A stretch of 64,000 nt of DNA from Chromobacterium violaceum ATCC 12472 (GTDB lineage Bacteria > Pseudomonadota > Gammaproteobacteria > Burkholderiales > Chromobacteriaceae). Both the position numbers and the translations under genes were made by a program. The notes beneath the pieces were generated by a model, which was not told the origin of the DNA, did no database searches, and saw only the letters and a program-made list of their open reading frames with translations. The stretch is from contig NC_005085.1 in NCBI RefSeq assembly GCF_000007705.1, positions 2,117,752-2,181,751 on the forward strand, written 5' to 3'. Positions 1 through 64,000 of the stretch are shown piece by piece. How positions within the stretch are numbered: the first letter of the stretch is position 1; each line of letters opens with the position of its first letter.

Positions 1-188
1 TCAGCGACGAGGCGCTGGCGCTGTTGTCCGAAGCCGGTTTCGACCCGGTCTACGGCGCGCGGCCGCTGAAGCGGGCGATCCAGGCCGAGCTGGAAAACCC
101 GCTGGCCAAGGCCATCCTGGCCGGCAAGTACCCGCCGAAAGCCACGGTGATGGTGGAAGCCCGGAACGGACAACTGGCTTTCGCCTGA
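1..188 (+). CDS. clpB: ClpB disaggregase, C-terminal end (partial)
   Basis: Only the last 61 codons are inside the window (in frame from base 3); the gene enters from the left. The visible part carries the [15 protein letters not shown] stretch, which is the sensor-2 motif of the second AAA+ module of ClpB/Hsp100, followed by the small C-terminal D2 subdomain. ClpB is a cytoplasmic hexameric ATPase that threads and solubilises aggregated proteins with DnaK. ClpA and ClpC share the GAR sensor motif but have different C-terminal tails, so ClpB is the best call. A strong bidirectional hairpin follows 17 bases after the stop. Confidence 0.85.
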
Positions 189-204
189 TCCGCCTCTTGC
201 CCGC

Positions 205-236
205 AAAAACGGCCGCTGATGCAAGCGGCCGTTTTT
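205..236. terminator. Bidirectional intrinsic terminator between clpB and tag
   Basis: A 13-bp perfect stem (205-217 with 224-236) and a 6-base loop, with A5 on one side and T5 on the other, so it works in both directions. It lies between the convergent clpB and tag stops. Confidence 0.9.
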
Positions 237-255
237 CATGGGAGGGCTGCCGGCT

Positions 256-825
256 TCAGCCGCCGGGGTCCGGATGCAGGAAGCAGCCGGACAGGTGGTC
301 GTTGACCACGCCGCAGGCCTGCAGGTAGGCGTAGACCACCGTGCTGCCGACGAAATTCATGCCAGCCTTTTTCAGCGCCTTGCTGATGCGGTCGGACAGT
401 TCGGTGCTGGCCGGCACCCGCGCGTCGTCGCGGCGGCGCAGGATGGGCTGGCCGTCGACGTGCGCCCACAGCCAGTCGGCGAAGCTGCCGTGCTCCCGCT
501 GCATCCGCAGGAATACCTTGGCGTTGCGGATGGCGCTCTGGATTTTGAGCCGGTTGCGGACGATGCCGGGATCCTGCATCAGCCGCTCGACATCGTCGTC
601 GGTCATCGCCGCCACCTTGGCCGGATCGAAGCCGTGGAAGGCGGCGCGGTAGCCCTCGCGCTTTCTCAAAATGGTGATCCAGGACAGGCCGGCCTGCGCG
701 CCCTCGAGCACCAGCATCTCGAACAGCTTCTGGTCGTCGCGCTCGGGACGGCCCCATTCCCGATCGTGGTAGGCGACGTACAGCGGATCGTCGCCGCACC
801 AGGCGCAGCGTTGGATCTCGTTCAT
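256..825 (-). CDS. tag: DNA-3-methyladenine glycosylase I
   Basis: 189 aa. Base-excision repair enzyme that removes 3-methyladenine from alkylated DNA. The N-terminal CAWCGDDPLYVAYHDREWG block and the C-terminal NDHLSGC block supply the Tag zinc ligands (Cys7, His20, His177, Cys181 by comparison with the E. coli enzyme). The catalytic Glu of LFEMLVLEGAQAGLSW is residue 41. Length matches the family (about 187 aa). The ATG overlaps the stop of fliW in an ATGA, so translation is probably coupled to fliW. A longer reading frame exists upstream but is the out-of-frame shadow of fliW. Confidence 0.95.
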   Translation of the reverse strand: MNEIQRCAWCGDDPLYVAYHDREWGRPERDDQKLFEMLVLEGAQAGLSWITILRKREGYRAAFHGFDPAKVAAMTDDDVERLMQDPGIVRNRLKIQSAIRNAKVFLRMQREHGSFADWLWAHVDGQPILRRRDDARVPASTELSDRISKALKKAGMNFVGSTVVYAYLQACGVVNDHLSGCFLHPDPGG

Positions 826-1265
826 GGCGTGTGCAGCAGGATGTCGATCTTGAGGCCGGTCTTCTGGATGCCGCGGCGCGAGGACAGGCTGATCACCAGC
901 GGATTGCACAGATTGGCCTGCAGCGCGCCCAGCACCGGGTGGGAATCGCGATCGAGGTCCAGCGGACGATACAGCATCAGCAGGATGGCGGCATCCTGCG
1001 GTCCGGACAACTGCAGCTGCGCGACTTCCTCGTCCGACAGCTCGATCTGAAAACGCACGCCCAGCCTGTCGGGCAGCGCCAGGCTGAAGGTGATGCCGGG
1101 ATCGTCCAGCGACTGCAGCCAATACATTTGCGGCGTCGGCTGGGTGATGTCGTGGAACAGCTTGAAGCGGGTGCAGTTTTCCAGCGCGGGAATGCCCTGG
1201 GGGAAGGTGATGATGGTGGTCTCGTCGACCTCGACGTTGCCGAGCTGGTTGGAATCGAAGCGCAT
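822..1265 (-). CDS. fliW: Flagellar assembly factor FliW
   Basis: 147 aa. FliW is a small cytoplasmic protein that binds flagellin and, when flagellin is exported, binds and antagonises the RNA-binding regulator CsrA. The family opening (a short beta strand, then TIITFPQGIPALENCTRF) and the C-terminal NPLVISLSSRRGIQ segment are visible. A good Shine-Dalgarno (AGGAGA) precedes the ATG. The gene overlaps tag by four bases. No flagellar or csrA genes are nearby in this window, which is usual for the gene in this lineage as far as I know. Confidence 0.92.
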   Translation of the reverse strand: MRFDSNQLGNVEVDETTIITFPQGIPALENCTRFKLFHDITQPTPQMYWLQSLDDPGITFSLALPDRLGVRFQIELSDEEVAQLQLSGPQDAAILLMLYRPLDLDRDSHPVLGALQANLCNPLVISLSSRRGIQKTGLKIDILLHTP

Positions 1266-1350
1266 GGCGTTCTCCTGTGCGGGAAGTGTGGGGCCGTCAG
1301 CGATGATACCCGAGCGCGGGCGTTGCCGCGACGGCGCGGCCAGACCCCGC

Positions 1351-1379
1351 TTGTGCTGGCAAATTTGTCAGCCTATACA
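1351..1379 (+). promoter_or_regulatory. Sigma-70-type promoter for the phosphorelay genes
   Basis: TTGTGC at 1351-1356 and TATACA at 1374-1379 separated by 17 bases, in the gap between the divergent fliW and the first response regulator. It predicts a leader of about 165 bases before the ATG at 1550. Confidence 0.5.
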
Positions 1380-1549
1380 TGGTATTGCGTCAGGTGGAAT
1401 TACGCGAATGTCTTAAAGCGCCGGGCCGTGGACAGGGCTGTCCTGCCGCGTGCCGCGTCGCGGTTTTACGCAGCGTTCATCGATCGGCAAGGCGGCATGT
1501 CCGGTGTCCGGCGCTCAGGGACCGGCCCGTCTGGAAGGGGCAACGTGGC

Positions 1550-2767
1550 ATGGAGCTGAAACCGAAACGGTTCCTGGTCCTGGATGATCAACTGGTCCTG
1601 CGCAAGCTGATTTCGCGGCAGGCCAGCTTCTTCACCCGGTTCGCAGTGGAAATAGACGAATTCAGCGATCCGGCCGAGGCATTGCGCAGCATCGCCGAAG
1701 GCGGTTATCACCTGGTGATCACCGACATCGGCATGCCCGGCATGAACGGGATCGATTTCATCAAGAATGTGGCGCGGCTGGGATATCAGTCCGCGTTGCT
1801 GATCATTTCAGGCTATGACGGCAAGACGCTGCAGACCATCGCCGACATGTCCGTCAATCTGGGCTTGAGCTGCACCCGCTTCCTGTCCAAACCCTATTCC
1901 GCCGAGGCGTTCGTCGCCGCGCTCAACGGCATTTTCAGCGAAATGGAACGCAGCGAGGCGCCGGCGGTCGGGGATGTCGCCCAACTGCTGGCGGATCTGG
2001 GCGGCGAGACATTCCGGATGCAGTTCGCGCCTGTGCGCTCGCTTCACGGGAGGAGGCTGGCCGGCTTCACGCTGCGCACGCTGCAGCTGCCCGACGGCAG
2101 GAGGCTGGCGTTCGACCGCCTGCTGGCTTTGCTTGCCGGGCGCAGGATGGCTTCCGCGGCCTTGCTGGAGATCGTGGTGGAGCGCACCGCGCGCCTGTTG
2201 CAGGACATGCGTCTCTCGGCCGGAATCGACGATTGCCGGGTGAACATCCGCATCGATGAGGCCTGCCTGAGCGCGGACAATGTATTCGACCGCTGCTTCA
2301 TGGCGCTGCAGCAGTCCGAGGTGTCGCCCGCCTGCCTGGGGTTCGCCTTGGCGGACGGCTTGAACCGGCGCTCCGACGCCCTGTGTTTCGAAAACATCGC
2401 CAAGGTCAAATATCTGGGCTTCCGCCTGCTGGCGGACGGGTTCGGCCAGGGTTCCCTGACCGTCAGCAATCTGTTCCGGCTGCCTTTCGATCAGGTGAAC
2501 GCGCCGCTGGAGGCGCTGCAATGGATGAAAATCCTTCAGGGTGAGGATCCGGGCGCTTTCCGTCTGCTGCGGTCCTTTGGCCTCGGGCAGGCGCCGGTGT
2601 GCGCCACCGGGTTGGACGACGAAGAGAGCCTGGCGCTGGCGCAGGCGCTTGGATGCGGCCTGGGCGAAGGCGACGCGGTGTCGCTGGCGGTGCCGGAGGA
2701 GGAGCTGTTGCAGGAGATGGCCGCCGTGCCGGAAGGCGGCCCGATATCGAGCGGGAACCCTGTATGA
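1550..2767 (+). CDS. Response regulator with degenerate EAL domain
   Basis: 405 aa. Residues about 8-130 form a receiver domain: acidic LDD pocket, phospho-acceptor Asp59 in ITDIGMPGMNG, and a KPYS switch lysine. The rest resembles an EAL (c-di-GMP phosphodiesterase) fold but the signature residues are gone: the EAL position reads LGFALADGL and the DDFGTG loop reads LADGFGQGS. Hydrolysis of c-di-GMP is therefore unlikely; a protein- or ligand-binding output is inferred. The ATG at 1550 follows an AAGGGG ribosome site; an upstream extension in the same frame has no such signal. The gene is 10 bases from the next regulator and forms an operon with it and the hybrid kinase. Confidence 0.8.
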   Translation: MELKPKRFLVLDDQLVLRKLISRQASFFTRFAVEIDEFSDPAEALRSIAEGGYHLVITDIGMPGMNGIDFIKNVARLGYQSALLIISGYDGKTLQTIADMSVNLGLSCTRFLSKPYSAEAFVAALNGIFSEMERSEAPAVGDVAQLLADLGGETFRMQFAPVRSLHGRRLAGFTLRTLQLPDGRRLAFDRLLALLAGRRMASAALLEIVVERTARLLQDMRLSAGIDDCRVNIRIDEACLSADNVFDRCFMALQQSEVSPACLGFALADGLNRRSDALCFENIAKVKYLGFRLLADGFGQGSLTVSNLFRLPFDQVNAPLEALQWMKILQGEDPGAFRLLRSFGLGQAPVCATGLDDEESLALAQALGCGLGEGDAVSLAVPEEELLQEMAAVPEGGPISSGNPV

Positions 2768-2777
2768 AGGAGACAAA

Positions 2778-3512
2778 ATGATCTCGGTCGACCTGGCCCG
2801 CCTGCGCATCCTGATCGTGGACGACCAGACGCTGGTGCGCACGCTGATTTCCCAGTCCCTGCAGAGCATGGGCATCAAGCAGGACCACATCTTCCAGGCC
2901 GCGGATGGGACGACGGCGATGCGGCTGCTGGATATCCGGTCCGTGGACATCGTGCTGTGCGATGTGCAGATGCAGCCGATGAACGGCATGGACCTGCTCA
3001 AGGAGCTGCGATGCGGGCATACCGCCAACGCGTCCAATCTTCCCTTCGTCTTCCTGTCGGGACACGCTGACCGCAGCAATGTGGTGCTGGCCAGCCAGCT
3101 GCATGCGGATGGTTTCGTGGTGAAGCCGCCGAAGCCGGCGGATGTGGAAAAGGCGATACAGGTGGCGATGAACCGCGGCCGGCCTGAAATCGACCCGTTC
3201 AGCTACTACCATGTCGCCACCGGGACCGAATACGACAAGAAGGTGTTCGGCCGCCTGTTCGAGACCCGCGCGCCGGCATCCCAGGACGAGCCCCAGGAAC
3301 AGTGCCTGTCCCTTGACAAGATCCGGTCAGGTTCGGTGTTGACGCGCGATCTGCGCAGCAGGGCGGGACATTTGTTGTTGCCGAGAGGGGCCAGCATTTC
3401 GGCGAACCAGATCGCCGTGCTGCGCGATTACAGCGAGCGTTACGGCGTCACGCAGATTTACGTCGCGAACAGCGATGAGGCGGCCGCCAATCCAACGGTG
3501 GCGAGGCATTAG
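2778..3512 (+). CDS. Response regulator with C-terminal domain resembling the N-terminal part of HD-GYP proteins
   Basis: 244 aa. A receiver domain occupies residues about 12-140 (LIVDDQ acidic pair, phospho-acceptor Asp62 in [12 protein letters not shown], and a KPPKP lysine loop). Residues about 185-235 ([29 protein letters not shown]...) look like the short domain that precedes HD-GYP phosphodiesterases, but no HD-GYP domain follows. The output is unknown. GAAGGAG stands six bases before the ATG. The next gene, the hybrid kinase, starts two bases after the stop, so the three genes are almost certainly one transcript. Confidence 0.8.
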
Positions 3513-3514
3513 GC

Positions 3515-6500
3515 ATGCAGTTGTCAGGACACAGCCGCAGCCAGGCGGTGGTGATCGGCCGAAGCGTGCTGGCGATCGTTCTGCTTCTTGGCCTGCTGCA
3601 GGCCGGCGTGGTGGCGGCATTGCAGTTTTCCGCCTGGCGGGCCTATCAGCTGGCGGAATCGCTGGTGCGCCTGAACCAGGATGCGTACGGGGTCCGGAAT
3701 TTCGCCAATCTGCAGGCCAAGGAAAGCGGTTTGCTGATGGAGGCGCTGCTGGCGAAACGACCGGATGAGGCGGCGCTGAGCCAGATGGCGCGGCAGGTGG
3801 ACGAGAGCTTTCTGACTCTGGTGACCACTTGGTACGGCCGCGACGAGGGCCACGCGGCGGAGCGTCTCGCCAGCCTGCGGCAATCGGTCAGGCAATTTCA
3901 GCAACTGAGGGTGGCGGCGCGCCGGGAAATGCGGGGCGATGCCGCAGACCGGGAGGTCCAGCTCGCCAAATTGTACGAAGGCACCCGCGATGTCCAGCAG
4001 CAGGCGCAATTGCTGCTGGACGCCGTGGTGGCGAGTATGGCGGCCAGCGGAGAGTCGCGCATCAGCAACCTGGCCTGGTTGCGTCAGGATGCGGCGACGC
4101 TGACCTACTGGCTCCGTTCCAGCGCGCAGGCGCTGGTGCTGCGTTCCGAGCTGAAAGGCAGGCTGGATCGCCGCACCGAGGAGTCGCTGGCGCGCGGCCT
4201 GAGCGCCGGCATGCTGCTGCTGGGGCGCTTGCAGCCTAGGCTGGACAGCATCGGCGATCCGGCGCTGTCGAAGCGCTTCGCCGATATCACCATGCAGGCG
4301 AACCGGCTGCAATTGCTGACCCAGCTGCAGCTTGAGCAGGTGGACGGCCGCCTGCAGTTCAGCCAGGCCACCGATTACCGGCGCAATCTGGCCCAATTGT
4401 CCGATTCGTTGGACCGTGCCCGAGGGGAGATCGCCGAGCGGGCGCAGCGCACCTTGCAGGAAAACCGCATCCACTATCGGAACACCTTGCTGAGGGAGGG
4501 AGCGTTCGGACTCGCGGTGCTGGCGCTGCTGGCCTTCCTGTGCTATGTCGTGGTGCGCAAGGTGCTCAGGCCCCTGGACTTTCTGCAGCGCATGCTGGAC
4601 GTTTCGGGCGACTCCATGCTGGTGGTCGACCAGAACGGCGTGATCGACATGGCCAACGAGGGCGCGGGACGCATGTTCGGCTACCCGATGAGCGCGCTGA
4701 TAGGCATGCCGGTCCGACAGCTTTTCGTGGTGGACGACGAGCTGCTGTCGGTGCTGGCCGCGCTGGAGGTGCAGACGGGACGAACGATGCCGGTCGAGGG
4801 CATGGGCAGCAGCGGCGAGCGTTTCCACGCGATGCTGAACGTGGGGCGCTTCCAGGAAGACATCAATCGGCCGCTGAACATCCTGATCGTGCGCGACGAG
4901 CACAAGCGGAGGCTGGCGGAGAACTCGCTGGAGCGCAGCGTCGCCCTGCTGTCGGTGATTTCGGAAATCGAGGCGATGCTGCTGTCGCGCGCCGAGCGCG
5001 ACACCGTGTTTCAGCGCTTGCATCATACCTTCCTCGAGTTCACCAGCTCCGAGCAATGCCTGCTGGTGGCCTGGACCATGGGCGACGAAGCCGAGGAGTG
5101 CCTGGTGCCCCAGGCGGGAGAGTGGCCGGATTTTCTGCCGCTGCCGCAGCAGCTGTCGCAGACCGACATGCCGCTGGCCGCGCTGTTCCGCAGCCTGACG
5201 GCCCAGCCGTCATGGGTGTCGCTGCCGGTGATGCTGGGCGGCGAGGCCGCGGCCGGCGTCTGCCTGCTGCGGCCCACGCTGTCGCAGCTGGGCATCAGCA
5301 TCCTGCCCTTGCTGGGCGCCTACGCCAACATCCTGGGTTTTTACGCCGAGGAAGACAGGCGCAAGCTGTCCGAGGCGCAATTGCGGGCCGTGCTGCAGGA
5401 GGAGGAGGCCGTCTATTCGGCATCGCCGGTGGGGCTGCTGCGCTTGAACGAGCATTTCCAGATCACTCGCGCCAACCTCACGGCCGAGAGCATATTCGAC
5501 GTCGGCGACGAATACGGCCTGTCCGGCATGCACCTGATGGAGCTGCTGGCATCCGAACACGGCTGGTACGAGCTGGCCGAGCAGATGTCCAAGATGCAGC
5601 AGGACAATGCCCGCATCCATTGCGAGCTGGAGTGCCTGACCGGCACCGGCCGGCCGATCTGGGTGCTGTTCGAGGGGCAGCTGCTGTTCCCCGACGCCAG
5701 CGAGTCGGTGATCATCCTGGCCTGTCTCGACATCACCGAGCGCAAGATGGCCGAATTCGAGCTGAGGATGGCGCGCGACCAGGCCAACGCCGCCAACCGC
5801 GCCAAGAGCGCCTTCCTGGCGACGATGAGCCATGAAATCCGCACGCCGATGAACGGCGTGCTGGGGATGCTGGAACTGCTGGCGATGACCCGGCTGGACG
5901 CTGAGCAGAGCGACACCGTCGCCACCATCCAGGATTCGGCCAACACGCTGCTGCGATTGATAGACGACATCCTGGATTTCTCCAAGATCGAGGCGGACCG
6001 GCTGGAGATCGTGCCCACCCGCACCGCGATACGGCCTTTCATGGACAGCGTGCGCAGCCTCTACCACGAGAACGCCAGCAAGAAGGGCCTGGAGCTGACG
6101 CTGACGCTGGACGACAAGCTGGCACCGACGCTGGTCATCGACCCGCTGCGGGTGAGGCAGATCCTGCAGAACTTCATCAGCAACGCCATCAAGTTCACTG
6201 CCAGCGGCAAGGTGGACATCCGGGTCAAGGTGATGGATACCGTGGCCAATTACCAGGTGCTGAGCTTCGAGGTCGAGGACACCGGCATCGGCATGTCCCA
6301 GGAGCAACTGAGCAAGCTGTTCCAGCCGTTCACCCAGGCGGATTCCGAAACCACCCGCCGTTTCGGCGGAACGGGGCTGGGGCTGGCGATCTGCCGGCGG
6401 CTGGCCGGCCTGATGGGCGGCCACGTGGAGATGGAGAGCGAGCAGGGCAAGGGCAGCTGCGCCAGGCTGTTGCTGGAGGTGGAGTGGCTGGCCGAACAGG

Positions 6501-7405
6501 TGGAGCCGGTCATGCTGCCGGAGCAGCGCGTGCCGCTGGAGACCGTGATCGCCGCCGCTCAGGCCGACAAGGAGATCAGCCTGGGCAGCGGACTGTTTCC
6601 CATTCTGTTCGCCGAGGACAACCCCACCAATCGCAAGCTGACGCTCAAGCAGCTGGAAAAGCTCGGCTACCCGGCGGACTGGGCCGAGGACGGCGACCGG
6701 GCCTTCAGCAAATGGCTGTCCGGACGTTACTCGCTGATTCTGACCGACTGCCACATGCCCGGAATCGACGGCTACCAACTGGCGCGGCTGGTGCGCGCCC
6801 ATGAGGAGTCGCATCCCGAGCGCGGCCGCATTCCCATCGTCGCCTGCACCGCCAACGCGGCCAAGGAGGAGGTGGACAAGACGCGCGAAGCCGGCATGGA
6901 CGATTTCCTGACCAAGCCGCTGTCCATCCTGGCGCTTGAAGCGACATTGCGAAAATGGATGGGCTCCATGTCCGGGTCTCCGCCGGACGGCGCCGCCGCG
7001 TCGTCCGACGTCCCTGGCAAGGCCGAGGTCGCGGAGCCGCCGCCTCTGGATGCGCCGCGGATCCCGGTGGACCGAAGCGTGCTCGAGGTGTACAGCAATG
7101 GCGAGTTGAGCGTGGAGCTGGAGATCCTGCGCGAATTCCAGACCGGCAACAGCGAGGACGTGGCCGAACTGCGCGCGGCGATGGCCGCGGAGGATGCGGA
7201 GCGCATCGGCTTTTCCGCGCACCGCATCAAGGGCGCCAGCCGCATGGTGGGAGCCAACGGCATGGGCGACGCCGCCGAGGCGGTGGAGAAGGCGGGCAAG
7301 GCGCGCGACCTGGAGCTGGCCAGGAAAAAGATGGTTTTCTTCGAAGACCAGCTGGCCGTCTTCGAAAACTGGCTGGCCAGCCAGGGCGAAACGGTCGCCG
7401 AATAG
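3515..7405 (+). CDS. BvgS-type hybrid histidine kinase
   Basis: 1296 aa inner-membrane sensor. Order of parts: transmembrane helix about 13-33, a helical periplasmic region, second transmembrane helix about 329-348, PAS about 360-450, a GAF-like segment about 485-615, a second PAS about 625-745, HisKA with His773 in [11 protein letters not shown], HATPase with the N box near 880, DTGIGM near 920 and GGTGLGL near 950, a receiver with Asp1078 in [11 protein letters not shown], and an HPt domain with His1236 in SAHRIKGAS. All four phosphorelay residues are present. The natural targets are the two response regulators directly upstream. The periplasmic ligand cannot be read from the sequence. Confidence 0.9.
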
Positions 7406-7443
7406 CGCCGCCCGCCATTCGGGCCAGTCCATTCCGCCCAGGC

Positions 7444-7472
7444 TTGGCCTGGATGCGGGCCGGGCTTAGAAT
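7444..7472 (+). promoter_or_regulatory. Promoter placed to give a leaderless mRNA
   Basis: TTGGCC (7444-7449), 17 bases, TAGAAT (7467-7472). The ATG of the next gene starts at 7481, only eight bases after the -10, which is about where transcription should begin. No Shine-Dalgarno is present. Confidence 0.5.
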
Positions 7473-7480
7473 CCGCTCTC

Positions 7481-8308
7481 ATGAACCACGCACAATCGCT
7501 TTATCCGCTGATCGAAAGGGCGCTGCTGTGCCCGGTGCTGGAAGACAAGCTGGCGCTGGCCGAGCGCCTGCATCGCGACTGGCGGGCCGGGATGCTGGCC
7601 CGGCTGGCGTCTCCCGCTCCTTATCCTTTGCCCGAGCCGGGGCGGCCCGAGCGGCCGGAGCTGGTGCACCCTGCCCGCGTGCCCAAGCGCAGCCTGTCCA
7701 CCCGCCGCGGCCACGGCGCGCTGCTGCACGCGATCGCCCACATCGAGTTCAACGCGGTCAACCTGGCGCTGGACGCCGCCTGGCGTTTTCGCGACATGCC
7801 GGACGAATTCGTCGACGATTGGCTGAAGGTGGCGGCCGAGGAGGCCGGGCATTTCCGCCTGCTGCAGGGACGCTTGGCCGAACTGGGCTTTTCCTATGGC
7901 GATTTCCCCGCGCATGACGGCCTGTGGGCCATGTGCCGCAAAACCGATCGCGACGCGATGGTCAGGATGGCGCTGGTGCCCCGGGTGCTGGAGGCGAGGG
8001 GGCTGGATGTCACGCCCGGCATCCAGCGCAGGCTGGCTGGCATAGGCGATCATGCCAGCGTGGCGGTGCTGGACGTCATCCTGCGCGACGAGGTCGGCCA
8101 TGTGCTGATAGGAAACCGCTGGTTCGTCCGGCTGTGCCGCGAAAGAGGGCTGGAACCCCAGGCCACTTTCCGCGGTCTGCTCGAACAGCACGCGATGCAG
8201 CTGCATCCGGGCGATTACAATCTGGACGCCCGCGCCGCCGCCGGTTTTTTCGCCGACGAGCTGGAAGCGCTGGCGCGTCTGACCGAATCCGTCTCAGACG
8301 GCCGTTGA
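7481..8308 (+). CDS. DUF455 ferritin-like domain protein
   Basis: 275 aa, cytoplasmic, no signal peptide. The four-helix ferritin-like pattern of DUF455 (PF04305) is visible as HIEFNAVNLALDA, EEAGHF, EARGLD and RDEVGHV, whose Glu/His residues would bind a di-iron site. The family is related in fold to the tRNA hydroxylase MiaE, but the substrate of DUF455 proteins is not established. The start is the only ATG near a promoter; there is no ribosome site, suggesting a leaderless message. It is separated by 75 bases from the kinase operon. Confidence 0.85.
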   Translation: MNHAQSLYPLIERALLCPVLEDKLALAERLHRDWRAGMLARLASPAPYPLPEPGRPERPELVHPARVPKRSLSTRRGHGALLHAIAHIEFNAVNLALDAAWRFRDMPDEFVDDWLKVAAEEAGHFRLLQGRLAELGFSYGDFPAHDGLWAMCRKTDRDAMVRMALVPRVLEARGLDVTPGIQRRLAGIGDHASVAVLDVILRDEVGHVLIGNRWFVRLCRERGLEPQATFRGLLEQHAMQLHPGDYNLDARAAAGFFADELEALARLTESVSDGR

Positions 8309-8330
8309 ATCTTCATCGAAGCAGATATTC

Positions 8331-8546
8331 ATGATCAAGCTGATTTATCGCATGCGCGACAACCGCAGGCTGGCCACCGCCATGCTGCTGCTGTCCACGC
8401 TGGTCTTCATGCTGGCCTCCGCCCTCTGGCGCGGCGGCGCCGCCGACGGCGCGCTGGCCGCCTTGCTGTGCCCCTTGCTGCTGTTGCTGGCGCTGGCGGG
8501 GCAGCTGGCTGCGCTGTGGGCGCTTTTACAAAAACCACGAAAATAA
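8331..8546 (+). CDS. Small membrane protein of unknown function
   Basis: 71 aa. A basic N-terminus (MIKLIYRMRDNRR) is followed by two hydrophobic segments, about residues 14-33 and 42-66, with a basic C-terminus, consistent with a two-helix inner-membrane protein. It starts 22 bases after the DUF455 gene and is probably co-transcribed with it. I do not recognise a family. Confidence 0.6.
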   Translation: MIKLIYRMRDNRRLATAMLLLSTLVFMLASALWRGGAADGALAALLCPLLLLLALAGQLAALWALLQKPRK

Positions 8547-8648
8547 AACGGCTTTTAAAAACAGCGGCTTAAAGTTGCCGCAATGCGTTGGACGGGCTTG
8601 ACGCTGTCCTTCCGGCCGAGGATAATCGCGACCGGATAAAACTGAAAA

Positions 8649-8683
8649 CAGGCTCCGCTATGGTGCGGAGCCTGTCGTTTTTT
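8649..8683 (+). terminator. Intrinsic terminator upstream of the 8706 gene
   Basis: A 10-bp stem (8649-8658 with 8665-8674) and a T-rich tail ending T6. It probably ends the 7481-8546 transcript. Since it lies just 23 bases before the next start codon it could also act as an attenuator for that gene. Confidence 0.7.
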
Positions 8684-8705
8684 GCACTTGCGGAGTGTCT
8701 GCACC

Positions 8706-9125
8706 ATGGAGCACCAGGTATTCCTGCGTAAGCTGGAAACCAATGCGCTGCCAGCATCGGATTTCAATCATCAAGCCCATCTGTACGCCGCCTGGGGCTA
8801 TCGCCGGGAATACCCGGCGCCGGAGGCGGCGGCGCGCTGCGCGCATGCGCTGTCGCGTTTCGCGATGGCCAATGGCGCGGCGACCAAGTACAACCACACG
8901 CTGACGATGGCGCTGCTGGCCATCGCCTACAGCCGCGTCGAATCCAGTCCCGAACTGATGGAAGACTGGCCGGCCTTCCTGTGCCGCTGCGGCGACCTGG
9001 TCGAGAATGCCCGCGCCGTGCTCGAGCAATACTATTCCGCGGAGCGGCTGCAGACCGACTCCGCGCGCAAGGCCTTCGTCAAGCCGGACCGGGAGCCGCT
9101 GCCGGTCTCCTGCCTGCTCAACTGA
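8706..9125 (+). CDS. Uncharacterised conserved protein
   Basis: 139 aa, soluble, no signal peptide or membrane segment. It contains FNHQAHLYAAWGY and, later, AATKYNHTLTMALLAIAYSR, a pattern I associate with small uncharacterised proteins having a paired His motif (NH..HL and KYH.TLT). No enzymatic role can be assigned. The ATG follows a GGAG-containing sequence about ten bases upstream; it sits directly behind a terminator hairpin. It ends 22 bases before trhP and may share its transcript. Confidence 0.65.
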   Translation: MEHQVFLRKLETNALPASDFNHQAHLYAAWGYRREYPAPEAAARCAHALSRFAMANGAATKYNHTLTMALLAIAYSRVESSPELMEDWPAFLCRCGDLVENARAVLEQYYSAERLQTDSARKAFVKPDREPLPVSCLLN

Positions 9126-9147
9126 TACACCGAGAATTCCCCAAGCA

Positions 9148-10497
9148 ATGATCAAAGCACCCGAACTCTTGCTGCCCGCTGGCACGCTGGACAAGATGCG
9201 CGCCGCCTACGATTTCGGCGCCGACGCCGTGTACGCCGGCCAGCCGCGCTACAGCCTGCGCGCCCGCAACAACGACTTCAAGCTGGAAGAGCTGAAGCAG
9301 GGCATAGACGAGGCCCACGCCCGCGGCAAACTGTTCTTCGTCGCCAGCAACATCCTGCCGCACAACAGCAAGATCAAGACCTATATGGCCGACATGGAGC
9401 CGGTCATCGCGATGAAGCCGGACGCGCTGATCATGGCCGATCCGGGCCTGATCATGATGGTGCGCGAGAAGTGGCCGGAAGTGCCCATCCACCTGTCGGT
9501 GCAGGCCAATACCGTCAACTACATGGGCGTCAAGTTCTGGCAGAAGCTGGGCGTGACGCGCATCATCCTGTCGCGCGAGCTCAGCCTGGACGAGATCGCC
9601 GAAATCCGCCAGGAATGCCCGGACATGGAGCTGGAGGTGTTCGTGCACGGCGCATTGTGCATCGCCTATTCCGGCCGCTGCCTGTTGTCCGGCTACTTCA
9701 ACCACCGCGACCCCAACCAGGGCACCTGCACCAACGCCTGCCGCTGGGATTACAAGGTCCATGACACCGCGGGCGACGACGCCGGCGACGTGCAGGTGAT
9801 CCAGTTCGACTTCAACAAGGCGATGGAAGAGGCCAACCAGAGCTTCTCGTCCTGCGGCAGCCAGCAGCGCCATCCGCTCGCCGACAAGACCTATCTGATC
9901 GAAGAGGGCAGCCGTCCGGGCGAGTTGATGCCCATCATCGAGGACGAGCACGGCACCTATATCATGAACTCCAAGGACCTGCGCGCCGTGGAGCAGGTGG
10001 AGAAACTGGTCAAGATCGGCGTGGATTCGCTGAAGATCGAGGGCCGCACCAAGAGCCTGTACTACGTGGCGCGCGCGGCGCAGGTGTACCGCAAGGCGAT
10101 CGACGACGCCGTCGCCGGCCGCCCGTTCGACCTCGGCCTGCTGGCCGATCTGGACGGCCTGGCCAACCGCGGCTACACGCCGGGCTTCCTGGAGCGCCAT
10201 CAGAGCCAGGACTACCAGAACTACCTGACCGGCCATTCCAAGGCCAAGCAGAGCCAGTACGTCGGCGACGTGATCGAGGTGGACGCCGAAGGCTGGGCGC
10301 TGATCGAGGTGAAGAACCGCTTCGCGGTGGGCGACAAGCTGGAAGTCATCCATCCGTCCGGCAACCGCGTGATTGAGCTGGCCGAGATGACCCGCAACGG
10401 CGAATCGGTGCAGGTGGCGCCGGGCAACGGCATGCAGGTGCGCATTCCGGGTCTGGCCGGCTACGACGGCAAGGCCTTGATCACCCGCTTGTTGTAA
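9148..10497 (+). CDS. trhP: U32 family protein TrhP (YegQ), tRNA U34 hydroxylation
   Basis: 449 aa. Nearly collinear with E. coli YegQ: PELLLPAGTLDKMRAAYDFGADAVYAGQPRYSLR at the start, HGALCIAYSGRCLLSGYFNHRDPNQGTC.NACRW in the middle (the Cys-rich U32 signature) and EDEHGTYIMNSKDLRAV afterwards. YegQ/TrhP takes part in prephenate-dependent 5-hydroxylation of uridine 34 in tRNA; older annotations call the family peptidase U32. The ATG at 9148 was chosen because it gives the family N-terminus; the frame is open further upstream. A terminator follows 22 bases after the stop. Confidence 0.92.
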   Translation: MIKAPELLLPAGTLDKMRAAYDFGADAVYAGQPRYSLRARNNDFKLEELKQGIDEAHARGKLFFVASNILPHNSKIKTYMADMEPVIAMKPDALIMADPGLIMMVREKWPEVPIHLSVQANTVNYMGVKFWQKLGVTRIILSRELSLDEIAEIRQECPDMELEVFVHGALCIAYSGRCLLSGYFNHRDPNQGTCTNACRWDYKVHDTAGDDAGDVQVIQFDFNKAMEEANQSFSSCGSQQRHPLADKTYLIEEGSRPGELMPIIEDEHGTYIMNSKDLRAVEQVEKLVKIGVDSLKIEGRTKSLYYVARAAQVYRKAIDDAVAGRPFDLGLLADLDGLANRGYTPGFLERHQSQDYQNYLTGHSKAKQSQYVGDVIEVDAEGWALIEVKNRFAVGDKLEVIHPSGNRVIELAEMTRNGESVQVAPGNGMQVRIPGLAGYDGKALITRLL

Positions 10498-10518
10498 GCC
10501 CGTTTGGTTTTCGACCGC

Positions 10519-10542
10519 AAGGCTGCCTCTGGCAGCCTTTTT
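10519..10542 (+). terminator. Intrinsic terminator of trhP
   Basis: A 9-bp stem (10519-10527 with 10531-10539), a three-base loop and a T5 tail. Confidence 0.9.
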
Positions 10543-11248
10543 GCTTTGCATGGATCGCGATGGGCGGACATGGCCGGTGTTGCGAGATTTCCACGCGGCG
10601 CGCAGGGTGTCGCAGGCGCCTTTCTGATGAATGCCAATGTCTTGAAGTACTGGCCGGCAAGGCTGGCAGGAGGATGGGGAGGGCGGTCCGCTCAGCCGTC
10701 TGAACGTGAGCGCAAGCGGCTCACAGATGGTTTGTCTGGACGTTTACTTTCTGTCCGCTTGCGCACCCTTCGGAATATGATTAAAAAGTAGTGACATAAA
10801 TATGAATGCGTTGATTTTATTAAACGCATCAGTGCAGTACGGAGACCAAGAGAGGAAACGATGATGCCCGCCGCCTGTCGCTGTCCAGTAGACTTCGCGC
10901 TTTTCAGCCATCCTTCCCGTCCGTTCGCGGAAGCCCCGCGCGCCGGTCCGCCTTCCCGTCCCTTCCCGCTCAGCTGAACCCATACCATCCGTTTGCCGTT
11001 TTACATGCTGTAACGCCGTAATCATTGCGGCCGGGGCCGCAAGGTATATGTTGGCATTATGCCGCCGCGCGTCTGCGGCGGATTGTCAGCGGCTAGACAG
11101 CATGGAACGCAGTGATTCGAAGTTCCGCCGCTTGGCGTGGCCGGTCAATATTCGGCATGTCCATATGACGCGCGTCGCCGCGTCGGGATCGCCGCAGGCC
11201 GCTCCGGGACGGGGACGTTTATGGTCGTGCCACTTTAGGAAGCCTGTC
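10543..11248. other. Long intergenic region before the polyamine genes
   Basis: About 700 bases without a convincing gene. It holds a perfect 10-bp inverted repeat (GCGCAAGCGG at 10710-10719, CCGCTTGCGC at 10755-10764) and a smaller dyad (ATGCGTT at 10806-10812, AACGCAT at 10823-10829) in a locally AT-rich stretch around 10770-10830. Short open frames on both strands lack ribosome sites and family features. The promoter of the potF operon is expected here but I cannot fix it. Confidence 0.5.
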
Positions 11249-12349
11249 ATGAAGAAGAAACTGGTTCGCAACGCGCTGTATTCGCTGCTGTTGCTGCTGC
11301 CGGCCGCCGGCGCGCTGGCGGCGGACAAGGTGCTCAACGTCTACAACTGGTCCGACTACATCGCCAAGACCACCATCCCGGGCTTCGAAAAGCAGACCGG
11401 GGTCAAGGTGAAATACGATGTCTACGACAGCGACGACACCTTGCAGGCCAAGATGCTGACCGGCCGCGCCGGCTACGACATCGTGGTGCCCACATCCAAT
11501 TTCATGGCCAAGCAGATCGAGGCCGGCATCTACCAGAAGCTGGACAAGTCCAAAATCCCCAATCTGTCGCATCTGGACAAGGCGCTGATGGCCAAGATCG
11601 TCGACGCCGATCCCGGCAACGCCCGCGGCGTGCCTTGGGCCTACGGCACCGACGGCCTGGGCTACAACTACACCAAGGTCAAAGCGCTGCTGGGCGCCGG
11701 CGCGCCGCTGGACAGCTGGGACATCCTGTTCGATCCGAAATACGTGTCCAAGCTGAAGGGCTGCGGCGTATCGGTGCTGGACCAGGCCAACGACGTGTTC
11801 GCCGTCACCCTTCACCACTTGGGCAAGGATCCGAACAGCAAGAATCCCGCCGACTACCAGGCCGCGTTCGAGGCCTTGAAGAAGATCCGCCCCTACATCA
11901 CCCAGTTCAACTCGTCTGGCTACATCAACGACCTGGCCAACGGCGACATCTGCCTGGCGCTGGGCTGGTCAGGCGACGTCAACATCGCCAAGCACCGCGC
12001 CGCCGAAGCCAAGCGCTCCTATCAGCTGGGCTACGTGATTCCCAAGTCCGGCGCGCCGATCTGGTTCGACGTGATGGTGATCCCGAAAGACGCGCCGCAT
12101 CCGGAAGAGGCGCACAAGTGGATCAACTACATCGAGACGCCCGAGGTGAACGCCGAGATCACCAACGAGGTGTTCTATCCCACCGTCAACGCGGCGGCGC
12201 GCAAGTACGTGAAGCCCGAGATCGCCAGCGATCCCACCATCTATCCGCCGGAGTCGGTGATGAAGACGCTGTTCCTGCTCAAGCCGCTGCCGCCTGACAT
12301 CATGCGGCTGCAGAACCGGCTGTGGACCCAGCTGAAGACCGGCCGCTGA
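11249..12349 (+). CDS. potF: Periplasmic putrescine/polyamine-binding protein (PotF/SpuD family)
   Basis: 366 aa. A signal peptide (MKKKLVRNALYSLLLLLPAAGALA) is followed by DKVLNVYNWSDYIAKTTIPGFEKQTGVKVKYDVYDSDDTL, the typical start of PotF/SpuD/SpuE binding proteins; length matches (about 367). The YNWSDYI element contributes polyamine-contact residues in the family. The ATG at 11249 follows AGGAAG by six bases; an upstream in-frame extension has no such signal. Next come two permease genes, so it delivers putrescine or a related polyamine to an ABC importer. Putrescine versus spermidine preference cannot be read reliably. Confidence 0.9.
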   Translation: MKKKLVRNALYSLLLLLPAAGALAADKVLNVYNWSDYIAKTTIPGFEKQTGVKVKYDVYDSDDTLQAKMLTGRAGYDIVVPTSNFMAKQIEAGIYQKLDKSKIPNLSHLDKALMAKIVDADPGNARGVPWAYGTDGLGYNYTKVKALLGAGAPLDSWDILFDPKYVSKLKGCGVSVLDQANDVFAVTLHHLGKDPNSKNPADYQAAFEALKKIRPYITQFNSSGYINDLANGDICLALGWSGDVNIAKHRAAEAKRSYQLGYVIPKSGAPIWFDVMVIPKDAPHPEEAHKWINYIETPEVNAEITNEVFYPTVNAAARKYVKPEIASDPTIYPPESVMKTLFLLKPLPPDIMRLQNRLWTQLKTGR

Positions 12350-12360
12350 GCGCGCTTCCC

Positions 12361-12380
12361 GCCGGGCGGTTTGGCCCGGC
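12361..12380 (+). promoter_or_regulatory. Hairpin between potF and potH
   Basis: A 7-bp GC-only stem (12361-12367 with 12374-12380) followed by TTT. It is short of a full terminator and is a plausible partial stop or RNA stabiliser giving more binding protein than permease. Confidence 0.4.
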
Positions 12381-12537
12381 TTTCGCAAGCAGATAAAACA
12401 GTCCGCCGCCCGGCTGGTCCGGGACGGCAGGACAGCCGTGGAACATCGACCGCCCGTCCGGGCGGGCGACGGGTATCGGCGGGCGTGCCGCCGATGGGGA
12501 AGCAACGCTTTGACGCCTCGCGCGTCGTGGTGCCGCC

Positions 12538-13446
12538 ATGAAACTACCGGATCTGAAACGTTGTCTGCCGACGGGCAGGGGGGCCGTGATAGGCGTGCCT
12601 TTCCTGTTTCTGTTCGTGTTCTTCCTGCTACCTTTCCTGCTGGTGGTGGGTATCAGCTTTTCCCAGCAGCAGCTGGGCATTCCGCCGTATACGCCGCTCA
12701 CCAAGTTCGAGAACGACGTGATCGGCATCGCGCTCAACATCGGCCACTACAAGTTCATGCTGAGCGATGACCTGTACTTCGCCACCTACATCAGCTCGGT
12801 GAAGATGGCCTTCGTCTCCACCGTGCTGTGCCTGCTGATCGGCTACCCGATGGCTTACTACATCGCCAGGGCCGAGGGCGCGGCGCGCAACACGCTGATG
12901 ATGATGGTGATGCTGCCGTTCTGGACCTCCTACCTGATCCGCGTCTACGCCTGGATCGGCATCCTGAAGAACGACGGCTTTCTCAACCAGTTCCTGCTGT
13001 GGCTGGGCGTGATCGACAGTCCGCTGCACCTGTACCACACCAATTGGGGCGTCTACATCGGCATGGTGTTTTCTTATCTGCCGTTCATGATCATGCCGTT
13101 GTACGCCCACCTGGTGAAGATGGACCTGACGCTGCTGGAGGCCGCCTACGACCTGGGCGCCAAACCGTGGCGCGCGTTCTGGCAGGTGACCTTGCCCCTG
13201 TCGAAGAACGGCATCATCGCCGGCAGCCTGCTGGTGTTCATCCCGGCGGTGGGCGAGTACGTGATTCCGGAGCTGTTGGGCGGCTCGGACACGCTGATGA
13301 TAGGACGGGTGATGTGGGAGGAGTTCTTCAACAATATGGATTGGCCGATGGCCGCCACCGTCACCTGCTGCATGGTATTGCTGCTGCTGGTGCCGATGGC
13401 GCTGTTCCAGCACTACCAGGTCAAGAGCATGGAGGAAGCGCAATGA
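12538..13446 (+). CDS. potH: Polyamine ABC transporter permease PotH
   Basis: 302 aa inner-membrane protein with about six hydrophobic segments. The cytoplasmic EAA loop reads LLEAAYDLGAKPWRAFWQVTLPLSKNGI, the surface that docks the ATPase. The N-terminal region (LLPFLLVVGISFSQ) matches PotB/PotH permeases. Its stop overlaps the ATG of potI in an ATGA, so the two permeases are made together. No strong ribosome site precedes the ATG, and 188 bases separate it from potF. Confidence 0.9.
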   Translation: MKLPDLKRCLPTGRGAVIGVPFLFLFVFFLLPFLLVVGISFSQQQLGIPPYTPLTKFENDVIGIALNIGHYKFMLSDDLYFATYISSVKMAFVSTVLCLLIGYPMAYYIARAEGAARNTLMMMVMLPFWTSYLIRVYAWIGILKNDGFLNQFLLWLGVIDSPLHLYHTNWGVYIGMVFSYLPFMIMPLYAHLVKMDLTLLEAAYDLGAKPWRAFWQVTLPLSKNGIIAGSLLVFIPAVGEYVIPELLGGSDTLMIGRVMWEEFFNNMDWPMAATVTCCMVLLLLVPMALFQHYQVKSMEEAQ

Positions 13447-14282
13447 TCAAGCCGAGCAAACCCTTGTCTTTCCTGGTGCTGGGGCTGGGCTACGCCTTCC
13501 TCTACCTGCCCATCGCGCTTCTGGTGATCTATTCGTTCAACGAGTCCAAGCTGGTGACGGTGTGGTCCGGCTTCTCCACCAAGTGGTACGCGGCGCTGCT
13601 GGAGGACGACGAGCTGATCAGCGCGGCCTGGCTGAGCCTGAAGATCGCGCTGATGACGGCGACGGCGTCGGTGGTGATGGGCACCTGGGTCGGCTTCGTG
13701 CTGGGGCGCTTTGGCCGCTTCCGCCTGTTCACGCTGTTTACCGGCATGGTCAACGCGCCGCTGGTGATTCCGGAAGTGATACAGGGCATCTCGCTGCTGC
13801 TCTTGTTCGTGGCGATGGAGCAGAGCTTCGGCTGGCCGGAGGGGCGCGGCGTGTTCACCATCTGGATCGGCCACGTGATGCTGTGCGTGTCCTACGTCGC
13901 CATCGTGGTGCAGTCGCGGGTGCGGGAGCTGAACCTGTCGCTGGAGGAGGCGGCGATGGACCTGGGCGCGCGGCCGCTGAAGGTGTTCTTCGTCATCACG
14001 CTGCCCTTGATCTCGCAGGCGCTGGTGTCCGGCTGGCTGCTGTCGTTCACGCTGTCGCTGGACGATCTGGTGCTGACCGCCTTCCTGTCCGGTCCCGGCT
14101 CCACCACGCTGCCCATGGTGATTTTCTCCCGCGTGCGGCTGGGCCTGAATCCGGAAATGAACGCGCTGGCCACCTTGTTCATCGTGCTGGTGTCGATGGG
14201 CGTGGTGGCGGCCAACATCTATATGAGCGCGATGACGCGCAAGCGGGAAAAGGAGATGAGGCTGGCTTTCGCCAACGGTTGA
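13443..14282 (+). CDS. potI: Polyamine ABC transporter permease PotI
   Basis: 279 aa, about six membrane segments, with the EAA loop SLEEAAMDLGARPLKVFFVITLPLISQAL. The sequence FLYLPIALLVIYSFNESKLVTVWSGFS at the N-terminus is characteristic of PotC/PotI. It overlaps potH by four bases. No potG-like ATPase gene follows; the next gene encodes an outer-membrane protein. The transporter must borrow an ATPase encoded elsewhere. Confidence 0.9.
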   Translation: MIKPSKPLSFLVLGLGYAFLYLPIALLVIYSFNESKLVTVWSGFSTKWYAALLEDDELISAAWLSLKIALMTATASVVMGTWVGFVLGRFGRFRLFTLFTGMVNAPLVIPEVIQGISLLLLFVAMEQSFGWPEGRGVFTIWIGHVMLCVSYVAIVVQSRVRELNLSLEEAAMDLGARPLKVFFVITLPLISQALVSGWLLSFTLSLDDLVLTAFLSGPGSTTLPMVIFSRVRLGLNPEMNALATLFIVLVSMGVVAANIYMSAMTRKREKEMRLAFANG

Positions 14283-14334
14283 GATCGAATGCGGTGAAAA
14301 CGACAACGGCAGTGCGGCACAAGGAGAAATGACG

Positions 14335-15810
14335 ATGAAGAGGTTACTGATCAGCGCGGCGATCGCGGCCCTGCCGGGCATGGCGATGGCCGACGCCAAG
14401 GCGGACGAGATCGCCAGACTGAAGGCCCAGATGCAGAAGCTGCAGCAGCAGATGGCGGAGCTGCAGAAGGCGGTGGAGGCGGCGACGGCCCCGGCCGGCG
14501 GCCAGAAGGCGGCCGCCGCGGCGGGCGGCGAGGACGCCAACGCCGAGTTGAAGGAGAGAGTGGCCAATATGGAATTGAAGGTGGACAAGCTCAACACCGC
14601 CTCCACCGATGGCCCGATCGCCGGCCTGAGCGTCACCGGCTATCTGGATCCCACCTACATCTACAACCGCAACAACAACAGCTCCGGCTTCCAGTTCCTG
14701 AACCACCAGAATGTCTACGCCTACAGCAACAGCACCTTCGGCGACGTCTATCTGGACATCAAGAAAACCTTCGGCGTAGGCCCCACCGCGCCCAGCGCCG
14801 AAATCACCATCATGCCCAATCGCGGCAGCGGCAACACGCTGCTGGATGGAGGCAGCGGCAACAACATCATCAACACCGCGGTCATCAACTTCCCGCTGTC
14901 CGATACCTGGACTTTCAACGCCGGGCTGATGAACAGCTTCGGCGGCTACGAGGTGCAGCAGTCCAACCAGATGCTGACCCTGACCCACGGCCTGTTGTAC
15001 GACTTCAGCGATCCGGGCAGCTATATCGGCGCCGGCTTCAACTGGAGCCACGACGTGTGGGCGTGGAAGTTCCTGCTGGCCAACGAGCAGTACCGCACCC
15101 ATGCCAACCTGGCCAATACCGGCAACAACGCCTCCACCGGCAATCCTCAGGTGAAGAGCAACAATACGCCGACCTTCACCGCGCGCGTCGACTACACCTG
15201 GAGCAGCGCGCTGGACCTGGGCGGCTCGTTCAACGCCGGCCGCCAGACCTTGCTGACCGGCAATGCCTGCGCGGGCGGCTTCGGCTATCTGTGCGGCTCC
15301 GCCGATCCGTATTCCAATTACTTCTTCACCGAGGCTGACGCCAGCTACACGCTGGGCGACATCCAGTACAACGCCGAGCTGGATTACGGCCAGCAGCAGA
15401 AGGCGGCCTGGAATGGCGGCAGCGCGCAGTGGTACGGCGTGTCGCTGCTGGGCCACCGCAAATGGATGACGGACTCGCTGGGCAAGATGGGCGCCACGCT
15501 GCGCTACGACTACCTGAACAACAGCAAGAACGGCGGCGGCGGCGGCGGGGTGGCGCTGGGTTCCGGCGGCTTCGACGGCGTCAACGGCTTCGGCGTCGAT
15601 CCGGCCTGCCTGGCCAGCGGTGCCGCCGACTGCAAGGGCGCCAACCGCATGGCGCTGACCGCCGCTCTGTTGTTCTTCCCGACCGACCAGTTCACGCTGA
15701 AGTTCGAATACCGGCACGACTGGGCCAGCCAGGCCGTGTTCCAGCGCAACGACGGCAGCATGAAGAAGAGCAACGACATGCTGGGCGCGCAGGCGGTCTA
15801 CACCTTCTGA
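14335..15810 (+). CDS. DUF3138-family outer-membrane protein
   Basis: 491 aa from the ATG at 14335, which lies eight bases after AAGGAG; another ATG at 14329 is too close to that site. A signal peptide (KRLLISAAIAALPGMAMA) is followed by a coiled-coil segment (about residues 22-95, repeated Leu/Gln/Lys heptads) and then a long stretch with alternating polar/aromatic residues ending in a C-terminal Phe (AVYTF), the usual terminal signal of outer-membrane barrels. It resembles DUF3138 proteins of Burkholderia and Ralstonia. Its position directly after potI suggests it may pass polyamines across the outer membrane; that role is inference only. Confidence 0.75.
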   Translation: MKRLLISAAIAALPGMAMADAKADEIARLKAQMQKLQQQMAELQKAVEAATAPAGGQKAAAAAGGEDANAELKERVANMELKVDKLNTASTDGPIAGLSVTGYLDPTYIYNRNNNSSGFQFLNHQNVYAYSNSTFGDVYLDIKKTFGVGPTAPSAEITIMPNRGSGNTLLDGGSGNNIINTAVINFPLSDTWTFNAGLMNSFGGYEVQQSNQMLTLTHGLLYDFSDPGSYIGAGFNWSHDVWAWKFLLANEQYRTHANLANTGNNASTGNPQVKSNNTPTFTARVDYTWSSALDLGGSFNAGRQTLLTGNACAGGFGYLCGSADPYSNYFFTEADASYTLGDIQYNAELDYGQQQKAAWNGGSAQWYGVSLLGHRKWMTDSLGKMGATLRYDYLNNSKNGGGGGGVALGSGGFDGVNGFGVDPACLASGAADCKGANRMALTAALLFFPTDQFTLKFEYRHDWASQAVFQRNDGSMKKSNDMLGAQAVYTF

Positions 15811-15828
15811 TTGTTTTCCTCTCCCTTG

Positions 15829-15854
15829 GGCAGCGGCCGTCCGCTGCCTTTTTT
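15829..15854 (+). terminator. Intrinsic terminator of the potF-DUF3138 operon
   Basis: An 8-bp perfect stem (15829-15836 with 15841-15848), 4-base loop, T6 tail. Confidence 0.9.
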
Positions 15855-15959
15855 ATTTTCGCCGCTTCCCGATAAATGCCTATATCATTCCCGGCCGCTG
15901 GCGGCAAAAACAGGCCGTTATGCCGCGTGGGATCAAATGAACGGCGATTCCCGCCTTGA

Positions 15960-17792
<1,833 letters not shown>

Positions 17793-17817
17793 GCGCCGTC
17801 CCTGGTTCGATGGAAAG

Positions 17818-17844
17818 CCCCGCCCGAAACGGCGGGGTTTTTTT
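17818..17844 (+). terminator. Intrinsic terminator of argS
   Basis: A 7-bp GC stem (17818-17824 with 17831-17837) followed by T7. Confidence 0.9.
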
Positions 17845-17961
17845 ATCCGCGGTAGCGGGCGGCTTTGGGCTGGCGGCCGCCATATATGGAACGGATTGCG
17901 CGCTCCCGGGTCCATTGCGAATGGGTTTTCCCCTATCCGTGACCATCCATCATCAAACAAT

Positions 17962-19419
17962 ATGAAGACCATTCCGATGAGCACTTCCCGACTGATAGCC
18001 GCGCGCCGCGCCGGCATCGCCCTCTGCCTGCTGCTGCCCGCCGCCGCGCAGGCCCAACCTGAACCGGCCGCCGATCCGCAAACCGTCCCGCAGTATCTGG
18101 CGCAGGCGAGGAGCGGCCAGCAACCCGCCAGGCTGCTTGGATCGAGTTCGGAAGATGGCGTAACCATCAACGAGTACGGCTTCGTGTCCCAGCGCTGGCC
18201 GCAGAAGGGCAGCACGCTGACCAGCGACGCGCCGCAATGGGAGCACGTGTTGAAACTGGCGGTGCCGGCGGGGCGCAAGCCGGGCTCGCCGGCGCTGCTG
18301 TACATCAGCGGTGGCAGCAATCATGCGGAAAAGGGCGCCCTGCCGCCGCGCGACCCGCTGCCGCTGGCCGAGCTGGCGCGCGAGCTCGGCATCGCGGTGG
18401 CCGAACTGTATTACGTGCCCAACCAGAATCTGAAGCTGGATGGGCAGCCCTCGGGGCGAGAGGACGCGCTGGTCGCCTATACCTGGCGCAAGAGCGTGGA
18501 TCAACCGGAGGCCGAGCGCTTCAGCTCCCTGCATTTGCCGATGACGCAGGCGGCGACGGCGGCGATGGACGTGATACAGGGCAGTCTGCCTGACGTTCGC
18601 GCCTTCGTGTTGTCCGGCGGCTCCAAGCGGGGATGGACCAGCTGGCTGGCCGGACTCAACGATCAGCGTGTCCAGGCCATCGTGCCGGTGGCGGCGGATT
18701 TCTGGAATGTCCGCGTCAACTTCACTCATGTGTACAACAGCTATGGCGGACAGTGGCCGGTGGCGCTGCGCGATTACGTCGCCAACCGCATCACGGCGGA
18801 TGTGCTCAAGGGCGGCGCGGGTTTCGACGCCTTGTTGCGCTTCGAGGACGTGATCAACTACCCGCAAGGCATGGTTCGTCTGAAAAAGTACATGCTGTCG
18901 GCGTCCGGAGACGATTTCGCGGTGCCGGACTCCGCCTGGAGCTATTTGCCGGCGCTGAACGGCCCGATGCAGCTGCGTTATCTGCCCAATCAGTCCCACT
19001 ACGTCGGCAGCAGGCAGGTGAGCGAGGCCTTGCGCCAGTTCATGGGGCGCTGGCTGGCGGGCAAGCCCATGCCCGAGGCCCGCGTGGACGGGGATGAGCG
19101 CAGCGGACGGATCAGCGTCAGCACGCGGGAGGCGGTGAGCCGCGCCCGTTTGTGGCTGGCGCGCAATCCGCACGGCCGCGATTTCCGCTTCAACTCCGGC
19201 ATCCGCTACCAGGACCGGCCGATAGCAGGGCAGTGCCGGAGCGGCGAGTGCCGTTTCGAGTTTACGCCGGACGCGACCCTGCCGGGCTGGCAGGCTTATT
19301 TCATCGAATTCGAGGGCAAGGATTTCACCTGGACCACGCCGCCGTTGATCTGGCCCAACCGCTATCCAGACGGTTCCAAAGTGCCTTTCGGCGCGCCGCG
19401 CCTGCAGCTGGGCGGCTGA
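17962..19419 (+). CDS. PhoPQ-activated pathogenicity-related (PqaA-type) alpha/beta hydrolase, exported
   Basis: 485 aa. A signal peptide ends near AAAQAQ (residues about 12-30), so the protein is periplasmic or secreted. The middle has an alpha/beta-hydrolase core with the nucleophile elbow GGSKRGW (Ser in VLSGGSKRGWTSW) and the conserved INYPQGMVRLKKYMLSASGDDFAVPDS and YLPNQSHYV segments that characterise the PhoPQ-activated protein family (PF10142). The catalytic Asp and His are likely the D of SGDDFA and the H of NQSHYV. The substrate is unknown. Two in-frame starts (17962, 17977) both keep a signal peptide; neither has a strong ribosome site. Confidence 0.82.
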   Translation: MKTIPMSTSRLIAARRAGIALCLLLPAAAQAQPEPAADPQTVPQYLAQARSGQQPARLLGSSSEDGVTINEYGFVSQRWPQKGSTLTSDAPQWEHVLKLAVPAGRKPGSPALLYISGGSNHAEKGALPPRDPLPLAELARELGIAVAELYYVPNQNLKLDGQPSGREDALVAYTWRKSVDQPEAERFSSLHLPMTQAATAAMDVIQGSLPDVRAFVLSGGSKRGWTSWLAGLNDQRVQAIVPVAADFWNVRVNFTHVYNSYGGQWPVALRDYVANRITADVLKGGAGFDALLRFEDVINYPQGMVRLKKYMLSASGDDFAVPDSAWSYLPALNGPMQLRYLPNQSHYVGSRQVSEALRQFMGRWLAGKPMPEARVDGDERSGRISVSTREAVSRARLWLARNPHGRDFRFNSGIRYQDRPIAGQCRSGECRFEFTPDATLPGWQAYFIEFEGKDFTWTTPPLIWPNRYPDGSKVPFGAPRLQLGG

Positions 19420-19447
19420 GGCCGCTGGAGCGGCGCTGCCGTTGCGT

Positions 19448-20080
19448 TCACGCCAGGTTCCGCAAATGCTCGCTGAGCTGCCCGGTCGCGCGCGCCGTTT
19501 CCGGCCAGTCTACGCGCCGGTAGCGGCCATCATCCAATAGATCGGCGCCGAAGCAGTCGCAGCCCAGCAGCCGGACGGAGGCGGGCAGCGCCGTCTTCGC
19601 CTCGTCGAGCAAGGCTTGCTCCTCTTCCAGCCCCAGCGCCGGAAGCGCCGCCCAGGCGCTTTCCTCTATCCAGCCCATGCGCCCCATGCCGGCGATCAGC
19701 CGTTGCCGTTTGGGAAGCAGCCGGAAGAACATGAAGTCCAGCGCCAGCCATTCCTCCGCTTCCGGCAGGTAGCGCAACAGGCGCCGGCGCAGCGCATCGG
19801 ACGCGTCGAAGCGCTCGACATCGCCCAGCATGGTCAGGCGGGCGGCCGACTGGGCGGCGTCGCCGCCAGGGTCCAGCAGCGACAGGCTGCAGCGCGGATC
19901 GGCCAGCAGGTTTTTGCTGTGCTCGGCCAGCGCGCTGGCCACGAATACCGGGCGGTGATGCTCGTCGCAGATGAATTGGACGGCGCTGGCGTACGGGTAG
20001 CCAGGGTATTGGCGAGACTGGGTGGCCAGCGTGGCGTGGCGGCACAGGTGCAGCAGGCTGATGGCGAGGTCGGGTTTCAT
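19448..20080 (-). CDS. HugZ-like FMN-binding split-barrel (pyridoxamine 5'-phosphate oxidase-like) protein
   Basis: 210 aa, cytoplasmic. The first 150 residues follow the split-barrel FMN-binding pattern: LLHLCRHATLATQ...YPYASAVQFICDEHHRPVFVASALAEHSKNLLADPRCSL, and the C-terminal part resembles the DUF2470-like tail of haem-utilisation proteins. HugZ relatives bind haem and degrade it or move it; the iron-uptake setting (TonB systems downstream) would fit, but general stress roles are known for such folds too. The ATG at 20080 gives the family start; no good ribosome site is visible. Confidence 0.75.
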   Translation of the reverse strand: MKPDLAISLLHLCRHATLATQSRQYPGYPYASAVQFICDEHHRPVFVASALAEHSKNLLADPRCSLSLLDPGGDAAQSAARLTMLGDVERFDASDALRRRLLRYLPEAEEWLALDFMFFRLLPKRQRLIAGMGRMGWIEESAWAALPALGLEEEQALLDEAKTALPASVRLLGCDCFGADLLDDGRYRRVDWPETARATGQLSEHLRNLA

Positions 20081-20111
20081 GGCGCGGAGAAAGTAGGGCG
20101 ATGCCGTCATT

Positions 20112-21791
20112 CTAAGCGGCGGCCCGGCCAAAGCAAACGCCCCGCGTACACGCGGGGCGTTTGCGGGCGGCTTCCGTCAGAAACCGGCGGTCTTGGCGAT
20201 GAAGGCGTTGAGATTGGCGGATGTTCAAGCTGCCCCAGCCTGTGGTGTAGTCCCATCCCGCAGTGGCTTTGAACGCGCCGTTGCTGCCGCTGGCCACGTC
20301 GCGGTACAGCGAAGGATTGGCCTTGAAGTATTTGTAGATGGCATTGGCCGGCGAAGTCAGCTTGTTGCCATTGGCGGATTGGATGCGGATCCAGAAGCCG
20401 CTGAACAGCGGCGCGGCCAGGCTGGTGCCGCCTACCTGGTAAGTGCTGCCGGATACCAGCACCAGCTCGCCGCTGCCGGGGTCGGCGTCGAAGGCGATGT
20501 CCGGCACGCCGCGCTTGGTCTTGGCTGTGGTCAGCACGCCGGAGGCGGTTTGCCAGGATGGGGCGGCTTCCGTGGCGCTGGGACCGCCGCCGCTGCCGCT
20601 CCAGGTCTTTTCGCTGCCGTAGGCGGTCGTGCCGCCGGTGGTCAGCGTGGTGCCGCCCACCGCGATCACGTAGGGTGAAACCGCCGGATAGCTTTGATAG
20701 GCGCTACTGCCGCCGCACTCGTAGGAGCCGGAATCGCCGCTGGAGACGGAAAAGGTCTGGCCATGGGCGACGGCGGCCTGCAGCATCTGGTCGACGCTGG
20801 CGGTCATGCCGGACGCTTTCGCGCCCAGTTCGCATTCGCCCAGCGACACATTGATCACCTTGGCGCTGTTGGCTGCCACCGCCGCATTGATGGCCGCGGC
20901 GATGTCGGCGTTGTTCATCGACGGCGCGACGTAGAACTGCAGCTGCTTCAACGCGCCGCCGCTGGCGGCCAGCATGGTCTGGCTGTCCAGATTCCACTCC
21001 ATGATGCCGGAGGTGTCGGCGCTGGGCGTGCCGGCGTTGACGATGGCGACGCTGGGCGCGGCGAAGCCGGCGCTTTTGGCGTAACTGTTCAGATCGGCCA
21101 CCGTCTGGCTCAGATTGCCTTCGGCGATGATGCCGGCCACGCCGTTTTTGGCGGCGGGAAGGCTGGCGGCGTTGTAGATCGAGGCGAAGTCCGTCGGCTT
21201 GTGGGCGACGATGCCCGAGGCGGCCTTGCTCACGCTTTGGGCGTGGAAGGCCGCATGGAACTGATGGACGCTCTGCAGACCGTGCACCGCCAGCACGATC
21301 CCGGCCAGGCTGGCCGGCACCTGGGCGTTCTGGATGTTGGCGACCGCTTGTCTGCCGCCCACATCGTATCGGTGCAGCCGGGTCTGGAAGGCGCCGTAAA
21401 CGGTGGCGGCGCTGCCTTCCGCCGTGACCAGCAGGTTATTGGGGGAGACGGCGATATTGCGGAAGCCGCTTTGCCGTAGATGGCTCACCACTTGTTGCGC
21501 TTGGGCCGCGGTGGGCGCGTATTGGCTCATGAACTGCGCGTCGCTGATGGGCTGTCCCTGCCCGGCCAGGATGTTGTCGGTGAGCGCGTTCAGCGAAGCC
21601 TGATTGCGCATCGCCAGGCTGACCGCGATGCGTACGACCTCGCCGCCGGCGATCTCTCCGGCATCCCGCGCGTTTGGAGCCAATTGCTGGGTTGGATGCG
21701 CCTGGGTGCCTGTGCTTATCCAACCGGCGGCCTGGACCGGGATGTTGAACAGGCAACCGAGCATCAACAAGGTCGTTTTATGGGTCTGCAT
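20112..21791 (-). CDS. S53 (sedolisin/pro-kumamolisin) peptidase with a 3' frameshift
   Basis: 559 aa as read. A signal peptide (MQTHKTTLLMLGCLFNIPVQAAG), an activation propeptide (about 25-195) and an S53 catalytic domain with Glu265 and Asp269 (MEWNLDS), oxyanion Asp353 (SSGDSG) and nucleophile Ser457 (GGTSLAAP). Sedolisins are secreted acid-active serine peptidases that cleave off their own propeptide. An extra base at about 20219-20220 shifts the frame after GWGSLNI; removing it gives a stop at 20177-20179 and a tail matching the 22856-24496 paralogue. As read, 26 unrelated residues are added and the frame crosses its own terminator hairpin. AGGAGAA precedes the ATG. Confidence 0.85.
   Translation of the reverse strand: MQTHKTTLLMLGCLFNIPVQAAGWISTGTQAHPTQQLAPNARDAGEIAGGEVVRIAVSLAMRNQASLNALTDNILAGQGQPISDAQFMSQYAPTAAQAQQVVSHLRQSGFRNIAVSPNNLLVTAEGSAATVYGAFQTRLHRYDVGGRQAVANIQNAQVPASLAGIVLAVHGLQSVHQFHAAFHAQSVSKAASGIVAHKPTDFASIYNAASLPAAKNGVAGIIAEGNLSQTVADLNSYAKSAGFAAPSVAIVNAGTPSADTSGIMEWNLDSQTMLAASGGALKQLQFYVAPSMNNADIAAAINAAVAANSAKVINVSLGECELGAKASGMTASVDQMLQAAVAHGQTFSVSSGDSGSYECGGSSAYQSYPAVSPYVIAVGGTTLTTGGTTAYGSEKTWSGSGGGPSATEAAPSWQTASGVLTTAKTKRGVPDIAFDADPGSGELVLVSGSTYQVGGTSLAAPLFSGFWIRIQSANGNKLTSPANAIYKYFKANPSLYRDVASGSNGAFKATAGWDYTTGWGSLNIRQSQRLHRQDRRFLTEAARKRPACTRGVCFGRAAA
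20133..20164 (-). terminator. Hairpin terminator of the frameshifted S53 gene
   Basis: A perfect 14-bp GC-rich stem (20133-20146 with 20151-20164). The T tract on the minus strand is short (TTTGC then TTT), so efficiency is uncertain. It lies beyond the restored stop (20177) but inside the frame-shifted reading. Confidence 0.7.
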
Positions 21792-21929
21792 GCCGCTTCT
21801 CCTGGAAAACCGCGCGGGGCCCGAGCATGAAGCCGCGCATGTTTTCTTGATAGTGTCCATTCGCTAGTCTGTAAAGCATTCACTCTTTAATTAATCGGTT
21901 TATTTGTAATGGTTGGATGCAAATCCGTG

Positions 21930-22627
21930 GCGCGCCGCTTGGGGTCGGCATCGAAGGCGATGTCCGGCACGCGCGCTGGAAGCTGAAATTGGGCAGCACG
22001 CCTGCGCTGGTTGGCCAGGCCGGCGCGCTTTCCGTGATGCTGGGACCGCCGCCCGTGCCGCTCCAGGCCGTTTCGCCGCCGTGCGCGGTTGTCCCGCTGG
22101 TGGCCAGCCTGGCGCCGCTCTCCGCGATCGCGTACGGCGAAACCGCCGGATAGCTTTGGTAGGGGAAATAGCCTTCTCATTCATTGGGACCGTTGTCGCC
22201 GGTGGGCATGGAGAAGGTCTGGCCGTGCGCGATGGCGGTCTAGAGCATCTGGTCGACACTGCAGGTCATGTCGGAGTAGAGGGCGCCCAGCTCGTCTTCG
22301 TCCTGCGACGCATTGATCGCCTTGGCGCTGTTGGCCGCCCTGCCGAGTGGATGGCAGCGGCGTCATCGATGGCGCCACATAGGATTGCGGCTGTTTCAGC
22401 GCGCCGCCGGTCTGGACTGTCCAGTCCAAGGTGGCCCTGTTGCGCCCGGCCAGGCTGACGGCGATGCGCACGAGCTAGCCGCTGGTTGCTTCTCCCTCGT
22501 CGCAGGCGGTGGGAATCAGCCGCAGGGTCGGATAAGCCTGGGTGCGGGTGGCAGCCCAGCCGGCGGCGTTTGCCGAAAGGCTGGCCAGGCTGAAGAGCGG
22601 CAGGAAAATCGATTGATGGGTCCGCAT
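21930..22627 (-). pseudogene. Decayed S53 peptidase gene
   Basis: The start is still recognisable at 22627: MRTHQSIFLPLFSLASLSANAAGW is a signal peptide like that of the neighbouring genes and is followed by the propeptide opening. An in-frame TAG stands at 22475-22477. Shortly after, the reading jumps from RIAVSLAGRNRAT in the propeptide to TGGALKQPQSYVAPSM in the catalytic domain, so some 200 codons are missing, including the catalytic Glu and Asp. Further stops and frame changes follow, and homology fades at FDADP near 21930, before the Ser nucleophile. It cannot make a peptidase. It is the middle member of a tandem array of three. Confidence 0.85.
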
Positions 22628-22800
22628 ATCATTTTTTTCTCTGAAGCCGCGCATCGTCCCCTTGTGAGCCAGACACGGCGTGCGCGTGCTTTCTCGATAA
22701 TGGGTCGCTTTTTCATTGTAAAGATTTAGTTGATTTATTTTTAATTTAATTCTATCAATTGAAAAGGCAGTGCGCAGATGCGCTTTTGTGAGGGAAAAGC

Positions 22801-22830
22801 TGAAAAGCCCCGGTTGCCCGGGGCTTTTCA
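22801..22830 (-). terminator. Intrinsic terminator of the intact S53 gene
   Basis: A perfect 13-bp stem (22801-22813 with 22818-22830), 4-base loop; on the minus strand the stem ends in CTTTTCA followed by a T-rich tail. It lies 26 bases after the stop. Confidence 0.85.
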
Positions 22831-22855
22831 CGTTACGGCTTGATACCTTCAGCGC

Positions 22856-24496
22856 TTAGAAGCCGGAGTGGCTGTTGATGAAGGTGTTCAGGTTGGCGAC
22901 GTTCAGGCTGCCCCAGCCGGTGGCGTAGTCCCAGCTGGCGGTGGCTTTGTAACCGCCGTTGTTGCCGCTGGTCACGTCGTGGTACAGCGAGGGGTTGGCT
23001 TTGAAGTACTGATAGATGGCCGGGTTCGGCGATACCAGGCTGTTGCCGTGAGCGGACTGGATGCGCGCCCAGAAGCCGGTGAACAGCGGAGCAGCCAGGC
23101 TGGTGCCGCCGATTTGCTGATTGCTGCCGTTCACGATCACCAGCGCGCCGCTGTTCGGGTCAGCGTCGAACGACACGTCCGGCACGCCGCGCTTGGTCTT
23201 GGACGTGGTCAGCACGCCGGCCTTGGTTTGCCAAGACGGAGCCGCTTCGACGACGCTCGGGCCGCCGCCGGTGCCGTTCCAGACGGTTTCCGACGAGTAC
23301 TTGGTGGTGCCGCTGGTGTTCACCGTGGTGCCGCCGATGGCGATCACGTAGGGCGAAGTGGCCGGGTAGCTTTGGCCTGAGGTGCTGCCGCATTCGGCGG
23401 AGCCGGAGTCGCCGGTGGAAACCGAGAAGGTCTGGCCCTGAGCCACCGCGGTCTGGAAGATCTGATCGTCGGAGGCGATGGTGCCATCGCTTTGCGCGTA
23501 ACGTTCGCATTCGCCCAGGGACACATTGATCACCTTGGCCGAACCGTCGCTGACGGCCGAGTTGTAGGCGGCGGTGATGTCGGCGTTGGTCATCGAGGTG
23601 GCGACGTAGAAGTTCATCTGCTGCAGCGCGCCGCCGGCGGCCGCGAGGATGTCCTGGCTGTCCAGGTTCCATTCGCCCACGCCATCGGTGTCGGACGAGG
23701 CGTCGCCGGCGTTGATCACGTTGGTCTGCACATAGCTGTAGCCGGCGGAGTCTTCAAACTGCTGCAGGTCTTGCAGGGTTTGGGTCAGGTCGCCTTCGGC
23801 GATGATGCCGACGGTGGTGTTGCTGGCCGGGGGCAGGCTGCTGGCGTTGTAGATCAGCGGGAAGTCGGTCGGGTTGTGGCCGATCACGCTGTTGGTCTTG
23901 GCCGAGGCCAGGGTTTGCACGCCGCTCTTGCGCAGGGTGGTGTGGAAGGTATGGACGTTCTGCAGGCCGTGAACGGCCAGAACGGTATCGCCCAGCGACT
24001 GCGGCACTTGAGCGGCGGTCACGTTGGCGAACGCCGAGCGGCCGTTGACGTTGAAGTGATGCAGGGTGGCGTTGAACGCGGTCTTGGCGGTGGCGGCGCT
24101 GCCTTCGGCGGTGATCAACATGCGGTTCGGAGCGACCTTGATGTTACGGAAGCCGCTCTTTTGCAGGTGGGACACTACTTTTTGCACTTGGGCCTGGGTC
24201 GGAGCGTACTGGGCCATGAATTCGGAATGGCTCAGCGTTTTGTGGCTGGTGCCAGCCAGCAAGCTGTCGGTCAGGGCGTCAAGCTGGGCCTTGTTGCGCA
24301 GTTTCAGCGTAACGGTTACATGCACGGACTGACCGGCAGCGAGCTCGCCCGTGCTCTTGGCGGCGGCGGAGCTGGTCAGGGTGGCGGCCAGCGGGTGAGC
24401 CTGGGTGGCGGTGTTGACCCAGCCTTCGGCTGCTTGTGCGCCGGCGGCGAATACGCCGGCAACGATCAGTGCAATAGCGTGCTGTTTTGCAAACAT
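22856..24496 (-). CDS. S53 (sedolisin/pro-kumamolisin) peptidase, intact
   Basis: 546 aa, secreted. A signal peptide (MFAKQHAIALIVAGVFAAGAQAA) is followed by a Pro-kumamolisin activation domain (about 25-200) and the S53 domain. The catalytic residues are Glu275 and Asp279 (GEWNLDS), oxyanion Asp363 (STGDSG) and Ser466 (IGGTSLAAP). The C-terminal DVTSGNNGG...WDYATGWGSLNV carries the calcium-site aspartate pattern of the family. Base use differs little from its neighbours. AGGAGA precedes the ATG; an upstream in-frame extension lacks a ribosome site and would bury the signal peptide. A role in extracellular protein degradation is inferred from the family. Confidence 0.92.
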   Translation of the reverse strand: MFAKQHAIALIVAGVFAAGAQAAEGWVNTATQAHPLAATLTSSAAAKSTGELAAGQSVHVTVTLKLRNKAQLDALTDSLLAGTSHKTLSHSEFMAQYAPTQAQVQKVVSHLQKSGFRNIKVAPNRMLITAEGSAATAKTAFNATLHHFNVNGRSAFANVTAAQVPQSLGDTVLAVHGLQNVHTFHTTLRKSGVQTLASAKTNSVIGHNPTDFPLIYNASSLPPASNTTVGIIAEGDLTQTLQDLQQFEDSAGYSYVQTNVINAGDASSDTDGVGEWNLDSQDILAAAGGALQQMNFYVATSMTNADITAAYNSAVSDGSAKVINVSLGECERYAQSDGTIASDDQIFQTAVAQGQTFSVSTGDSGSAECGSTSGQSYPATSPYVIAIGGTTVNTSGTTKYSSETVWNGTGGGPSVVEAAPSWQTKAGVLTTSKTKRGVPDVSFDADPNSGALVIVNGSNQQIGGTSLAAPLFTGFWARIQSAHGNSLVSPNPAIYQYFKANPSLYHDVTSGNNGGYKATASWDYATGWGSLNVANLNTFINSHSGF

Positions 24497-24624
24497 GCAG
24501 TTTCTCCTCTTGCGGTTTAAGTACAGGAAAAAACGATATGTCTTTTCCTGATAGTGGCAGGGCTTGTATTGCGAATTGTGTTCGCGCCCTTGGCCTATGG
24601 TTGCCTCCGGATAATTCGAGGCAT

Positions 24625-24642
24625 GTCGTAATTTCATACGAC
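24625..24642. promoter_or_regulatory. Dyad GTCGTA-N6-TACGAC upstream of the S53 gene
   Basis: Perfect 6-bp arms around six bases, about 130 bases upstream of the peptidase ATG. A candidate operator; the regulator is unknown. Confidence 0.35.
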
Positions 24643-24678
24643 TCTTCCGCAATAGTGCATGTGGAATAAAAATGCCAA

Positions 24679-24699
24679 ATGAATTTAATACAAATTCAT
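24679..24699. promoter_or_regulatory. Dyad ATGAATTT-N5-AAATTCAT
   Basis: Perfect 8-bp arms around five bases (21 bp in all) in the AT-rich leader between the divergent S53 and TonB receptor genes. The size and symmetry fit a dimeric repressor site. Confidence 0.45.
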
Positions 24700-24820
24700 A
24701 CTTTGAGATCTTTATTAATCAATTTCGCAAACATTTACCCTTTTTAGAAGCTTGGCAATGGCCATGAATGACGAAGTAGAGCATTTGCACGATTTTCGGT
24801 ATTTTTAGGGTTTATTATTG

Positions 24821-24837
24821 CTCATGCTTGGCATGAG
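24821..24837. promoter_or_regulatory. Dyad CTCATGC-TTG-GCATGAG, shared with receptor 2 leader
   Basis: Perfect 7-bp arms around TTG, about 390 bases before the receptor 1 start. The leader of receptor 2 has CATGC-GTG-GCATGAG at 40907-40921, differing at one spacer base and one arm base. Position relative to the receptor start is similar (about 420 bases). Confidence 0.5.
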
Positions 24838-25110
24838 TTTTCGTGAGAGGGAGAGTGAGGGAAAACATGGTCCACGCTATGAACGGCGCAATATAAAGAT
24901 GATCGGACTGCGTAAATGCAACAAATTAGACATCATTTATCAGCAATGGAAAGTATTTCCTAATTTGTGTTTGTGACAAACAGTGACATTCCATCGTCAT
25001 TGATGCTGAAATTGCTATGTATTTGCTTGCCTGAATTGTGACGAAGCGTGACTGTCATGAATGCGTTTGTTTGCTCTCTTTTTGAAAGGCAAGACAAAAG
25101 TAAATGGCTG

Positions 25111-25146
25111 TTGACGTTAGTCATTACAAACTTTCACACTCGAATT
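25111..25146 (+). promoter_or_regulatory. Conserved leader block TTGACG-N21-ACTCGAATT (receptor 1)
   Basis: TTGACG at 25111-25116 and ACTCGAATT at 25138-25146, 119 bases before the receptor ATG. The same two words with exactly the same spacing occur before receptor 2 (41207-41242). TTGACG is a good -35 hexamer, but no clear -10 follows at the usual distance, so an activator-dependent or alternative-sigma promoter, or an operator, is possible. Confidence 0.5.
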
Positions 25147-25229
25147 GCCTTCACTTGGCACGACAAATAGATAAGATCGGCCGCTCACGAGGCGGCAGGC
25201 AATACCTCTACATGGGATTTGGAGAAATG

Positions 25230-27776
25230 ATGAACTACAAGAGAAAAACGCTTGCGATAGCGCTGTCGCTGATCGGCAGTGTTGGCTACATGCCCTTGGC
25301 GCATGCGGACTCGGATAGCTCCGGCACGCTGGATCGTGTGGAAGTGACCGGATCGAACATCAAACGTTCGATCAGCAAAGAAACCGCAGTTCCGATGACC
25401 ATCATCAAAACGGATGATCTGGTCAAGCAGGGCCTGACCTCCGTCGAGCAAGTGGTCAACAGCCTGGCCGCCAACCAATCCAGCCAGGGCGCCAATGCGG
25501 CGGTCGGCGCATCTACCGGCGGCGCCGCGTATGCCAGCCTGCGTGGCCTGGGCCACCAGTACACCTTGATTCTGCTCGATGGCCGACGCATCGTGAATCA
25601 GCCGATGGACGGCACGTCGGTAGATTTGAATGCCATTCCGCTTTCCGTGATTGATCGCGTCGAGGTGGTGCGTGATGGAGCTTCCGCGATCTACGGTACC
25701 GATGCGATCGGCGGCGTAATCAACTTCATCACTAAAAAGACCATGACGGGCCTGAATATCGGTGGCGAATTTGTGTCCCCGCAGCGATCCGGAGGCAAGG
25801 AGAAAAGCGTCAACATCTCCTATGGCTATGGCGATCTCGGCAAAGATGGATTCAACATCTATGGCGCTTACGATTACCACAAGACCGAAAAGATCATGGC
25901 CACCGACCGTGATTTTGCTTCGACGATCACAAGCAGCACCAAGCGCAGCGTCAACAGCTTCCCGGCCAATTACCTGAATTCCAAGGGCGATCTGGTGGCC
26001 GCAAACCCGGCTTGTAAACCACCGTACTCGATTCCGGATGGCAGCGGCGCCTGCTCCGAGCTGTATTCCCTTTTCCCGTCCATTCAGCCGGAAATCGAGC
26101 AGCAAACCGCCGTGCTGAAGGGGACGACTCGTCTGGGCGATCATGAGTTGTCGCTGCAGTACATGATCACCAAGACCAAAAACACGACCTGGGTGGCACC
26201 TACGCCTTTTTCCGGTGATGTCACATCGCCCACCGCGCCGGGGGAAAATCCTGCCAATGGCCCATTCCCGCTCTACGGGCGCTCGGTGCCTGCGGGGGAT
26301 CGCGTGGACAGCAGCACGGCGACGACCCAGCGTTTGCAGTTTAATGCGGAAGGCTTGATCGCCGGCTGGGATTATCGCGCGGGCCTTGGCCATTCTGAGA
26401 GCAAGGTGACGCATGATGTAGTCAGCGGCTACCTGAGCCAGAGCAAGCTGCAAAATGCTTTGAATAATGGTTTCAACCCGGATACCGAAGATCCGGCCGC
26501 ATGGGCACCATACGCATCCACCGGGCAAATTGAGCAAGCCAAATCCAAACTTGATCAGGCTGATTTCAAGGTGAGCAAGGAAGTGTACCAACTGCCGGCG
26601 GGTATGCTTGCGGTGGCGTTGGGCGTAGAGACCCGGCATGAGACTATTGAGCATACTTATAACCATGCAGTGGCATCGGATACGCTCAGCACCGGCTTGA
26701 CTAAGACGACGGATGGTTCCGGCAGTCGCAATGCGCAAGCTTTGTACGCCGAGATGGACATTCCCGTGATCAAGCACCTGGATGCCAACCTCGCTGTCCG
26801 TTACGACCATTACAGCGACTCCGGCAGCTCGGTCAATCCGAAGGTATCCCTGAAGTACCAGCCCATCCCGCAGCTGCTGTTGCGTACTTCGGCCAGCACG
26901 GGTTTCCGCGCGCCGTCGCTGTACGACATCAACCAGCCTAACCAGCAGCAACTGACTGCCAAGAACTACACCGACCCGGTATTGTGCCCTGGCGGCGTCG
27001 CGCAGCCTGGCGCGGGCTCTAATTCTTGCGTCAAGACTCAGCAGAACCTGTTTGTCGGCGGCAACAAGTCGTTGAATCCGGAAAAATCGTCTTCCCTGTC
27101 GTTTGGCATGGTGCTTGAGCCGGTCAAGGATCTGACGACCAGCGTCGATTTCTGGTGGACGAATATCCAGAACACCATCGGCTCCTTGAATGAAGCGACG
27201 ATTTTTGGCAATCCGAGCAAGTATGGCAATCTGTTCGTGCGAGATGGCAGCAACAACCTGCTGTACGTGATGGATGCCACCCAGAACCTGGGGAATACCA
27301 GCGCGGCCGGGGTTGATCTTGGCTTCTCGTACCGCTTCCCGCGCACGGCCATTGGTACCTTCTCCGTCAATCTGGATGGAACCTATATCAGCAAACATAT
27401 GTTCCAGTACGAGAAAGGCGGCGATTACCATAGCGACCTGGGCGCATACGTGAATGGCGGCCCGACTTTCCGTTGGCAGCACAATCTTTCCTTGAACTGG
27501 TCGGAAGGCGCATGGAGCGGGATCCTGGCTCAGGACTACAAGTCCGGTTATACGGACGATGTGGCAACGCACATGGTCAAGCCTTATTCCACCTGGAACC
27601 TGTCGGGCAGCTATGCCTGGGACAAGAAGCTGACGCTGACTGTTGGCGTGCGCAATCTCTTCGATCAGCTGCCTCCTTGGAGCAATCAAGGCGATACCAC
27701 TCCGCAAGGATATGATCCGCGCTTTACCGATGCAGTGGGCCGCGCCTACTTCCTGAAGGCCAATTACAAGATGTAA
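25230..27776 (+). CDS. TonB-dependent outer-membrane receptor 1
   Basis: 848 aa. Signal peptide (about 1-24), then a TonB-box-like LDRVEVTGSNIKRS, a plug domain (about 50-170; QYTLILLDGRRIVNQ...DRVEVVRDGASAIYGTDAIGGVINFITKK is the family signature) and a 22-strand barrel to the C-terminus, with the late motif LTVGVRNLFDQLPPW and a terminal hydrophobic residue (FLKANYKM). The start at 25230 follows GGAGAA by five bases. The cargo is not identifiable: no haem or siderophore signature is seen, and peptide or other substrates are possible. It is a diverged paralogue of the receptor at 41341 and heads a unit with tonB-exbB-exbD-exbD. Confidence 0.9.
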   Translation: MNYKRKTLAIALSLIGSVGYMPLAHADSDSSGTLDRVEVTGSNIKRSISKETAVPMTIIKTDDLVKQGLTSVEQVVNSLAANQSSQGANAAVGASTGGAAYASLRGLGHQYTLILLDGRRIVNQPMDGTSVDLNAIPLSVIDRVEVVRDGASAIYGTDAIGGVINFITKKTMTGLNIGGEFVSPQRSGGKEKSVNISYGYGDLGKDGFNIYGAYDYHKTEKIMATDRDFASTITSSTKRSVNSFPANYLNSKGDLVAANPACKPPYSIPDGSGACSELYSLFPSIQPEIEQQTAVLKGTTRLGDHELSLQYMITKTKNTTWVAPTPFSGDVTSPTAPGENPANGPFPLYGRSVPAGDRVDSSTATTQRLQFNAEGLIAGWDYRAGLGHSESKVTHDVVSGYLSQSKLQNALNNGFNPDTEDPAAWAPYASTGQIEQAKSKLDQADFKVSKEVYQLPAGMLAVALGVETRHETIEHTYNHAVASDTLSTGLTKTTDGSGSRNAQALYAEMDIPVIKHLDANLAVRYDHYSDSGSSVNPKVSLKYQPIPQLLLRTSASTGFRAPSLYDINQPNQQQLTAKNYTDPVLCPGGVAQPGAGSNSCVKTQQNLFVGGNKSLNPEKSSSLSFGMVLEPVKDLTTSVDFWWTNIQNTIGSLNEATIFGNPSKYGNLFVRDGSNNLLYVMDATQNLGNTSAAGVDLGFSYRFPRTAIGTFSVNLDGTYISKHMFQYEKGGDYHSDLGAYVNGGPTFRWQHNLSLNWSEGAWSGILAQDYKSGYTDDVATHMVKPYSTWNLSGSYAWDKKLTLTVGVRNLFDQLPPWSNQGDTTPQGYDPRFTDAVGRAYFLKANYKM

Positions 27777-27790
27777 GCCGCGGGGCATGC

Positions 27791-27820
27791 GCCCCCGGAC
27801 GCCGGCTGGCGTCTGGGGGC
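27791..27820 (+). promoter_or_regulatory. Hairpin between receptor 1 and tonB 1
   Basis: A 13-bp stem with one G-U pair (27791-27803 with 27808-27820) and a 4-base loop, 15 bases after the receptor stop. No T tract follows, so it is more likely an RNA stabiliser or weak attenuator than a full terminator. Confidence 0.5.
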
Positions 27821-27932
27821 AATTACGGATTGCGGATGGTCCGTTACAGGAGTTCACTTTGCGGTGTCGGGAATGGGCGGAGGATGCCGGTTCCCGACCC
27901 ACAGGTGCATGCACGCAGGGAAGGTAATTGCA

Positions 27933-28583
27933 ATGAGCAGTGTTTCCATCAAACGCAACAGCGGAATGCTCAGCCGGCGCTCGGCCGGTCTTGTGGGCGT
28001 TGTGGTATTCCATGCCTTGCTGATCTACGCGCTGGTGACCGGTTTGGCCCAGGGGGTGGTCAAGGTGATCCAGCAGAAAGTGGAAGTGTCGGTGATCAGC
28101 GAACCGCCGCCGCCGCCACCACCGCCGCCGAAGATCGAGAAAGTGGTGCAGCAGCCGACGGCGCCGAAGCCGCAGGCCTACGTGCCGCCGGTGGTCAATC
28201 CGCCGCCGATGGTGCAATCGCAGAACGCGATCCAATCGGTGACGGCCGATCCGACGCCGCAGCCGGCGCCGACGCCGACCCCGGCGGTGGAAGCGCCGAA
28301 GGGCCCGGTTTCGGCCAAGGCCAACTGCAGCCATCTGGAAGCGCCGGAGTATCCGAGCAAGGCCCAGGAAGACGAAATCCAGGGCGTGGTGTCGGTGGTG
28401 TTCAGCGTGGGCGCCAGCGGCAAGTTCGGCGGCGAGGCCAGCTTCAATTTCAGCGGCGACATTCCGCCGCGCTACCGCAGCAGCTTCAAGTCGGCGATCA
28501 CGGCCGCACTGCAGGGTTACACCTGCCAGGCCAATTCCCAGCTGAAACAGGAATTCGGCTTCAAACTCGACTCTGGCGCCTAA
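27933..28583 (+). CDS. tonB: Energy transducer TonB (unit 1)
   Basis: 216 aa. An N-terminal basic stretch and one membrane helix (about 17-40, GLVGVVVFHALLIYALVTGLAQ) anchor it in the inner membrane. A proline-rich periplasmic spacer (poly-Pro then KIEKVVQQPTAPKPQAYVPP) leads to a C-terminal TonB-like domain with two cysteines (ANCSHLEAPEYPSKA..., GYTCQAN). It carries proton-motive energy from ExbBD to receptors. From base 28020 on the gene is nearly identical to the copy at 44133; before that point the two differ clearly. GGGAAGG lies nine bases before the chosen ATG. Confidence 0.88.
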   Translation: MSSVSIKRNSGMLSRRSAGLVGVVVFHALLIYALVTGLAQGVVKVIQQKVEVSVISEPPPPPPPPPKIEKVVQQPTAPKPQAYVPPVVNPPPMVQSQNAIQSVTADPTPQPAPTPTPAVEAPKGPVSAKANCSHLEAPEYPSKAQEDEIQGVVSVVFSVGASGKFGGEASFNFSGDIPPRYRSSFKSAITAALQGYTCQANSQLKQEFGFKLDSGA

Positions 28584-28622
28584 GTCGCCCAGGGCATCTC
28601 AAGACACAAAGGAGCAAATACC

Positions 28623-29369
28623 ATGACCAAGATCACTCGCGCATTTCTGGGCAAAGTCCTGGGCGCAGCCGGCCTGCTGACCGCACTGCCGGCGCTGGCG
28701 GCGGAGACCGTCAGCACTTCCAATCCGTACGGCATCGACGCGCTGTGGTCGCAAGGCGACTTCGTGGCGAAGGGCACGCTGATCATTCTGCTGATCATGT
28801 CGGCGTCCACCTGGTACGTCGGCATCGTCAAGCTGCTGGAACAACGCCGCCTGATCAAGCAGGGGCATGAACTGCTGGCCCACCACGGCGTGGACCTGCA
28901 AAAGGCCGCCAGCGAGCTGGCGGACGAAGGGATGTACAGCGCGGTGGCGCAAGCCGGCATTGAAGCCGCCGCCGAGCACAAGGGCGAGCTGGCCAACCGC
29001 GTGGACCTGAATACCTGGGTGGCGATGGCGATTTCGGACGCGGTGGACTCCGCCAGCCATCACATGCAGAACGGTCTGTCGGTGATCGCCACCGTGGGCT
29101 CCACCGCGCCGTTCGTCGGCCTGTTCGGCACGGTGTGGGGCATCTACCACGCGCTGGTGAAGATCGGCACTTCGGGCCAGGCTTCCATCGATAAAGTGGC
29201 CGGCCCGGTGGGCGAAGCGCTGATCATGACCGCGATCGGCCTGGCGGTGGCGGTGCCGGCGGTGCTGGGATACAACTGGCTGGTGCGGCGCAACAAGCTG
29301 GTGCTGGACAACGTGCGCGTGGTGTCGGGCCGTCTGCACGCCAGCCTGCTGAACAACCCGAGCCGGTAA
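28623..29369 (+). CDS. exbB: Biopolymer transport protein ExbB (unit 1)
   Basis: 248 aa inner-membrane proton-channel subunit of the TonB motor. A signal-like N-terminus (KVLGAAGLLTALPALAAE) is followed by three membrane helices near residues 50-70, 155-180 and 197-220, with the conserved VGSTAPFVGLFGTVWGIYHAL and GPVGEALIMTAIGLAVAVPAVLGYN segments. AAAGGAG lies nine bases before the ATG. The protein is identical to the one encoded at 44826. Confidence 0.93.
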   Translation: MTKITRAFLGKVLGAAGLLTALPALAAETVSTSNPYGIDALWSQGDFVAKGTLIILLIMSASTWYVGIVKLLEQRRLIKQGHELLAHHGVDLQKAASELADEGMYSAVAQAGIEAAAEHKGELANRVDLNTWVAMAISDAVDSASHHMQNGLSVIATVGSTAPFVGLFGTVWGIYHALVKIGTSGQASIDKVAGPVGEALIMTAIGLAVAVPAVLGYNWLVRRNKLVLDNVRVVSGRLHASLLNNPSR

Positions 29370-29375
29370 TCGAAG

Positions 29376-29819
29376 ATGGCCCGTTACACGCGATTTGGCC
29401 ACGGCAAGGGCGACGAGGACCAGGTGCTGTCTGCGATCAACACCACGCCGCTGGTGGACGTGATGCTGGTGCTGCTGATCATCTTTCTGATCACGGTGCC
29501 GGTGGTGACGCAAACGGTGAAGATGACGCTGCCGAAAGAACAGAACATCCCGACGCAGACCAAGCCGGAGAACGTGGTGCTGGGGGTGGGGCCGGACAGC
29601 CGCATCTACTGGAACATGTCGCCGGTGAAGGATCAGCAGGAATTGCTGGCGCGGCTGGTGAAGGAAGCGAAGAAGGATCCGCAGCCGGAAGTGCACATCC
29701 GGGGCGACGCGACGGCGCGGTACGCGCCGATCGGCCGCATCGTGCTGGCGGTGCAGCAGGCGGGGATCGTGAAGATCGCGTTCATCACGGAGCCGCCGGC
29801 GCCCGGCGGCGGGGAGTAG
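29376..29819 (+). CDS. exbD: Biopolymer transport protein ExbD, first (unit 1)
   Basis: 147 aa. One membrane helix near the N-terminus (NTTPLVDVMLVLLIIFLITVPV), whose Asp in PLVDVMLVLL is the proton-carrying residue of ExbD/TolR proteins, then a periplasmic domain. It starts six bases after exbB. Identical to the copy at 45579. Confidence 0.92.
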   Translation: MARYTRFGHGKGDEDQVLSAINTTPLVDVMLVLLIIFLITVPVVTQTVKMTLPKEQNIPTQTKPENVVLGVGPDSRIYWNMSPVKDQQELLARLVKEAKKDPQPEVHIRGDATARYAPIGRIVLAVQQAGIVKIAFITEPPAPGGGE

Positions 29820-29829
29820 GAGAAGAGAC

Positions 29830-30252
29830 ATGGCGATGAATGTGGGGTCGTCGGGAGAAGACGACCTGATGATGGAGATCAACACCACGCCGCTGATCGA
29901 CGTGATGTTGGTGATGCTGATCATGCTGATCATCACGATACCGATCCAGACGCACGCGGTGAAGCTGGACATGCCGGTGAACACGCCGTCGAAGGTGCAG
30001 GTGAAGCCGGTGGTGGTGCAGATCGACATTGCGCCGGACAACGGGGTGATGTGGAACGGCGAGCGTTTGGCGAACCGCGAGGCGTTGGAGGCGAAGCTGT
30101 CGGCGGCGGGGAAGTCGGAGCCGCAGCCGGAGCTGCACATCAAGCCGAACAAGGATGCGAGTTACGCGCCGGTGGCGATGGTGCTGGCGGAGTCGCAGCG
30201 TTTGGGTTTGACGAAGCTGGGCATCGTCGGATCGGAACAGTTTGTGCAATGA
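29830..30252 (+). CDS. exbD: Biopolymer transport protein ExbD, second (unit 1)
   Basis: 140 aa. Same layout as the first ExbD: NTTPLIDVMLVMLIMLIITIPI carries the conserved membrane Asp, followed by a periplasmic domain with AESQRLGLTKLGIVG near the end. It differs from its neighbour, so the motor may contain ExbD heterodimers. AGGAGAAGAG precedes the ATG. The last codons differ from the second copy, marking the end of the direct repeat. Confidence 0.92.
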   Translation: MAMNVGSSGEDDLMMEINTTPLIDVMLVMLIMLIITIPIQTHAVKLDMPVNTPSKVQVKPVVVQIDIAPDNGVMWNGERLANREALEAKLSAAGKSEPQPELHIKPNKDASYAPVAMVLAESQRLGLTKLGIVGSEQFVQ

Positions 30253-30288
30253 CATTAAAATAAATTCACGGATGTGGCATGATGTCGG

Positions 30289-30312
30289 ACAGGCGGCCAA
30301 ACGGCCGCCTGT
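30289..30312. terminator. Hairpin after tonB-exbB-exbD-exbD unit 1
   Basis: A 10-bp stem (30289-30298 with 30303-30312) with a 4-base loop. No clear T run follows, so termination may be partial and read into the RND genes. Confidence 0.6.
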
Positions 30313-30370
30313 TCCGTAATCGACAACAAGACCGGATGACGCCGCGATGGCCACATCGGAAAACACACAT

Positions 30371-31477
30371 ATGAACATACGTCTTTGCCTGTCCGCCCTG
30401 TTTCTTCTATCGCTAGCCGCCTGTGGCAAGGGCGGCGCCGAGCATGCGTCCGCTTCCGGCAAGAACGCGTCGGCGCCGGCGGCGCGCCGCTTGTCCGGCG
30501 CCGATGTGGTGCGGGCGGAAGTGAGGCCGCTCGCCGCCGCCATTCCGTTCACCGGCTCGCTGAACGCGCTGACCAGCAGCGCGGTGGCGTCCGAGGTCGA
30601 CGCCAACGTTCGCGAAGTGAAGGTGCGCGAAGGGGAGAGTGTGCGTCGCGGCCAGTTGCTGGCGGTGCTGGACGCCGAGTCGTTGGGGCAGTCGGTGGCG
30701 GAGCAGAACGCCCAGCTCGACAACTCCAAGGCGCGGCTGAAGCTGGCCAAGGTCAAGCTGGACAAGCAGCGCGAGCTGTTGGGCAAGGGTTTCATTTCCC
30801 AGGTGGCGTTCGACGAGCTGGAAAGCGATTACCGAGTGAAAGAAGGCGAGCTTCGCGCGCAGTCGGCCCAGTTGGCGCGGGCTCAGCGCTCGCTGGCCGA
30901 TGCCCAGGTGAAATCGCCGATAGACGGCGTGGTCTACGAGCGCAAGATCAATCCGGGCGAAGTGGCCAGCCGCAATATGAAGCTGTTTTCGGTGGCCGAC
31001 CTGGCGGTGCTGGAGATCGCCGCCACCGTGCCCTCGAGACTGGTGGGGCAGGTCAGGGTGGGCATGCCGGCTTCGTTCAGCGTCGACGGCCGCGACGTCC
31101 AAGAGCATGGCGAAGTGGTGCGCATCAATCCGGTGGCCATCCCCGGCACCCGCAGCTTCACGCTGTTCGTGCGGGTGCGGAACACGGACGGGCACTTGAA
31201 GGTGGGCCAGTTCGCCAAGGGCGGGGTGGTGGTGCGCGAGGTGAAGGACAAGGTGGTGGTGCCCATCGCCGCGGTGCGCGACATCGACGCCAAGCCCTGG
31301 GTGATGGTGGTGGAGAAGGGCCGGTTGGCGAAGCGGCCGGTAACCGTGGAGTTGCGCGCGGAAAACGAGCGCCAGGCCGCGATTGGTGGCGTGGCCGCCG
31401 GCGCCAGCGTGATCGTCGGCGAACTGCTGGGCAGCAAGGCGGGCGACCCGGTCAGCCTGCCGGCCCGACTGGGTTGA
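30371..31477 (+). CDS. RND efflux periplasmic adaptor (membrane fusion lipoprotein)
   Basis: 368 aa. A lipoprotein signal with lipobox LAAC places Cys18 as the acylated residue. The rest is a classic membrane-fusion protein: biotinyl-lipoyl half-motifs (ASEVDANVREVKVREGESVRRGQLLAVLD and SPIDGVVYERKINPGE) flank an alpha-helical hairpin (about 95-160), followed by beta-barrel and membrane-proximal domains. It couples the inner-membrane pump encoded 10 bases downstream to an outer-membrane channel. No outer-membrane factor gene is present here. The start at 30371 was chosen because it gives a normal lipoprotein signal; ATG 30347 adds eight residues. Confidence 0.88.
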   Translation: MNIRLCLSALFLLSLAACGKGGAEHASASGKNASAPAARRLSGADVVRAEVRPLAAAIPFTGSLNALTSSAVASEVDANVREVKVREGESVRRGQLLAVLDAESLGQSVAEQNAQLDNSKARLKLAKVKLDKQRELLGKGFISQVAFDELESDYRVKEGELRAQSAQLARAQRSLADAQVKSPIDGVVYERKINPGEVASRNMKLFSVADLAVLEIAATVPSRLVGQVRVGMPASFSVDGRDVQEHGEVVRINPVAIPGTRSFTLFVRVRNTDGHLKVGQFAKGGVVVREVKDKVVVPIAAVRDIDAKPWVMVVEKGRLAKRPVTVELRAENERQAAIGGVAAGASVIVGELLGSKAGDPVSLPARLG

Positions 31478-31487
31478 GGAGAACGTC

Positions 31488-34400
31488 ATGTGGCTGACCC
31501 GCGTAAGCGTGCGCAACCCGTATTTCGCCGCAGTATTGATGATGACGCTGATGGTGCTGGGCCTGTTCTCCTGGCAGAAGCTGGCCGTGGAGGAAATGCC
31601 CGACGTCCGTCTGCCGATGGCAGTGGTGGAGACGCGCTATACCGGCGCCTCGCCCGAGGTGGTGGAGAGCGAGGTGAGCAAGCCGCTGGAGGAGGCGCTC
31701 AACACCGTCAACGGCATCAAGGAAATCCGTTCCTATTCTTCCGAGGGCAGCTCTTTCGTGGTGGCCGAGTTCGAGCTGTCCGTCGACCCCATCGTCGCGG
31801 TGCAGAACGTGCGCGACAAGGTGGCGTCGGTGCAGGGGCAGTTCCGCCGCGAGATCGGCACGCCGTCGGTGTCCCAGGTGGACCCCAACGACAAGCCCAT
31901 GCTGTCGCTGTCGCTGACCTCCAGCCAGACCCGGCCGCGCGAGCTGAGCAGCTGGGCGGAGAACGTGCTGAAGAAGCGGCTGCAGATGGTGGAGGGCGTC
32001 GGCGACGTCAGCCTGATCGGCGCGGTGAAACGGGAAATCCGCATCGACATCGATCCGGTGCGGCTGGAAGGCTCCGGCCTGTCGCTGGCCGATGTGGCCG
32101 ACGCCATCAAGGCCGCCAACCAGGATTTCCCGGCCGGCAACGTGTCCACCGCGCACAAGGAGTGGGCGATCCGGGTGTCCGGCAAGCTGAAGTCCGCCGA
32201 CGACTTCGCCGCGCTGGCTGTCGGCTATCGCAACGGCACGCCGATCCGGCTGGACGACATCGCGGCGGTGGCGGACACCCAGGCGGAACAGGACAGCGTG
32301 TCGCTGGTCAATGGTCAGCCCGGCCTGGGCGTGGACGTCAAGGCCGCGCGCGGTGCCAACGAGGTGGCGGTGGCCGCCGGGGTCAAGAAACTGCTGACCG
32401 AACTGAAGCCGCAGATGCCGGCCGGTACCGAGCTGCGCTACACCTATGATTCCGCCGAGGACGTGAAGAAGGCGCTGAGCAGCGTGGAGTCGATGCTGCT
32501 GGAAGGCGCGGGGCTGACCATCCTGATCGTGTTCCTGTTCCTGGGCAGCTGGCGCAGCACGGTGATCACCGGCTTGACGCTGCCGGTGGCGCTGGTGGGC
32601 ACGCTGTTCGCGATGCAGTTGATGGGCTTCACGCTGAACATGCTGACGCTGTTGGCGCTGTCGCTGTCCATCGGCCTGCTGATCGACGACGCCATCGTGG
32701 TGCGGGAAAACATCGTCCGCCACGCCGCGCTTGGCAAGAGCCATTACCAGGCCGCGCTGGACGGCACCAATGAGATCGGCCTGGCGGTGCTGGCCACCAC
32801 GCTGACCGTGGTGGCGGTGTTCCTGCCGGTGGGCTTCATGAGCGGCATCATCGGCCGCTTCTTCCATCAGTTCGGCCTCACCGTCGCGGTGGCGGTGCTG
32901 ATCTCGATGTTCGTCAGCTTCTCGCTGGACCCGATGCTGTCGTCGATCTGGCACGACCCCCACCACCACGGCGATCGCCACTGCGGCCCGCTGGGTCGGA
33001 TGCTGGACTGGTTCGAAACCTCGCTGGACCGCCTGTCCGAGCGCTACGCGGCAGTGATCCGCTGGGTGCTCGGCCATCGCAAGACCACATTGGCGCTGGC
33101 GCTGGGCGTGACCGTGGCCAGCTTCATGCTGGTGCCCAGGATAGGCGGCGAATTCGTGCCGGTGCGCGACAGCGGCAAGATCAACGTGGTGTACCAGACC
33201 GCGTCGGGCTCCTCGCTGGAATACACGACGCTGAAGGGCAAGGAACTGGCGGCCGCGCTGTCCGGCATCAAGGAAATCCAGACCGTGTCGCTGGATGTCG
33301 GCGCCGGCAACTTCGGGGCCGGCAAGAACGACGGCCAGCTGACGCTGGACATCGGCGACAAGCGCTCGCGCCAGCGCAGCCTGGACCAGGTCATCGCCGA
33401 CGCCCGCAAGCGGGTGCAGCCGGTGGCCGGCGTGCTGATCAAGGCGGTGGCCAACGACGAGCAGCAGGGCAAGCCCATCTTCATCGGCCTGCGCGGCTCC
33501 AATCTGGCCGAGCTGGACGCGGTGTCGCGCGACATCATGGCCCGCATCGCCAAGGTGAAGGGCGTCAAGGACATCGAGTCCAACCTGACCGAAGGCGATC
33601 CGTCGCTTAGCCTGACGCTGAAGCGCGACGCGGCGCTGAGCCTGGGCGTGGATCTCAACCGGGTGGGCAACCTGCTGTCCATGTTGCTGGCCGGCAATGT
33701 GGTGACGACCTGGGAGGCGCCGGACGGCGAGAATTACGACGTGCGGCTCCGGGTGCCGAAGGACGAGCGCCGCCAGGAGCTGCTGGACCAGCTGAAGGTG
33801 GCCGGCAACCGCGACGAAAACGGCGCGGCGCAGATGGTGCCGCTGTCCACGCTGATCGAGACCCGGCAGGGCGTCAGCCCGCGCCAGATCAAGCGCACCA
33901 ATATGATGCGCGAGATCAGCATCCTGGCCAATGTGGAGGGCCGCGACGTCGGCTCGGCGATGGCCGACATCGACAAGCTGCTGGACGGCACCCAGCTGCC
34001 GCAGGGCGTGCAGCGCATGCACCGCGGCCAGCAGAAGGACATGGAGGAAACCGTGGGCAACGCGCTGCGCGCGCTGGGCCTGGGCGTGATCTTCATCTAC
34101 CTGATCCTGGCCGCGCAGTTCCGCAGCTTCACCATGCCGGTAACCATCATGGTGGCGTTGCCGCTGGCTTTCGGCGGCGTGTTCGTTGCGCTGTTCCTGT
34201 GGGGCTCCACGCTGAACATGTTCTCCATCATCGGCATCATCATGCTGATGGGCCTGGTGGCCAAGAACGGCATTCTGCTGGTGGACTTCATCAATCGCGC
34301 CCGCCAGGACGGCATGGCCCGGGAAGACGCCATCGTCGAGGCGGGCAGGGTGCGGCTGCGCCCCATCATGATGACCAGCCTGGCGATGATCTTCGGCATG

Positions 34401-34607
34401 CTGCCATTGGCGCTGGGCACCGGCGACGGTTCGGAGACCAATCGGCCGATGGCACACGCCATCATCGGCGGTCTGGCCACTTCCACGCTGTTGACCCTGC
34501 TGGTGGTGCCGGTGGTGTACACCTATCTGGACGGCCTGCGCGTCCGCATCCGCCGCCTGCTCGGCGGCCGCCGCGCGCTGGGCCTGAGCGAGGCCGGGGG
34601 CAAATAG
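31488..34607 (+). CDS. RND efflux pump inner-membrane transporter
   Basis: 1039 aa with the twelve-helix, two-large-loop layout of HAE-type RND pumps; length matches AcrB/MexB. The proton-relay pair lies in the fourth helix ([16 protein letters not shown]). The N-terminus ([22 protein letters not shown]...) and helix [17 protein letters not shown] are typical. It pumps drugs or other amphiphiles from the periplasm or membrane to a channel protein encoded elsewhere. AGGAG stands before the ATG. The two genes form an operon inside the 16-kb segment between the direct repeats. Confidence 0.92.
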
Positions 34608-34610
34608 ACA

Positions 34611-34634
34611 AGGAGCCGGCAATCGCCGGCTCCT
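34611..34634. terminator. Hairpin between RND operon and convergent lipoprotein gene
   Basis: A perfect 10-bp GC-rich stem (34611-34620 with 34625-34634) with a 4-base loop between two convergent genes. No strong T run on either side. Confidence 0.65.
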
Positions 34635-34658
34635 GTCATGTGGAACATCGACGGGGCC

Positions 34659-35024
34659 TTACTTGCGGGTCGGCGCGACGCAGTCGTTGCCGTCGAAGCT
34701 GACCGACAAGACGGTGTGGTCGCGCGGATCGACGACGAAGTTGGTGGTGCAGCTGTAGTAGACCGATCCGCCGCCGCTGACGCTCCACGGGTAGTAGAAG
34801 CCGTTGCCCTGTATCGGCATTTCCTGGCTGTAGGCGGTGCGGTAGGTGTAGAGCAGCTTGCCGTTGGGCATGGTCATCTGGGCGGTAGGCGCGCCCCAGG
34901 TTGCCAGCAGTTCGTTGGCGTCGCGCCCCTGCCAGGCGTAGACCTTTTGCGCGTAGCCCTGTTGGGTGGCGCAGCCGGCCAGCAGCAGCGCGGCCAGCGC
35001 GAGCATGAATGTTGCGGATTTCAT
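34659..35024 (-). CDS. Small lipoprotein of unknown function
   Basis: 121 aa. A lipoprotein signal with lipobox LAGC (Cys18) is followed by a short mature part with GRDANELLATWGAPT, a pattern common in small outer-membrane assembly-type (SmpA/BamE-like fold) or uncharacterised lipoproteins, and a pair of cysteines (YYSCTTNF..., GNDCVAP). No function can be assigned. AAGGAGAGC precedes the ATG. It is transcribed divergently from the peptide transporter. Confidence 0.75.
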   Translation of the reverse strand: MKSATFMLALAALLLAGCATQQGYAQKVYAWQGRDANELLATWGAPTAQMTMPNGKLLYTYRTAYSQEMPIQGNGFYYPWSVSGGGSVYYSCTTNFVVDPRDHTVLSVSFDGNDCVAPTRK

Positions 35025-35095
35025 AGCGCTCTCCTTGCGGCGGCGCGGGCCTGTCGGGATTGCGCGGCCGCGGCGGACATGGGTTTGTTGTTTAT

Positions 35096-35134
35096 TTAAC
35101 GATGATGTCATCTTGTCGGTGTGTCAATCGTTAA
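35096..35134. promoter_or_regulatory. Dyad TTAACGAT-N23-ATCGTTAA between divergent genes
   Basis: Perfect 8-bp arms (35096-35103, 35127-35134) with a smaller palindrome GATGA-TG-TCATC between them (35101-35112). It sits in the promoter gap between the minus-strand lipoprotein and the plus-strand transporter operon. Confidence 0.45.
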
Positions 35135-35270
35135 GGTGTGGGCGATATCGGCTTTGTGTTAACAAGATTGAGCCTGCGCGGCCGCGGACGCCAAGCGGCC
35201 GGCCGCGATAGAAAATCGACCATCCCGATGCGGACTGGTTCCGATTAGAAAAATAGAGGAGAAAACGTCT

Positions 35271-37049
35271 ATGTGCCTGAGAAAGCCCCTGGTGGCGGCA
35301 CTGATGGTCTGGGGGAGCGTGACGCCGCTGCATGCGGCCGCCGCGGAGAAGGTGCTGCATGTGGCGTTCAGCGCGCCGGAGACCGGATTTGATCCGGCCA
35401 AGATATCCGACATCTATTCGTCCGCGGTGATCGAGCACATCTACGATCCCTTGCTGACTTTTGACTACCTGTCCCGCCCGGTGAAGGTGGTGCCCAATGT
35501 GACCACGGCGATGCCGACGGTCAGCGCCGACGGTCTGACTTACACTTTCCATTTGAAGAAGGGCATTTATTTCGCGCCTGACCCGGCGTTCAAGGGCAAG
35601 AAGCGCGAACTGACCGCCGCCGATTACGTGTACTCGATCAAGCGCCTGTCCGATCCGACGGTGGCTTCGCCGCTCAGCGATACCTTCACCGACAAGCTGG
35701 CGGGCTTGGCTGAGCTGGTGAAGAAAGCGGGCAAGGGCAAACTGGACTACGACACGGTGGTGGAAGGCGTGAAGACGCTGGACCGCTACACCTTGCAGCT
35801 CAAGTTCAAGCAGCCATTCCCATCCCTGCCTTTCCTGCTGGCCGGCAGCTGGGTGGAGGGACAGGCGCGGGAAGTGGTCGATGCCTATGGCGACAATACC
35901 AATGCCCACCCGGTCGGCACCGGGCCTTATGTTTTGAAGGACTGGAAGCCGGGCAACAGCATGACGCTGGTGCGCAATCCCAATTTCCGCCGAGAGGTCT
36001 TCCATTATGGCGCGGCCGCCGATGCCGGCGATCAACGGATCGCCGCGCGGATGAACGGCAAGCGCTATCCGCAGATAGACCGGATCGAGGTGTCGGTGAT
36101 CCAGGAGGAACAGCCGGCCTGGCTGGCCTTCAAGAGTGGGGAGTTGGATCTCGTAGGCATTCCTCAGCCTTTGATCCGGCAAGTCCTGCGGCTGGACCCC
36201 AAGAATCCCTGGCGCGCGGAGCTGAAGCCGGAACTGAAAAACAAGGGCGTTCAGCTTAGCCGCGAGCTGGGCGAGGAGGTCACCTTCTACGCGTTCAATA
36301 TGAAGGACCCGGTCGTCGGCGGGTACGGCAAGGACAAGATCGCGCTGCGCCGCGCGATTTCCATGGCTTTCGACACCAACGAAACGATACGCGACATCCG
36401 CCGCAACCAGGCGGTGCAGGTGCAGTACATCGTGCCGCCCAACGTGGCCGGGCACAATCCCGATTTCCGCGCCGCCTATCCTTACAACCCGCCCTTGGCC
36501 AATGCCTTGCTGGACCAGTTCGGCTACAAGATCGGCGCCGACGGCTACCGCCATGCTCCGGACGGCAAGCCCGTCGTCGTCGATTTCCTGACCGGCCCCA
36601 CCGCCATCGACAAGCAGTGGAACGAGTATTGGCAGAAGGCCTTCGACCGCATCAAGGTGAAGGTGAATTTCCGCGTGATGCAGTGGAACGAGCAGGTGAA
36701 GGCGCAGCGCGACTGCAAGTTCGGCATGAACGGCGGCGCCTGGAGCGCGGATTACCCCGACGGCGACAACTTCACGCAACTGCTGTACGGCGGCAATGTC
36801 GGCAACTCCAACAACGCCTGCTACCAGTCCCCGCGCTACGACAAGCTCTACGAACAGTCGCGCCTGCTGCCGGACGGACCGGAGCGCAACCGCCTGTACG
36901 ACCAGATGAACAAGATCGTGGCCGGCGACACGCCGTGGATGTTCAGCGACATTCGTTTCACCAACGCGCTGGCGCAGCCGTGGGTGAGGGGGTTCAAGCA
37001 CCACCCCAACTTCAATGCCATCTGGCGTTTCCTGGACGTAGAAAAATAA
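35271..37049 (+). CDS. Peptide ABC transporter substrate-binding protein (family 5)
   Basis: 592 aa, periplasmic; a signal peptide ends near LHAAAA. The family 5 signature appears as the N-terminal GFDPAKISDIYSSAVIEHIYDPLLTFDY and the later NAHPVGTGPYVLKDWKPGNSMTLVRNPNF. Such proteins (OppA, DppA) bind oligopeptides or dipeptides; some bind other cargo such as nickel or antibiotics, so the exact ligand is open. AGGAG is 11 bases before the ATG. It leads a four-gene operon with two permeases and a fused double ATPase. Confidence 0.88.
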   Translation: MCLRKPLVAALMVWGSVTPLHAAAAEKVLHVAFSAPETGFDPAKISDIYSSAVIEHIYDPLLTFDYLSRPVKVVPNVTTAMPTVSADGLTYTFHLKKGIYFAPDPAFKGKKRELTAADYVYSIKRLSDPTVASPLSDTFTDKLAGLAELVKKAGKGKLDYDTVVEGVKTLDRYTLQLKFKQPFPSLPFLLAGSWVEGQAREVVDAYGDNTNAHPVGTGPYVLKDWKPGNSMTLVRNPNFRREVFHYGAAADAGDQRIAARMNGKRYPQIDRIEVSVIQEEQPAWLAFKSGELDLVGIPQPLIRQVLRLDPKNPWRAELKPELKNKGVQLSRELGEEVTFYAFNMKDPVVGGYGKDKIALRRAISMAFDTNETIRDIRRNQAVQVQYIVPPNVAGHNPDFRAAYPYNPPLANALLDQFGYKIGADGYRHAPDGKPVVVDFLTGPTAIDKQWNEYWQKAFDRIKVKVNFRVMQWNEQVKAQRDCKFGMNGGAWSADYPDGDNFTQLLYGGNVGNSNNACYQSPRYDKLYEQSRLLPDGPERNRLYDQMNKIVAGDTPWMFSDIRFTNALAQPWVRGFKHHPNFNAIWRFLDVEK

Positions 37050-37071
37050 GCGGGGAGCGAGGAGAATCATC

Positions 37072-38010
37072 ATGTCCGCATTCATCATCCGCCGGCTGCT
37101 GCAAATGATCCCGACCCTGTTCGGGGTGATGCTGCTGGTATTCATCCTGTTCACGCTGGTGGGCGGCGATCCGTCGCTGGTGCTGGCCGGCAAGCATTTC
37201 TCGGCCGAGGTGCTGGCGCACATCCGCGCCCAATTGGGTCTGGACAAGAGCCTGCCGGAACAATTTCTGTTGTTTGTCCATCAAGTGCTGACGCTGGACT
37301 TCGGCACTTCCTGGTCCACCCAGCAGCCGGTGTCCGACATCATCGGCAGCCGCGTCGGGCCGTCGCTGACGCTGACCGGCGCCATGCTGGTGGTCGATCT
37401 GCTGGTCGCCATTCCATTGGCGGCGCTGGTCGCGTACTTCCGCGGCGGCCTGACCGATCACATCGTCACCATTTCCTGCACCGTGGCCATGTCCATCAGC
37501 GCGCTGATCTACATCATCGCCGGCCAGTTTTTCCTCGGCTTCAAGCTGGGCTGGTTTCCGGTGCGCGGCTGGGGGGATTCGTTCTGGGTCAATCTATTCG
37601 TCTACGTGCCGCTGCCCTTGCTGCTGGGCTTGATGGTGTCGCTCGGACCGGACATCCGTTTCTATCGCAGCTTCTTCGTCGAGGAACTGGGCCAGGACTA
37701 TGTGCGCACCGCGCGGGCCAAAGGTTTGTCCGAACGCCAGATCATGCTGAAGCACGTGCTGCGCAACGCGCTGATTCCGGTGGTGACCAGCGTGATGATG
37801 TCCTTGCCGTACATGTTGCTGGGCGCGCTGGTGCTGGAGAGCTTCTTCGGCATTCCCGGCATGGGCAACGAGGTGGTGCAGGCGGTGAACAAGAGCGATT
37901 TCCCGGTGATCAAGGCCATCACCATCTATATCGCCATCGCCACCATGGTGTTCAACCTGTTGGGCGACCTGGTCTACAAGTGGATCGATCCGCGCGTGCA
38001 ACTGAAGTAA
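37072..38010 (+). CDS. Peptide ABC transporter permease (DppB/OppB type)
   Basis: 312 aa with about six membrane helices. The EAA loop is ELGQDYVRTARAKGLSERQIMLKHVLRNALIPV, as in DppB/OppB. It opens with FIIRRLLQMIPTLFGVMLLVFILFTLVGGDPS, the normal start of the family. AGGAG precedes the ATG; 22 bases separate it from the binding protein. Confidence 0.92.
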   Translation: MSAFIIRRLLQMIPTLFGVMLLVFILFTLVGGDPSLVLAGKHFSAEVLAHIRAQLGLDKSLPEQFLLFVHQVLTLDFGTSWSTQQPVSDIIGSRVGPSLTLTGAMLVVDLLVAIPLAALVAYFRGGLTDHIVTISCTVAMSISALIYIIAGQFFLGFKLGWFPVRGWGDSFWVNLFVYVPLPLLLGLMVSLGPDIRFYRSFFVEELGQDYVRTARAKGLSERQIMLKHVLRNALIPVVTSVMMSLPYMLLGALVLESFFGIPGMGNEVVQAVNKSDFPVIKAITIYIAIATMVFNLLGDLVYKWIDPRVQLK

Positions 38011-38026
38011 GCGGAGGAGAACAATC

Positions 38027-39085
38027 ATGACGACATTGCAGAATACCGCCGGCGCCGCGCCGGCCGCGCCGTCCCGCAGCCTGTGGGGCCTGGGATGGCA
38101 GCGCCTGAAGCGCAATAAGGTGGGTTTTATTTCGATGTGGATCGTGCTGGCCTATCTGCTGGTCTCGATCGGCGGCTGGTTCAATCTGGTGGGGGCGCAC
38201 TGGACGGACGAGGTGGGTGTCCCTTATGCGCCGCCAAGCTGGGTCAATGAGTCCCCGGACGATGTGTTGCCGCCGGAGCCGACGGCTAAGGCCGCTGCCG
38301 CGCCCACTGTCGAACTGAGCCGCGCCGAGGATCCGATCGGCAAGCAGCTGTCCGAGGCGGAGAAGCATGTCGGCGAATACGCCGACCACACGCCGCCGCG
38401 GCAGGAGCGACTGCCGTTCGGCGGCGATCTGCAGGGCCGGGACGTGATCCAGAAAGCGTTGAAGGGCACGTCCACGTCCATCTTCGTCGGTGTGTTCGGC
38501 GCGGTGTTTTCTCTGCTGATCGGCTGCGCGCTGGGCGCGGTGTCCGGCTATTTCGGCGGCAAGACCGACGATTTCCTCAACTGGTTCTACAGCGTGTTCA
38601 CTTCGGTGCCTGACATGCTGCTGCTGCTGTCCTTCGCCGCGGTGTCCGGCCGCGGCATCACCACCATCATTTCGGTGATGGCGCTGACCAGCTGGACCGG
38701 CACCTACCGCCTGGTGCGCGCCGAGTACCTGAAGCTGAAAGGCCGCGAGTACGTGCAGGCGGCGGACGCCATCGGCGCCGGCAGCAGCCGGAAAATGTTT
38801 GTCCATATCCTGCCCAACCTCTCCCACCTGCTGCTGGTGCAGTTCTCCTTGCTGACGGTGGCGCTGATCAAGTACGAGGCCATTCTGTCCTTCCTCGGCT
38901 TCGGCGTCGGCGTGCGCGAAGTGAGCCTGGGTTCGATGCTGGCCGAAGCGCCGACCGAGCTGATCCAGGGCTACTGGTGGCAGATGCTGGCGGTGACCAT
39001 CGCCATGTCGGTGCTGGTGACGGCGTTCAGCCTGCTGGTGGATGCTTTGCGCGACGCGCTGGACCCGCGCGCGGCGGCCAAGTGA
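38027..39085 (+). CDS. Peptide ABC transporter permease (DppC/OppC type)
   Basis: 352 aa. An N-terminal membrane helix (about 33-55) is followed by a periplasmic insert (about 60-135), then the core helices with the EAA loop LKLKGREYVQAADAIGAGSSRKMFVHILPNLSHLL. The insert makes it longer than typical DppC (about 300 aa) and resembles the YejE/OppC long form. GGAGGAG precedes the ATG. Confidence 0.9.
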   Translation: MTTLQNTAGAAPAAPSRSLWGLGWQRLKRNKVGFISMWIVLAYLLVSIGGWFNLVGAHWTDEVGVPYAPPSWVNESPDDVLPPEPTAKAAAAPTVELSRAEDPIGKQLSEAEKHVGEYADHTPPRQERLPFGGDLQGRDVIQKALKGTSTSIFVGVFGAVFSLLIGCALGAVSGYFGGKTDDFLNWFYSVFTSVPDMLLLLSFAAVSGRGITTIISVMALTSWTGTYRLVRAEYLKLKGREYVQAADAIGAGSSRKMFVHILPNLSHLLLVQFSLLTVALIKYEAILSFLGFGVGVREVSLGSMLAEAPTELIQGYWWQMLAVTIAMSVLVTAFSLLVDALRDALDPRAAAK

Positions 39086-39106
39086 GCGGGATGAGGAGAA
39101 ATGGAT

Positions 39107-40810
39107 ATGAGCGATAACAAAACCCTGCTTTCGGTCCGCAACCTGCGGGTGCGTTTCCGCCAGGAGGACGGCGGCCGCTTCGAGGCGCTGAAGGGCGTCA
39201 GTTTCGACATTCCGGCGCACCGCACGGTGGCGCTGGTCGGCGAATCGGGTTCCGGCAAATCGGTGACGTCGATGGCCATCATGCAGCTGCTGCCGCCGCA
39301 ATCGAGCGAGATCGATCCGGCGTCGGAGCTGCGCTTCGACGGCCGCGACCTGCTGAAGCTGAGCGCGGCGGAGCTGCGCCGGCTGCGCGGCAAGGACATC
39401 GCGATGATCTTCCAGGAGCCGATGAGCTCTTTGAACCCGGTGTTCACCGTCGGCGAGCAGATCGTCGAGACGCTGACGCTGCACGCCGGGCTGAGCCGGA
39501 GCGCGGCGTGGAAGCGGGCGGTGGAGCTGCTGCGCGAGGTGGGTCTGCCGGAGCCGGAGAAGCGGGTGAAGAGCTACCCGCACGAACTGTCCGGCGGCCA
39601 GCAGCAGCGGGTGATGATCGCCATCGCCATCGCCTGCGAGCCCAAGCTCTTGATCGCCGACGAGCCGACCACCGCGCTGGATGTCACGATTCAGAAGCAG
39701 ATCCTGCAGCTGATCGCCGATCTGCAGAAGAAGCACGGCATGTCGGTGCTGTTCATCACCCACGACCTGGGGGTGGTGGGCGAGTTCGCCGACGAGGTGA
39801 TCGTGATGCGCCACGGCGTGATCCGCGAGCAGGGCACGGTGAAGCAGATCTTCGAAGATCCGCAGGACGCCTACACCAAGGCGCTGCTGTCGTGCCGGCC
39901 GCACCTGGACCGCCGCCCGGAGCGGCTGGCGGTGATCGACGACTTCCTGCAGCCGGGCGGCTACGTGGAGCCGGCGGAGCGGACGCGCGGCTACGCGGCG
40001 GGCGACGAGATCATTCTGGACGTGCAGGGGCTGTGCAAGAGCTTCGACATCCGCGAAGGCCTGTTCGGCAAGCGCCAGTTCCACGCGGTGCGGGACGTGT
40101 CGTTCAAGCTGGCGCGCGGCAAGACGCTGGGCATCGTCGGCGAGTCGGGCTCGGGCAAGACCACGGTGGGGCTGACGCTGGTGCGGCTGCACCAGGCGAC
40201 GGCGGGCAAGGCCTTGTTCCACGGCCAGGACCTGATCGGCATGAGCGCCAAGGCCTTCCACGCCTACAAGAAGCGGATCCAGATCATCTTCCAGAACCCG
40301 TACGCGTCGCTGAACCCGCGCTTCACGGTGGAGCAGATCCTGACCGAGCCGATGCTGCTGCACGGCATTGGCCAGGACGCCGGCCAGCGGCGCCGGCTGG
40401 CGCAGGACCTGCTGGACAAGGTGGGGCTGCCGGCGGGCGCGCTGGCCAAGTACCCGCACGAGTTCTCCGGCGGCCAGCGGCAGCGGATCGCGATCGCGCG
40501 CTGCCTGACCTTGAAGCCGGAAGTGCTGATCTGCGACGAATCGGTGTCGGCGCTGGACGTGTCGGTGCAGGCGCAGGTGCTGAACCTGCTGCAGGACCTG
40601 CAGGACGAGTACAAGCTGTCCTACCTGTTCATTTCGCACGATCTGGCGGTGGTGAAGCACATCTCGGACCAGGTGCTGGTGATGAACAAGGGCCAGGTGG
40701 TGGAGCAGGCGGACGCGGACGTGATCTACCGCGAGCCGAAGGACGGCTACACCAAGAAGCTGCTGGGGGCGATCCCGCAGGGGTGGAACCCGGCTCTGGC
40801 GCTGGCGTAG
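39107..40810 (+). CDS. Peptide ABC transporter, fused two-domain ATPase
   Basis: 567 aa, two ABC ATPase domains in one chain as in YejF and GsiA, replacing separate DppD and DppF. Domain 1: Walker A GESGSGKS (45-52), signature LSGGQQQR; domain 2: Walker A GESGSGKT (345-352), signature FSGGQRQR; each has its own Walker B ([24 protein letters not shown]). Each domain ends in the family's oligopeptide-transporter C-terminal region. ATG 39107 is eight bases after AGGAG; ATG 39101 is only two bases from it. A terminator follows. Confidence 0.93.
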
Positions 40811-40836
40811 CGTTTCGGACGCCGCGATAGGACAAG

Positions 40837-40861
40837 CCGGCCCGGGCGGGCCGGTTTTTTT
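40837..40861 (+). terminator. Intrinsic terminator of the peptide transporter operon
   Basis: A 7-bp all-GC stem (40837-40843 with 40848-40854) and a T7 tail. Confidence 0.9.
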
Positions 40862-40891
40862 ATTGGCTGGTGCGTCGCAGGATTCAGACGC

Positions 40892-40930
40892 TGAATATTA
40901 TTTTCACATGCGTGGCATGAGTAATATTCA
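40892..40930. promoter_or_regulatory. Nested dyad upstream of receptor 2
   Basis: An outer perfect 9-bp inverted repeat TGAATATTA (40892-40900) and TAATATTCA (40922-40930) encloses CATGC-GTG-GCATG (40907-40919). The inner part is nearly the same as the receptor 1 dyad at 24821-24837. The outer arms are absent there. Confidence 0.5.
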
Positions 40931-41206
40931 AGTTATGAGAGAACGGTAATTTTCTATTTTCGATGTTTCTTTCAGTAATTTGTGTAAAAGCAACATTTTT
41001 TACATAAAAACGACATTGTCAGACGTGTGCGCGACAGGTGCGTGGCTTTAACGAGCGGGTATGCCGAAAAGGGGCCATGTGCCTTGTCGCATATAGGTTC
41101 TCTCTTTGATTTTCATGTCACTTCCTGGGGCGGCGGGGCAGAAAATTGCGCGCCGCCGGCAAGGCTCCGGGGGCGATCTGTACTTAATGACAAATTGTTA
41201 CTGATA

Positions 41207-41242
41207 TTGACGGTTTGTCGTAACTCTTCTCAAACTCGAATT
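41207..41242 (+). promoter_or_regulatory. Conserved leader block TTGACG-N21-ACTCGAATT (receptor 2)
   Basis: TTGACG at 41207-41212 and ACTCGAATT at 41234-41242, with the same spacing as at 25111-25146, about 130 bases before the receptor 2 start. The bases between are only partly conserved. Confidence 0.5.
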
Positions 41243-41340
41243 CAGAGTCATGCCCATGGGATGGTCGTGGCTCGAATGCCGTCACGCCAGCCGTAGAACT
41301 GGCGGATGGAATACGGATAAGAGCAAAGGAGAGTTCCGTG

Positions 41341-43947
41341 ATGAGAAAGAAACAGCTGGTCGTGGCCTTGGCCATGGCGGGCATAGGCGTCAACGCGCCT
41401 ATGGCATGGGCCGCGGATGAGGCGGCGTCGGGAGAGTTGGATCGGGTGGAGGTGACCGGCTCCAATATCAAGCGCAGCATCAAGCAGGAAAAGGCGCTGC
41501 CGGTGACGATAGTCCGCACCGAGGACATGACCAAGCAAGGCTTCACCACGGTCGAGCAGGTGGTCAACTCATTGGCCAGCAACCAGTCCAATCTGGTTGG
41601 CGCGTCTTCCGTGCAATCCGTCAGCGGCGGCGCGTCATATGCCGGCTTGAGAGGTTTTGATCCGCAATACACCTTGGTGCTGCTGGATGGCCGCCGAGTC
41701 GCCAACCAGGCGATTTCCGGCGTCGCAACGGATTTGAACGCCATCCCGCTGTCGGCAATAGACCGGATCGAGGTGTTGCGAGACGGCGCGTCGGCCTTGT
41801 ACGGCAGTGACGCCATCGGCGGCGTGATGAACTTCATCACCAAGAAAAGCTACCAAGGGTTGACGATTTCCGGCGAGGCGCAGGCGACACAGCACAAAGG
41901 CGGCGATTCGGCCAATGTCAGCTTGCTGGGCGGTGTGGGCGATCTTGCGAAGGATGGCTGGAATGCGTACGGCGTACTGTCTTATCAAAAAAACAAGGCG
42001 ATCAAGACCATAGATCGCGATTTCGCCACCAAGAACCAATCGTTGAGCAGCATCACCTATCCGGCCAACTTCCTCTATCAGGCAGCGGGCAAGCCCGGGG
42101 ATGGCAATGTCTACAACGCCGCCATGCCGGGCTGCCGGCCGCCTTACACCACGCCCAGGGATGCAACCAGCTGCGGCGAAAAGACCTGGCTGTTCATGGA
42201 CCTGACGCCGGAAGTGGAGCAGTTCACCGCCAACGGTAAGCTTAGCAAGCAGTTTGGCGACCATATGCTGACAGCGCAGTATTTGGGCGCCCGCAATATC
42301 AGCACCACCCGCATCGGTCCGACGCCGATGCAGTCCATTGCCACGCTGACGGCAGGCGTCAACAAGTACTTCCCTACCGTGCTGCCGGATGGCTCGCCGG
42401 TGACGCCGGGCGCCAAGGCGGTGCTGAACCTGCGCAGTGATCCCCTGGGGCCAAGAACCACCAAGAGCACATCGGATACCCACCGCTTGGCCGTCAATCT
42501 GGAAGGCCTGCTCGGTGGCTGGGATTATCGTACCGGCGCCGCTTATTCGTCGAACCAGACCACCATCAATTACAAGAGCGGCTATGTGAATGGCGACAAG
42601 ATCGAGCAGGCGTTGCTGAACGACCAGATCAATCCTTTCGGTGATTCGCCCGCCGGCGCGTGGGAGAACGTGGAGTTGAAGGGGGATGGCTGGATATCCA
42701 AGTACGAGACGGCATTGGCGGATTTCAAGGCGAGCAAGGAGCTGTTCGCCCTGCCGGCGGGCAATTTGGCGGCGGCATTCGGTGGCGAGCTGCGCCATGA
42801 GAAGCTGGACAGCCAGATTCAGGATCTGGCCCAGTACGCGGTGGGGTCCGGCATTGCGGACTCCAAGTCGACCAAGGGTAGCCGCAATATTTCGGCATTG
42901 TACCTTGAGGCCGATGTGCCTGTAATCAAGGGGTTGGACATACAGCTGGCCGCGCGCTACGACAAGTACAGCGATTTCGGCAAGGCTTTCAATCCCAAGG
43001 TGGCATTCAAGTATCAGCCCGCCCCGCAAATTCTGTTCCGTGGTTCCGCCAGCCGGGGATTCCGCGCGCCATCGCTGTTCGATGTCTTCCAGCCGGATGC
43101 GAAAACCTATACCAACGGCAACAATCTGAATGACCCGGTTCTTTGTCCAAACGGAACACCCGCCAACGGCGGTGACAAGACCGATTGCGGCACCACCTTC
43201 TTCGCCAAGCAGGGCGGTAATCGCAATCTGGAGCCGGAGCGCGCCAGCTCGCTCACTTTCGGTGTTGTCATCGAGCCGATCAGGGAGATCACAGCCAGCG
43301 TCGACTTCTGGTGGACCACCATCAATAAAGTGATAGGCGTATTGGACAACGACTTGATCTTCAACGATCCGGTCAAGTATGCAAACCGCTTTGTCCGGGT
43401 GAATCCGAATGACCCGTATTCCAAGCTTGACTACGTTTCCACTCCGACCGAGAACTTGGGCAATCTGAGCGCGGCGGGTTTGGATACCTCGTTCTCCTGG
43501 CGGCTGCCCAGAAGCCGCCTTGGCAATTTCACCATCAATCTGGACGGAACCTATACCTCCAAGTTCGTCCAGCAGGTGGAGGCGGGAGGGATCTATTACT
43601 CACGTTTGAGCCAATGGAACAATGGCTTGCAACCAGTAGTTCGCTGGAAACATTCGCTGGGCCTCAACTGGTCTCTGGGAAATTGGAGCGCATTGTTGGC
43701 CCAGAACTATGTTTCCGGTTACACCGACTACAAGGCAACGCATAGCGTCAAGCCGTATTCCAACTGGAACCTGTCATCTACCTATCTATGGCAGAAGAAG
43801 TTGAGCGTGACGGCGGGGGTGAAGAATCTGTTTGACCAGGAGCCGCCTTTCAGCAATCAGAACAAATTCTTCCAGAAAGGATTTGATCCGATTCTGGCCG
43901 ATCCTGTCGGTCGAGCCTTTTTCTTGAAAGCGTCATACAAACTCTAG
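41341..43947 (+). CDS. TonB-dependent outer-membrane receptor 2
   Basis: 868 aa. Signal peptide (about 1-24), TonB-box-like LDRVEVTGSNIKRS, plug domain with QYTLVLLDGRRVANQ...DRIEVLRDGASALYGSDAIGGVMNFITKK, and a barrel that ends in GRAFFLKASYKL. It is clearly a paralogue of receptor 1 along its whole length but with many substitutions and loop differences, so the two probably recognise different ligands. The ATG at 41341 is nine bases after AAGGAG; a GTG at 41338 is the alternative. It heads the second unit with tonB-exbB-exbD-exbD. Confidence 0.9.
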   Translation: MRKKQLVVALAMAGIGVNAPMAWAADEAASGELDRVEVTGSNIKRSIKQEKALPVTIVRTEDMTKQGFTTVEQVVNSLASNQSNLVGASSVQSVSGGASYAGLRGFDPQYTLVLLDGRRVANQAISGVATDLNAIPLSAIDRIEVLRDGASALYGSDAIGGVMNFITKKSYQGLTISGEAQATQHKGGDSANVSLLGGVGDLAKDGWNAYGVLSYQKNKAIKTIDRDFATKNQSLSSITYPANFLYQAAGKPGDGNVYNAAMPGCRPPYTTPRDATSCGEKTWLFMDLTPEVEQFTANGKLSKQFGDHMLTAQYLGARNISTTRIGPTPMQSIATLTAGVNKYFPTVLPDGSPVTPGAKAVLNLRSDPLGPRTTKSTSDTHRLAVNLEGLLGGWDYRTGAAYSSNQTTINYKSGYVNGDKIEQALLNDQINPFGDSPAGAWENVELKGDGWISKYETALADFKASKELFALPAGNLAAAFGGELRHEKLDSQIQDLAQYAVGSGIADSKSTKGSRNISALYLEADVPVIKGLDIQLAARYDKYSDFGKAFNPKVAFKYQPAPQILFRGSASRGFRAPSLFDVFQPDAKTYTNGNNLNDPVLCPNGTPANGGDKTDCGTTFFAKQGGNRNLEPERASSLTFGVVIEPIREITASVDFWWTTINKVIGVLDNDLIFNDPVKYANRFVRVNPNDPYSKLDYVSTPTENLGNLSAAGLDTSFSWRLPRSRLGNFTINLDGTYTSKFVQQVEAGGIYYSRLSQWNNGLQPVVRWKHSLGLNWSLGNWSALLAQNYVSGYTDYKATHSVKPYSNWNLSSTYLWQKKLSVTAGVKNLFDQEPPFSNQNKFFQKGFDPILADPVGRAFFLKASYKL

Positions 43948-44060
43948 TTTTGGCTATTGTATTTAGTCCACAGCTATAGCATTCTGTCATGACGGCGCAT
44001 GTCCTTATGCGTTGAGAATGCGGCGCGGGAGGCGATCCCGCCCCGCCGCAGCGACAGGTT

Positions 44061-44104
44061 GGCGAATCCGTTCGGGCAAGCATGCCGAACCGGATGGATT
44101 CGCC
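44061..44104 (+). promoter_or_regulatory. Hairpin between receptor 2 and tonB 2
   Basis: A long stem: GGCGAATCC (44061-44069) with GGATTCGCC (44096-44104), continued inside by a 6-bp stem (44070-44075 with 44085-44090) after a five-base bulge. No T tract. It stands in the same place as the hairpin of unit 1 but has unrelated sequence. Confidence 0.5.
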
Positions 44105-44132
44105 GGTTTCATCGAGGGAATGGGTAATCCAT

Positions 44133-44786
44133 ATGACAAGTATCACAGCCAAAGGAGTGGGAGGCCCTCCGCCTCGGCGACGATTCGCCGGCCTGGCGGG
44201 CGTCATCCTGTTCCACGCCGCGCTGATCTACGCGCTGGTGACCGGTTTGGCCCAGGGGGTGGTCAAGGTGATCCAGCAGAAAGTGGAAGTGTCGGTGATC
44301 AGCGAACCGCCGCCGCCGCCACCGCCGCCGCCGAAGATCGAGAAAGTGGTGCAGCAGCCGACGGCGCCGAAGCCGCAGGCCTACGTGCCGCCGGTGGTCA
44401 ATCCGCCGCCGATGGTGCAATCGCAGAACGCGATCCAATCGGTGACGGCCGATCCGACGCCGCAGCCGGCGCCGACTCCGGCCCCGGCGGTGGAAGCGCC
44501 GAAGGGCCCGGTTTCGGCCAAGGCCAACTGCAGCCACCTGGAAGCGCCGGAGTATCCGAGCAAGGCCCAGGAAGACGAAATCCAGGGCGTGGTGTCGGTG
44601 GTGTTCAGCGTGGGCGCCAGCGGCAAGTTCGGCGGCGAGGCCAGCTTCAATTTCAGCGGCGACATTCCGCCGCGCTACCGCAGCAGCTTCAAGTCGGCGA
44701 TCACGGCCGCACTGCAGGGTTACACCTGCCAGGCCAATTCCCAGCTGAAACAGGAATTCGGCTTCAAACTCGACTCTGGCGCCTAA
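44133..44786 (+). CDS. tonB: Energy transducer TonB (unit 2)
   Basis: 217 aa; same layout as the unit 1 TonB. The N-terminal 30 codons are different in sequence (MTSITAKGVGGPPPRRRFAGLAGVILFHA), after which the protein is the same apart from one Thr/Ala change in the PTPAPAV segment. The start is uncertain: ATG 44133 lacks a close ribosome site (GAGGGA is 13 bases away), and ATG 44082 and 44094 are in frame upstream. Confidence 0.85.
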   Translation: MTSITAKGVGGPPPRRRFAGLAGVILFHAALIYALVTGLAQGVVKVIQQKVEVSVISEPPPPPPPPPKIEKVVQQPTAPKPQAYVPPVVNPPPMVQSQNAIQSVTADPTPQPAPTPAPAVEAPKGPVSAKANCSHLEAPEYPSKAQEDEIQGVVSVVFSVGASGKFGGEASFNFSGDIPPRYRSSFKSAITAALQGYTCQANSQLKQEFGFKLDSGA

Positions 44787-44825
44787 GTCGCCCAGGGCAT
44801 CTCAAGACACAAAGGAGCAAATACC

Positions 44826-45572
44826 ATGACCAAGATCACTCGCGCATTTCTGGGCAAAGTCCTGGGCGCAGCCGGCCTGCTGACCGCACTGCCGGCGCTG
44901 GCGGCGGAGACCGTCAGCACTTCCAATCCGTACGGCATCGACGCGCTGTGGTCGCAAGGCGACTTCGTGGCGAAGGGCACGCTGATCATTCTGCTGATCA
45001 TGTCGGCGTCCACCTGGTACGTCGGCATCGTCAAGCTGCTGGAACAACGCCGCCTGATCAAGCAGGGGCATGAACTGCTGGCCCACCACGGCGTGGACCT
45101 GCAAAAGGCCGCCAGCGAGCTGGCGGACGAAGGGATGTACAGCGCGGTGGCGCAAGCCGGCATTGAAGCCGCCGCCGAGCACAAGGGCGAGCTGGCCAAC
45201 CGCGTGGACCTGAATACCTGGGTGGCGATGGCGATTTCGGACGCGGTGGACTCCGCCAGCCATCACATGCAGAACGGTCTGTCGGTGATCGCCACCGTGG
45301 GCTCCACCGCGCCGTTCGTCGGCCTGTTCGGCACGGTGTGGGGCATCTACCACGCGCTGGTGAAGATCGGCACTTCGGGCCAGGCTTCCATCGATAAAGT
45401 GGCCGGCCCGGTGGGCGAAGCGCTGATCATGACCGCGATCGGCCTGGCGGTGGCGGTGCCGGCGGTGCTGGGATACAACTGGCTGGTGCGGCGCAACAAG
45501 CTGGTGCTGGACAACGTGCGCGTGGTGTCGGGCCGTCTGCACGCCAGCCTGCTGAACAACCCGAGCCGGTAA
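44826..45572 (+). CDS. exbB: Biopolymer transport protein ExbB (unit 2)
   Basis: 248 aa, identical in sequence to the ExbB at 28623, including the ribosome site and the gap to the next gene. Three membrane helices and the ExbB/TolQ motifs are as described there. Having two identical ExbB genes suggests dosage or recent gene conversion, not functional specialisation. Confidence 0.93.
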   Translation: MTKITRAFLGKVLGAAGLLTALPALAAETVSTSNPYGIDALWSQGDFVAKGTLIILLIMSASTWYVGIVKLLEQRRLIKQGHELLAHHGVDLQKAASELADEGMYSAVAQAGIEAAAEHKGELANRVDLNTWVAMAISDAVDSASHHMQNGLSVIATVGSTAPFVGLFGTVWGIYHALVKIGTSGQASIDKVAGPVGEALIMTAIGLAVAVPAVLGYNWLVRRNKLVLDNVRVVSGRLHASLLNNPSR

Positions 45573-45578
45573 TCGAAG

Positions 45579-46022
45579 ATGGCCCGTTACACGCGATTTG
45601 GCCACGGCAAGGGCGACGAGGACCAGGTGCTGTCTGCGATCAACACCACGCCGCTGGTGGACGTGATGCTGGTGCTGCTGATCATCTTTCTGATCACGGT
45701 GCCGGTGGTGACGCAAACGGTGAAGATGACGCTGCCGAAAGAACAGAACATCCCGACGCAGACCAAGCCGGAGAACGTGGTGCTGGGGGTGGGGCCGGAC
45801 AGCCGCATCTACTGGAACATGTCGCCGGTGAAGGATCAGCAGGAATTGCTGGCGCGGCTGGTGAAGGAAGCGAAGAAGGATCCGCAGCCGGAAGTGCACA
45901 TCCGGGGCGACGCGACGGCGCGGTACGCGCCGATCGGCCGCATCGTGCTGGCGGTGCAGCAGGCGGGGATCGTGAAGATCGCGTTCATCACGGAGCCGCC
46001 GGCGCCCGGCGGCGGGGAGTAG
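45579..46022 (+). CDS. exbD: Biopolymer transport protein ExbD, first (unit 2)
   Basis: 147 aa, identical to the ExbD at 29376. The membrane Asp lies in NTTPLVDVMLVLL. Six bases after exbB. Confidence 0.92.
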   Translation: MARYTRFGHGKGDEDQVLSAINTTPLVDVMLVLLIIFLITVPVVTQTVKMTLPKEQNIPTQTKPENVVLGVGPDSRIYWNMSPVKDQQELLARLVKEAKKDPQPEVHIRGDATARYAPIGRIVLAVQQAGIVKIAFITEPPAPGGGE

Positions 46023-46032
46023 GAGAAGAGAC

Positions 46033-46455
46033 ATGGCGATGAATGTGGGGTCGTCGGGAGAAGACGACCTGATGATGGAGATCAACACCACGCCGCTGAT
46101 CGACGTGATGTTGGTGATGCTGATCATGCTGATCATCACGATACCGATCCAGACGCACGCGGTGAAGCTGGACATGCCGGTGAACACGCCGTCGAAGGTG
46201 CAGGTGAAGCCGGTGGTGGTGCAGATCGACATTGCGCCGGACAACGGGGTGATGTGGAACGGCGAGCGTTTGGCGAACCGCGAGGCGTTGGAGGCGAAGC
46301 TGTCGGCGGCGGGGAAGTCGGAGCCGCAGCCGGAGCTGCACATCAAGCCGAACAAGGATGCGAGTTACGCGCCGGTGGCGATGGTGCTGGCGGAGTCGCA
46401 GCGTTTGGGTTTGACGAAGCTGGGCATCGTCGGATCGGAACAGTTTGTTCAGTAA
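46033..46455 (+). CDS. exbD: Biopolymer transport protein ExbD, second (unit 2)
   Basis: 140 aa, identical protein to the one at 29830 although the final codons use different bases (CAG TAA instead of CAA TGA), which is where the direct repeat ends. A terminator follows 22 bases later. Confidence 0.92.
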   Translation: MAMNVGSSGEDDLMMEINTTPLIDVMLVMLIMLIITIPIQTHAVKLDMPVNTPSKVQVKPVVVQIDIAPDNGVMWNGERLANREALEAKLSAAGKSEPQPELHIKPNKDASYAPVAMVLAESQRLGLTKLGIVGSEQFVQ

Positions 46456-46477
46456 GCTGGTCTTTATGATCTGACAG

Positions 46478-46506
46478 GAAAGGCAGCTGCGGCTGCCTTT
46501 CTTTTC
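46478..46506 (+). terminator. Intrinsic terminator of TonB unit 2
   Basis: A perfect 10-bp stem (46478-46487 with 46492-46501), 4-base loop, T-rich tail. Unit 1 has an unrelated and weaker hairpin at the same place. Confidence 0.88.
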
Positions 46507-46531
46507 TCTGGCGCATGAGTGGAGATTTGCA

Positions 46532-48535
46532 ATGAAGATGAAAGCATTGGCGTTGGCCTTGCTGCTGGCCGGCCAGGCATGGGCGCATGGCGTATCGGGG
46601 ATCGATACCGCCAATTTCAATTCCAGCGTCCGTCCGCAGGACGATATCTACCGGGCCGTCAACGGCAAGTGGCAGGACACCCATGAAATTCCGGCCAGCG
46701 AGTCCTGGAGCGGAGCGTTCAAGGAGCTCAGGGATCTGAGCGAGGCGAGGGGGCGCGAGCTGATCGAGCAGGCCTCGGCCAATCCCTCGGCTGGAGGCAA
46801 TGCGCAGAAGATAGGCGCGCTGTACGCGAGCTTCATGGATGAGGCTGCGGCGGAAAAAAAGGGCTTGCAGCCGATTGAAGCCGATCTGCAGGCCGTGACC
46901 ATGCTGGCGGGCCGCAACGAACTGTTGAAGCTGATCGGGAGCTGGCAGTCCGGCAACGTTCAGCTGCCTCTGGGCTTGTTTGTGGGCATCGACGCACGCA
47001 ATGCCACCGCTTATCTGCCGGAGCTGTACCAGAGCGGATTGATCATGCCCGATCGCGATTATTATCTGGGCAAGGATGCGCGTTTCGCCAAGGCGCGCGG
47101 CGCCTACCAAGCCTATTTGGGCAAGCTGTTCCGTCTTGCCGGCTACGCCCAGCCGGAAAAGCGCGCCCAGCGCGTGATCGCGCTGGAAACCAAGCTGGCG
47201 AAGCTGCAGCGCAGTCGGGTGGAAAACCGCGATCCGCAGAAGACCTATAACAAGATGACTCCGGCGCAGTTGGCCAAACTGGCGCCCAAGCTGGACTGGC
47301 AGGGCTTCCTGTCCGCCGCGGGCGTGGCCGGAATCCCAGAGCTGAATGTCAGCCAGCCGGAATATGTGGCGGGACTGGCGCAGCTGTTGCGCAAGGAGCC
47401 GCTGCTGAACTGGCAGGACTATCTGATCGCGCATGCGCTGGACGGTTATGCCCCGTATTTGAACAAGGCGATGGTGGATGCCCGCTTCGAATTCCACGGC
47501 AAGACCTTGTCCGGCACCCCGGAACAGCGTCCGCGCTGGAAGCGGGGCGTGCAGTTGGTGGAGTCTTCGCTGGGCGAGGCGTTGGGGCAGCTGTATGTGG
47601 CCAAGTATTTCCCGCCGGAAAACAAGCGCAAGATGGAGGAGCTGGTCGGCAATCTGATGCAGGCCTACCGCCAGAGCATAGACGGCTTGAGCTGGATGAG
47701 CCCCGCCACCAAGGAGGCGGCGCAGGTCAAGCTATCCAAGTACATGCTGAAGATAGGCTATCCCGACCATTGGCGCGACTACTCCGGCCTGGAGCTCAAG
47801 GCGGATGACCTGGTGGGCAACGTCAAGCGCGCCAACCGCTTCGATTACCAATGGCAATTGTCCCACTTGGGCAAGCCGGTGGACAGGACGGAATGGGGCA
47901 TGACCCCGCAGACGGTCAATGCCTATTACAACCCTTCCCAGAACGAGATCGTCTTCCCGGCAGCCATCCTGCAGCCGCCGTTCTTCAACGCCGCCGCGGA
48001 CGACGCGGCCAATTACGGCGGCATCGGCGCGGTGATCGGGCATGAGATCAGCCATGGTTTCGACGATCAGGGCAGCCAGTTCGATGCCGACGGCAATCTG
48101 CGCGACTGGTGGACGGCGGAGGACAAGGCCCGCTTTCATGGCCTGACCAGCAAGCTGGTTGCGCAGTATGACGCCTATGAGCCGCTGCCGGGCAAGCATA
48201 TCAACGGCAAGCTGACGCTGGGCGAGAACATCGCCGACAACGTGGGGCTGCAGATCGCCTACAAGGCCTACCAGCTGTCGCTGGGCGGCAAGCCGGCTCC
48301 AGTGATAGACGGCATGAACGGCGATCAACGCTTCTTCTACGGTTTCGCCCAGGTTTGGCGCAGCAAGACCCGCGACGAGGCGCTATTGGCCCGACTGGTG
48401 TCCGATCCTCATTCGCCGGATGCGTTCCGGGCGATAGGCGCGGCTTCGAACAGCGATGCCTTTCAGCGCGCTTTCGACGTGAAGCCTGGCGACAGGATGT
48501 ACAAGCCGGACGATCAGCGCATCCGCATCTGGTGA
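46532..48535 (+). CDS. M13 family metallopeptidase (PepO/neprilysin type), exported
   Basis: 667 aa. A signal peptide (MKMKALALALLLAGQAWA) sends it to the periplasm or outside. The zinc site is HEISH (residues 504-508) in IGAVIGHEISHGFDDQGSQFDADGNL, with the third ligand Glu565 and Asp569 in GENIADNVGL, as in neprilysins. The C-terminal motif NSDAFQRAFDVKPGDRMY is typical of M13. It degrades peptides. GGAG precedes the ATG. Being next to a TonB unit, it may process imported or scavenged peptides; that is inference. Confidence 0.93.
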   Translation: MKMKALALALLLAGQAWAHGVSGIDTANFNSSVRPQDDIYRAVNGKWQDTHEIPASESWSGAFKELRDLSEARGRELIEQASANPSAGGNAQKIGALYASFMDEAAAEKKGLQPIEADLQAVTMLAGRNELLKLIGSWQSGNVQLPLGLFVGIDARNATAYLPELYQSGLIMPDRDYYLGKDARFAKARGAYQAYLGKLFRLAGYAQPEKRAQRVIALETKLAKLQRSRVENRDPQKTYNKMTPAQLAKLAPKLDWQGFLSAAGVAGIPELNVSQPEYVAGLAQLLRKEPLLNWQDYLIAHALDGYAPYLNKAMVDARFEFHGKTLSGTPEQRPRWKRGVQLVESSLGEALGQLYVAKYFPPENKRKMEELVGNLMQAYRQSIDGLSWMSPATKEAAQVKLSKYMLKIGYPDHWRDYSGLELKADDLVGNVKRANRFDYQWQLSHLGKPVDRTEWGMTPQTVNAYYNPSQNEIVFPAAILQPPFFNAAADDAANYGGIGAVIGHEISHGFDDQGSQFDADGNLRDWWTAEDKARFHGLTSKLVAQYDAYEPLPGKHINGKLTLGENIADNVGLQIAYKAYQLSLGGKPAPVIDGMNGDQRFFYGFAQVWRSKTRDEALLARLVSDPHSPDAFRAIGAASNSDAFQRAFDVKPGDRMYKPDDQRIRIW

Positions 48536-48571
48536 GGCCGGAGCGGCTGAATAGTTGACCGGCTTTCGGCT

Positions 48572-48607
48572 CGGGCAGGCGACATCTCTTGTCTCCTGCC
48601 CGTTTCT
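48572..48607 (+). terminator. Probable terminator of the M13 gene
   Basis: An 8-bp stem (48572-48579 with 48595-48602) with a 15-base loop, which can form three inner pairs, and a short TTT tail. Confidence 0.55.
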
Positions 48608-48753
48608 CATGGCGCGGGCCGCATCGTTTGCCGGAGCTGCGGGGATGTTTCGGGTCGATTGGACCTGAACGCGTCTTCCCTGATTGAATCTGAAGGAGCC
48701 AGTCATCCGACAATGGTATTGATGTAATTGTTTTCAGTGCATACACTCCGCAG

Positions 48754-49596
48754 ATGCACAAACTCATACCATTTATACTTGTCGCAATGCTGACCGCTTG
48801 CGATTCGCATCAGGTCAATCAAATAGCAAGATCCCCGGAAGTGAGGCAGTTGGCCGCGCTGGGCGAGTCCATCCTGTCGTCGGCGGCGACGCGGCCATCC
48901 TCAAATTCTCCGGATATAGTCAAAGCCGAGCCCCTGGTCAGCGGCGGCAAGGCGGTTGGGCATAGAGACTTTCCCGGCGCCAAGCGCATCCTGCCGCGCG
49001 TGTATTCCGGCATGGAAGTGGATTTCTATTGCGGCTGCCGTTACCAGGGCAAGGCGGTGGATTGGACGTCCTGCGGCTATCAGCCGCGCAAGTCGGAAAC
49101 GCGGGCCAGCCGCATCGAGTGGGAGCATGTGGTGCCGGCGTGGGTGCTGGGCCATCAGCGCCAGTGCTGGCAACAGGGCGGCCGCAAGGCCTGCGGCGAC
49201 CAGGACCCCTTGTTCCAGATGGCCGAGGGCGATCTGAACAATCTGGTGCCGGCGGTGGGGGAGGTCAACGGCGACCGCGCCAATTTCGCCTACGGCGCGT
49301 GGGAGATTCATCCGCGGCCGATTTATGGGCAGTGCCGGTCCCTGGTGGATTTCAAGCTGAAGCGCTTCCAGCCCAGGGAGGAAGTGCGCGGCGCGGCGGC
49401 GCGCATCACCTTGTACATGCACCAGCGCTACGGTTTGAGAATGAGCCAGCAGGATAGGCAGCTGATGTGCGCGTGGGCGCGGCAATATCCGGTGGATGAG
49501 TGGGAGCGCCAGCGCAACAAGCGCATTGTCCAGTGGCAGGGGGAAGGCAATTTCCTGGTGTCCCAGCCGGAGGAGCTGAGCCGCGTGTGCGGCTGA
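48754..49596 (+). CDS. endA: Endonuclease I family nuclease (EndA/Dns type), lipoprotein-like
   Basis: 280 aa. The N-terminus (MHKLIPFILVAMLTACDS) has a lipobox-like LTAC, so the protein may be lipid-anchored rather than freely periplasmic. The catalytic core of the family is visible: RIEWEHVVPAWVLG with His125, and DLNNLVPAVGEVNGDRANF with the conserved Asn. Several cysteines (CGCRYQGK, SCGY, CWQQGG, KACGD) would form the disulfides typical of Vvn/Dns nucleases. It degrades double-stranded DNA non-specifically outside the cytoplasm. The gene ends at a palindromic terminator shared with the convergent porin. Confidence 0.88.
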   Translation: MHKLIPFILVAMLTACDSHQVNQIARSPEVRQLAALGESILSSAATRPSSNSPDIVKAEPLVSGGKAVGHRDFPGAKRILPRVYSGMEVDFYCGCRYQGKAVDWTSCGYQPRKSETRASRIEWEHVVPAWVLGHQRQCWQQGGRKACGDQDPLFQMAEGDLNNLVPAVGEVNGDRANFAYGAWEIHPRPIYGQCRSLVDFKLKRFQPREEVRGAAARITLYMHQRYGLRMSQQDRQLMCAWARQYPVDEWERQRNKRIVQWQGEGNFLVSQPEELSRVCG

Positions 49597-49623
49597 TGAG
49601 CTTGCTCAGGCATGGGCGATAAA

Positions 49624-49649
49624 AAACGCCACGGCATGCCGTGGCGTTT
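49624..49649. terminator. Palindromic bidirectional terminator between endA and porin
   Basis: A perfect 26-base palindrome with A-rich and T-rich ends, lying between the convergent endA and porin genes. Confidence 0.88.
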
Positions 49650-49673
49650 GATTTGGAACGCTTGTGGTAAGGC

Positions 49674-50825
49674 TTAGAAGGAAACCTTCATGCCGATGCC
49701 AAAAGCTTGCGGGCTGTTGCCGGCAGTCAAACTCGCATCTTTGTTTCCCAGGTTGGTATCGTAGACCGGGTTGTTGGCGAAGTTTGCACTTGCCTTGGCA
49801 TTGTTGGTGATCTTGGTGGCATAGGCCAGCAGTTGAGTGGATTTGGATAGGTTGTAGGTGCCGCCCAGAATCCATTGCTTGGCCTTGAAATCGTTGCCGT
49901 TTACGCCCGCACCGACATTCTTCAGTGCGCCGAGCTGACCGTATGCCAGTTTGATTGAGGCTGCGCCAAAATCCTGACCGAGAGCGATCTGCCAGTCATC
50001 CTGCTTCACCTGGCCGCCGCCGACTTGGTCGAAATTGCCCCATTCGTAGTTGCCGCCAATGAAGGTGCCGGAGTCGAATTTATAGCTGGCGGCGATGCTG
50101 TAGAACGAGATGTTGGAGCCGGAATTGACAGAGGCGGTCGTGGTGTTGGCAGCAACGCCCTTATCGTATTGCTTGTCCCAAGCGGTAGCCAGATTCAGGG
50201 CGCCCCAAGTGTAGCCCAGGCCCAAGGAGATGCGTTTAGCGTCGGTGCCGTTGGTGCGTGCTTCATCCACGCCCCAGGATGCGCCCAGCTTGAAGCCAGC
50301 CCAATTCGGGGAGAACCAGTGGATAGAATTGGCCAGACGGGCTTCGCCGCGGCTGTTGACCGAGCTGGCGCCGAAGTTGTCGGCGGTGGTATTGATCATC
50401 ACATCGGTGCCCAGCGCGCTATTGCCGCTGCCGGTGAACATCTTGTAGGCAGAGTCGTTCTGACCCAGCAGCACCTTGCCGAAGTCGCCGTTGTCGATGC
50501 CGATGAAGGTGTTGCGGGTGCCGAAGGATGCGGTCTGGCCCTTGTCGTTGGTGCCGCCGTTCTCAAAGTTGCGCAGGCTGCTTTCTACTTGCCAGATGGC
50601 CTTGGTGCCGCCGCCCAAGTCTTCCCAGCCCTTGAAGCCGATGCGGGAGTTTTCGTCTACCACGCGAGTGCGGGATGCGTAGTCCTTGGCACTGTTGCCA
50701 TTGCCGGTGGCCTTGGCGGATTCGATGCCGCCGCTCAGGAAACCATAGATGGTCACATCGGCGTGAGCTGCGACCGGTACGATGAAAAGCGATGCAACGA
50801 TTACTGCCAGATTCTTCTTTTGCAT
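49674..50825 (-). CDS. Gram-negative general porin (16-stranded, Porin_4 type)
   Basis: 383 aa. The signal peptide is MQKKNLAVIVASLFIVPVAAHA; the mature protein begins DVTIYGFLSGGIE, the beta-proteobacterial porin signature, and ends in a terminal Phe (GIGMKVSF). Alternating strands, the GKVLLGQND and ENSRIGFKGWEDLGGG segments are typical of Neisseria and Burkholderia trimeric porins. The ATG at 50825 follows GGAG; MEF at 50837 is an upstream option. It has its own promoter region on the minus strand (50826-51000, details not resolved). Confidence 0.93.
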   Translation of the reverse strand: MQKKNLAVIVASLFIVPVAAHADVTIYGFLSGGIESAKATGNGNSAKDYASRTRVVDENSRIGFKGWEDLGGGTKAIWQVESSLRNFENGGTNDKGQTASFGTRNTFIGIDNGDFGKVLLGQNDSAYKMFTGSGNSALGTDVMINTTADNFGASSVNSRGEARLANSIHWFSPNWAGFKLGASWGVDEARTNGTDAKRISLGLGYTWGALNLATAWDKQYDKGVAANTTTASVNSGSNISFYSIAASYKFDSGTFIGGNYEWGNFDQVGGGQVKQDDWQIALGQDFGAASIKLAYGQLGALKNVGAGVNGNDFKAKQWILGGTYNLSKSTQLLAYATKITNNAKASANFANNPVYDTNLGNKDASLTAGNSPQAFGIGMKVSF

Positions 50826-51000
50826 GGTGAACTCCAAGTCAAGTCTGTGGTTCTGTTGTGAAGCAGTGAAGAGACCGTGTCCGGTTTTGGCAACGCTTGC
50901 ACGGCTACTTCACGACTTTGTCTTAGTTTAGCCACAGAATATGACGGGAGTGTTGCGAAGACTGGTAAAAAGAGTGGTGTCTATACGACGTTTGTTGCGC

Positions 51001-51315
51001 TTATGCCGAAAACTTGTTCGGATAGACTTCGTCGATCAGTGTTCGACAGTCGACTACCCGAAGATCATTGTCTTTGGCAAAGTCCATCAGAAACTGGAAG
51101 ATTTGCGGATAGACTTTCTCCAGCTTCTTGTCGACGGCGACGCAACGCACGCCTTCCAGCAGCATGGGGCGGACGAAGGCATGATAGGACAGCTTCTGGT
51201 TGGTGTCGAAGGAGGCCAGGATGCCGGCCAGCCGTTCGGCCCAGTCGCTGGGGCGGAAAGTGCGGCCTTCTGAGGTCAGGCCTTGGATCACGATTTCGTA
51301 CGGATTGCAGATCAT
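51001..51315 (-). CDS. DUF3579 protein
   Basis: 104 aa, cytoplasmic. ICNPYEIVIQGLTSEGRTFRPSDWAERLAGILASF and RPMLLEGVRCVAVDKKLEKVYPQIFQFLMDFA match the DUF3579 family (PF12112), confined to beta-proteobacteria and neighbours as far as I know. Function unknown. No convincing ribosome site. It stands alone between the porin and dinG. Confidence 0.85.
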   Translation of the reverse strand: MICNPYEIVIQGLTSEGRTFRPSDWAERLAGILASFDTNQKLSYHAFVRPMLLEGVRCVAVDKKLEKVYPQIFQFLMDFAKDNDLRVVDCRTLIDEVYPNKFSA

Positions 51316-51432
51316 GGCGGTGGAACCAGTGTGTTTGCTTTTGGTGTAGCCTGTTTTGTTGTCCGTGCTAAGACGTTTTTTCTAGGCCGACGACTTTTAC
51401 TTATGCGAAAGTTTCGTGATCATACCTGAAAA

Positions 51433-53556
51433 TCATATGCGCTTGAATGGCGGCAGCGAGGCCAGCAGCTTTTTGCCGTAACTCTGTCGCGTCAAGCGGT
51501 TATCCAGAATGGTCACGCGGCCGTAATCGCGCTCGGTTCTGATCAGGCGGCCCACGGCCTGCACCAGCTTGATCGAGGCCTCCGGCACCGTCAGTTCGAT
51601 GAAGGGATTGCCGCCGCGCTTTTCTATCCAGCGCGACAGGGTTTTGCCGACCGGATCGTCAGGCATGGCGAAGGGCAGCTTGGCGATGATCACGTGCACG
51701 CAGCTTTCGCCGGGCAAATCCAGCCCTTCCGAAAACGAGTCCAGACCGAAAATCACGCTGGCCTGCTGATCCTTCAGGCGCTGATGGTGGGTGTCCAGCA
51801 GCGTGCGCTTGGGGATGTCGCCCTGGATCAGCAGCCTGTCGCGCAGCTCGGCGGGCAGGCCTGCGCCCACTTCCTGCATCTGCTTGCGCGAGGAGAACAG
51901 CACCAGGGTGCCCACCGGCTCTTTCAGGTCGATCAGCTTGGGCAGCCACTCCACGATCTCGCGGGTATGGCCGCCGGGATCCTTGGGGCTGGCCAGCAGC
52001 GGCGGCAAGTACAGTTCGCCTTGCTCGTCGAAGTTGAACGGCGACTCCAGCGCCATGCAGCTGACCTTGGGCAGCCATTTCAGGCCGGTTTGCGACAGCA
52101 GCAGCTCGAAATCGCCCAGCGAGCGCAGCGTGGCCGAGGTCAGGATGGCGCCGGCGGCGCGGCGCCACAGCGTGGCCGCCAGACTGGCGGCGGCGCTGAC
52201 CGGCGATGCCGAGAACAGGTAGTCGCCCTTGCCTTCGGCGCGGCGGGTGATCCATTTGGCGATCGGCGGCGCGTTTTCCGGCGTTTCGGTATCGAACAGG
52301 TCCCATACCGCCATCAATTGTTCGGCGCGGCCGATCAGAAAGCCCAGCTCGGTGGCGGTCTTGTCCAGATCCACGTCGCCGCTCTTGTCCTTGCGCGCCT
52401 CGGACAGCGCGTTGCCCATATCGTCCAGCTGCTTTGACAGCGCGCGGGCCGAGATGGCCATATTGGCGGCCGAGGCCTTCAGCCGCTCGGGCAGGATGCC
52501 GTCCTCGATCAGCCAGGACGGCTCCAGATTGTCGCTGCTGGCGGCCAGCGCTTCTTCGCTGCCCAGCAACCATTGCCATTCGGTCAGCGTTTCCACGCAG
52601 GCGGCGGCGGAGTCGATCGCGCTGCTGGCGAGCTCGGCCTTGCCGGTGTGCGCCTCGGCGTGGACGACCACCGCGCCCACCTTGTCCAGCCAGCCCAGCG
52701 CCTGTCCCAGCGAATGCTCGGCGGCGAACTGGTTGACGGCTTTTTTCGCCAGGTGGTGCGCCTCGTCTATGCAGTAGAAGCTTTCCTCGGGGGCGGGCAG
52801 GATGACGCCGCCGCCCATGGAGACGTCGGCCAGCATCAGGTCGTGGTTGGCCACCACCACGTCGACGTTCTCCAGCGTGTCGCGCGCCAGGTAGAACGGG
52901 CATTCGACGCGGTTGGGGCAGGCGGTTTTCAAACAGCCGTGGCGGTCGTTGGTGACGCGCGCCCACAGGCCGTCTTCCACCACGCTGTCCCAGCTGTCGC
53001 GGTCGCCGTTCCATTTGCGGTAGTGGAAGGCGTCGGCCATCGCGCTCAGCGCGTCCAGCTCCGCCTGTTCCGGCTTGTGGTCCCACAGCGCCATCATCGG
53101 GTCCGGCTGCAGCAGGCTTTGCTGCGCGTGCTGGGCGGTGAGGCCGTACAGGCGGTATGGGCACAGGTAGCGGCCGCGGCCCTTGGCCAGCGCGAAGGTC
53201 AGCGGCAGACCGCTGTTTTCGACGACGAAGGGCAGGTCGCGGTTGACCAGTTGTTCCTGCAGCGCCACGGTGGCGCTGGTGACCACCAGCTTCTTGCCGC
53301 GCGAGCGCGCCATCACGCCGCCAGCCAGCAAATAGGCCAGGCTCTTGCCGACGCCGGTGGGGCCTTCGATCACGGCGATGCTTTCGCCTTCGCGCTCCGG
53401 CCAGTCGTCGCCGACCTTCTCCTGGGCGCGCGACAAAGCATTGGCGATTTCAGCCAGCATGCGGCGTTGCGCGGCGCGCGGACGAAAGCCCGGCAGGCGG
53501 TCGGAAATGGCGCGGTAATGGTCGCGGATTGAGTCTTTTTCGGCGTCGGTCAGCAT
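51433..53556 (-). CDS. dinG: ATP-dependent DNA helicase DinG
   Basis: 707 aa. SF2 XPD-like 5'-3' helicase that resolves R-loops and G-quadruplexes. Walker A is GPTGVGKS (65-72), Walker B/DEAH is IDEAHHLAK, and the iron-sulfur cluster cysteines are in HGCLKTACPNRVECPFYLAR. The C-terminal QAVGRLIRTERDYGRVTILDNRL is motif VI. The ATG at 53556 was chosen for the family N-terminus; the same frame runs on upstream for 2 kb, but that stretch is the shadow of the decarboxylase gene on the other strand. Confidence 0.94.
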   Translation of the reverse strand: MLTDAEKDSIRDHYRAISDRLPGFRPRAAQRRMLAEIANALSRAQEKVGDDWPEREGESIAVIEGPTGVGKSLAYLLAGGVMARSRGKKLVVTSATVALQEQLVNRDLPFVVENSGLPLTFALAKGRGRYLCPYRLYGLTAQHAQQSLLQPDPMMALWDHKPEQAELDALSAMADAFHYRKWNGDRDSWDSVVEDGLWARVTNDRHGCLKTACPNRVECPFYLARDTLENVDVVVANHDLMLADVSMGGGVILPAPEESFYCIDEAHHLAKKAVNQFAAEHSLGQALGWLDKVGAVVVHAEAHTGKAELASSAIDSAAACVETLTEWQWLLGSEEALAASSDNLEPSWLIEDGILPERLKASAANMAISARALSKQLDDMGNALSEARKDKSGDVDLDKTATELGFLIGRAEQLMAVWDLFDTETPENAPPIAKWITRRAEGKGDYLFSASPVSAAASLAATLWRRAAGAILTSATLRSLGDFELLLSQTGLKWLPKVSCMALESPFNFDEQGELYLPPLLASPKDPGGHTREIVEWLPKLIDLKEPVGTLVLFSSRKQMQEVGAGLPAELRDRLLIQGDIPKRTLLDTHHQRLKDQQASVIFGLDSFSEGLDLPGESCVHVIIAKLPFAMPDDPVGKTLSRWIEKRGGNPFIELTVPEASIKLVQAVGRLIRTERDYGRVTILDNRLTRQSYGKKLLASLPPFKRI

Positions 53557-53715
53557 GGCGGCGATTGTACCGCATGAGACCGTTGTGCGCCTGCATAATG
53601 ACGGCGGGCGCAAGATGTGGATAGGATAGGCGGCAAACAAAAAAATATAGAACAGCGCGTACGTCCGGACAGACGACAAAACAAGTGCGCGGCAAACACA
53701 ACAGGAGAAACCGTC

Positions 53716-55674
53716 ATGAAACCCGTTAGCCGCGTTGTCGTGGTCAGCGACGATGTGACATGGCAGGCCGAGGTGCTGGCCGGCCTGGGAGCCGCCGCCG
53801 TGCGGCTGGAGAATCCGTTCGGCCTGACTTTCGTTCCCGCCTGCACCACGGCGGAAACGATGGACCTGATCGCCCGCGACGGCGAAACGCAGGTGGTGCT
53901 GGTCGACCGGCAACTGAAAGGCACCGCCAACGGCGAGGCCGCCGCCCAGCTGGCGAACCGCATCAGCGGCTTCCGTCCGGAGATCTCGCTTTACGTCTTC
54001 CTGCAGGACGACGACGAGCGGGCCTTGGTGGAGGAGTTGGCCAGCCACGCGGTGGACGGCTACTTCTACCGCGACGAGGCCGACTTCAACGGCTGGTTCC
54101 GCATCCTGGTGGCGGAGCTGGCGGAGAAGTCGGCGACGCCGTTCTACGACAAGCTCAAGCAATACGTGCGCATGGCCAAGGATTCCTGGCACACGCCGGG
54201 GCATTCCGGCGGCGATTCGCTGAAAGGCAGCAACTGGGTCGGCGATTTCCACGATTTCGTCGGCGAGCACCTGCTGCGGGCCGACCTGTCGGTGTCGGTG
54301 CCCATGCTGGACTCGCTGCTGCATCCGACCGGCGTCATCGCCGAGTCGCAGATGCTGGCGGCCAAGGCCTTCGGCGCGCGCAAGACCTATTTCGCCACCA
54401 ACGGCACGTCCACGTCGAACAAGGTGATCTTCCAGACCCTGCTGGCGCCGGGCGACAAGCTGCTGCTGGATCGCAACTGTCACAAATCGGTCCACCACGG
54501 CGTGATCCTGTCCGGCGCGCGGCCGGTATACCTGGACTCGTCGGTCAACCGCCAGTACGGGATTTTCGGGCCGGTGCCCAAGACCACGATTTACCAGGCG
54601 ATAGACGACAATCCGGACGCGCGAGTGCTGATCCTCACCTCCTGCACCTACGACGGCCTGCGCTACGACCTGAAGCCCATCATCGAGGCCGCGCACGAGA
54701 AGGGCATCAAGGTGATCGTCGACGAGGCCTGGTACGGCTTCGCCCGCTTCCACCCCGCGTTCCGGCCGACGGCGCTGGAGTCCGGCGCGGACTACGTGAC
54801 GCAGAGCACGCACAAGGTGCTGTCGGCGTTCTCGCAGGCCAGCATGATCCACGTCAACGACCCGCGCTTCGACGAGCATTTGTTCCGAGAGAACTTCAAC
54901 ATGCACGCGTCCACCAGCCCTCAGTACAGCCTGATCGCCAGCCTGGACGTGGCGCGCAAGCAGGCGGTGATGGAGGGCTACCGCTTGTTGGACCGCACGC
55001 TGAAGCTGGCGCAGGAGCTGCGCGAGAAGATCAATTCCACCGGCGCCTTCCGCGTGCTGGAGCTGGACGATCTGCTGCCGGAAGAGGTGAGGGAGGACGG
55101 CATCCTGCTGGATCCGACCAAGCTGACCGTGGACTTCAGCCGCTCCGGCTTCACCGCCGACGAACTGCAGCAGGCGCTGTTCGAGCGTTACAACATTCAG
55201 GTGGAGAAGTCGACGTTCAGCACCATCACGCTGCTGCTGACCATCGGCACCACCCGCAGCAAGCTGTCCCGACTTTACGACGCGATGCTGAGGCTGGCCA
55301 AGGAGGGCCGTGCGCCGCGGCCGCTGGGGCGCATGCCGGAGATTCCGCACTTCTCCCGGCTGGCCTGCCTGCCGCGCGACGCCTTCTACGAGGCCGGCGA
55401 GCGCCTGCCGCTGCTGGACGACGACGGCCGGCCGAATCCGGCATTGAGCGGGCGGGTGTGCTGCGACCAGATCGTGCCGTATCCGCCCGGCATCCCGGTG
55501 CTGGTGCCGGGGCAGGTGGTGGACGACACCATCCTGGCCTACCTGGCGCGGCTGCAGAAAACGCAGAAGAGCATCGAGATGCACGGCTTGGCGGAGGATG
55601 GCGGCGAGTTTTACCTGCGGGTGCTGAAGCCGCAGGAGCTGGCGGAATTGCCCGGCCGCAGTTTGTTCAATTGA
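53716..55674 (+). CDS. PLP-dependent Orn/Lys/Arg decarboxylase
   Basis: 652 aa. A receiver-like N-terminal wing domain (about 1-130) precedes the aminotransferase-fold core of biodegradative basic amino-acid decarboxylases. The cofactor lysine is Lys367 in TQSTHKVLSAFSQASM; VDEAWYGFARFHP contains the PLP-ring Asp. The protein is shorter than CadA/AdiA (about 715-755 aa). Which of lysine, ornithine or arginine it uses cannot be read. AGGAG precedes the ATG. It sits directly upstream of argF and argG, which suggests a link to arginine/ornithine or polyamine metabolism, or to acid resistance. Confidence 0.88.
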   Translation: MKPVSRVVVVSDDVTWQAEVLAGLGAAAVRLENPFGLTFVPACTTAETMDLIARDGETQVVLVDRQLKGTANGEAAAQLANRISGFRPEISLYVFLQDDDERALVEELASHAVDGYFYRDEADFNGWFRILVAELAEKSATPFYDKLKQYVRMAKDSWHTPGHSGGDSLKGSNWVGDFHDFVGEHLLRADLSVSVPMLDSLLHPTGVIAESQMLAAKAFGARKTYFATNGTSTSNKVIFQTLLAPGDKLLLDRNCHKSVHHGVILSGARPVYLDSSVNRQYGIFGPVPKTTIYQAIDDNPDARVLILTSCTYDGLRYDLKPIIEAAHEKGIKVIVDEAWYGFARFHPAFRPTALESGADYVTQSTHKVLSAFSQASMIHVNDPRFDEHLFRENFNMHASTSPQYSLIASLDVARKQAVMEGYRLLDRTLKLAQELREKINSTGAFRVLELDDLLPEEVREDGILLDPTKLTVDFSRSGFTADELQQALFERYNIQVEKSTFSTITLLLTIGTTRSKLSRLYDAMLRLAKEGRAPRPLGRMPEIPHFSRLACLPRDAFYEAGERLPLLDDDGRPNPALSGRVCCDQIVPYPPGIPVLVPGQVVDDTILAYLARLQKTQKSIEMHGLAEDGGEFYLRVLKPQELAELPGRSLFN

Positions 55675-55709
55675 ATGCTTGTCAGGCAGGGGGATTTCCG
55701 ATAAATATA

Positions 55710-55766
55710 ACAAATGTCGCATTTCTGTAAATCATGACCATGTATTGGCAGGGGCGCGACATTTGT
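55710..55766. promoter_or_regulatory. Inverted repeat ACAAATGTCGC ... GCGACATTTGT upstream of argF
   Basis: Perfect 11-bp arms (55710-55720 and 55756-55766) separated by 35 bases, in the leader of argF. No ARG box matching the E. coli consensus was seen, so the regulator is unknown. Confidence 0.45.
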
Positions 55767-55797
55767 AAAGTGACTTGAGACCAGCGTGTAGTAATGT

Positions 55798-55852
55798 GCC
55801 GTTGCGCATGAAACCACCACTCGGTGTTGCACGCGCAGCGGCCTCTTTTTTT
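55798..55852 (+). terminator. Terminator or attenuator hairpin directly before argF
   Basis: A 10-bp stem with one G-U pair (55798-55807 with 55833-55842), a 25-base loop and a tail ending T7, finishing 12 bases before the argF ATG. It either ends the decarboxylase transcript or controls argF by attenuation. An ATG at 55808 in the loop is in frame with argF. Confidence 0.6.
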
Positions 55853-55864
55853 GATTGGAGCATC

Positions 55865-56788
55865 ATGACGTCCGTAAGGCATTACCTGCAATTCAGCGAC
55901 CTCTCTCCCGACGAGTATCACCATCTCTTCGAGCGAAGCCGGGTCCTGAAGCGACGACAAAGCGCCGGGGAGCTGCATCGGCCGCTGGTCGGCAAGGTGA
56001 TGTCCATGGTGTTCGAAAAGAATTCCACCCGCACCCGCGTCTCTTTCGAGGCCGGCATGGCCCAGCTGGGCGGCCACGCGATGTTCCTGGACACCAAGAG
56101 CTCGCAGATCGGCCGCGGCGAGCCGATAGAGGACACCGCGCGCGTGCTGTCCCGGATGAGCGACATCATCATGATCCGCACCTTCGAGCAGGGCTTGGTG
56201 CAGCGCCTGGCCGCGCATTCGCGGGTGCCGGTGATCAACGGCCTGACCAACGAGTACCACCCTTGCCAGGTGCTGGCCGACATCTTCACCTACGTGGAGC
56301 GCCACGGTTCGATCAAGGGCAAGACGGTGGCCTGGGTGGGTGACGGCAACAATGTCTGCCGCACCTGGCTGCAGGCCGCCGCCGTGCTCGGCTTCAAGCT
56401 GAAGGTGGCGTCGCCGCTCGGTTACGAGCTCCAGACTCTGGATGGCCGCCATTACGGTTCCGACGTGCTGGAAATGACTCGGGATCCGGCGCGTGCCGTT
56501 CACGGAGCGGACATCGTCACCACTGACGTGTTTACCAGCATGGGTTTCGAAGCCGAACAGGCGGCGCGGCGCGAGGCTTTCGAAGGCTACCAGGTGACGG
56601 CGGAACTGATGAAGCAGGCCAAGCCGGAAGCGCTGTTCATGCACTGCCTGCCCGCCCATCGCGGCGAGGAGGTGGCGGCCGAGGTGATAGACGGCCCGCA
56701 GAGCGTGGTCTGGGACGAGGCAGAGAACCGCATGCACGTGCAGAAGGCCTTGATCGAATATCTGTTGCTGGGGCATCGCGAGGACTGA
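55865..56788 (+). CDS. argF: Ornithine carbamoyltransferase
   Basis: 307 aa. Makes citrulline from ornithine and carbamoyl phosphate in arginine biosynthesis. The carbamoyl-phosphate site STRTR is at residues 54-58; HPCQVLAD (ornithine-side His) and the catalytic FMHCLPAHRGEEV are present. GGAG precedes the ATG at 55865; the frame stays open upstream through the attenuator to ATG 55808, but the family N-terminus and the ribosome site favour 55865. argG follows 48 bases downstream, so the two consecutive pathway steps are probably one operon. Confidence 0.95.
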   Translation: MTSVRHYLQFSDLSPDEYHHLFERSRVLKRRQSAGELHRPLVGKVMSMVFEKNSTRTRVSFEAGMAQLGGHAMFLDTKSSQIGRGEPIEDTARVLSRMSDIIMIRTFEQGLVQRLAAHSRVPVINGLTNEYHPCQVLADIFTYVERHGSIKGKTVAWVGDGNNVCRTWLQAAAVLGFKLKVASPLGYELQTLDGRHYGSDVLEMTRDPARAVHGADIVTTDVFTSMGFEAEQAARREAFEGYQVTAELMKQAKPEALFMHCLPAHRGEEVAAEVIDGPQSVVWDEAENRMHVQKALIEYLLLGHRED

Positions 56789-56836
56789 GTCCCGCCCGGC
56801 AACCGGATAAATAAACAACGAGTGGAAAGAGAAGCA

Positions 56837-58063
<1,227 letters not shown>

Positions 58064-58086
58064 TATCATCTATTCATACCGTTGAC

Positions 58087-58112
58087 ATGGCGGCCGTGCG
58101 GCCGCCATTTTT
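58087..58112 (+). terminator. Intrinsic terminator of argF-argG
   Basis: A perfect 9-bp stem (58087-58095 with 58100-58108), 4-base loop, T5 tail. Confidence 0.9.
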
Positions 58113-58141
58113 CGTTCTTTGTACAGAGGGAGTGCCGCGGG

Positions 58142-59041
58142 ATGCGGGCGAGCAGCTGGATTCCATGGGTATTCGTCGTGTTGTGGAGCACGGGCTTCAC
58201 CGGCGCCAAGCTCGGTTTGCCGTATTGCGGGCCGTTCACCTTCCTGGCCATCCGGATGGCGCTGACCTTGCTGTGCTTCGCCGCGCTGCTGGCCGCGTTG
58301 CGTCCTGCCTGGCCGACATTCTCTCAAGCGCGGCGGCAGTGGGTGAGCGGCGGCATGCTGCACGGCGGCTACCTGGGCTGCCTGTTCGCGGCGATCAAGC
58401 TGGGCGTGCCCGCAGGCCTGGCGGCGCTGATCATGGGCATGCAGCCCTTGTTGACCGCCTTGATTTCCTGGCGCTTGGGCGAGAAGCGCTTTCGCGCCCT
58501 CCAGTGGCTGGGCATGGCGTTGGGCCTCGCCGGCACCGCGCTGGTGATCGCGGGCAGCAAGGGCGTGGCGCTGGCTGGCGGCGCCGGCGCGGCCTTCGTG
58601 ATCGCCGGCTTGCTGCTGATCACCGGCGGCACGCTTTACCAGCGCTACCGCGGCGGCGGCGCGCATCCGGTCGCCGGCGCGTTCCATCAGTATCTGTCGG
58701 CGCTGGCGGTGACCGGAACGCTGGCGCTGTTGTTCGAGCGCGGGGAGCGGGTGGTGTGGAGCGGGGACTTCATCTTCGCGCTGGCCTGGAGCGTGGCGAT
58801 GCTGTCGGTGCTGGCGGTATTGCTGCTGTTGCGCATGCTGCGCGACGGCGATGTCAGCCGGGTGGCGGCCTATCTCTACCTGGTGCCGGGCTTGACGGCG
58901 ATCCAGGCCTGGTGGTTGTTCGACGAGTGCTTGAGCCCGGTGGCGATGGGGGGTATCGTACTGGCAGCCGTCGGCGTGGCCTTGGTGCTGCGCGGCGGGG
59001 ATTTTCGTTTACCGGGCCGCCTGAAGGGCGGTCGGAATTGA
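58142..59041 (+). CDS. EamA/DMT family transporter
   Basis: 299 aa with about ten membrane helices in two five-helix halves, as in EamA permeases (RhaT/YdcZ-like drug/metabolite exporters). The first helix region WIPWVFVVLWSTGFTGAKLGLPYCGPFTFLAIRM and the second-half repeat ending GIVLAAVGVALVLRGG are typical. Substrate unknown. GGGAG stands upstream of the ATG. The DUF2788 gene starts 17 bases after its stop. Confidence 0.88.
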   Translation: MRASSWIPWVFVVLWSTGFTGAKLGLPYCGPFTFLAIRMALTLLCFAALLAALRPAWPTFSQARRQWVSGGMLHGGYLGCLFAAIKLGVPAGLAALIMGMQPLLTALISWRLGEKRFRALQWLGMALGLAGTALVIAGSKGVALAGGAGAAFVIAGLLLITGGTLYQRYRGGGAHPVAGAFHQYLSALAVTGTLALLFERGERVVWSGDFIFALAWSVAMLSVLAVLLLLRMLRDGDVSRVAAYLYLVPGLTAIQAWWLFDECLSPVAMGGIVLAAVGVALVLRGGDFRLPGRLKGGRN

Positions 59042-59057
59042 GCAGAGGCGGAGAAAC

Positions 59058-59261
59058 GTGTCGGAAGAGCAATTCACCAATATTTCGCTGGTGGTGTGCC
59101 TGACTGGGCTGATCATTTTCATGGGCTTCATCATCTGGGATCTGGGCAAGAAGTCCAAGGCCGGCAAAACCGGCATGGTTGTCTTGTTCCTGGTGCTGGG
59201 TTTCGGCGTCAGCGGGTTTGTCTTCAAAAACATCCTGGTGGAGTTCTTGTTGAGCAAGTAA
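59058..59261 (+). CDS. DUF2788 small membrane protein
   Basis: 67 aa. GTG start, seven bases after a GGAGA ribosome site. Two membrane helices (about 10-27 and 38-60) joined by a short basic loop (DLGKKSKAGKTG), as in the DUF2788 family (PF10981). Function unknown. Co-transcribed with the EamA gene. Confidence 0.85.
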   Translation: MSEEQFTNISLVVCLTGLIIFMGFIIWDLGKKSKAGKTGMVVLFLVLGFGVSGFVFKNILVEFLLSK

Positions 59262-59316
59262 AGGCGATCGCGGGTCTATGAAGGTAGCATCGCCAGTTTG
59301 GAAAGCTGGAAAAACA

Positions 59317-59339
59317 AAGCCCCGCGTCATGCGGGGCTT
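59317..59339 (-). terminator. Terminator of the 59357 gene
   Basis: A perfect 9-bp stem (59317-59325 with 59331-59339), 5-base loop; on the minus strand it is followed by a TTTGTTTTT tail. It can also catch transcripts from the plus-strand DUF2788 gene. Confidence 0.85.
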
Positions 59340-59356
59340 GGCTTGTCAGGCGCGGG

Positions 59357-59617
59357 TCAGGCGATCTTGACCTGCCGGACCGTTTCGCCTCTGGGCTGGC
59401 GGGCTTCCGGATGGTCCAGGCGCACTACCTGCATCATCGCCATGTCCTTCAGGCGGCGGCGCAGCGGGTGAGTGTCGGCCTCGGTCTCAACCATGCCCAC
59501 GGCTTCGTCTGCCGAAGCCTGCTGTTTGTCCTGGATCTGCTGTTTTTCGAACCAGGTCAGGGGGCGCTGCAGGATGGCCTCCAACGGCTCATCCAGTTCG
59601 AAGTTGCTGTCAAGCAT
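59357..59617 (-). CDS. Small unknown protein
   Basis: 86 aa, charged and soluble, without signal or membrane segments. LEAILQRPLTWFEKQQIQDKQQ suggests an N-terminal helical region. I do not recognise the family. The gene looks real because a GAGGTG ribosome site precedes the ATG, and a strong terminator follows. The upstream 240 bases (59618-59856) hold no other gene. Confidence 0.7.
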   Translation of the reverse strand: MLDSNFELDEPLEAILQRPLTWFEKQQIQDKQQASADEAVGMVETEADTHPLRRRLKDMAMMQVVRLDHPEARQPRGETVRQVKIA

Positions 59618-59856
59618 GGCACTCACCTCTTGAGAAGGGATCTCCGCTTTTGGCTGGTGGCCTGGGCGGGCTGAACATTGCCCTTACATCATATGAGGGT
59701 TGTAGGGTTTTGTTTATAAGTAGGAACCGCTAGTTTTTTTAAAATGCCCATAAGAACAGTGGTTTAGTGTTTTGGCGGAAAGTGTCGTCCGTCAGCGGGC
59801 CGCGCGCGGCGGCAATCGGTATTCTGGTCCCGTGTTCATGATGAAGGGGCCTCACT

Positions 59857-60147
59857 ATGTTTGGCAAACTGCGCGATTTTCGCTTGTATGTGTTGATTCT
59901 GCCTGCGCTGGCCGGCTTGTGGTGGATAGACCGCGTCGTGGCCGTCACCTGGCTGCAGCTGGGCTTGGCGTTGCCGGTGCTGGTCGGGGTGGCGCTGCTG
60001 CTGCGCAAGGTGCTGTTCCATTCCGACGTCAGCCAGGCCGCCGATCTGGCATTGGCGTCGCCGGTGGGCGCGTCGTTGGTGGTGATGGCCGACCGGCTGT
60101 TCATGGCGGCGGTGCTGCTGGCTGGCGTGCTGTGGCTGCGGGGCTGA
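59857..60147 (+). CDS. Small membrane protein, holin-like
   Basis: 96 aa with three hydrophobic segments (about 9-26, 31-49 and 78-95), a basic N-terminus and LASPVGASLVVMADRLFMAAVLL near the end, reminiscent of putative phage holins. It overlaps the next gene, which encodes a lytic transglycosylase-like enzyme, by 16 bases; the pairing of a membrane protein and a cell-wall enzyme supports the holin idea but does not prove it. No other phage genes are nearby. ATG at 59857; no strong ribosome site. Confidence 0.6.
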   Translation: MFGKLRDFRLYVLILPALAGLWWIDRVVAVTWLQLGLALPVLVGVALLLRKVLFHSDVSQAADLALASPVGASLVVMADRLFMAAVLLAGVLWLRG

Positions 60148-60761
60148 GCGCCGGCGCGCTGGCCCTGCTGCCGCTGCTGAGCGCGGCGGTGGCTCAGCAC
60201 TGGCCGGACATGCCGTCCCGCTCGGTGCTGGCGGCGCAGGTGGAGCAGGAAAGCGGCTGGCGGGAGGGGGCGGTATTGAAGACATCCCGCGAATACGGCG
60301 CCGGGCTGGGCCAGTTCACCAAGGCGTATCGGGCGGACGGCGGCGTGCGTTTCGACGCGATCCGGGAAATGGCCGCGCGCCATCCGGAGCTGCGGGGCTG
60401 GAATTGGGGCAATGCTTTTGACCCGCGCTATCAGTTGACAGCGATGGTGCTGAAGAACCGCGACAACTATCGGCTGATACGCTGGGCCGAAGGCGAGGAC
60501 AGGCTGGCGATGATGGATGCCGCCTACAATTCCGGCTTCGGTTCGGTGCTGCAGCGGCGTCGGCGCTGCGCCAACACCGATGGCTGCGATCCCGGCCGCT
60601 GGTTCGGCGGTTTGGAGCGGACCAGCGGACAATCCACGCGCCGGCAGTCGGGCTACGGCCAGTCCTTCGCCGATATCACCAACACCCATGTCCGCAACGT
60701 GATGGCGGTTCGAAGGGCTAAGTATCGGCCCTATTTCGGCGAAGCGGGCGGATCGCGTTGA
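60132..60761 (+). CDS. Lytic transglycosylase-like (SLT) protein
   Basis: 209 aa from GTG 60132, the most plausible start: it gives a signal-peptide-like stretch (AAGLSAGALALLPLLSAAVAQ) and overlaps the holin-like gene by 16 bases. The fold signature is RSVLAAQVEQESGWREGAVLKTSREYGAGLGQFTKAYR, with the catalytic Glu in EQESGW and the following GLGQFT motif of soluble lytic transglycosylases. The C-terminal HVRNVMAVRRAKYRPYFG is also family-like. It cuts peptidoglycan. No ATG start is in frame. Confidence 0.75.
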   Translation: MAAGLSAGALALLPLLSAAVAQHWPDMPSRSVLAAQVEQESGWREGAVLKTSREYGAGLGQFTKAYRADGGVRFDAIREMAARHPELRGWNWGNAFDPRYQLTAMVLKNRDNYRLIRWAEGEDRLAMMDAAYNSGFGSVLQRRRRCANTDGCDPGRWFGGLERTSGQSTRRQSGYGQSFADITNTHVRNVMAVRRAKYRPYFGEAGGSR

Positions 60762-60821
60762 GCCGGACGGGCGGCGCTTCTAAGGGCGCCGCCTTTCGCG
60801 CGCTGGATCGCTGGGCGATTA

Positions 60822-60830
60822 TGGTATGAT
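60822..60830 (+). promoter_or_regulatory. Extended -10 promoter of the proteasome homologue gene
   Basis: TGG followed by TATGAT forms an extended -10 (TGnTATGAT), about 93 bases before the ATG. No good -35 is visible. Confidence 0.5.
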
Positions 60831-60922
60831 CACCGGTTTCGCTTTGCGCCGGGATTGCAAAATGCCGGCTTCGGTCCCATCTTGGACGGGGACCGTTTTC
60901 ACGAACATGACAAGGTAGCCGC

Positions 60923-61513
60923 ATGACAACCATCGTGGCCGTGCGCAAGGGCGACCAGATCGCCATCGCCGCCGACAGCCAGACCACTTTCGGCGATGAC
61001 CAGAAGCTTCTCGCGCCGTACGACTGTTTCCATAACAAGATTTTCCGCCACGGCGACAGCTATCTGGCCGTGTCCGGCTCGGCCGCGCACGACCTGGTGC
61101 TGCAGGGCGCGCTGAAAGAGCTGAAGAAAAAGGATCTGAGTAGCCGTCAGGGCATCTTCGACACCTTCCGCAAGCTTCACCCCAAGCTGAAGGACGCGTT
61201 CTACCTGCGTCCGGAGGAGGACGAGGAAGACCCGTACGAATCCAGCCAGATGATGGTGGTGATCGCCAACGCCCATGGCATTTTCGGCGTGTATCCGATG
61301 CGCGAGATCTATGAATTCTCACGCATCTGGGCGATAGGCTCGGGCCGCAAGTTCGCGATGGGCGCGATGTATGCGGTTTACGACCAGGACCTGTCCGCTC
61401 GGGAGATCGCCGAGATCGGCGTGCGCGCCGGCTGCGAATTCGACGTCAGCTCCTCGCTGCCGATGACCGTATATACCGTTGAAGTGGCCGCCGGCGCGGC
61501 CAAGGAAGCATGA
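60923..61513 (+). CDS. Proteasome-like Ntn hydrolase (HslV-related, BPH-like)
   Basis: 196 aa. MTTIVAVRKGDQIAIAADSQTTFG is HslV-like: after Met removal, Thr1 would be the nucleophile, with Asp17 in the ADS element and the lysine probably in NKIFRHG (Lys38 counting from Thr1), shifted by a few residues relative to HslV. It lacks a closely similar partner ATPase here (no hslU). Sequence and taxon fit BPH, the beta-proteobacterial proteasome homologue described as a self-compartmentalising peptidase. The stop overlaps the ATGs at 61510 of hslO, so it is coupled to the Hsp33 gene. Confidence 0.8.
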   Translation: MTTIVAVRKGDQIAIAADSQTTFGDDQKLLAPYDCFHNKIFRHGDSYLAVSGSAAHDLVLQGALKELKKKDLSSRQGIFDTFRKLHPKLKDAFYLRPEEDEEDPYESSQMMVVIANAHGIFGVYPMREIYEFSRIWAIGSGRKFAMGAMYAVYDQDLSAREIAEIGVRAGCEFDVSSSLPMTVYTVEVAAGAAKEA

Positions 61514-61515
61514 AT

Positions 61516-62394
61516 ATGAACCATCACGACAAACTGCAACGATTCCTGTTCGACGGCGCGCCGGTGCGCGGCGCGCTGGTGCGGCTGGACGGCGCCTGGC
61601 AACAGGTGCTGGCGCGGCGCGCTTATCCCCAGGCGCTGAAAACCGTGCTGGGCGAAATGATGGCGGCCTCGGTGCTGATGGCGGCCAACCTTAAATTCGA
61701 TGGCTCGCTGATCCTGCAGATCCACGGCACCGGCGCGCTGAAACTGGCGGTGGTGGAGTGCAACAACGACCGCACCGTGCGCGCCACCGCCAAGTGGGAC
61801 GGCGATCTGGACGGCAAGCCGCTGAAAGCGCTGCTGGGCGAGGGCGGCAAATTCGTGCTGACGCTGGAGCCGCGCCTGGACAAGAATCAGACCTGGCAAG
61901 GCATCGTGGCGCTGGAAGGCGACTCCGTCGGCCAGATGCTGGAAAACTACATGCTGCGCTCCGAACAGCTGGATACGGCGCTGGTGCTGGCCAGCGGCGA
62001 CGAGGCCGCCGCCGGCATGCTGCTGCAGCGCCTGCCGGAAGGCCATGGCGAGGCCGAAGGCTGGGACCGCGTCCAGATGCTGGGCCGCACGCTGAAGGCT
62101 GAGGAGTTGCTGGGCCTGGGCGCCGAGGACATCCTGCACCGCCTGTTCCACGAAGAGCAGGTGCGCGTGTTCGAGCAGGAAACCGTCAGCTTCAACTGCA
62201 ACTGCTCGCGCGAACGCGTCAGCAATATGCTGACCATGCTGGGCGGCCAGGAAGTGGGCGATGTGCTGCTGGAGCAGGGCAGCGTGGAGATCGTCTGCGA
62301 CTACTGCAACCAGCGCTATGTGTTCGACGAGGAAGACGCCAATCAGTTGTTCGATTACGACGTAGTGGCGGCGGCGCGCGAAGCGCGGCATTGA
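61516..62394 (+). CDS. hslO: Redox-regulated chaperone Hsp33
   Basis: 292 aa. Holdase activated by oxidation. The zinc-binding switch cysteines are Cys228 and Cys230 (FNCNCSRERV) and Cys261 and Cys264 (CDYCNQ), so the CxC and CxxC halves are intact. The N-terminal HDKLQRFLFDGAPVRGALVRLD is normal. ATG 61516 is nine bases after AAGGA; ATG 61510 overlaps the previous stop as ATGA but is only three bases from that site. A terminator follows. Confidence 0.95.
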   Translation: MNHHDKLQRFLFDGAPVRGALVRLDGAWQQVLARRAYPQALKTVLGEMMAASVLMAANLKFDGSLILQIHGTGALKLAVVECNNDRTVRATAKWDGDLDGKPLKALLGEGGKFVLTLEPRLDKNQTWQGIVALEGDSVGQMLENYMLRSEQLDTALVLASGDEAAAGMLLQRLPEGHGEAEGWDRVQMLGRTLKAEELLGLGAEDILHRLFHEEQVRVFEQETVSFNCNCSRERVSNMLTMLGGQEVGDVLLEQGSVEIVCDYCNQRYVFDEEDANQLFDYDVVAAAREARH

Positions 62395-62412
62395 GGTTTG
62401 CAATTTCCATTC

Positions 62413-62439
62413 AAAAAAGCCGCTTATGCGGCTTTTTTT
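62413..62439 (+). terminator. Intrinsic terminator of the BPH-like/hslO operon
   Basis: An 11-bp stem (62413-62423 with 62428-62438) made of A6-GCCGC and its complement, 4-base loop, T7. Confidence 0.9.
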
Positions 62440-62489
62440 GCGTTTTCTTAAGCTGAAACAGGGCGTGAAAATTAACTGCCTTGTTTTGT

Positions 62490-62518
62490 TGTTTAAGATC
62501 ACGTCCTGACCTTAAACA
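62490..62518. promoter_or_regulatory. Dyad TGTTTAAG-N13-CTTAAACA upstream of collagenase
   Basis: Perfect 8-bp arms (62490-62497, 62511-62518) about 90 bases before the ATG of the M9 gene, in AT-rich promoter sequence. A candidate operator. Confidence 0.45.
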
Positions 62519-62606
62519 CAATATTCATTATTCGTCATATCCATTATGCTTCGCGATGCTCGGTTAAATAGCCGTGCGTCATTTGAACAAGCTATTGGAT
62601 GACTGA

Positions 62607-64000
62607 ATGAATACCACAACACTACCGCGCCGGTATCGGGCGTGGGGACTTTCCGTGATGGTGCCGCTGGCCTTGTCCGCCTGCCTGACGACGGCAGGAG
62701 GCGGCCAGACCGGCTCGCAGCAACCCGCGCCGCAGGCCAATCAACCCAGCGCGCGCTATTCCTCGCATTCCCCGGCGCTGTCTGAAAAACCGGACTACCC
62801 GCACGGCCTGCCGCCGGCGGCGCCGGATAACGGCGGCGCGCAGCCGCCGGCCAAGCCACAGGGCCAGCAAGGCCAGATCGCCCGCAAGGCGGCCCGGACG
62901 GATGCCGCCGCGCCGGCCTACGCCGACTGCGACGAGGCCAAGCTCGGCCAGCTGTCCGGACAGGCGCTGGTGCGTTATGTCGCCAGCGTGGACGGCACTT
63001 GCATGAACCGCCTGTTCCAGGCGGACAGCTTCAGCTACCGCGTGGTGTCGCCGGCCAATATGCAGCTGGTGGCGGCCGAGGCGCGCCAGCGCGCGACAGC
63101 ATGGGACGGGCAGAATGCCAACGGCCTGTGGCCGCTGGCGGTGTTCCTGAAGGCGGGTTACTTCCTGCAGTACAGCCATGCCAAGGAAGTGGGCGATTAT
63201 GGCCCGGCAGTGGATCAGCCGGTGATGCAGGTGGTGGAGGCGATGGCCGCCAATCCGGCATTGTGGAACGTCAAGGCTATCGACAGCCGCGGCGACCGCG
63301 ACGCGTGGTTCCGCGAGCGCGATGCCCGCCAGAGCGTGGCGGAAACCTTGATCCTGGCGGACTCGGTGCGCAAGGCCGAGTACGCGCTGCCGCTGCTGAA
63401 CCGCTTCTTCGGCCGCTACAACGCCGCGGTCAAGGACAATTGGGCGCGCTTCGCGCTGCATCCGATGCAGACGCTGCTGTTCAATATGCATTACCAGCCC
63501 GAGTTCGCCCAGAAGGTGGAGAGAGGCCAGCTCGACGGCCTGGTGGCCAGCCTGGCAGGGCTGACCCGCGCCGGCCAGCCGGCGTTCGCCGACGAGCAGA
63601 TGTTCCTCAACACCCTGCGCGAAACCGGCCGCTTCATGCAGTATCCGCGCACCGCGCCGCAAGCCGAGTCCGCAGTCGCCCAGTATCTGAAGGGCGAGAA
63701 GTTCGGCGCGGCCTGGGCTGAGGCGGTGTACGCGCTGAAGAAGCTGGGCAAGGTGCCGTGCGAGCGCTATGGCATCTGCCAGGCCGAGCAGGAGCTGCGC
63801 GCCAGCCTGTTCCCCAACCGCTGGAGCTTCGACAACGGCAAGCTGGTGTTCGAAACCCCGCTGAGCCTGGCCGAGGTGGAGCCGCTGTACTACGCGATGA
63901 AGCAAGTGCAGACCCAGCTGTTCCGCGTGGCTGGCACCAAGGAAGCAGTGGCGAACGATCCCAATGAAAAGCTGAAGATGGTGATCTACGGCACCAAGAC
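62607..64000 (+). CDS. M9 family collagenase (N-terminal part, partial)
   Basis: 464 codons before the window ends; the gene continues to the right. The N-terminus (LSVMVPLALSAC) contains a lipobox-like LSAC, with Cys26 as a possible lipid site. Then comes a low-complexity Pro/Gln-rich linker (about 30-85) and the Peptidase_M9 N-terminal (activator) domain from about residue 105 (CDEAKLGQLSGQALVRYVASVDGTCMNRLFQ, AWDGQNANGLWPLAVFLKAGYFLQYSH), as in Vibrio and Clostridium collagenases. The HEXXH zinc motif is not yet reached, so activity cannot be judged here. A dyad and AT-rich promoter precede the ATG. Confidence 0.85.
   Translation, partial: MNTTTLPRRYRAWGLSVMVPLALSACLTTAGGGQTGSQQPAPQANQPSARYSSHSPALSEKPDYPHGLPPAAPDNGGAQPPAKPQGQQGQIARKAARTDAAAPAYADCDEAKLGQLSGQALVRYVASVDGTCMNRLFQADSFSYRVVSPANMQLVAAEARQRATAWDGQNANGLWPLAVFLKAGYFLQYSHAKEVGDYGPAVDQPVMQVVEAMAANPALWNVKAIDSRGDRDAWFRERDARQSVAETLILADSVRKAEYALPLLNRFFGRYNAAVKDNWARFALHPMQTLLFNMHYQPEFAQKVERGQLDGLVASLAGLTRAGQPAFADEQMFLNTLRETGRFMQYPRTAPQAESAVAQYLKGEKFGAAWAEAVYALKKLGKVPCERYGICQAEQELRASLFPNRWSFDNGKLVFETPLSLAEVEPLYYAMKQVQTQLFRVAGTKEAVANDPNEKLKMVIYGTK

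What the first reader, a model, noticed from the sequence alone, without database searches (positions are those of the whole stretch)
28020..46448. Two tonB-exbB-exbD-exbD modules homogenised to near identity while their receptors diverged
A 2226-base tract is the same at 28020-30245 and 44223-46448 apart from four bases, including silent sites and intergenic gaps. Just outside, the tonB 5' ends and both receptor genes are much more different, and the sharp edges fall inside tonB and in the last codons of exbD. That pattern indicates gene conversion (or a very recent duplication) keeping the energy module identical while the receptors specialise. It argues that both receptors use the same motor.
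Basis: partly seen in the sequence, partly recalled or inferred. Interest (0 to 1): 0.7.

Follow-up and report, generated by a model that had tools for sequence, protein, structure and literature searches.

The report
Twin Ton motors kept identical
Two copies of a four-gene motor that powers nutrient uptake are repeatedly overwritten with each other's sequence in this bacterium and its relatives, while the outer-membrane receptors beside them stay different; it is a clear new example of a known kind of gene-copy homogenisation.

Summary
In detail: windows 28020-30245 and 44223-46448 differ at 4 of 2226 bases, with 1911 identical in a row. I compared 19 genomes of the genus. In G000, G006 and G017 the two modules lie 16.2 kb apart in the same gene order. 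Copies are 99.8-100% identical within a genome but 88-91% between these species; dS is 0-0.012 within, 0.19-0.30 between. Module trees pair copies by genome, yet the TonB N-terminus pairs by slot across species. So both slots predate these species and were homogenised separately in each lineage: concerted evolution by gene conversion, not recent duplication or assembly collapse. Natural products of recombination agree. G003 carries the chimera expected from a crossover deleting the DNA between the motors. In G009 one copy lost exbB, one exbD and most of the other, and its leftover tonB has drifted to 91.6%. That one motor serves both receptors is plausible (same TonB-box region; receptor 1 persists where its motor is gone) but untested. 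New member of a known kind.

The parts
28020..30245 (+). homogenised tract, copy 1 (tonB body, exbB, exbD, exbD)
   Evidence: 2226 bp, 4 mismatches to copy 2
44223..46448 (+). homogenised tract, copy 2
25104..27776 (+). TonB-dependent receptor 1 (slot 1); true start probably downstream of this first start codon
   Evidence: Plug PF07715 and beta-barrel PF00593; TonB-box region LDRVEVTGSNIKRS
27933..28583 (+). tonB copy 1; the first 29 codons are slot-specific, the rest homogenised
   Evidence: ORF; C-terminal domain fold matches TonB
28623..29369 (+). exbB copy 1
   Evidence: PF01618 107.5 bits; solved ExbB relatives
29376..29819 (+). exbD-a copy 1
   Evidence: PF02472 95.8 bits
29830..30252 (+). 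exbD-b copy 1
   Evidence: PF02472 104.5 bits
30347..34607 (+). RND efflux operon between the copies (adaptor 30347-31477, AcrB-like pump 31488-34607)
   Evidence: PF00873 for the pump; the adaptor is named from its ORF and position and was not scanned
35271..40810 (+). Dpp/Opp-like peptide ABC transporter between the copies (binding protein, two permeases, fused ATPases)
   Evidence: binding protein matches OppA/DppA/NikA models below their cut-offs; permeases and ATPases named from ORFs and position, not scanned; syntenic in relatives
41338..43947 (+). TonB-dependent receptor 2 (slot 2)
   Evidence: PF07715, PF00593; TonB-box region LDRVEVTGSNIKRS
44133..44786 (+). tonB copy 2 with the slot-2 N-terminus MTSITAKGVGGPPPRRR
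44826..45572 (+). exbB copy 2, protein identical to copy 1
45579..46022 (+). exbD-a copy 2, identical to copy 1
46033..46455 (+). exbD-b copy 2, same protein as copy 1
46532..48535 (+). M13-family peptidase downstream of copy 2
   Evidence: PF05649, PF01431
22856..24652 (-). S53-type (pro-kumamolisin) peptidase upstream of receptor 1; marks the slot-1 side in relatives
   Evidence: PF09286; syntenic

Best explanation
An old duplication gave two receptor/Ton-motor units in direct orientation about 16.2 kb apart, before the species compared here separated. Since then recombination between the two 2.2-kb motor copies has repeatedly overwritten one with the other (gene conversion), separately in each lineage, from within tonB to the end of homology at the last exbD codons. 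Receptors and the TonB N-terminus are too divergent to pair well and escape. The same pairing can cross over and delete the DNA between. Shown by sequence: the identity pattern, the trees, the slot-specific edges, the crossover chimera in G003, and the decay after partial loss in G009. Inferred: that the event is non-reciprocal and RecA-dependent; that the identical motors energise both receptors; that the locus serves uptake of peptides (from the neighbouring S53 and M13 peptidases and the Dpp-like transporter).
For: Within-genome module identity 99.8% (G000), 99.8% (G006), 100% (G017) and 98.4% (G005), against 88-91% between G000, G006 and G017. dS of exbB+exbD+exbD is 0.005, 0.012 and 0.000 within G000, G006 and G017, 0.19-0.30 between them. 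Tree: G000a+G000b 100/100, G006a+G006b 100/100, G017a and G017b identical; AU rejects a clade of a-copies (p=0.013) and one of b-copies (p=6.8e-8). The 26 TonB residues before the IYALV motif: slot-2 copies 85-100% alike across G000, G006, G017, G016, G009, G015, while slot 1 against slot 2 in one genome is 42-62%; the TonB body is the reverse, 99-100% within and 80-90% between G000, G006, G017, G016. Sliding windows over the motor: paralogues 98-100%, orthologues 75-97%; over the receptors paralogues 46-74%. Motor spacing (exbB start to start) 16,203, 16,192, 16,274 and 16,262 bp in G000, G006, G017, G016. G003: slot-1 5' flank + motor + slot-2 3' flank; the intervening binding protein and receptor 2 have no orthologue in that genome. 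G009: the tonB left of copy 1 is now 91.6% to copy 2. Control: the two tuf genes, a known conversion pair, are 96.4-99.1% within and 90.5-95.5% between seven of these genomes.
Against: No reads or long-read coverage could be examined, and no strain series within one species was available. Only 4 of 6 finished genomes (1-2 contigs) have two full modules; G009 and G015 have one. The direction and non-reciprocity of exchange are not resolved by comparing end products. Between-species dS of the motor (0.19-0.30 among G000, G006, G017) is at the low end of neighbouring single-copy genes (dppDF 0.22-0.38, RND 0.30-0.58, dppB 0.41-0.52, binding protein 0.58-1.04, M13 0.74-1.07 among G000, G006, G017, G009), so some interspecies exchange of the motor is not excluded. 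The AU p for the a-copies is only 0.013.
Confidence: 0.93

Rival explanations
1. Independent very recent duplication of the motor in each species.
For: It also gives near-identical copies within a genome; motors are lost in some genomes (G009, G015), so copy number is not fixed.
Against: Both slots, their gene order and a 16.2-kb spacing are shared by G000, G006, G017 and G016, and the TonB N-termini are orthologous slot by slot. Each new copy would have to land in the same place and in frame with the old slot-specific tonB start, which is itself homologous replacement.
Confidence: 0.04
2. Assembly artefact: one module collapsed or copied into both places.
For: In 7 of 13 draft genomes the module is missing altogether, and the contigs with the slot-1 and slot-2 receptors (14 of 14, two per genome) end 93-723 bp past the receptor, so assemblers do fail at this repeat. 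The third copy in draft G016 may be such an error.
Against: Four finished genomes carry two copies with different flanks; the G000 copies differ at four sites inside the tract, and the G006 and G005 copies also differ. A complete genome of C. subtsugae appears to have two exbB/exbD sets 60 locus-tag units apart (PMC12114271, passages), matching the 12-gene spacing here.
Confidence: 0.02
3. Selection alone keeps the two motors identical.
For: The ExbB and ExbD proteins are the same, as a shared motor would need.
Against: Silent sites and intergenic gaps are identical too (dS 0-0.012), while both copies change together between species.
Confidence: 0.01

Closest known systems
Concerted evolution of tufA/tufB by gene conversion
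   Same: Two separate copies more alike within than between species; measured here in seven genomes.
   Different: Single gene there; here a 2.2-kb four-gene operon segment in direct repeat only 16 kb apart, and in the four genomes compared more strongly homogenised (module 99.8, 98.4, 99.8, 100% against tuf 98.8, 98.0, 96.4, 98.9% in G000, G005, G006, G017).
Long-lasting recurrent concerted evolution catalogue of Wang and Chen 2018 (PMC6053082; abstract, sections 6 and 8, and passages read)
   Same: Same definition; 22 of its 26 genes encode members of stable complexes; amo/hao clusters are multi-gene cases.
   Different: No ton or exb gene in its Tables 1 and 2 or main text, and no Chromobacterium in the main text.
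TonB-ExbB-ExbD energy-transduction systems, including those with two exbD genes
   Same: Gene content and order; ExbB and ExbD families; TonB C-terminal fold.
   Different: Duplicated next to two receptors and homogenised; other multi-Ton bacteria known to me (recalled: Vibrio, Xanthomonas) have diverged Ton sets.

Membership tests
Concerted evolution by gene conversion | paralogues in one genome more alike than orthologues in other species | tested here: met
   98.4-100% within; 88-91% between G000/G006/G017
Concerted evolution by gene conversion | orthology of the two slots established independently by synteny and slot-specific sequence; duplication older than the species split | tested here: met
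Concerted evolution by gene conversion | silent and non-coding sites homogenised as well | tested here: met
Concerted evolution by gene conversion | recurrent in at least five species (criterion of PMC6053082) | tested here: inconclusive
   four finished genomes (G000, G005, G006, G017) plus drafts G016 and G001; drafts are weak evidence at repeats
Concerted evolution by gene conversion | transfer is non-reciprocal and recombinase-dependent | not testable with these tools
   needs marked copies in live cells
TonB-ExbB-ExbD system | ExbB (PF01618) and ExbD (PF02472) subunits | tested here: met
   solved ExbB relatives
TonB-ExbB-ExbD system | TonB: N-terminal membrane helix, proline-rich linker, TonB C-terminal fold | tested here: met
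TonB-dependent receptor | plug and barrel domains, TonB box | tested here: met
   PF07715 and PF00593 in both; strand number not tested; the TonB-box assignment by position is my inference
TonB-ExbB-ExbD system | proton-driven energy transfer to these receptors | not testable with these tools
   no experiment

The most novel reading that the evidence does not exclude
The homogenised motor is a standing recombination hub: a constant 2.2-kb homology arm beside variable receptors that lets the genus delete (G003), possibly amplify (G016, draft only), relocate (G005, copies 1.2 Mb apart and inverted) and replace receptor units while every unit stays plugged into one common motor. Conversion would then be part of what makes receptor slots exchangeable rather than a passive by-product.
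Probability: 0.25. Interest if true: 0.65.

Novelty: new member of a known kind. Interest (0 to 1): 0.5.

Why it matters
It is a clean case of a whole molecular machine, rather than one gene, held identical between two operons while the parts it drives stay different, with natural experiments built in (loss of one motor, loss of part of one, crossover deletion). It bears on how conversion limits, and is limited by, divergence, and on whether Ton motors are shared. It has a practical cost: draft assemblies drop the motor, and RNA-seq can report it as silent. In C. subtsugae exbD/exbB genes were reported with no transcripts (PMC12114271, passages), which I think is a multi-mapping effect.

Tried and rejected
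Recent duplication, assembly collapse and selection alone: see rivals. A functional barrier at the tonB edge: rejected because the edge moves between species; in G005 both copies share the same N-terminus. Wider survey, crude because it only looks for pairs of equal ExbB score: of 250 order-level genomes (G000 included), 78 have a match at E<=1e-45, and only G000 and G043 show such pairs. The G043 pair is 92% over 2092 columns and 98.4% over 447 and was not followed. Receptor substrate: family models only give generic siderophore/haem/B12-type matches below cut-off; peptide uptake rests on neighbours. Draft contig ends: only 3 of 7 genomes (G004, G008, G018) share exact ends of 86 bases or more between the two receptor contigs; the other four share 0-21 bases at the ends and at most 35 elsewhere in the last 900, so this supports but does not prove identical repeats there. 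Literature: the listings of the searches showed no report of ton/exb homogenisation; only the held open-access library was searched, several listings were cut to the best rows, and most listed papers were not opened. First rpoB and tuf comparisons and the rpoB table mixed strands; corrected for tuf and for rpoB in the tree. Rows dropped: G043; G001b, G001c and G016c from the tree; G005 from the exbB-exbD-exbD dS table because my exbB coordinates were out of frame (its two exbD genes alone: dS 0.094, 97.6% identical). That G005 figure is higher than in the other pairs and counts as weaker homogenisation there.
Full report
THE OBSERVATION. The two tracts are as described: 28020-30245 and 44223-46448, 2226 bp, 4 mismatches, all in tonB. 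A run of 1911 bases covering the end of tonB, exbB and both exbD genes up to codon 139 of 140 is identical, gaps included. Outside, identity falls at once. Each unit is receptor - tonB - exbB - exbD - exbD. Between the units lie an RND efflux operon and a Dpp-like transporter; an M13 peptidase follows the second unit. The genome is a single contig of 4,751,080 bp, the length I recall for Chromobacterium violaceum ATCC 12472 (not confirmed by a call).

THE DECISIVE COMPARISON. The held set has 19 genomes of the genus. Six are finished (1-2 contigs: G000, G005, G006, G009, G015, G017). Four of those six have two modules; G009 and G015 have one. Of the 13 drafts, G001 and G016 show three close ExbB matches, G002, G003, G011 and G012 one, and seven none. 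In G000, G006 and G017 the two modules are 16.2 kb apart with the same genes between and around. Module identity is 99.8, 99.8 and 100% within these genomes, 88-91% between them. Synonymous distance is 0.005, 0.012 and 0 within, 0.19-0.30 between. In G005 the copies lie 1.2 Mb apart on opposite strands and are 98.4% identical, against 93-94% to G001 and G002. In the tree, copies pair by genome; clades by slot are rejected for a-copies (p=0.013) and b-copies (p=6.8e-8).

THE SLOTS ARE OLD. The TonB N-terminus behaves in the opposite way. Over the 26 residues before the IYALV motif (about residues 5-30), slot-2 copies are 85-100% alike across six genomes, whereas slot 1 against slot 2 in one genome is 42-62%. 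Receptor-2 proteins cluster with receptor-2 proteins and receptor-1 with receptor-1. In 200-column windows the paralogue curve jumps from 46-74% over the receptors to 98-100% over the motor. The slot-2 G000/G006 orthologue curve is 82-90% over the receptor and 75-97% over the motor. The other orthologue curves do rise at the motor (from 45-83% over the receptor), because those receptors differ between species, but do not reach the paralogue level. So both slots existed before G000, G006 and G017 split, and each lineage has overwritten one motor with the other since. The tuf pair, a known conversion case, is 96.4-99.1% within and 90.5-95.5% between seven of these genomes.

RECOMBINATION CAUGHT IN THE ACT. 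G003 has S53 peptidase - receptor 1 - motor - M13 peptidase, with no other window gene between. Its 5' flank matches slot 1 (74% over 155 columns to G017a) and its 3' flank slot 2 (91% over 43 columns to G000b); against the other slot there is at most an 11-base match. The intervening binding protein and receptor 2 have no orthologue in that genome (best matches 49%: for the binding protein a paralogue also seen in relatives, for receptor 2 the receptor 1 itself); the RND pump was not searched separately. Its sister G004 (rpoB 98.1%) still has a receptor 2. This is the product expected from a crossover between the motors. G009 lost exbB, exbD-a and most of exbD-b of copy 1; the tonB left behind keeps a slot-1-type start and is 91.6% identical to its partner, so homogenisation has lapsed. 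G015 shows no motor remnant after receptor 1. Receptor 1 remains a long open frame in both (874 and 872 aa), which suggests that a motor elsewhere can serve it. A third receptor of this family (57-59% to receptor 1) in G000, G006 and G017 has no motor in the 7.5-10 kb stretches fetched around it. G016 (draft) shows copy b followed by a near-duplicate of what follows copy a, and copy c preceded by a near-duplicate of receptor 2, both with many small gaps: a tandem amplification or a misassembly, unresolved.

DRAFT ASSEMBLIES. In all seven drafts without the module (G004, G007, G008, G010, G013, G014, G018) the contigs with the slot-1 and slot-2 receptors, 14 of 14, end 93-723 bp past the receptor. 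That is what collapse of a near-identical repeat gives. In 3 of the 7 the two contigs share exact ends of 86 bases or more; in 4 they do not. The shortest contigs I met among these were 3.4 kb, so a collapsed 2.2-kb contig may have been filtered out (inference).

A PUBLISHED TRACE. The RNA-seq paper on C. subtsugae ATCC 31532 (PMC12114271; passages read) reports no transcripts for ExbD and MotA/TolQ/ExbB genes U6115_15075-15080 and U6115_15135-15140. Its wording ('respectively') leaves open which tag is which gene; I read them as two exbB/exbD sets. The gap of 60 tag units equals 12 genes at 5 units a gene, the exbB-to-exbB distance here. Reads were aligned with BWA-MEM and counted with featureCounts; treatment of multi-mapping reads is not stated in the passages seen. 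I take the silence to be a multi-mapping effect of identical copies (inference).

WHAT IT IS. Concerted evolution of a duplicated Ton motor by gene conversion. Wang and Chen 2018 (PMC6053082; abstract, sections 6 and 8, and passages read) list 26 recurrently converted prokaryotic genes, mostly in complexes; ton and exb genes are not among them. [quoted passage not shown] That both receptors use the common motor, and that the locus takes up peptides, are inferences.

Noticed in passing
window 25104-27776; G003/G004 and G010/G013: Receptor-1 barrels differ strongly between sister species (rpoB 98.1% for G003/G004; G010 and G013 also sister in the tree), while the upstream region, plug part and 3' end stay more alike: mosaic replacement of the barrel in slot 1.
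   Followed up: partly
L043, L044, L045 (G016 contigs C12 and C27): A third motor copy with duplicated flanks full of small gaps: tandem amplification of the 16-kb unit or misassembly.
   Followed up: partly
PMC12114271, genes U6115_15075-15080 and U6115_15135-15140: ExbB/ExbD genes reported without transcripts in C. subtsugae; probably reads lost to multi-mapping between identical copies.
   Followed up: partly
G000:C1:89446-91998 (L157), outside the window: A third receptor of the same family (59% to receptor 1) with no Ton motor in the 7.5 kb fetched around it; counterparts in G006 and G017 likewise.
   Followed up: no
window 20198-24652: S53-type peptidase paralogues, about 72% identical in DNA over 1.4 kb and not homogenised: a nearby contrast to the motors.
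   Followed up: no
G009, between dppDF and receptor 2 (L141): About 11 kb of extra DNA between the transporter and receptor 2 that has no match to the window genes used.
   Followed up: no
L057, L058 (G043, another family of the order): Two motor copies about 197 kb apart, 92% and 98.4% identical in two stretches: possibly an independent case.
   Followed up: no
seven draft genomes: G004, G007, G008, G010, G013, G014, G018: The motor is absent from the held assemblies although both receptor contigs break where it should start; gene-content surveys could wrongly call it missing.
   Followed up: partly
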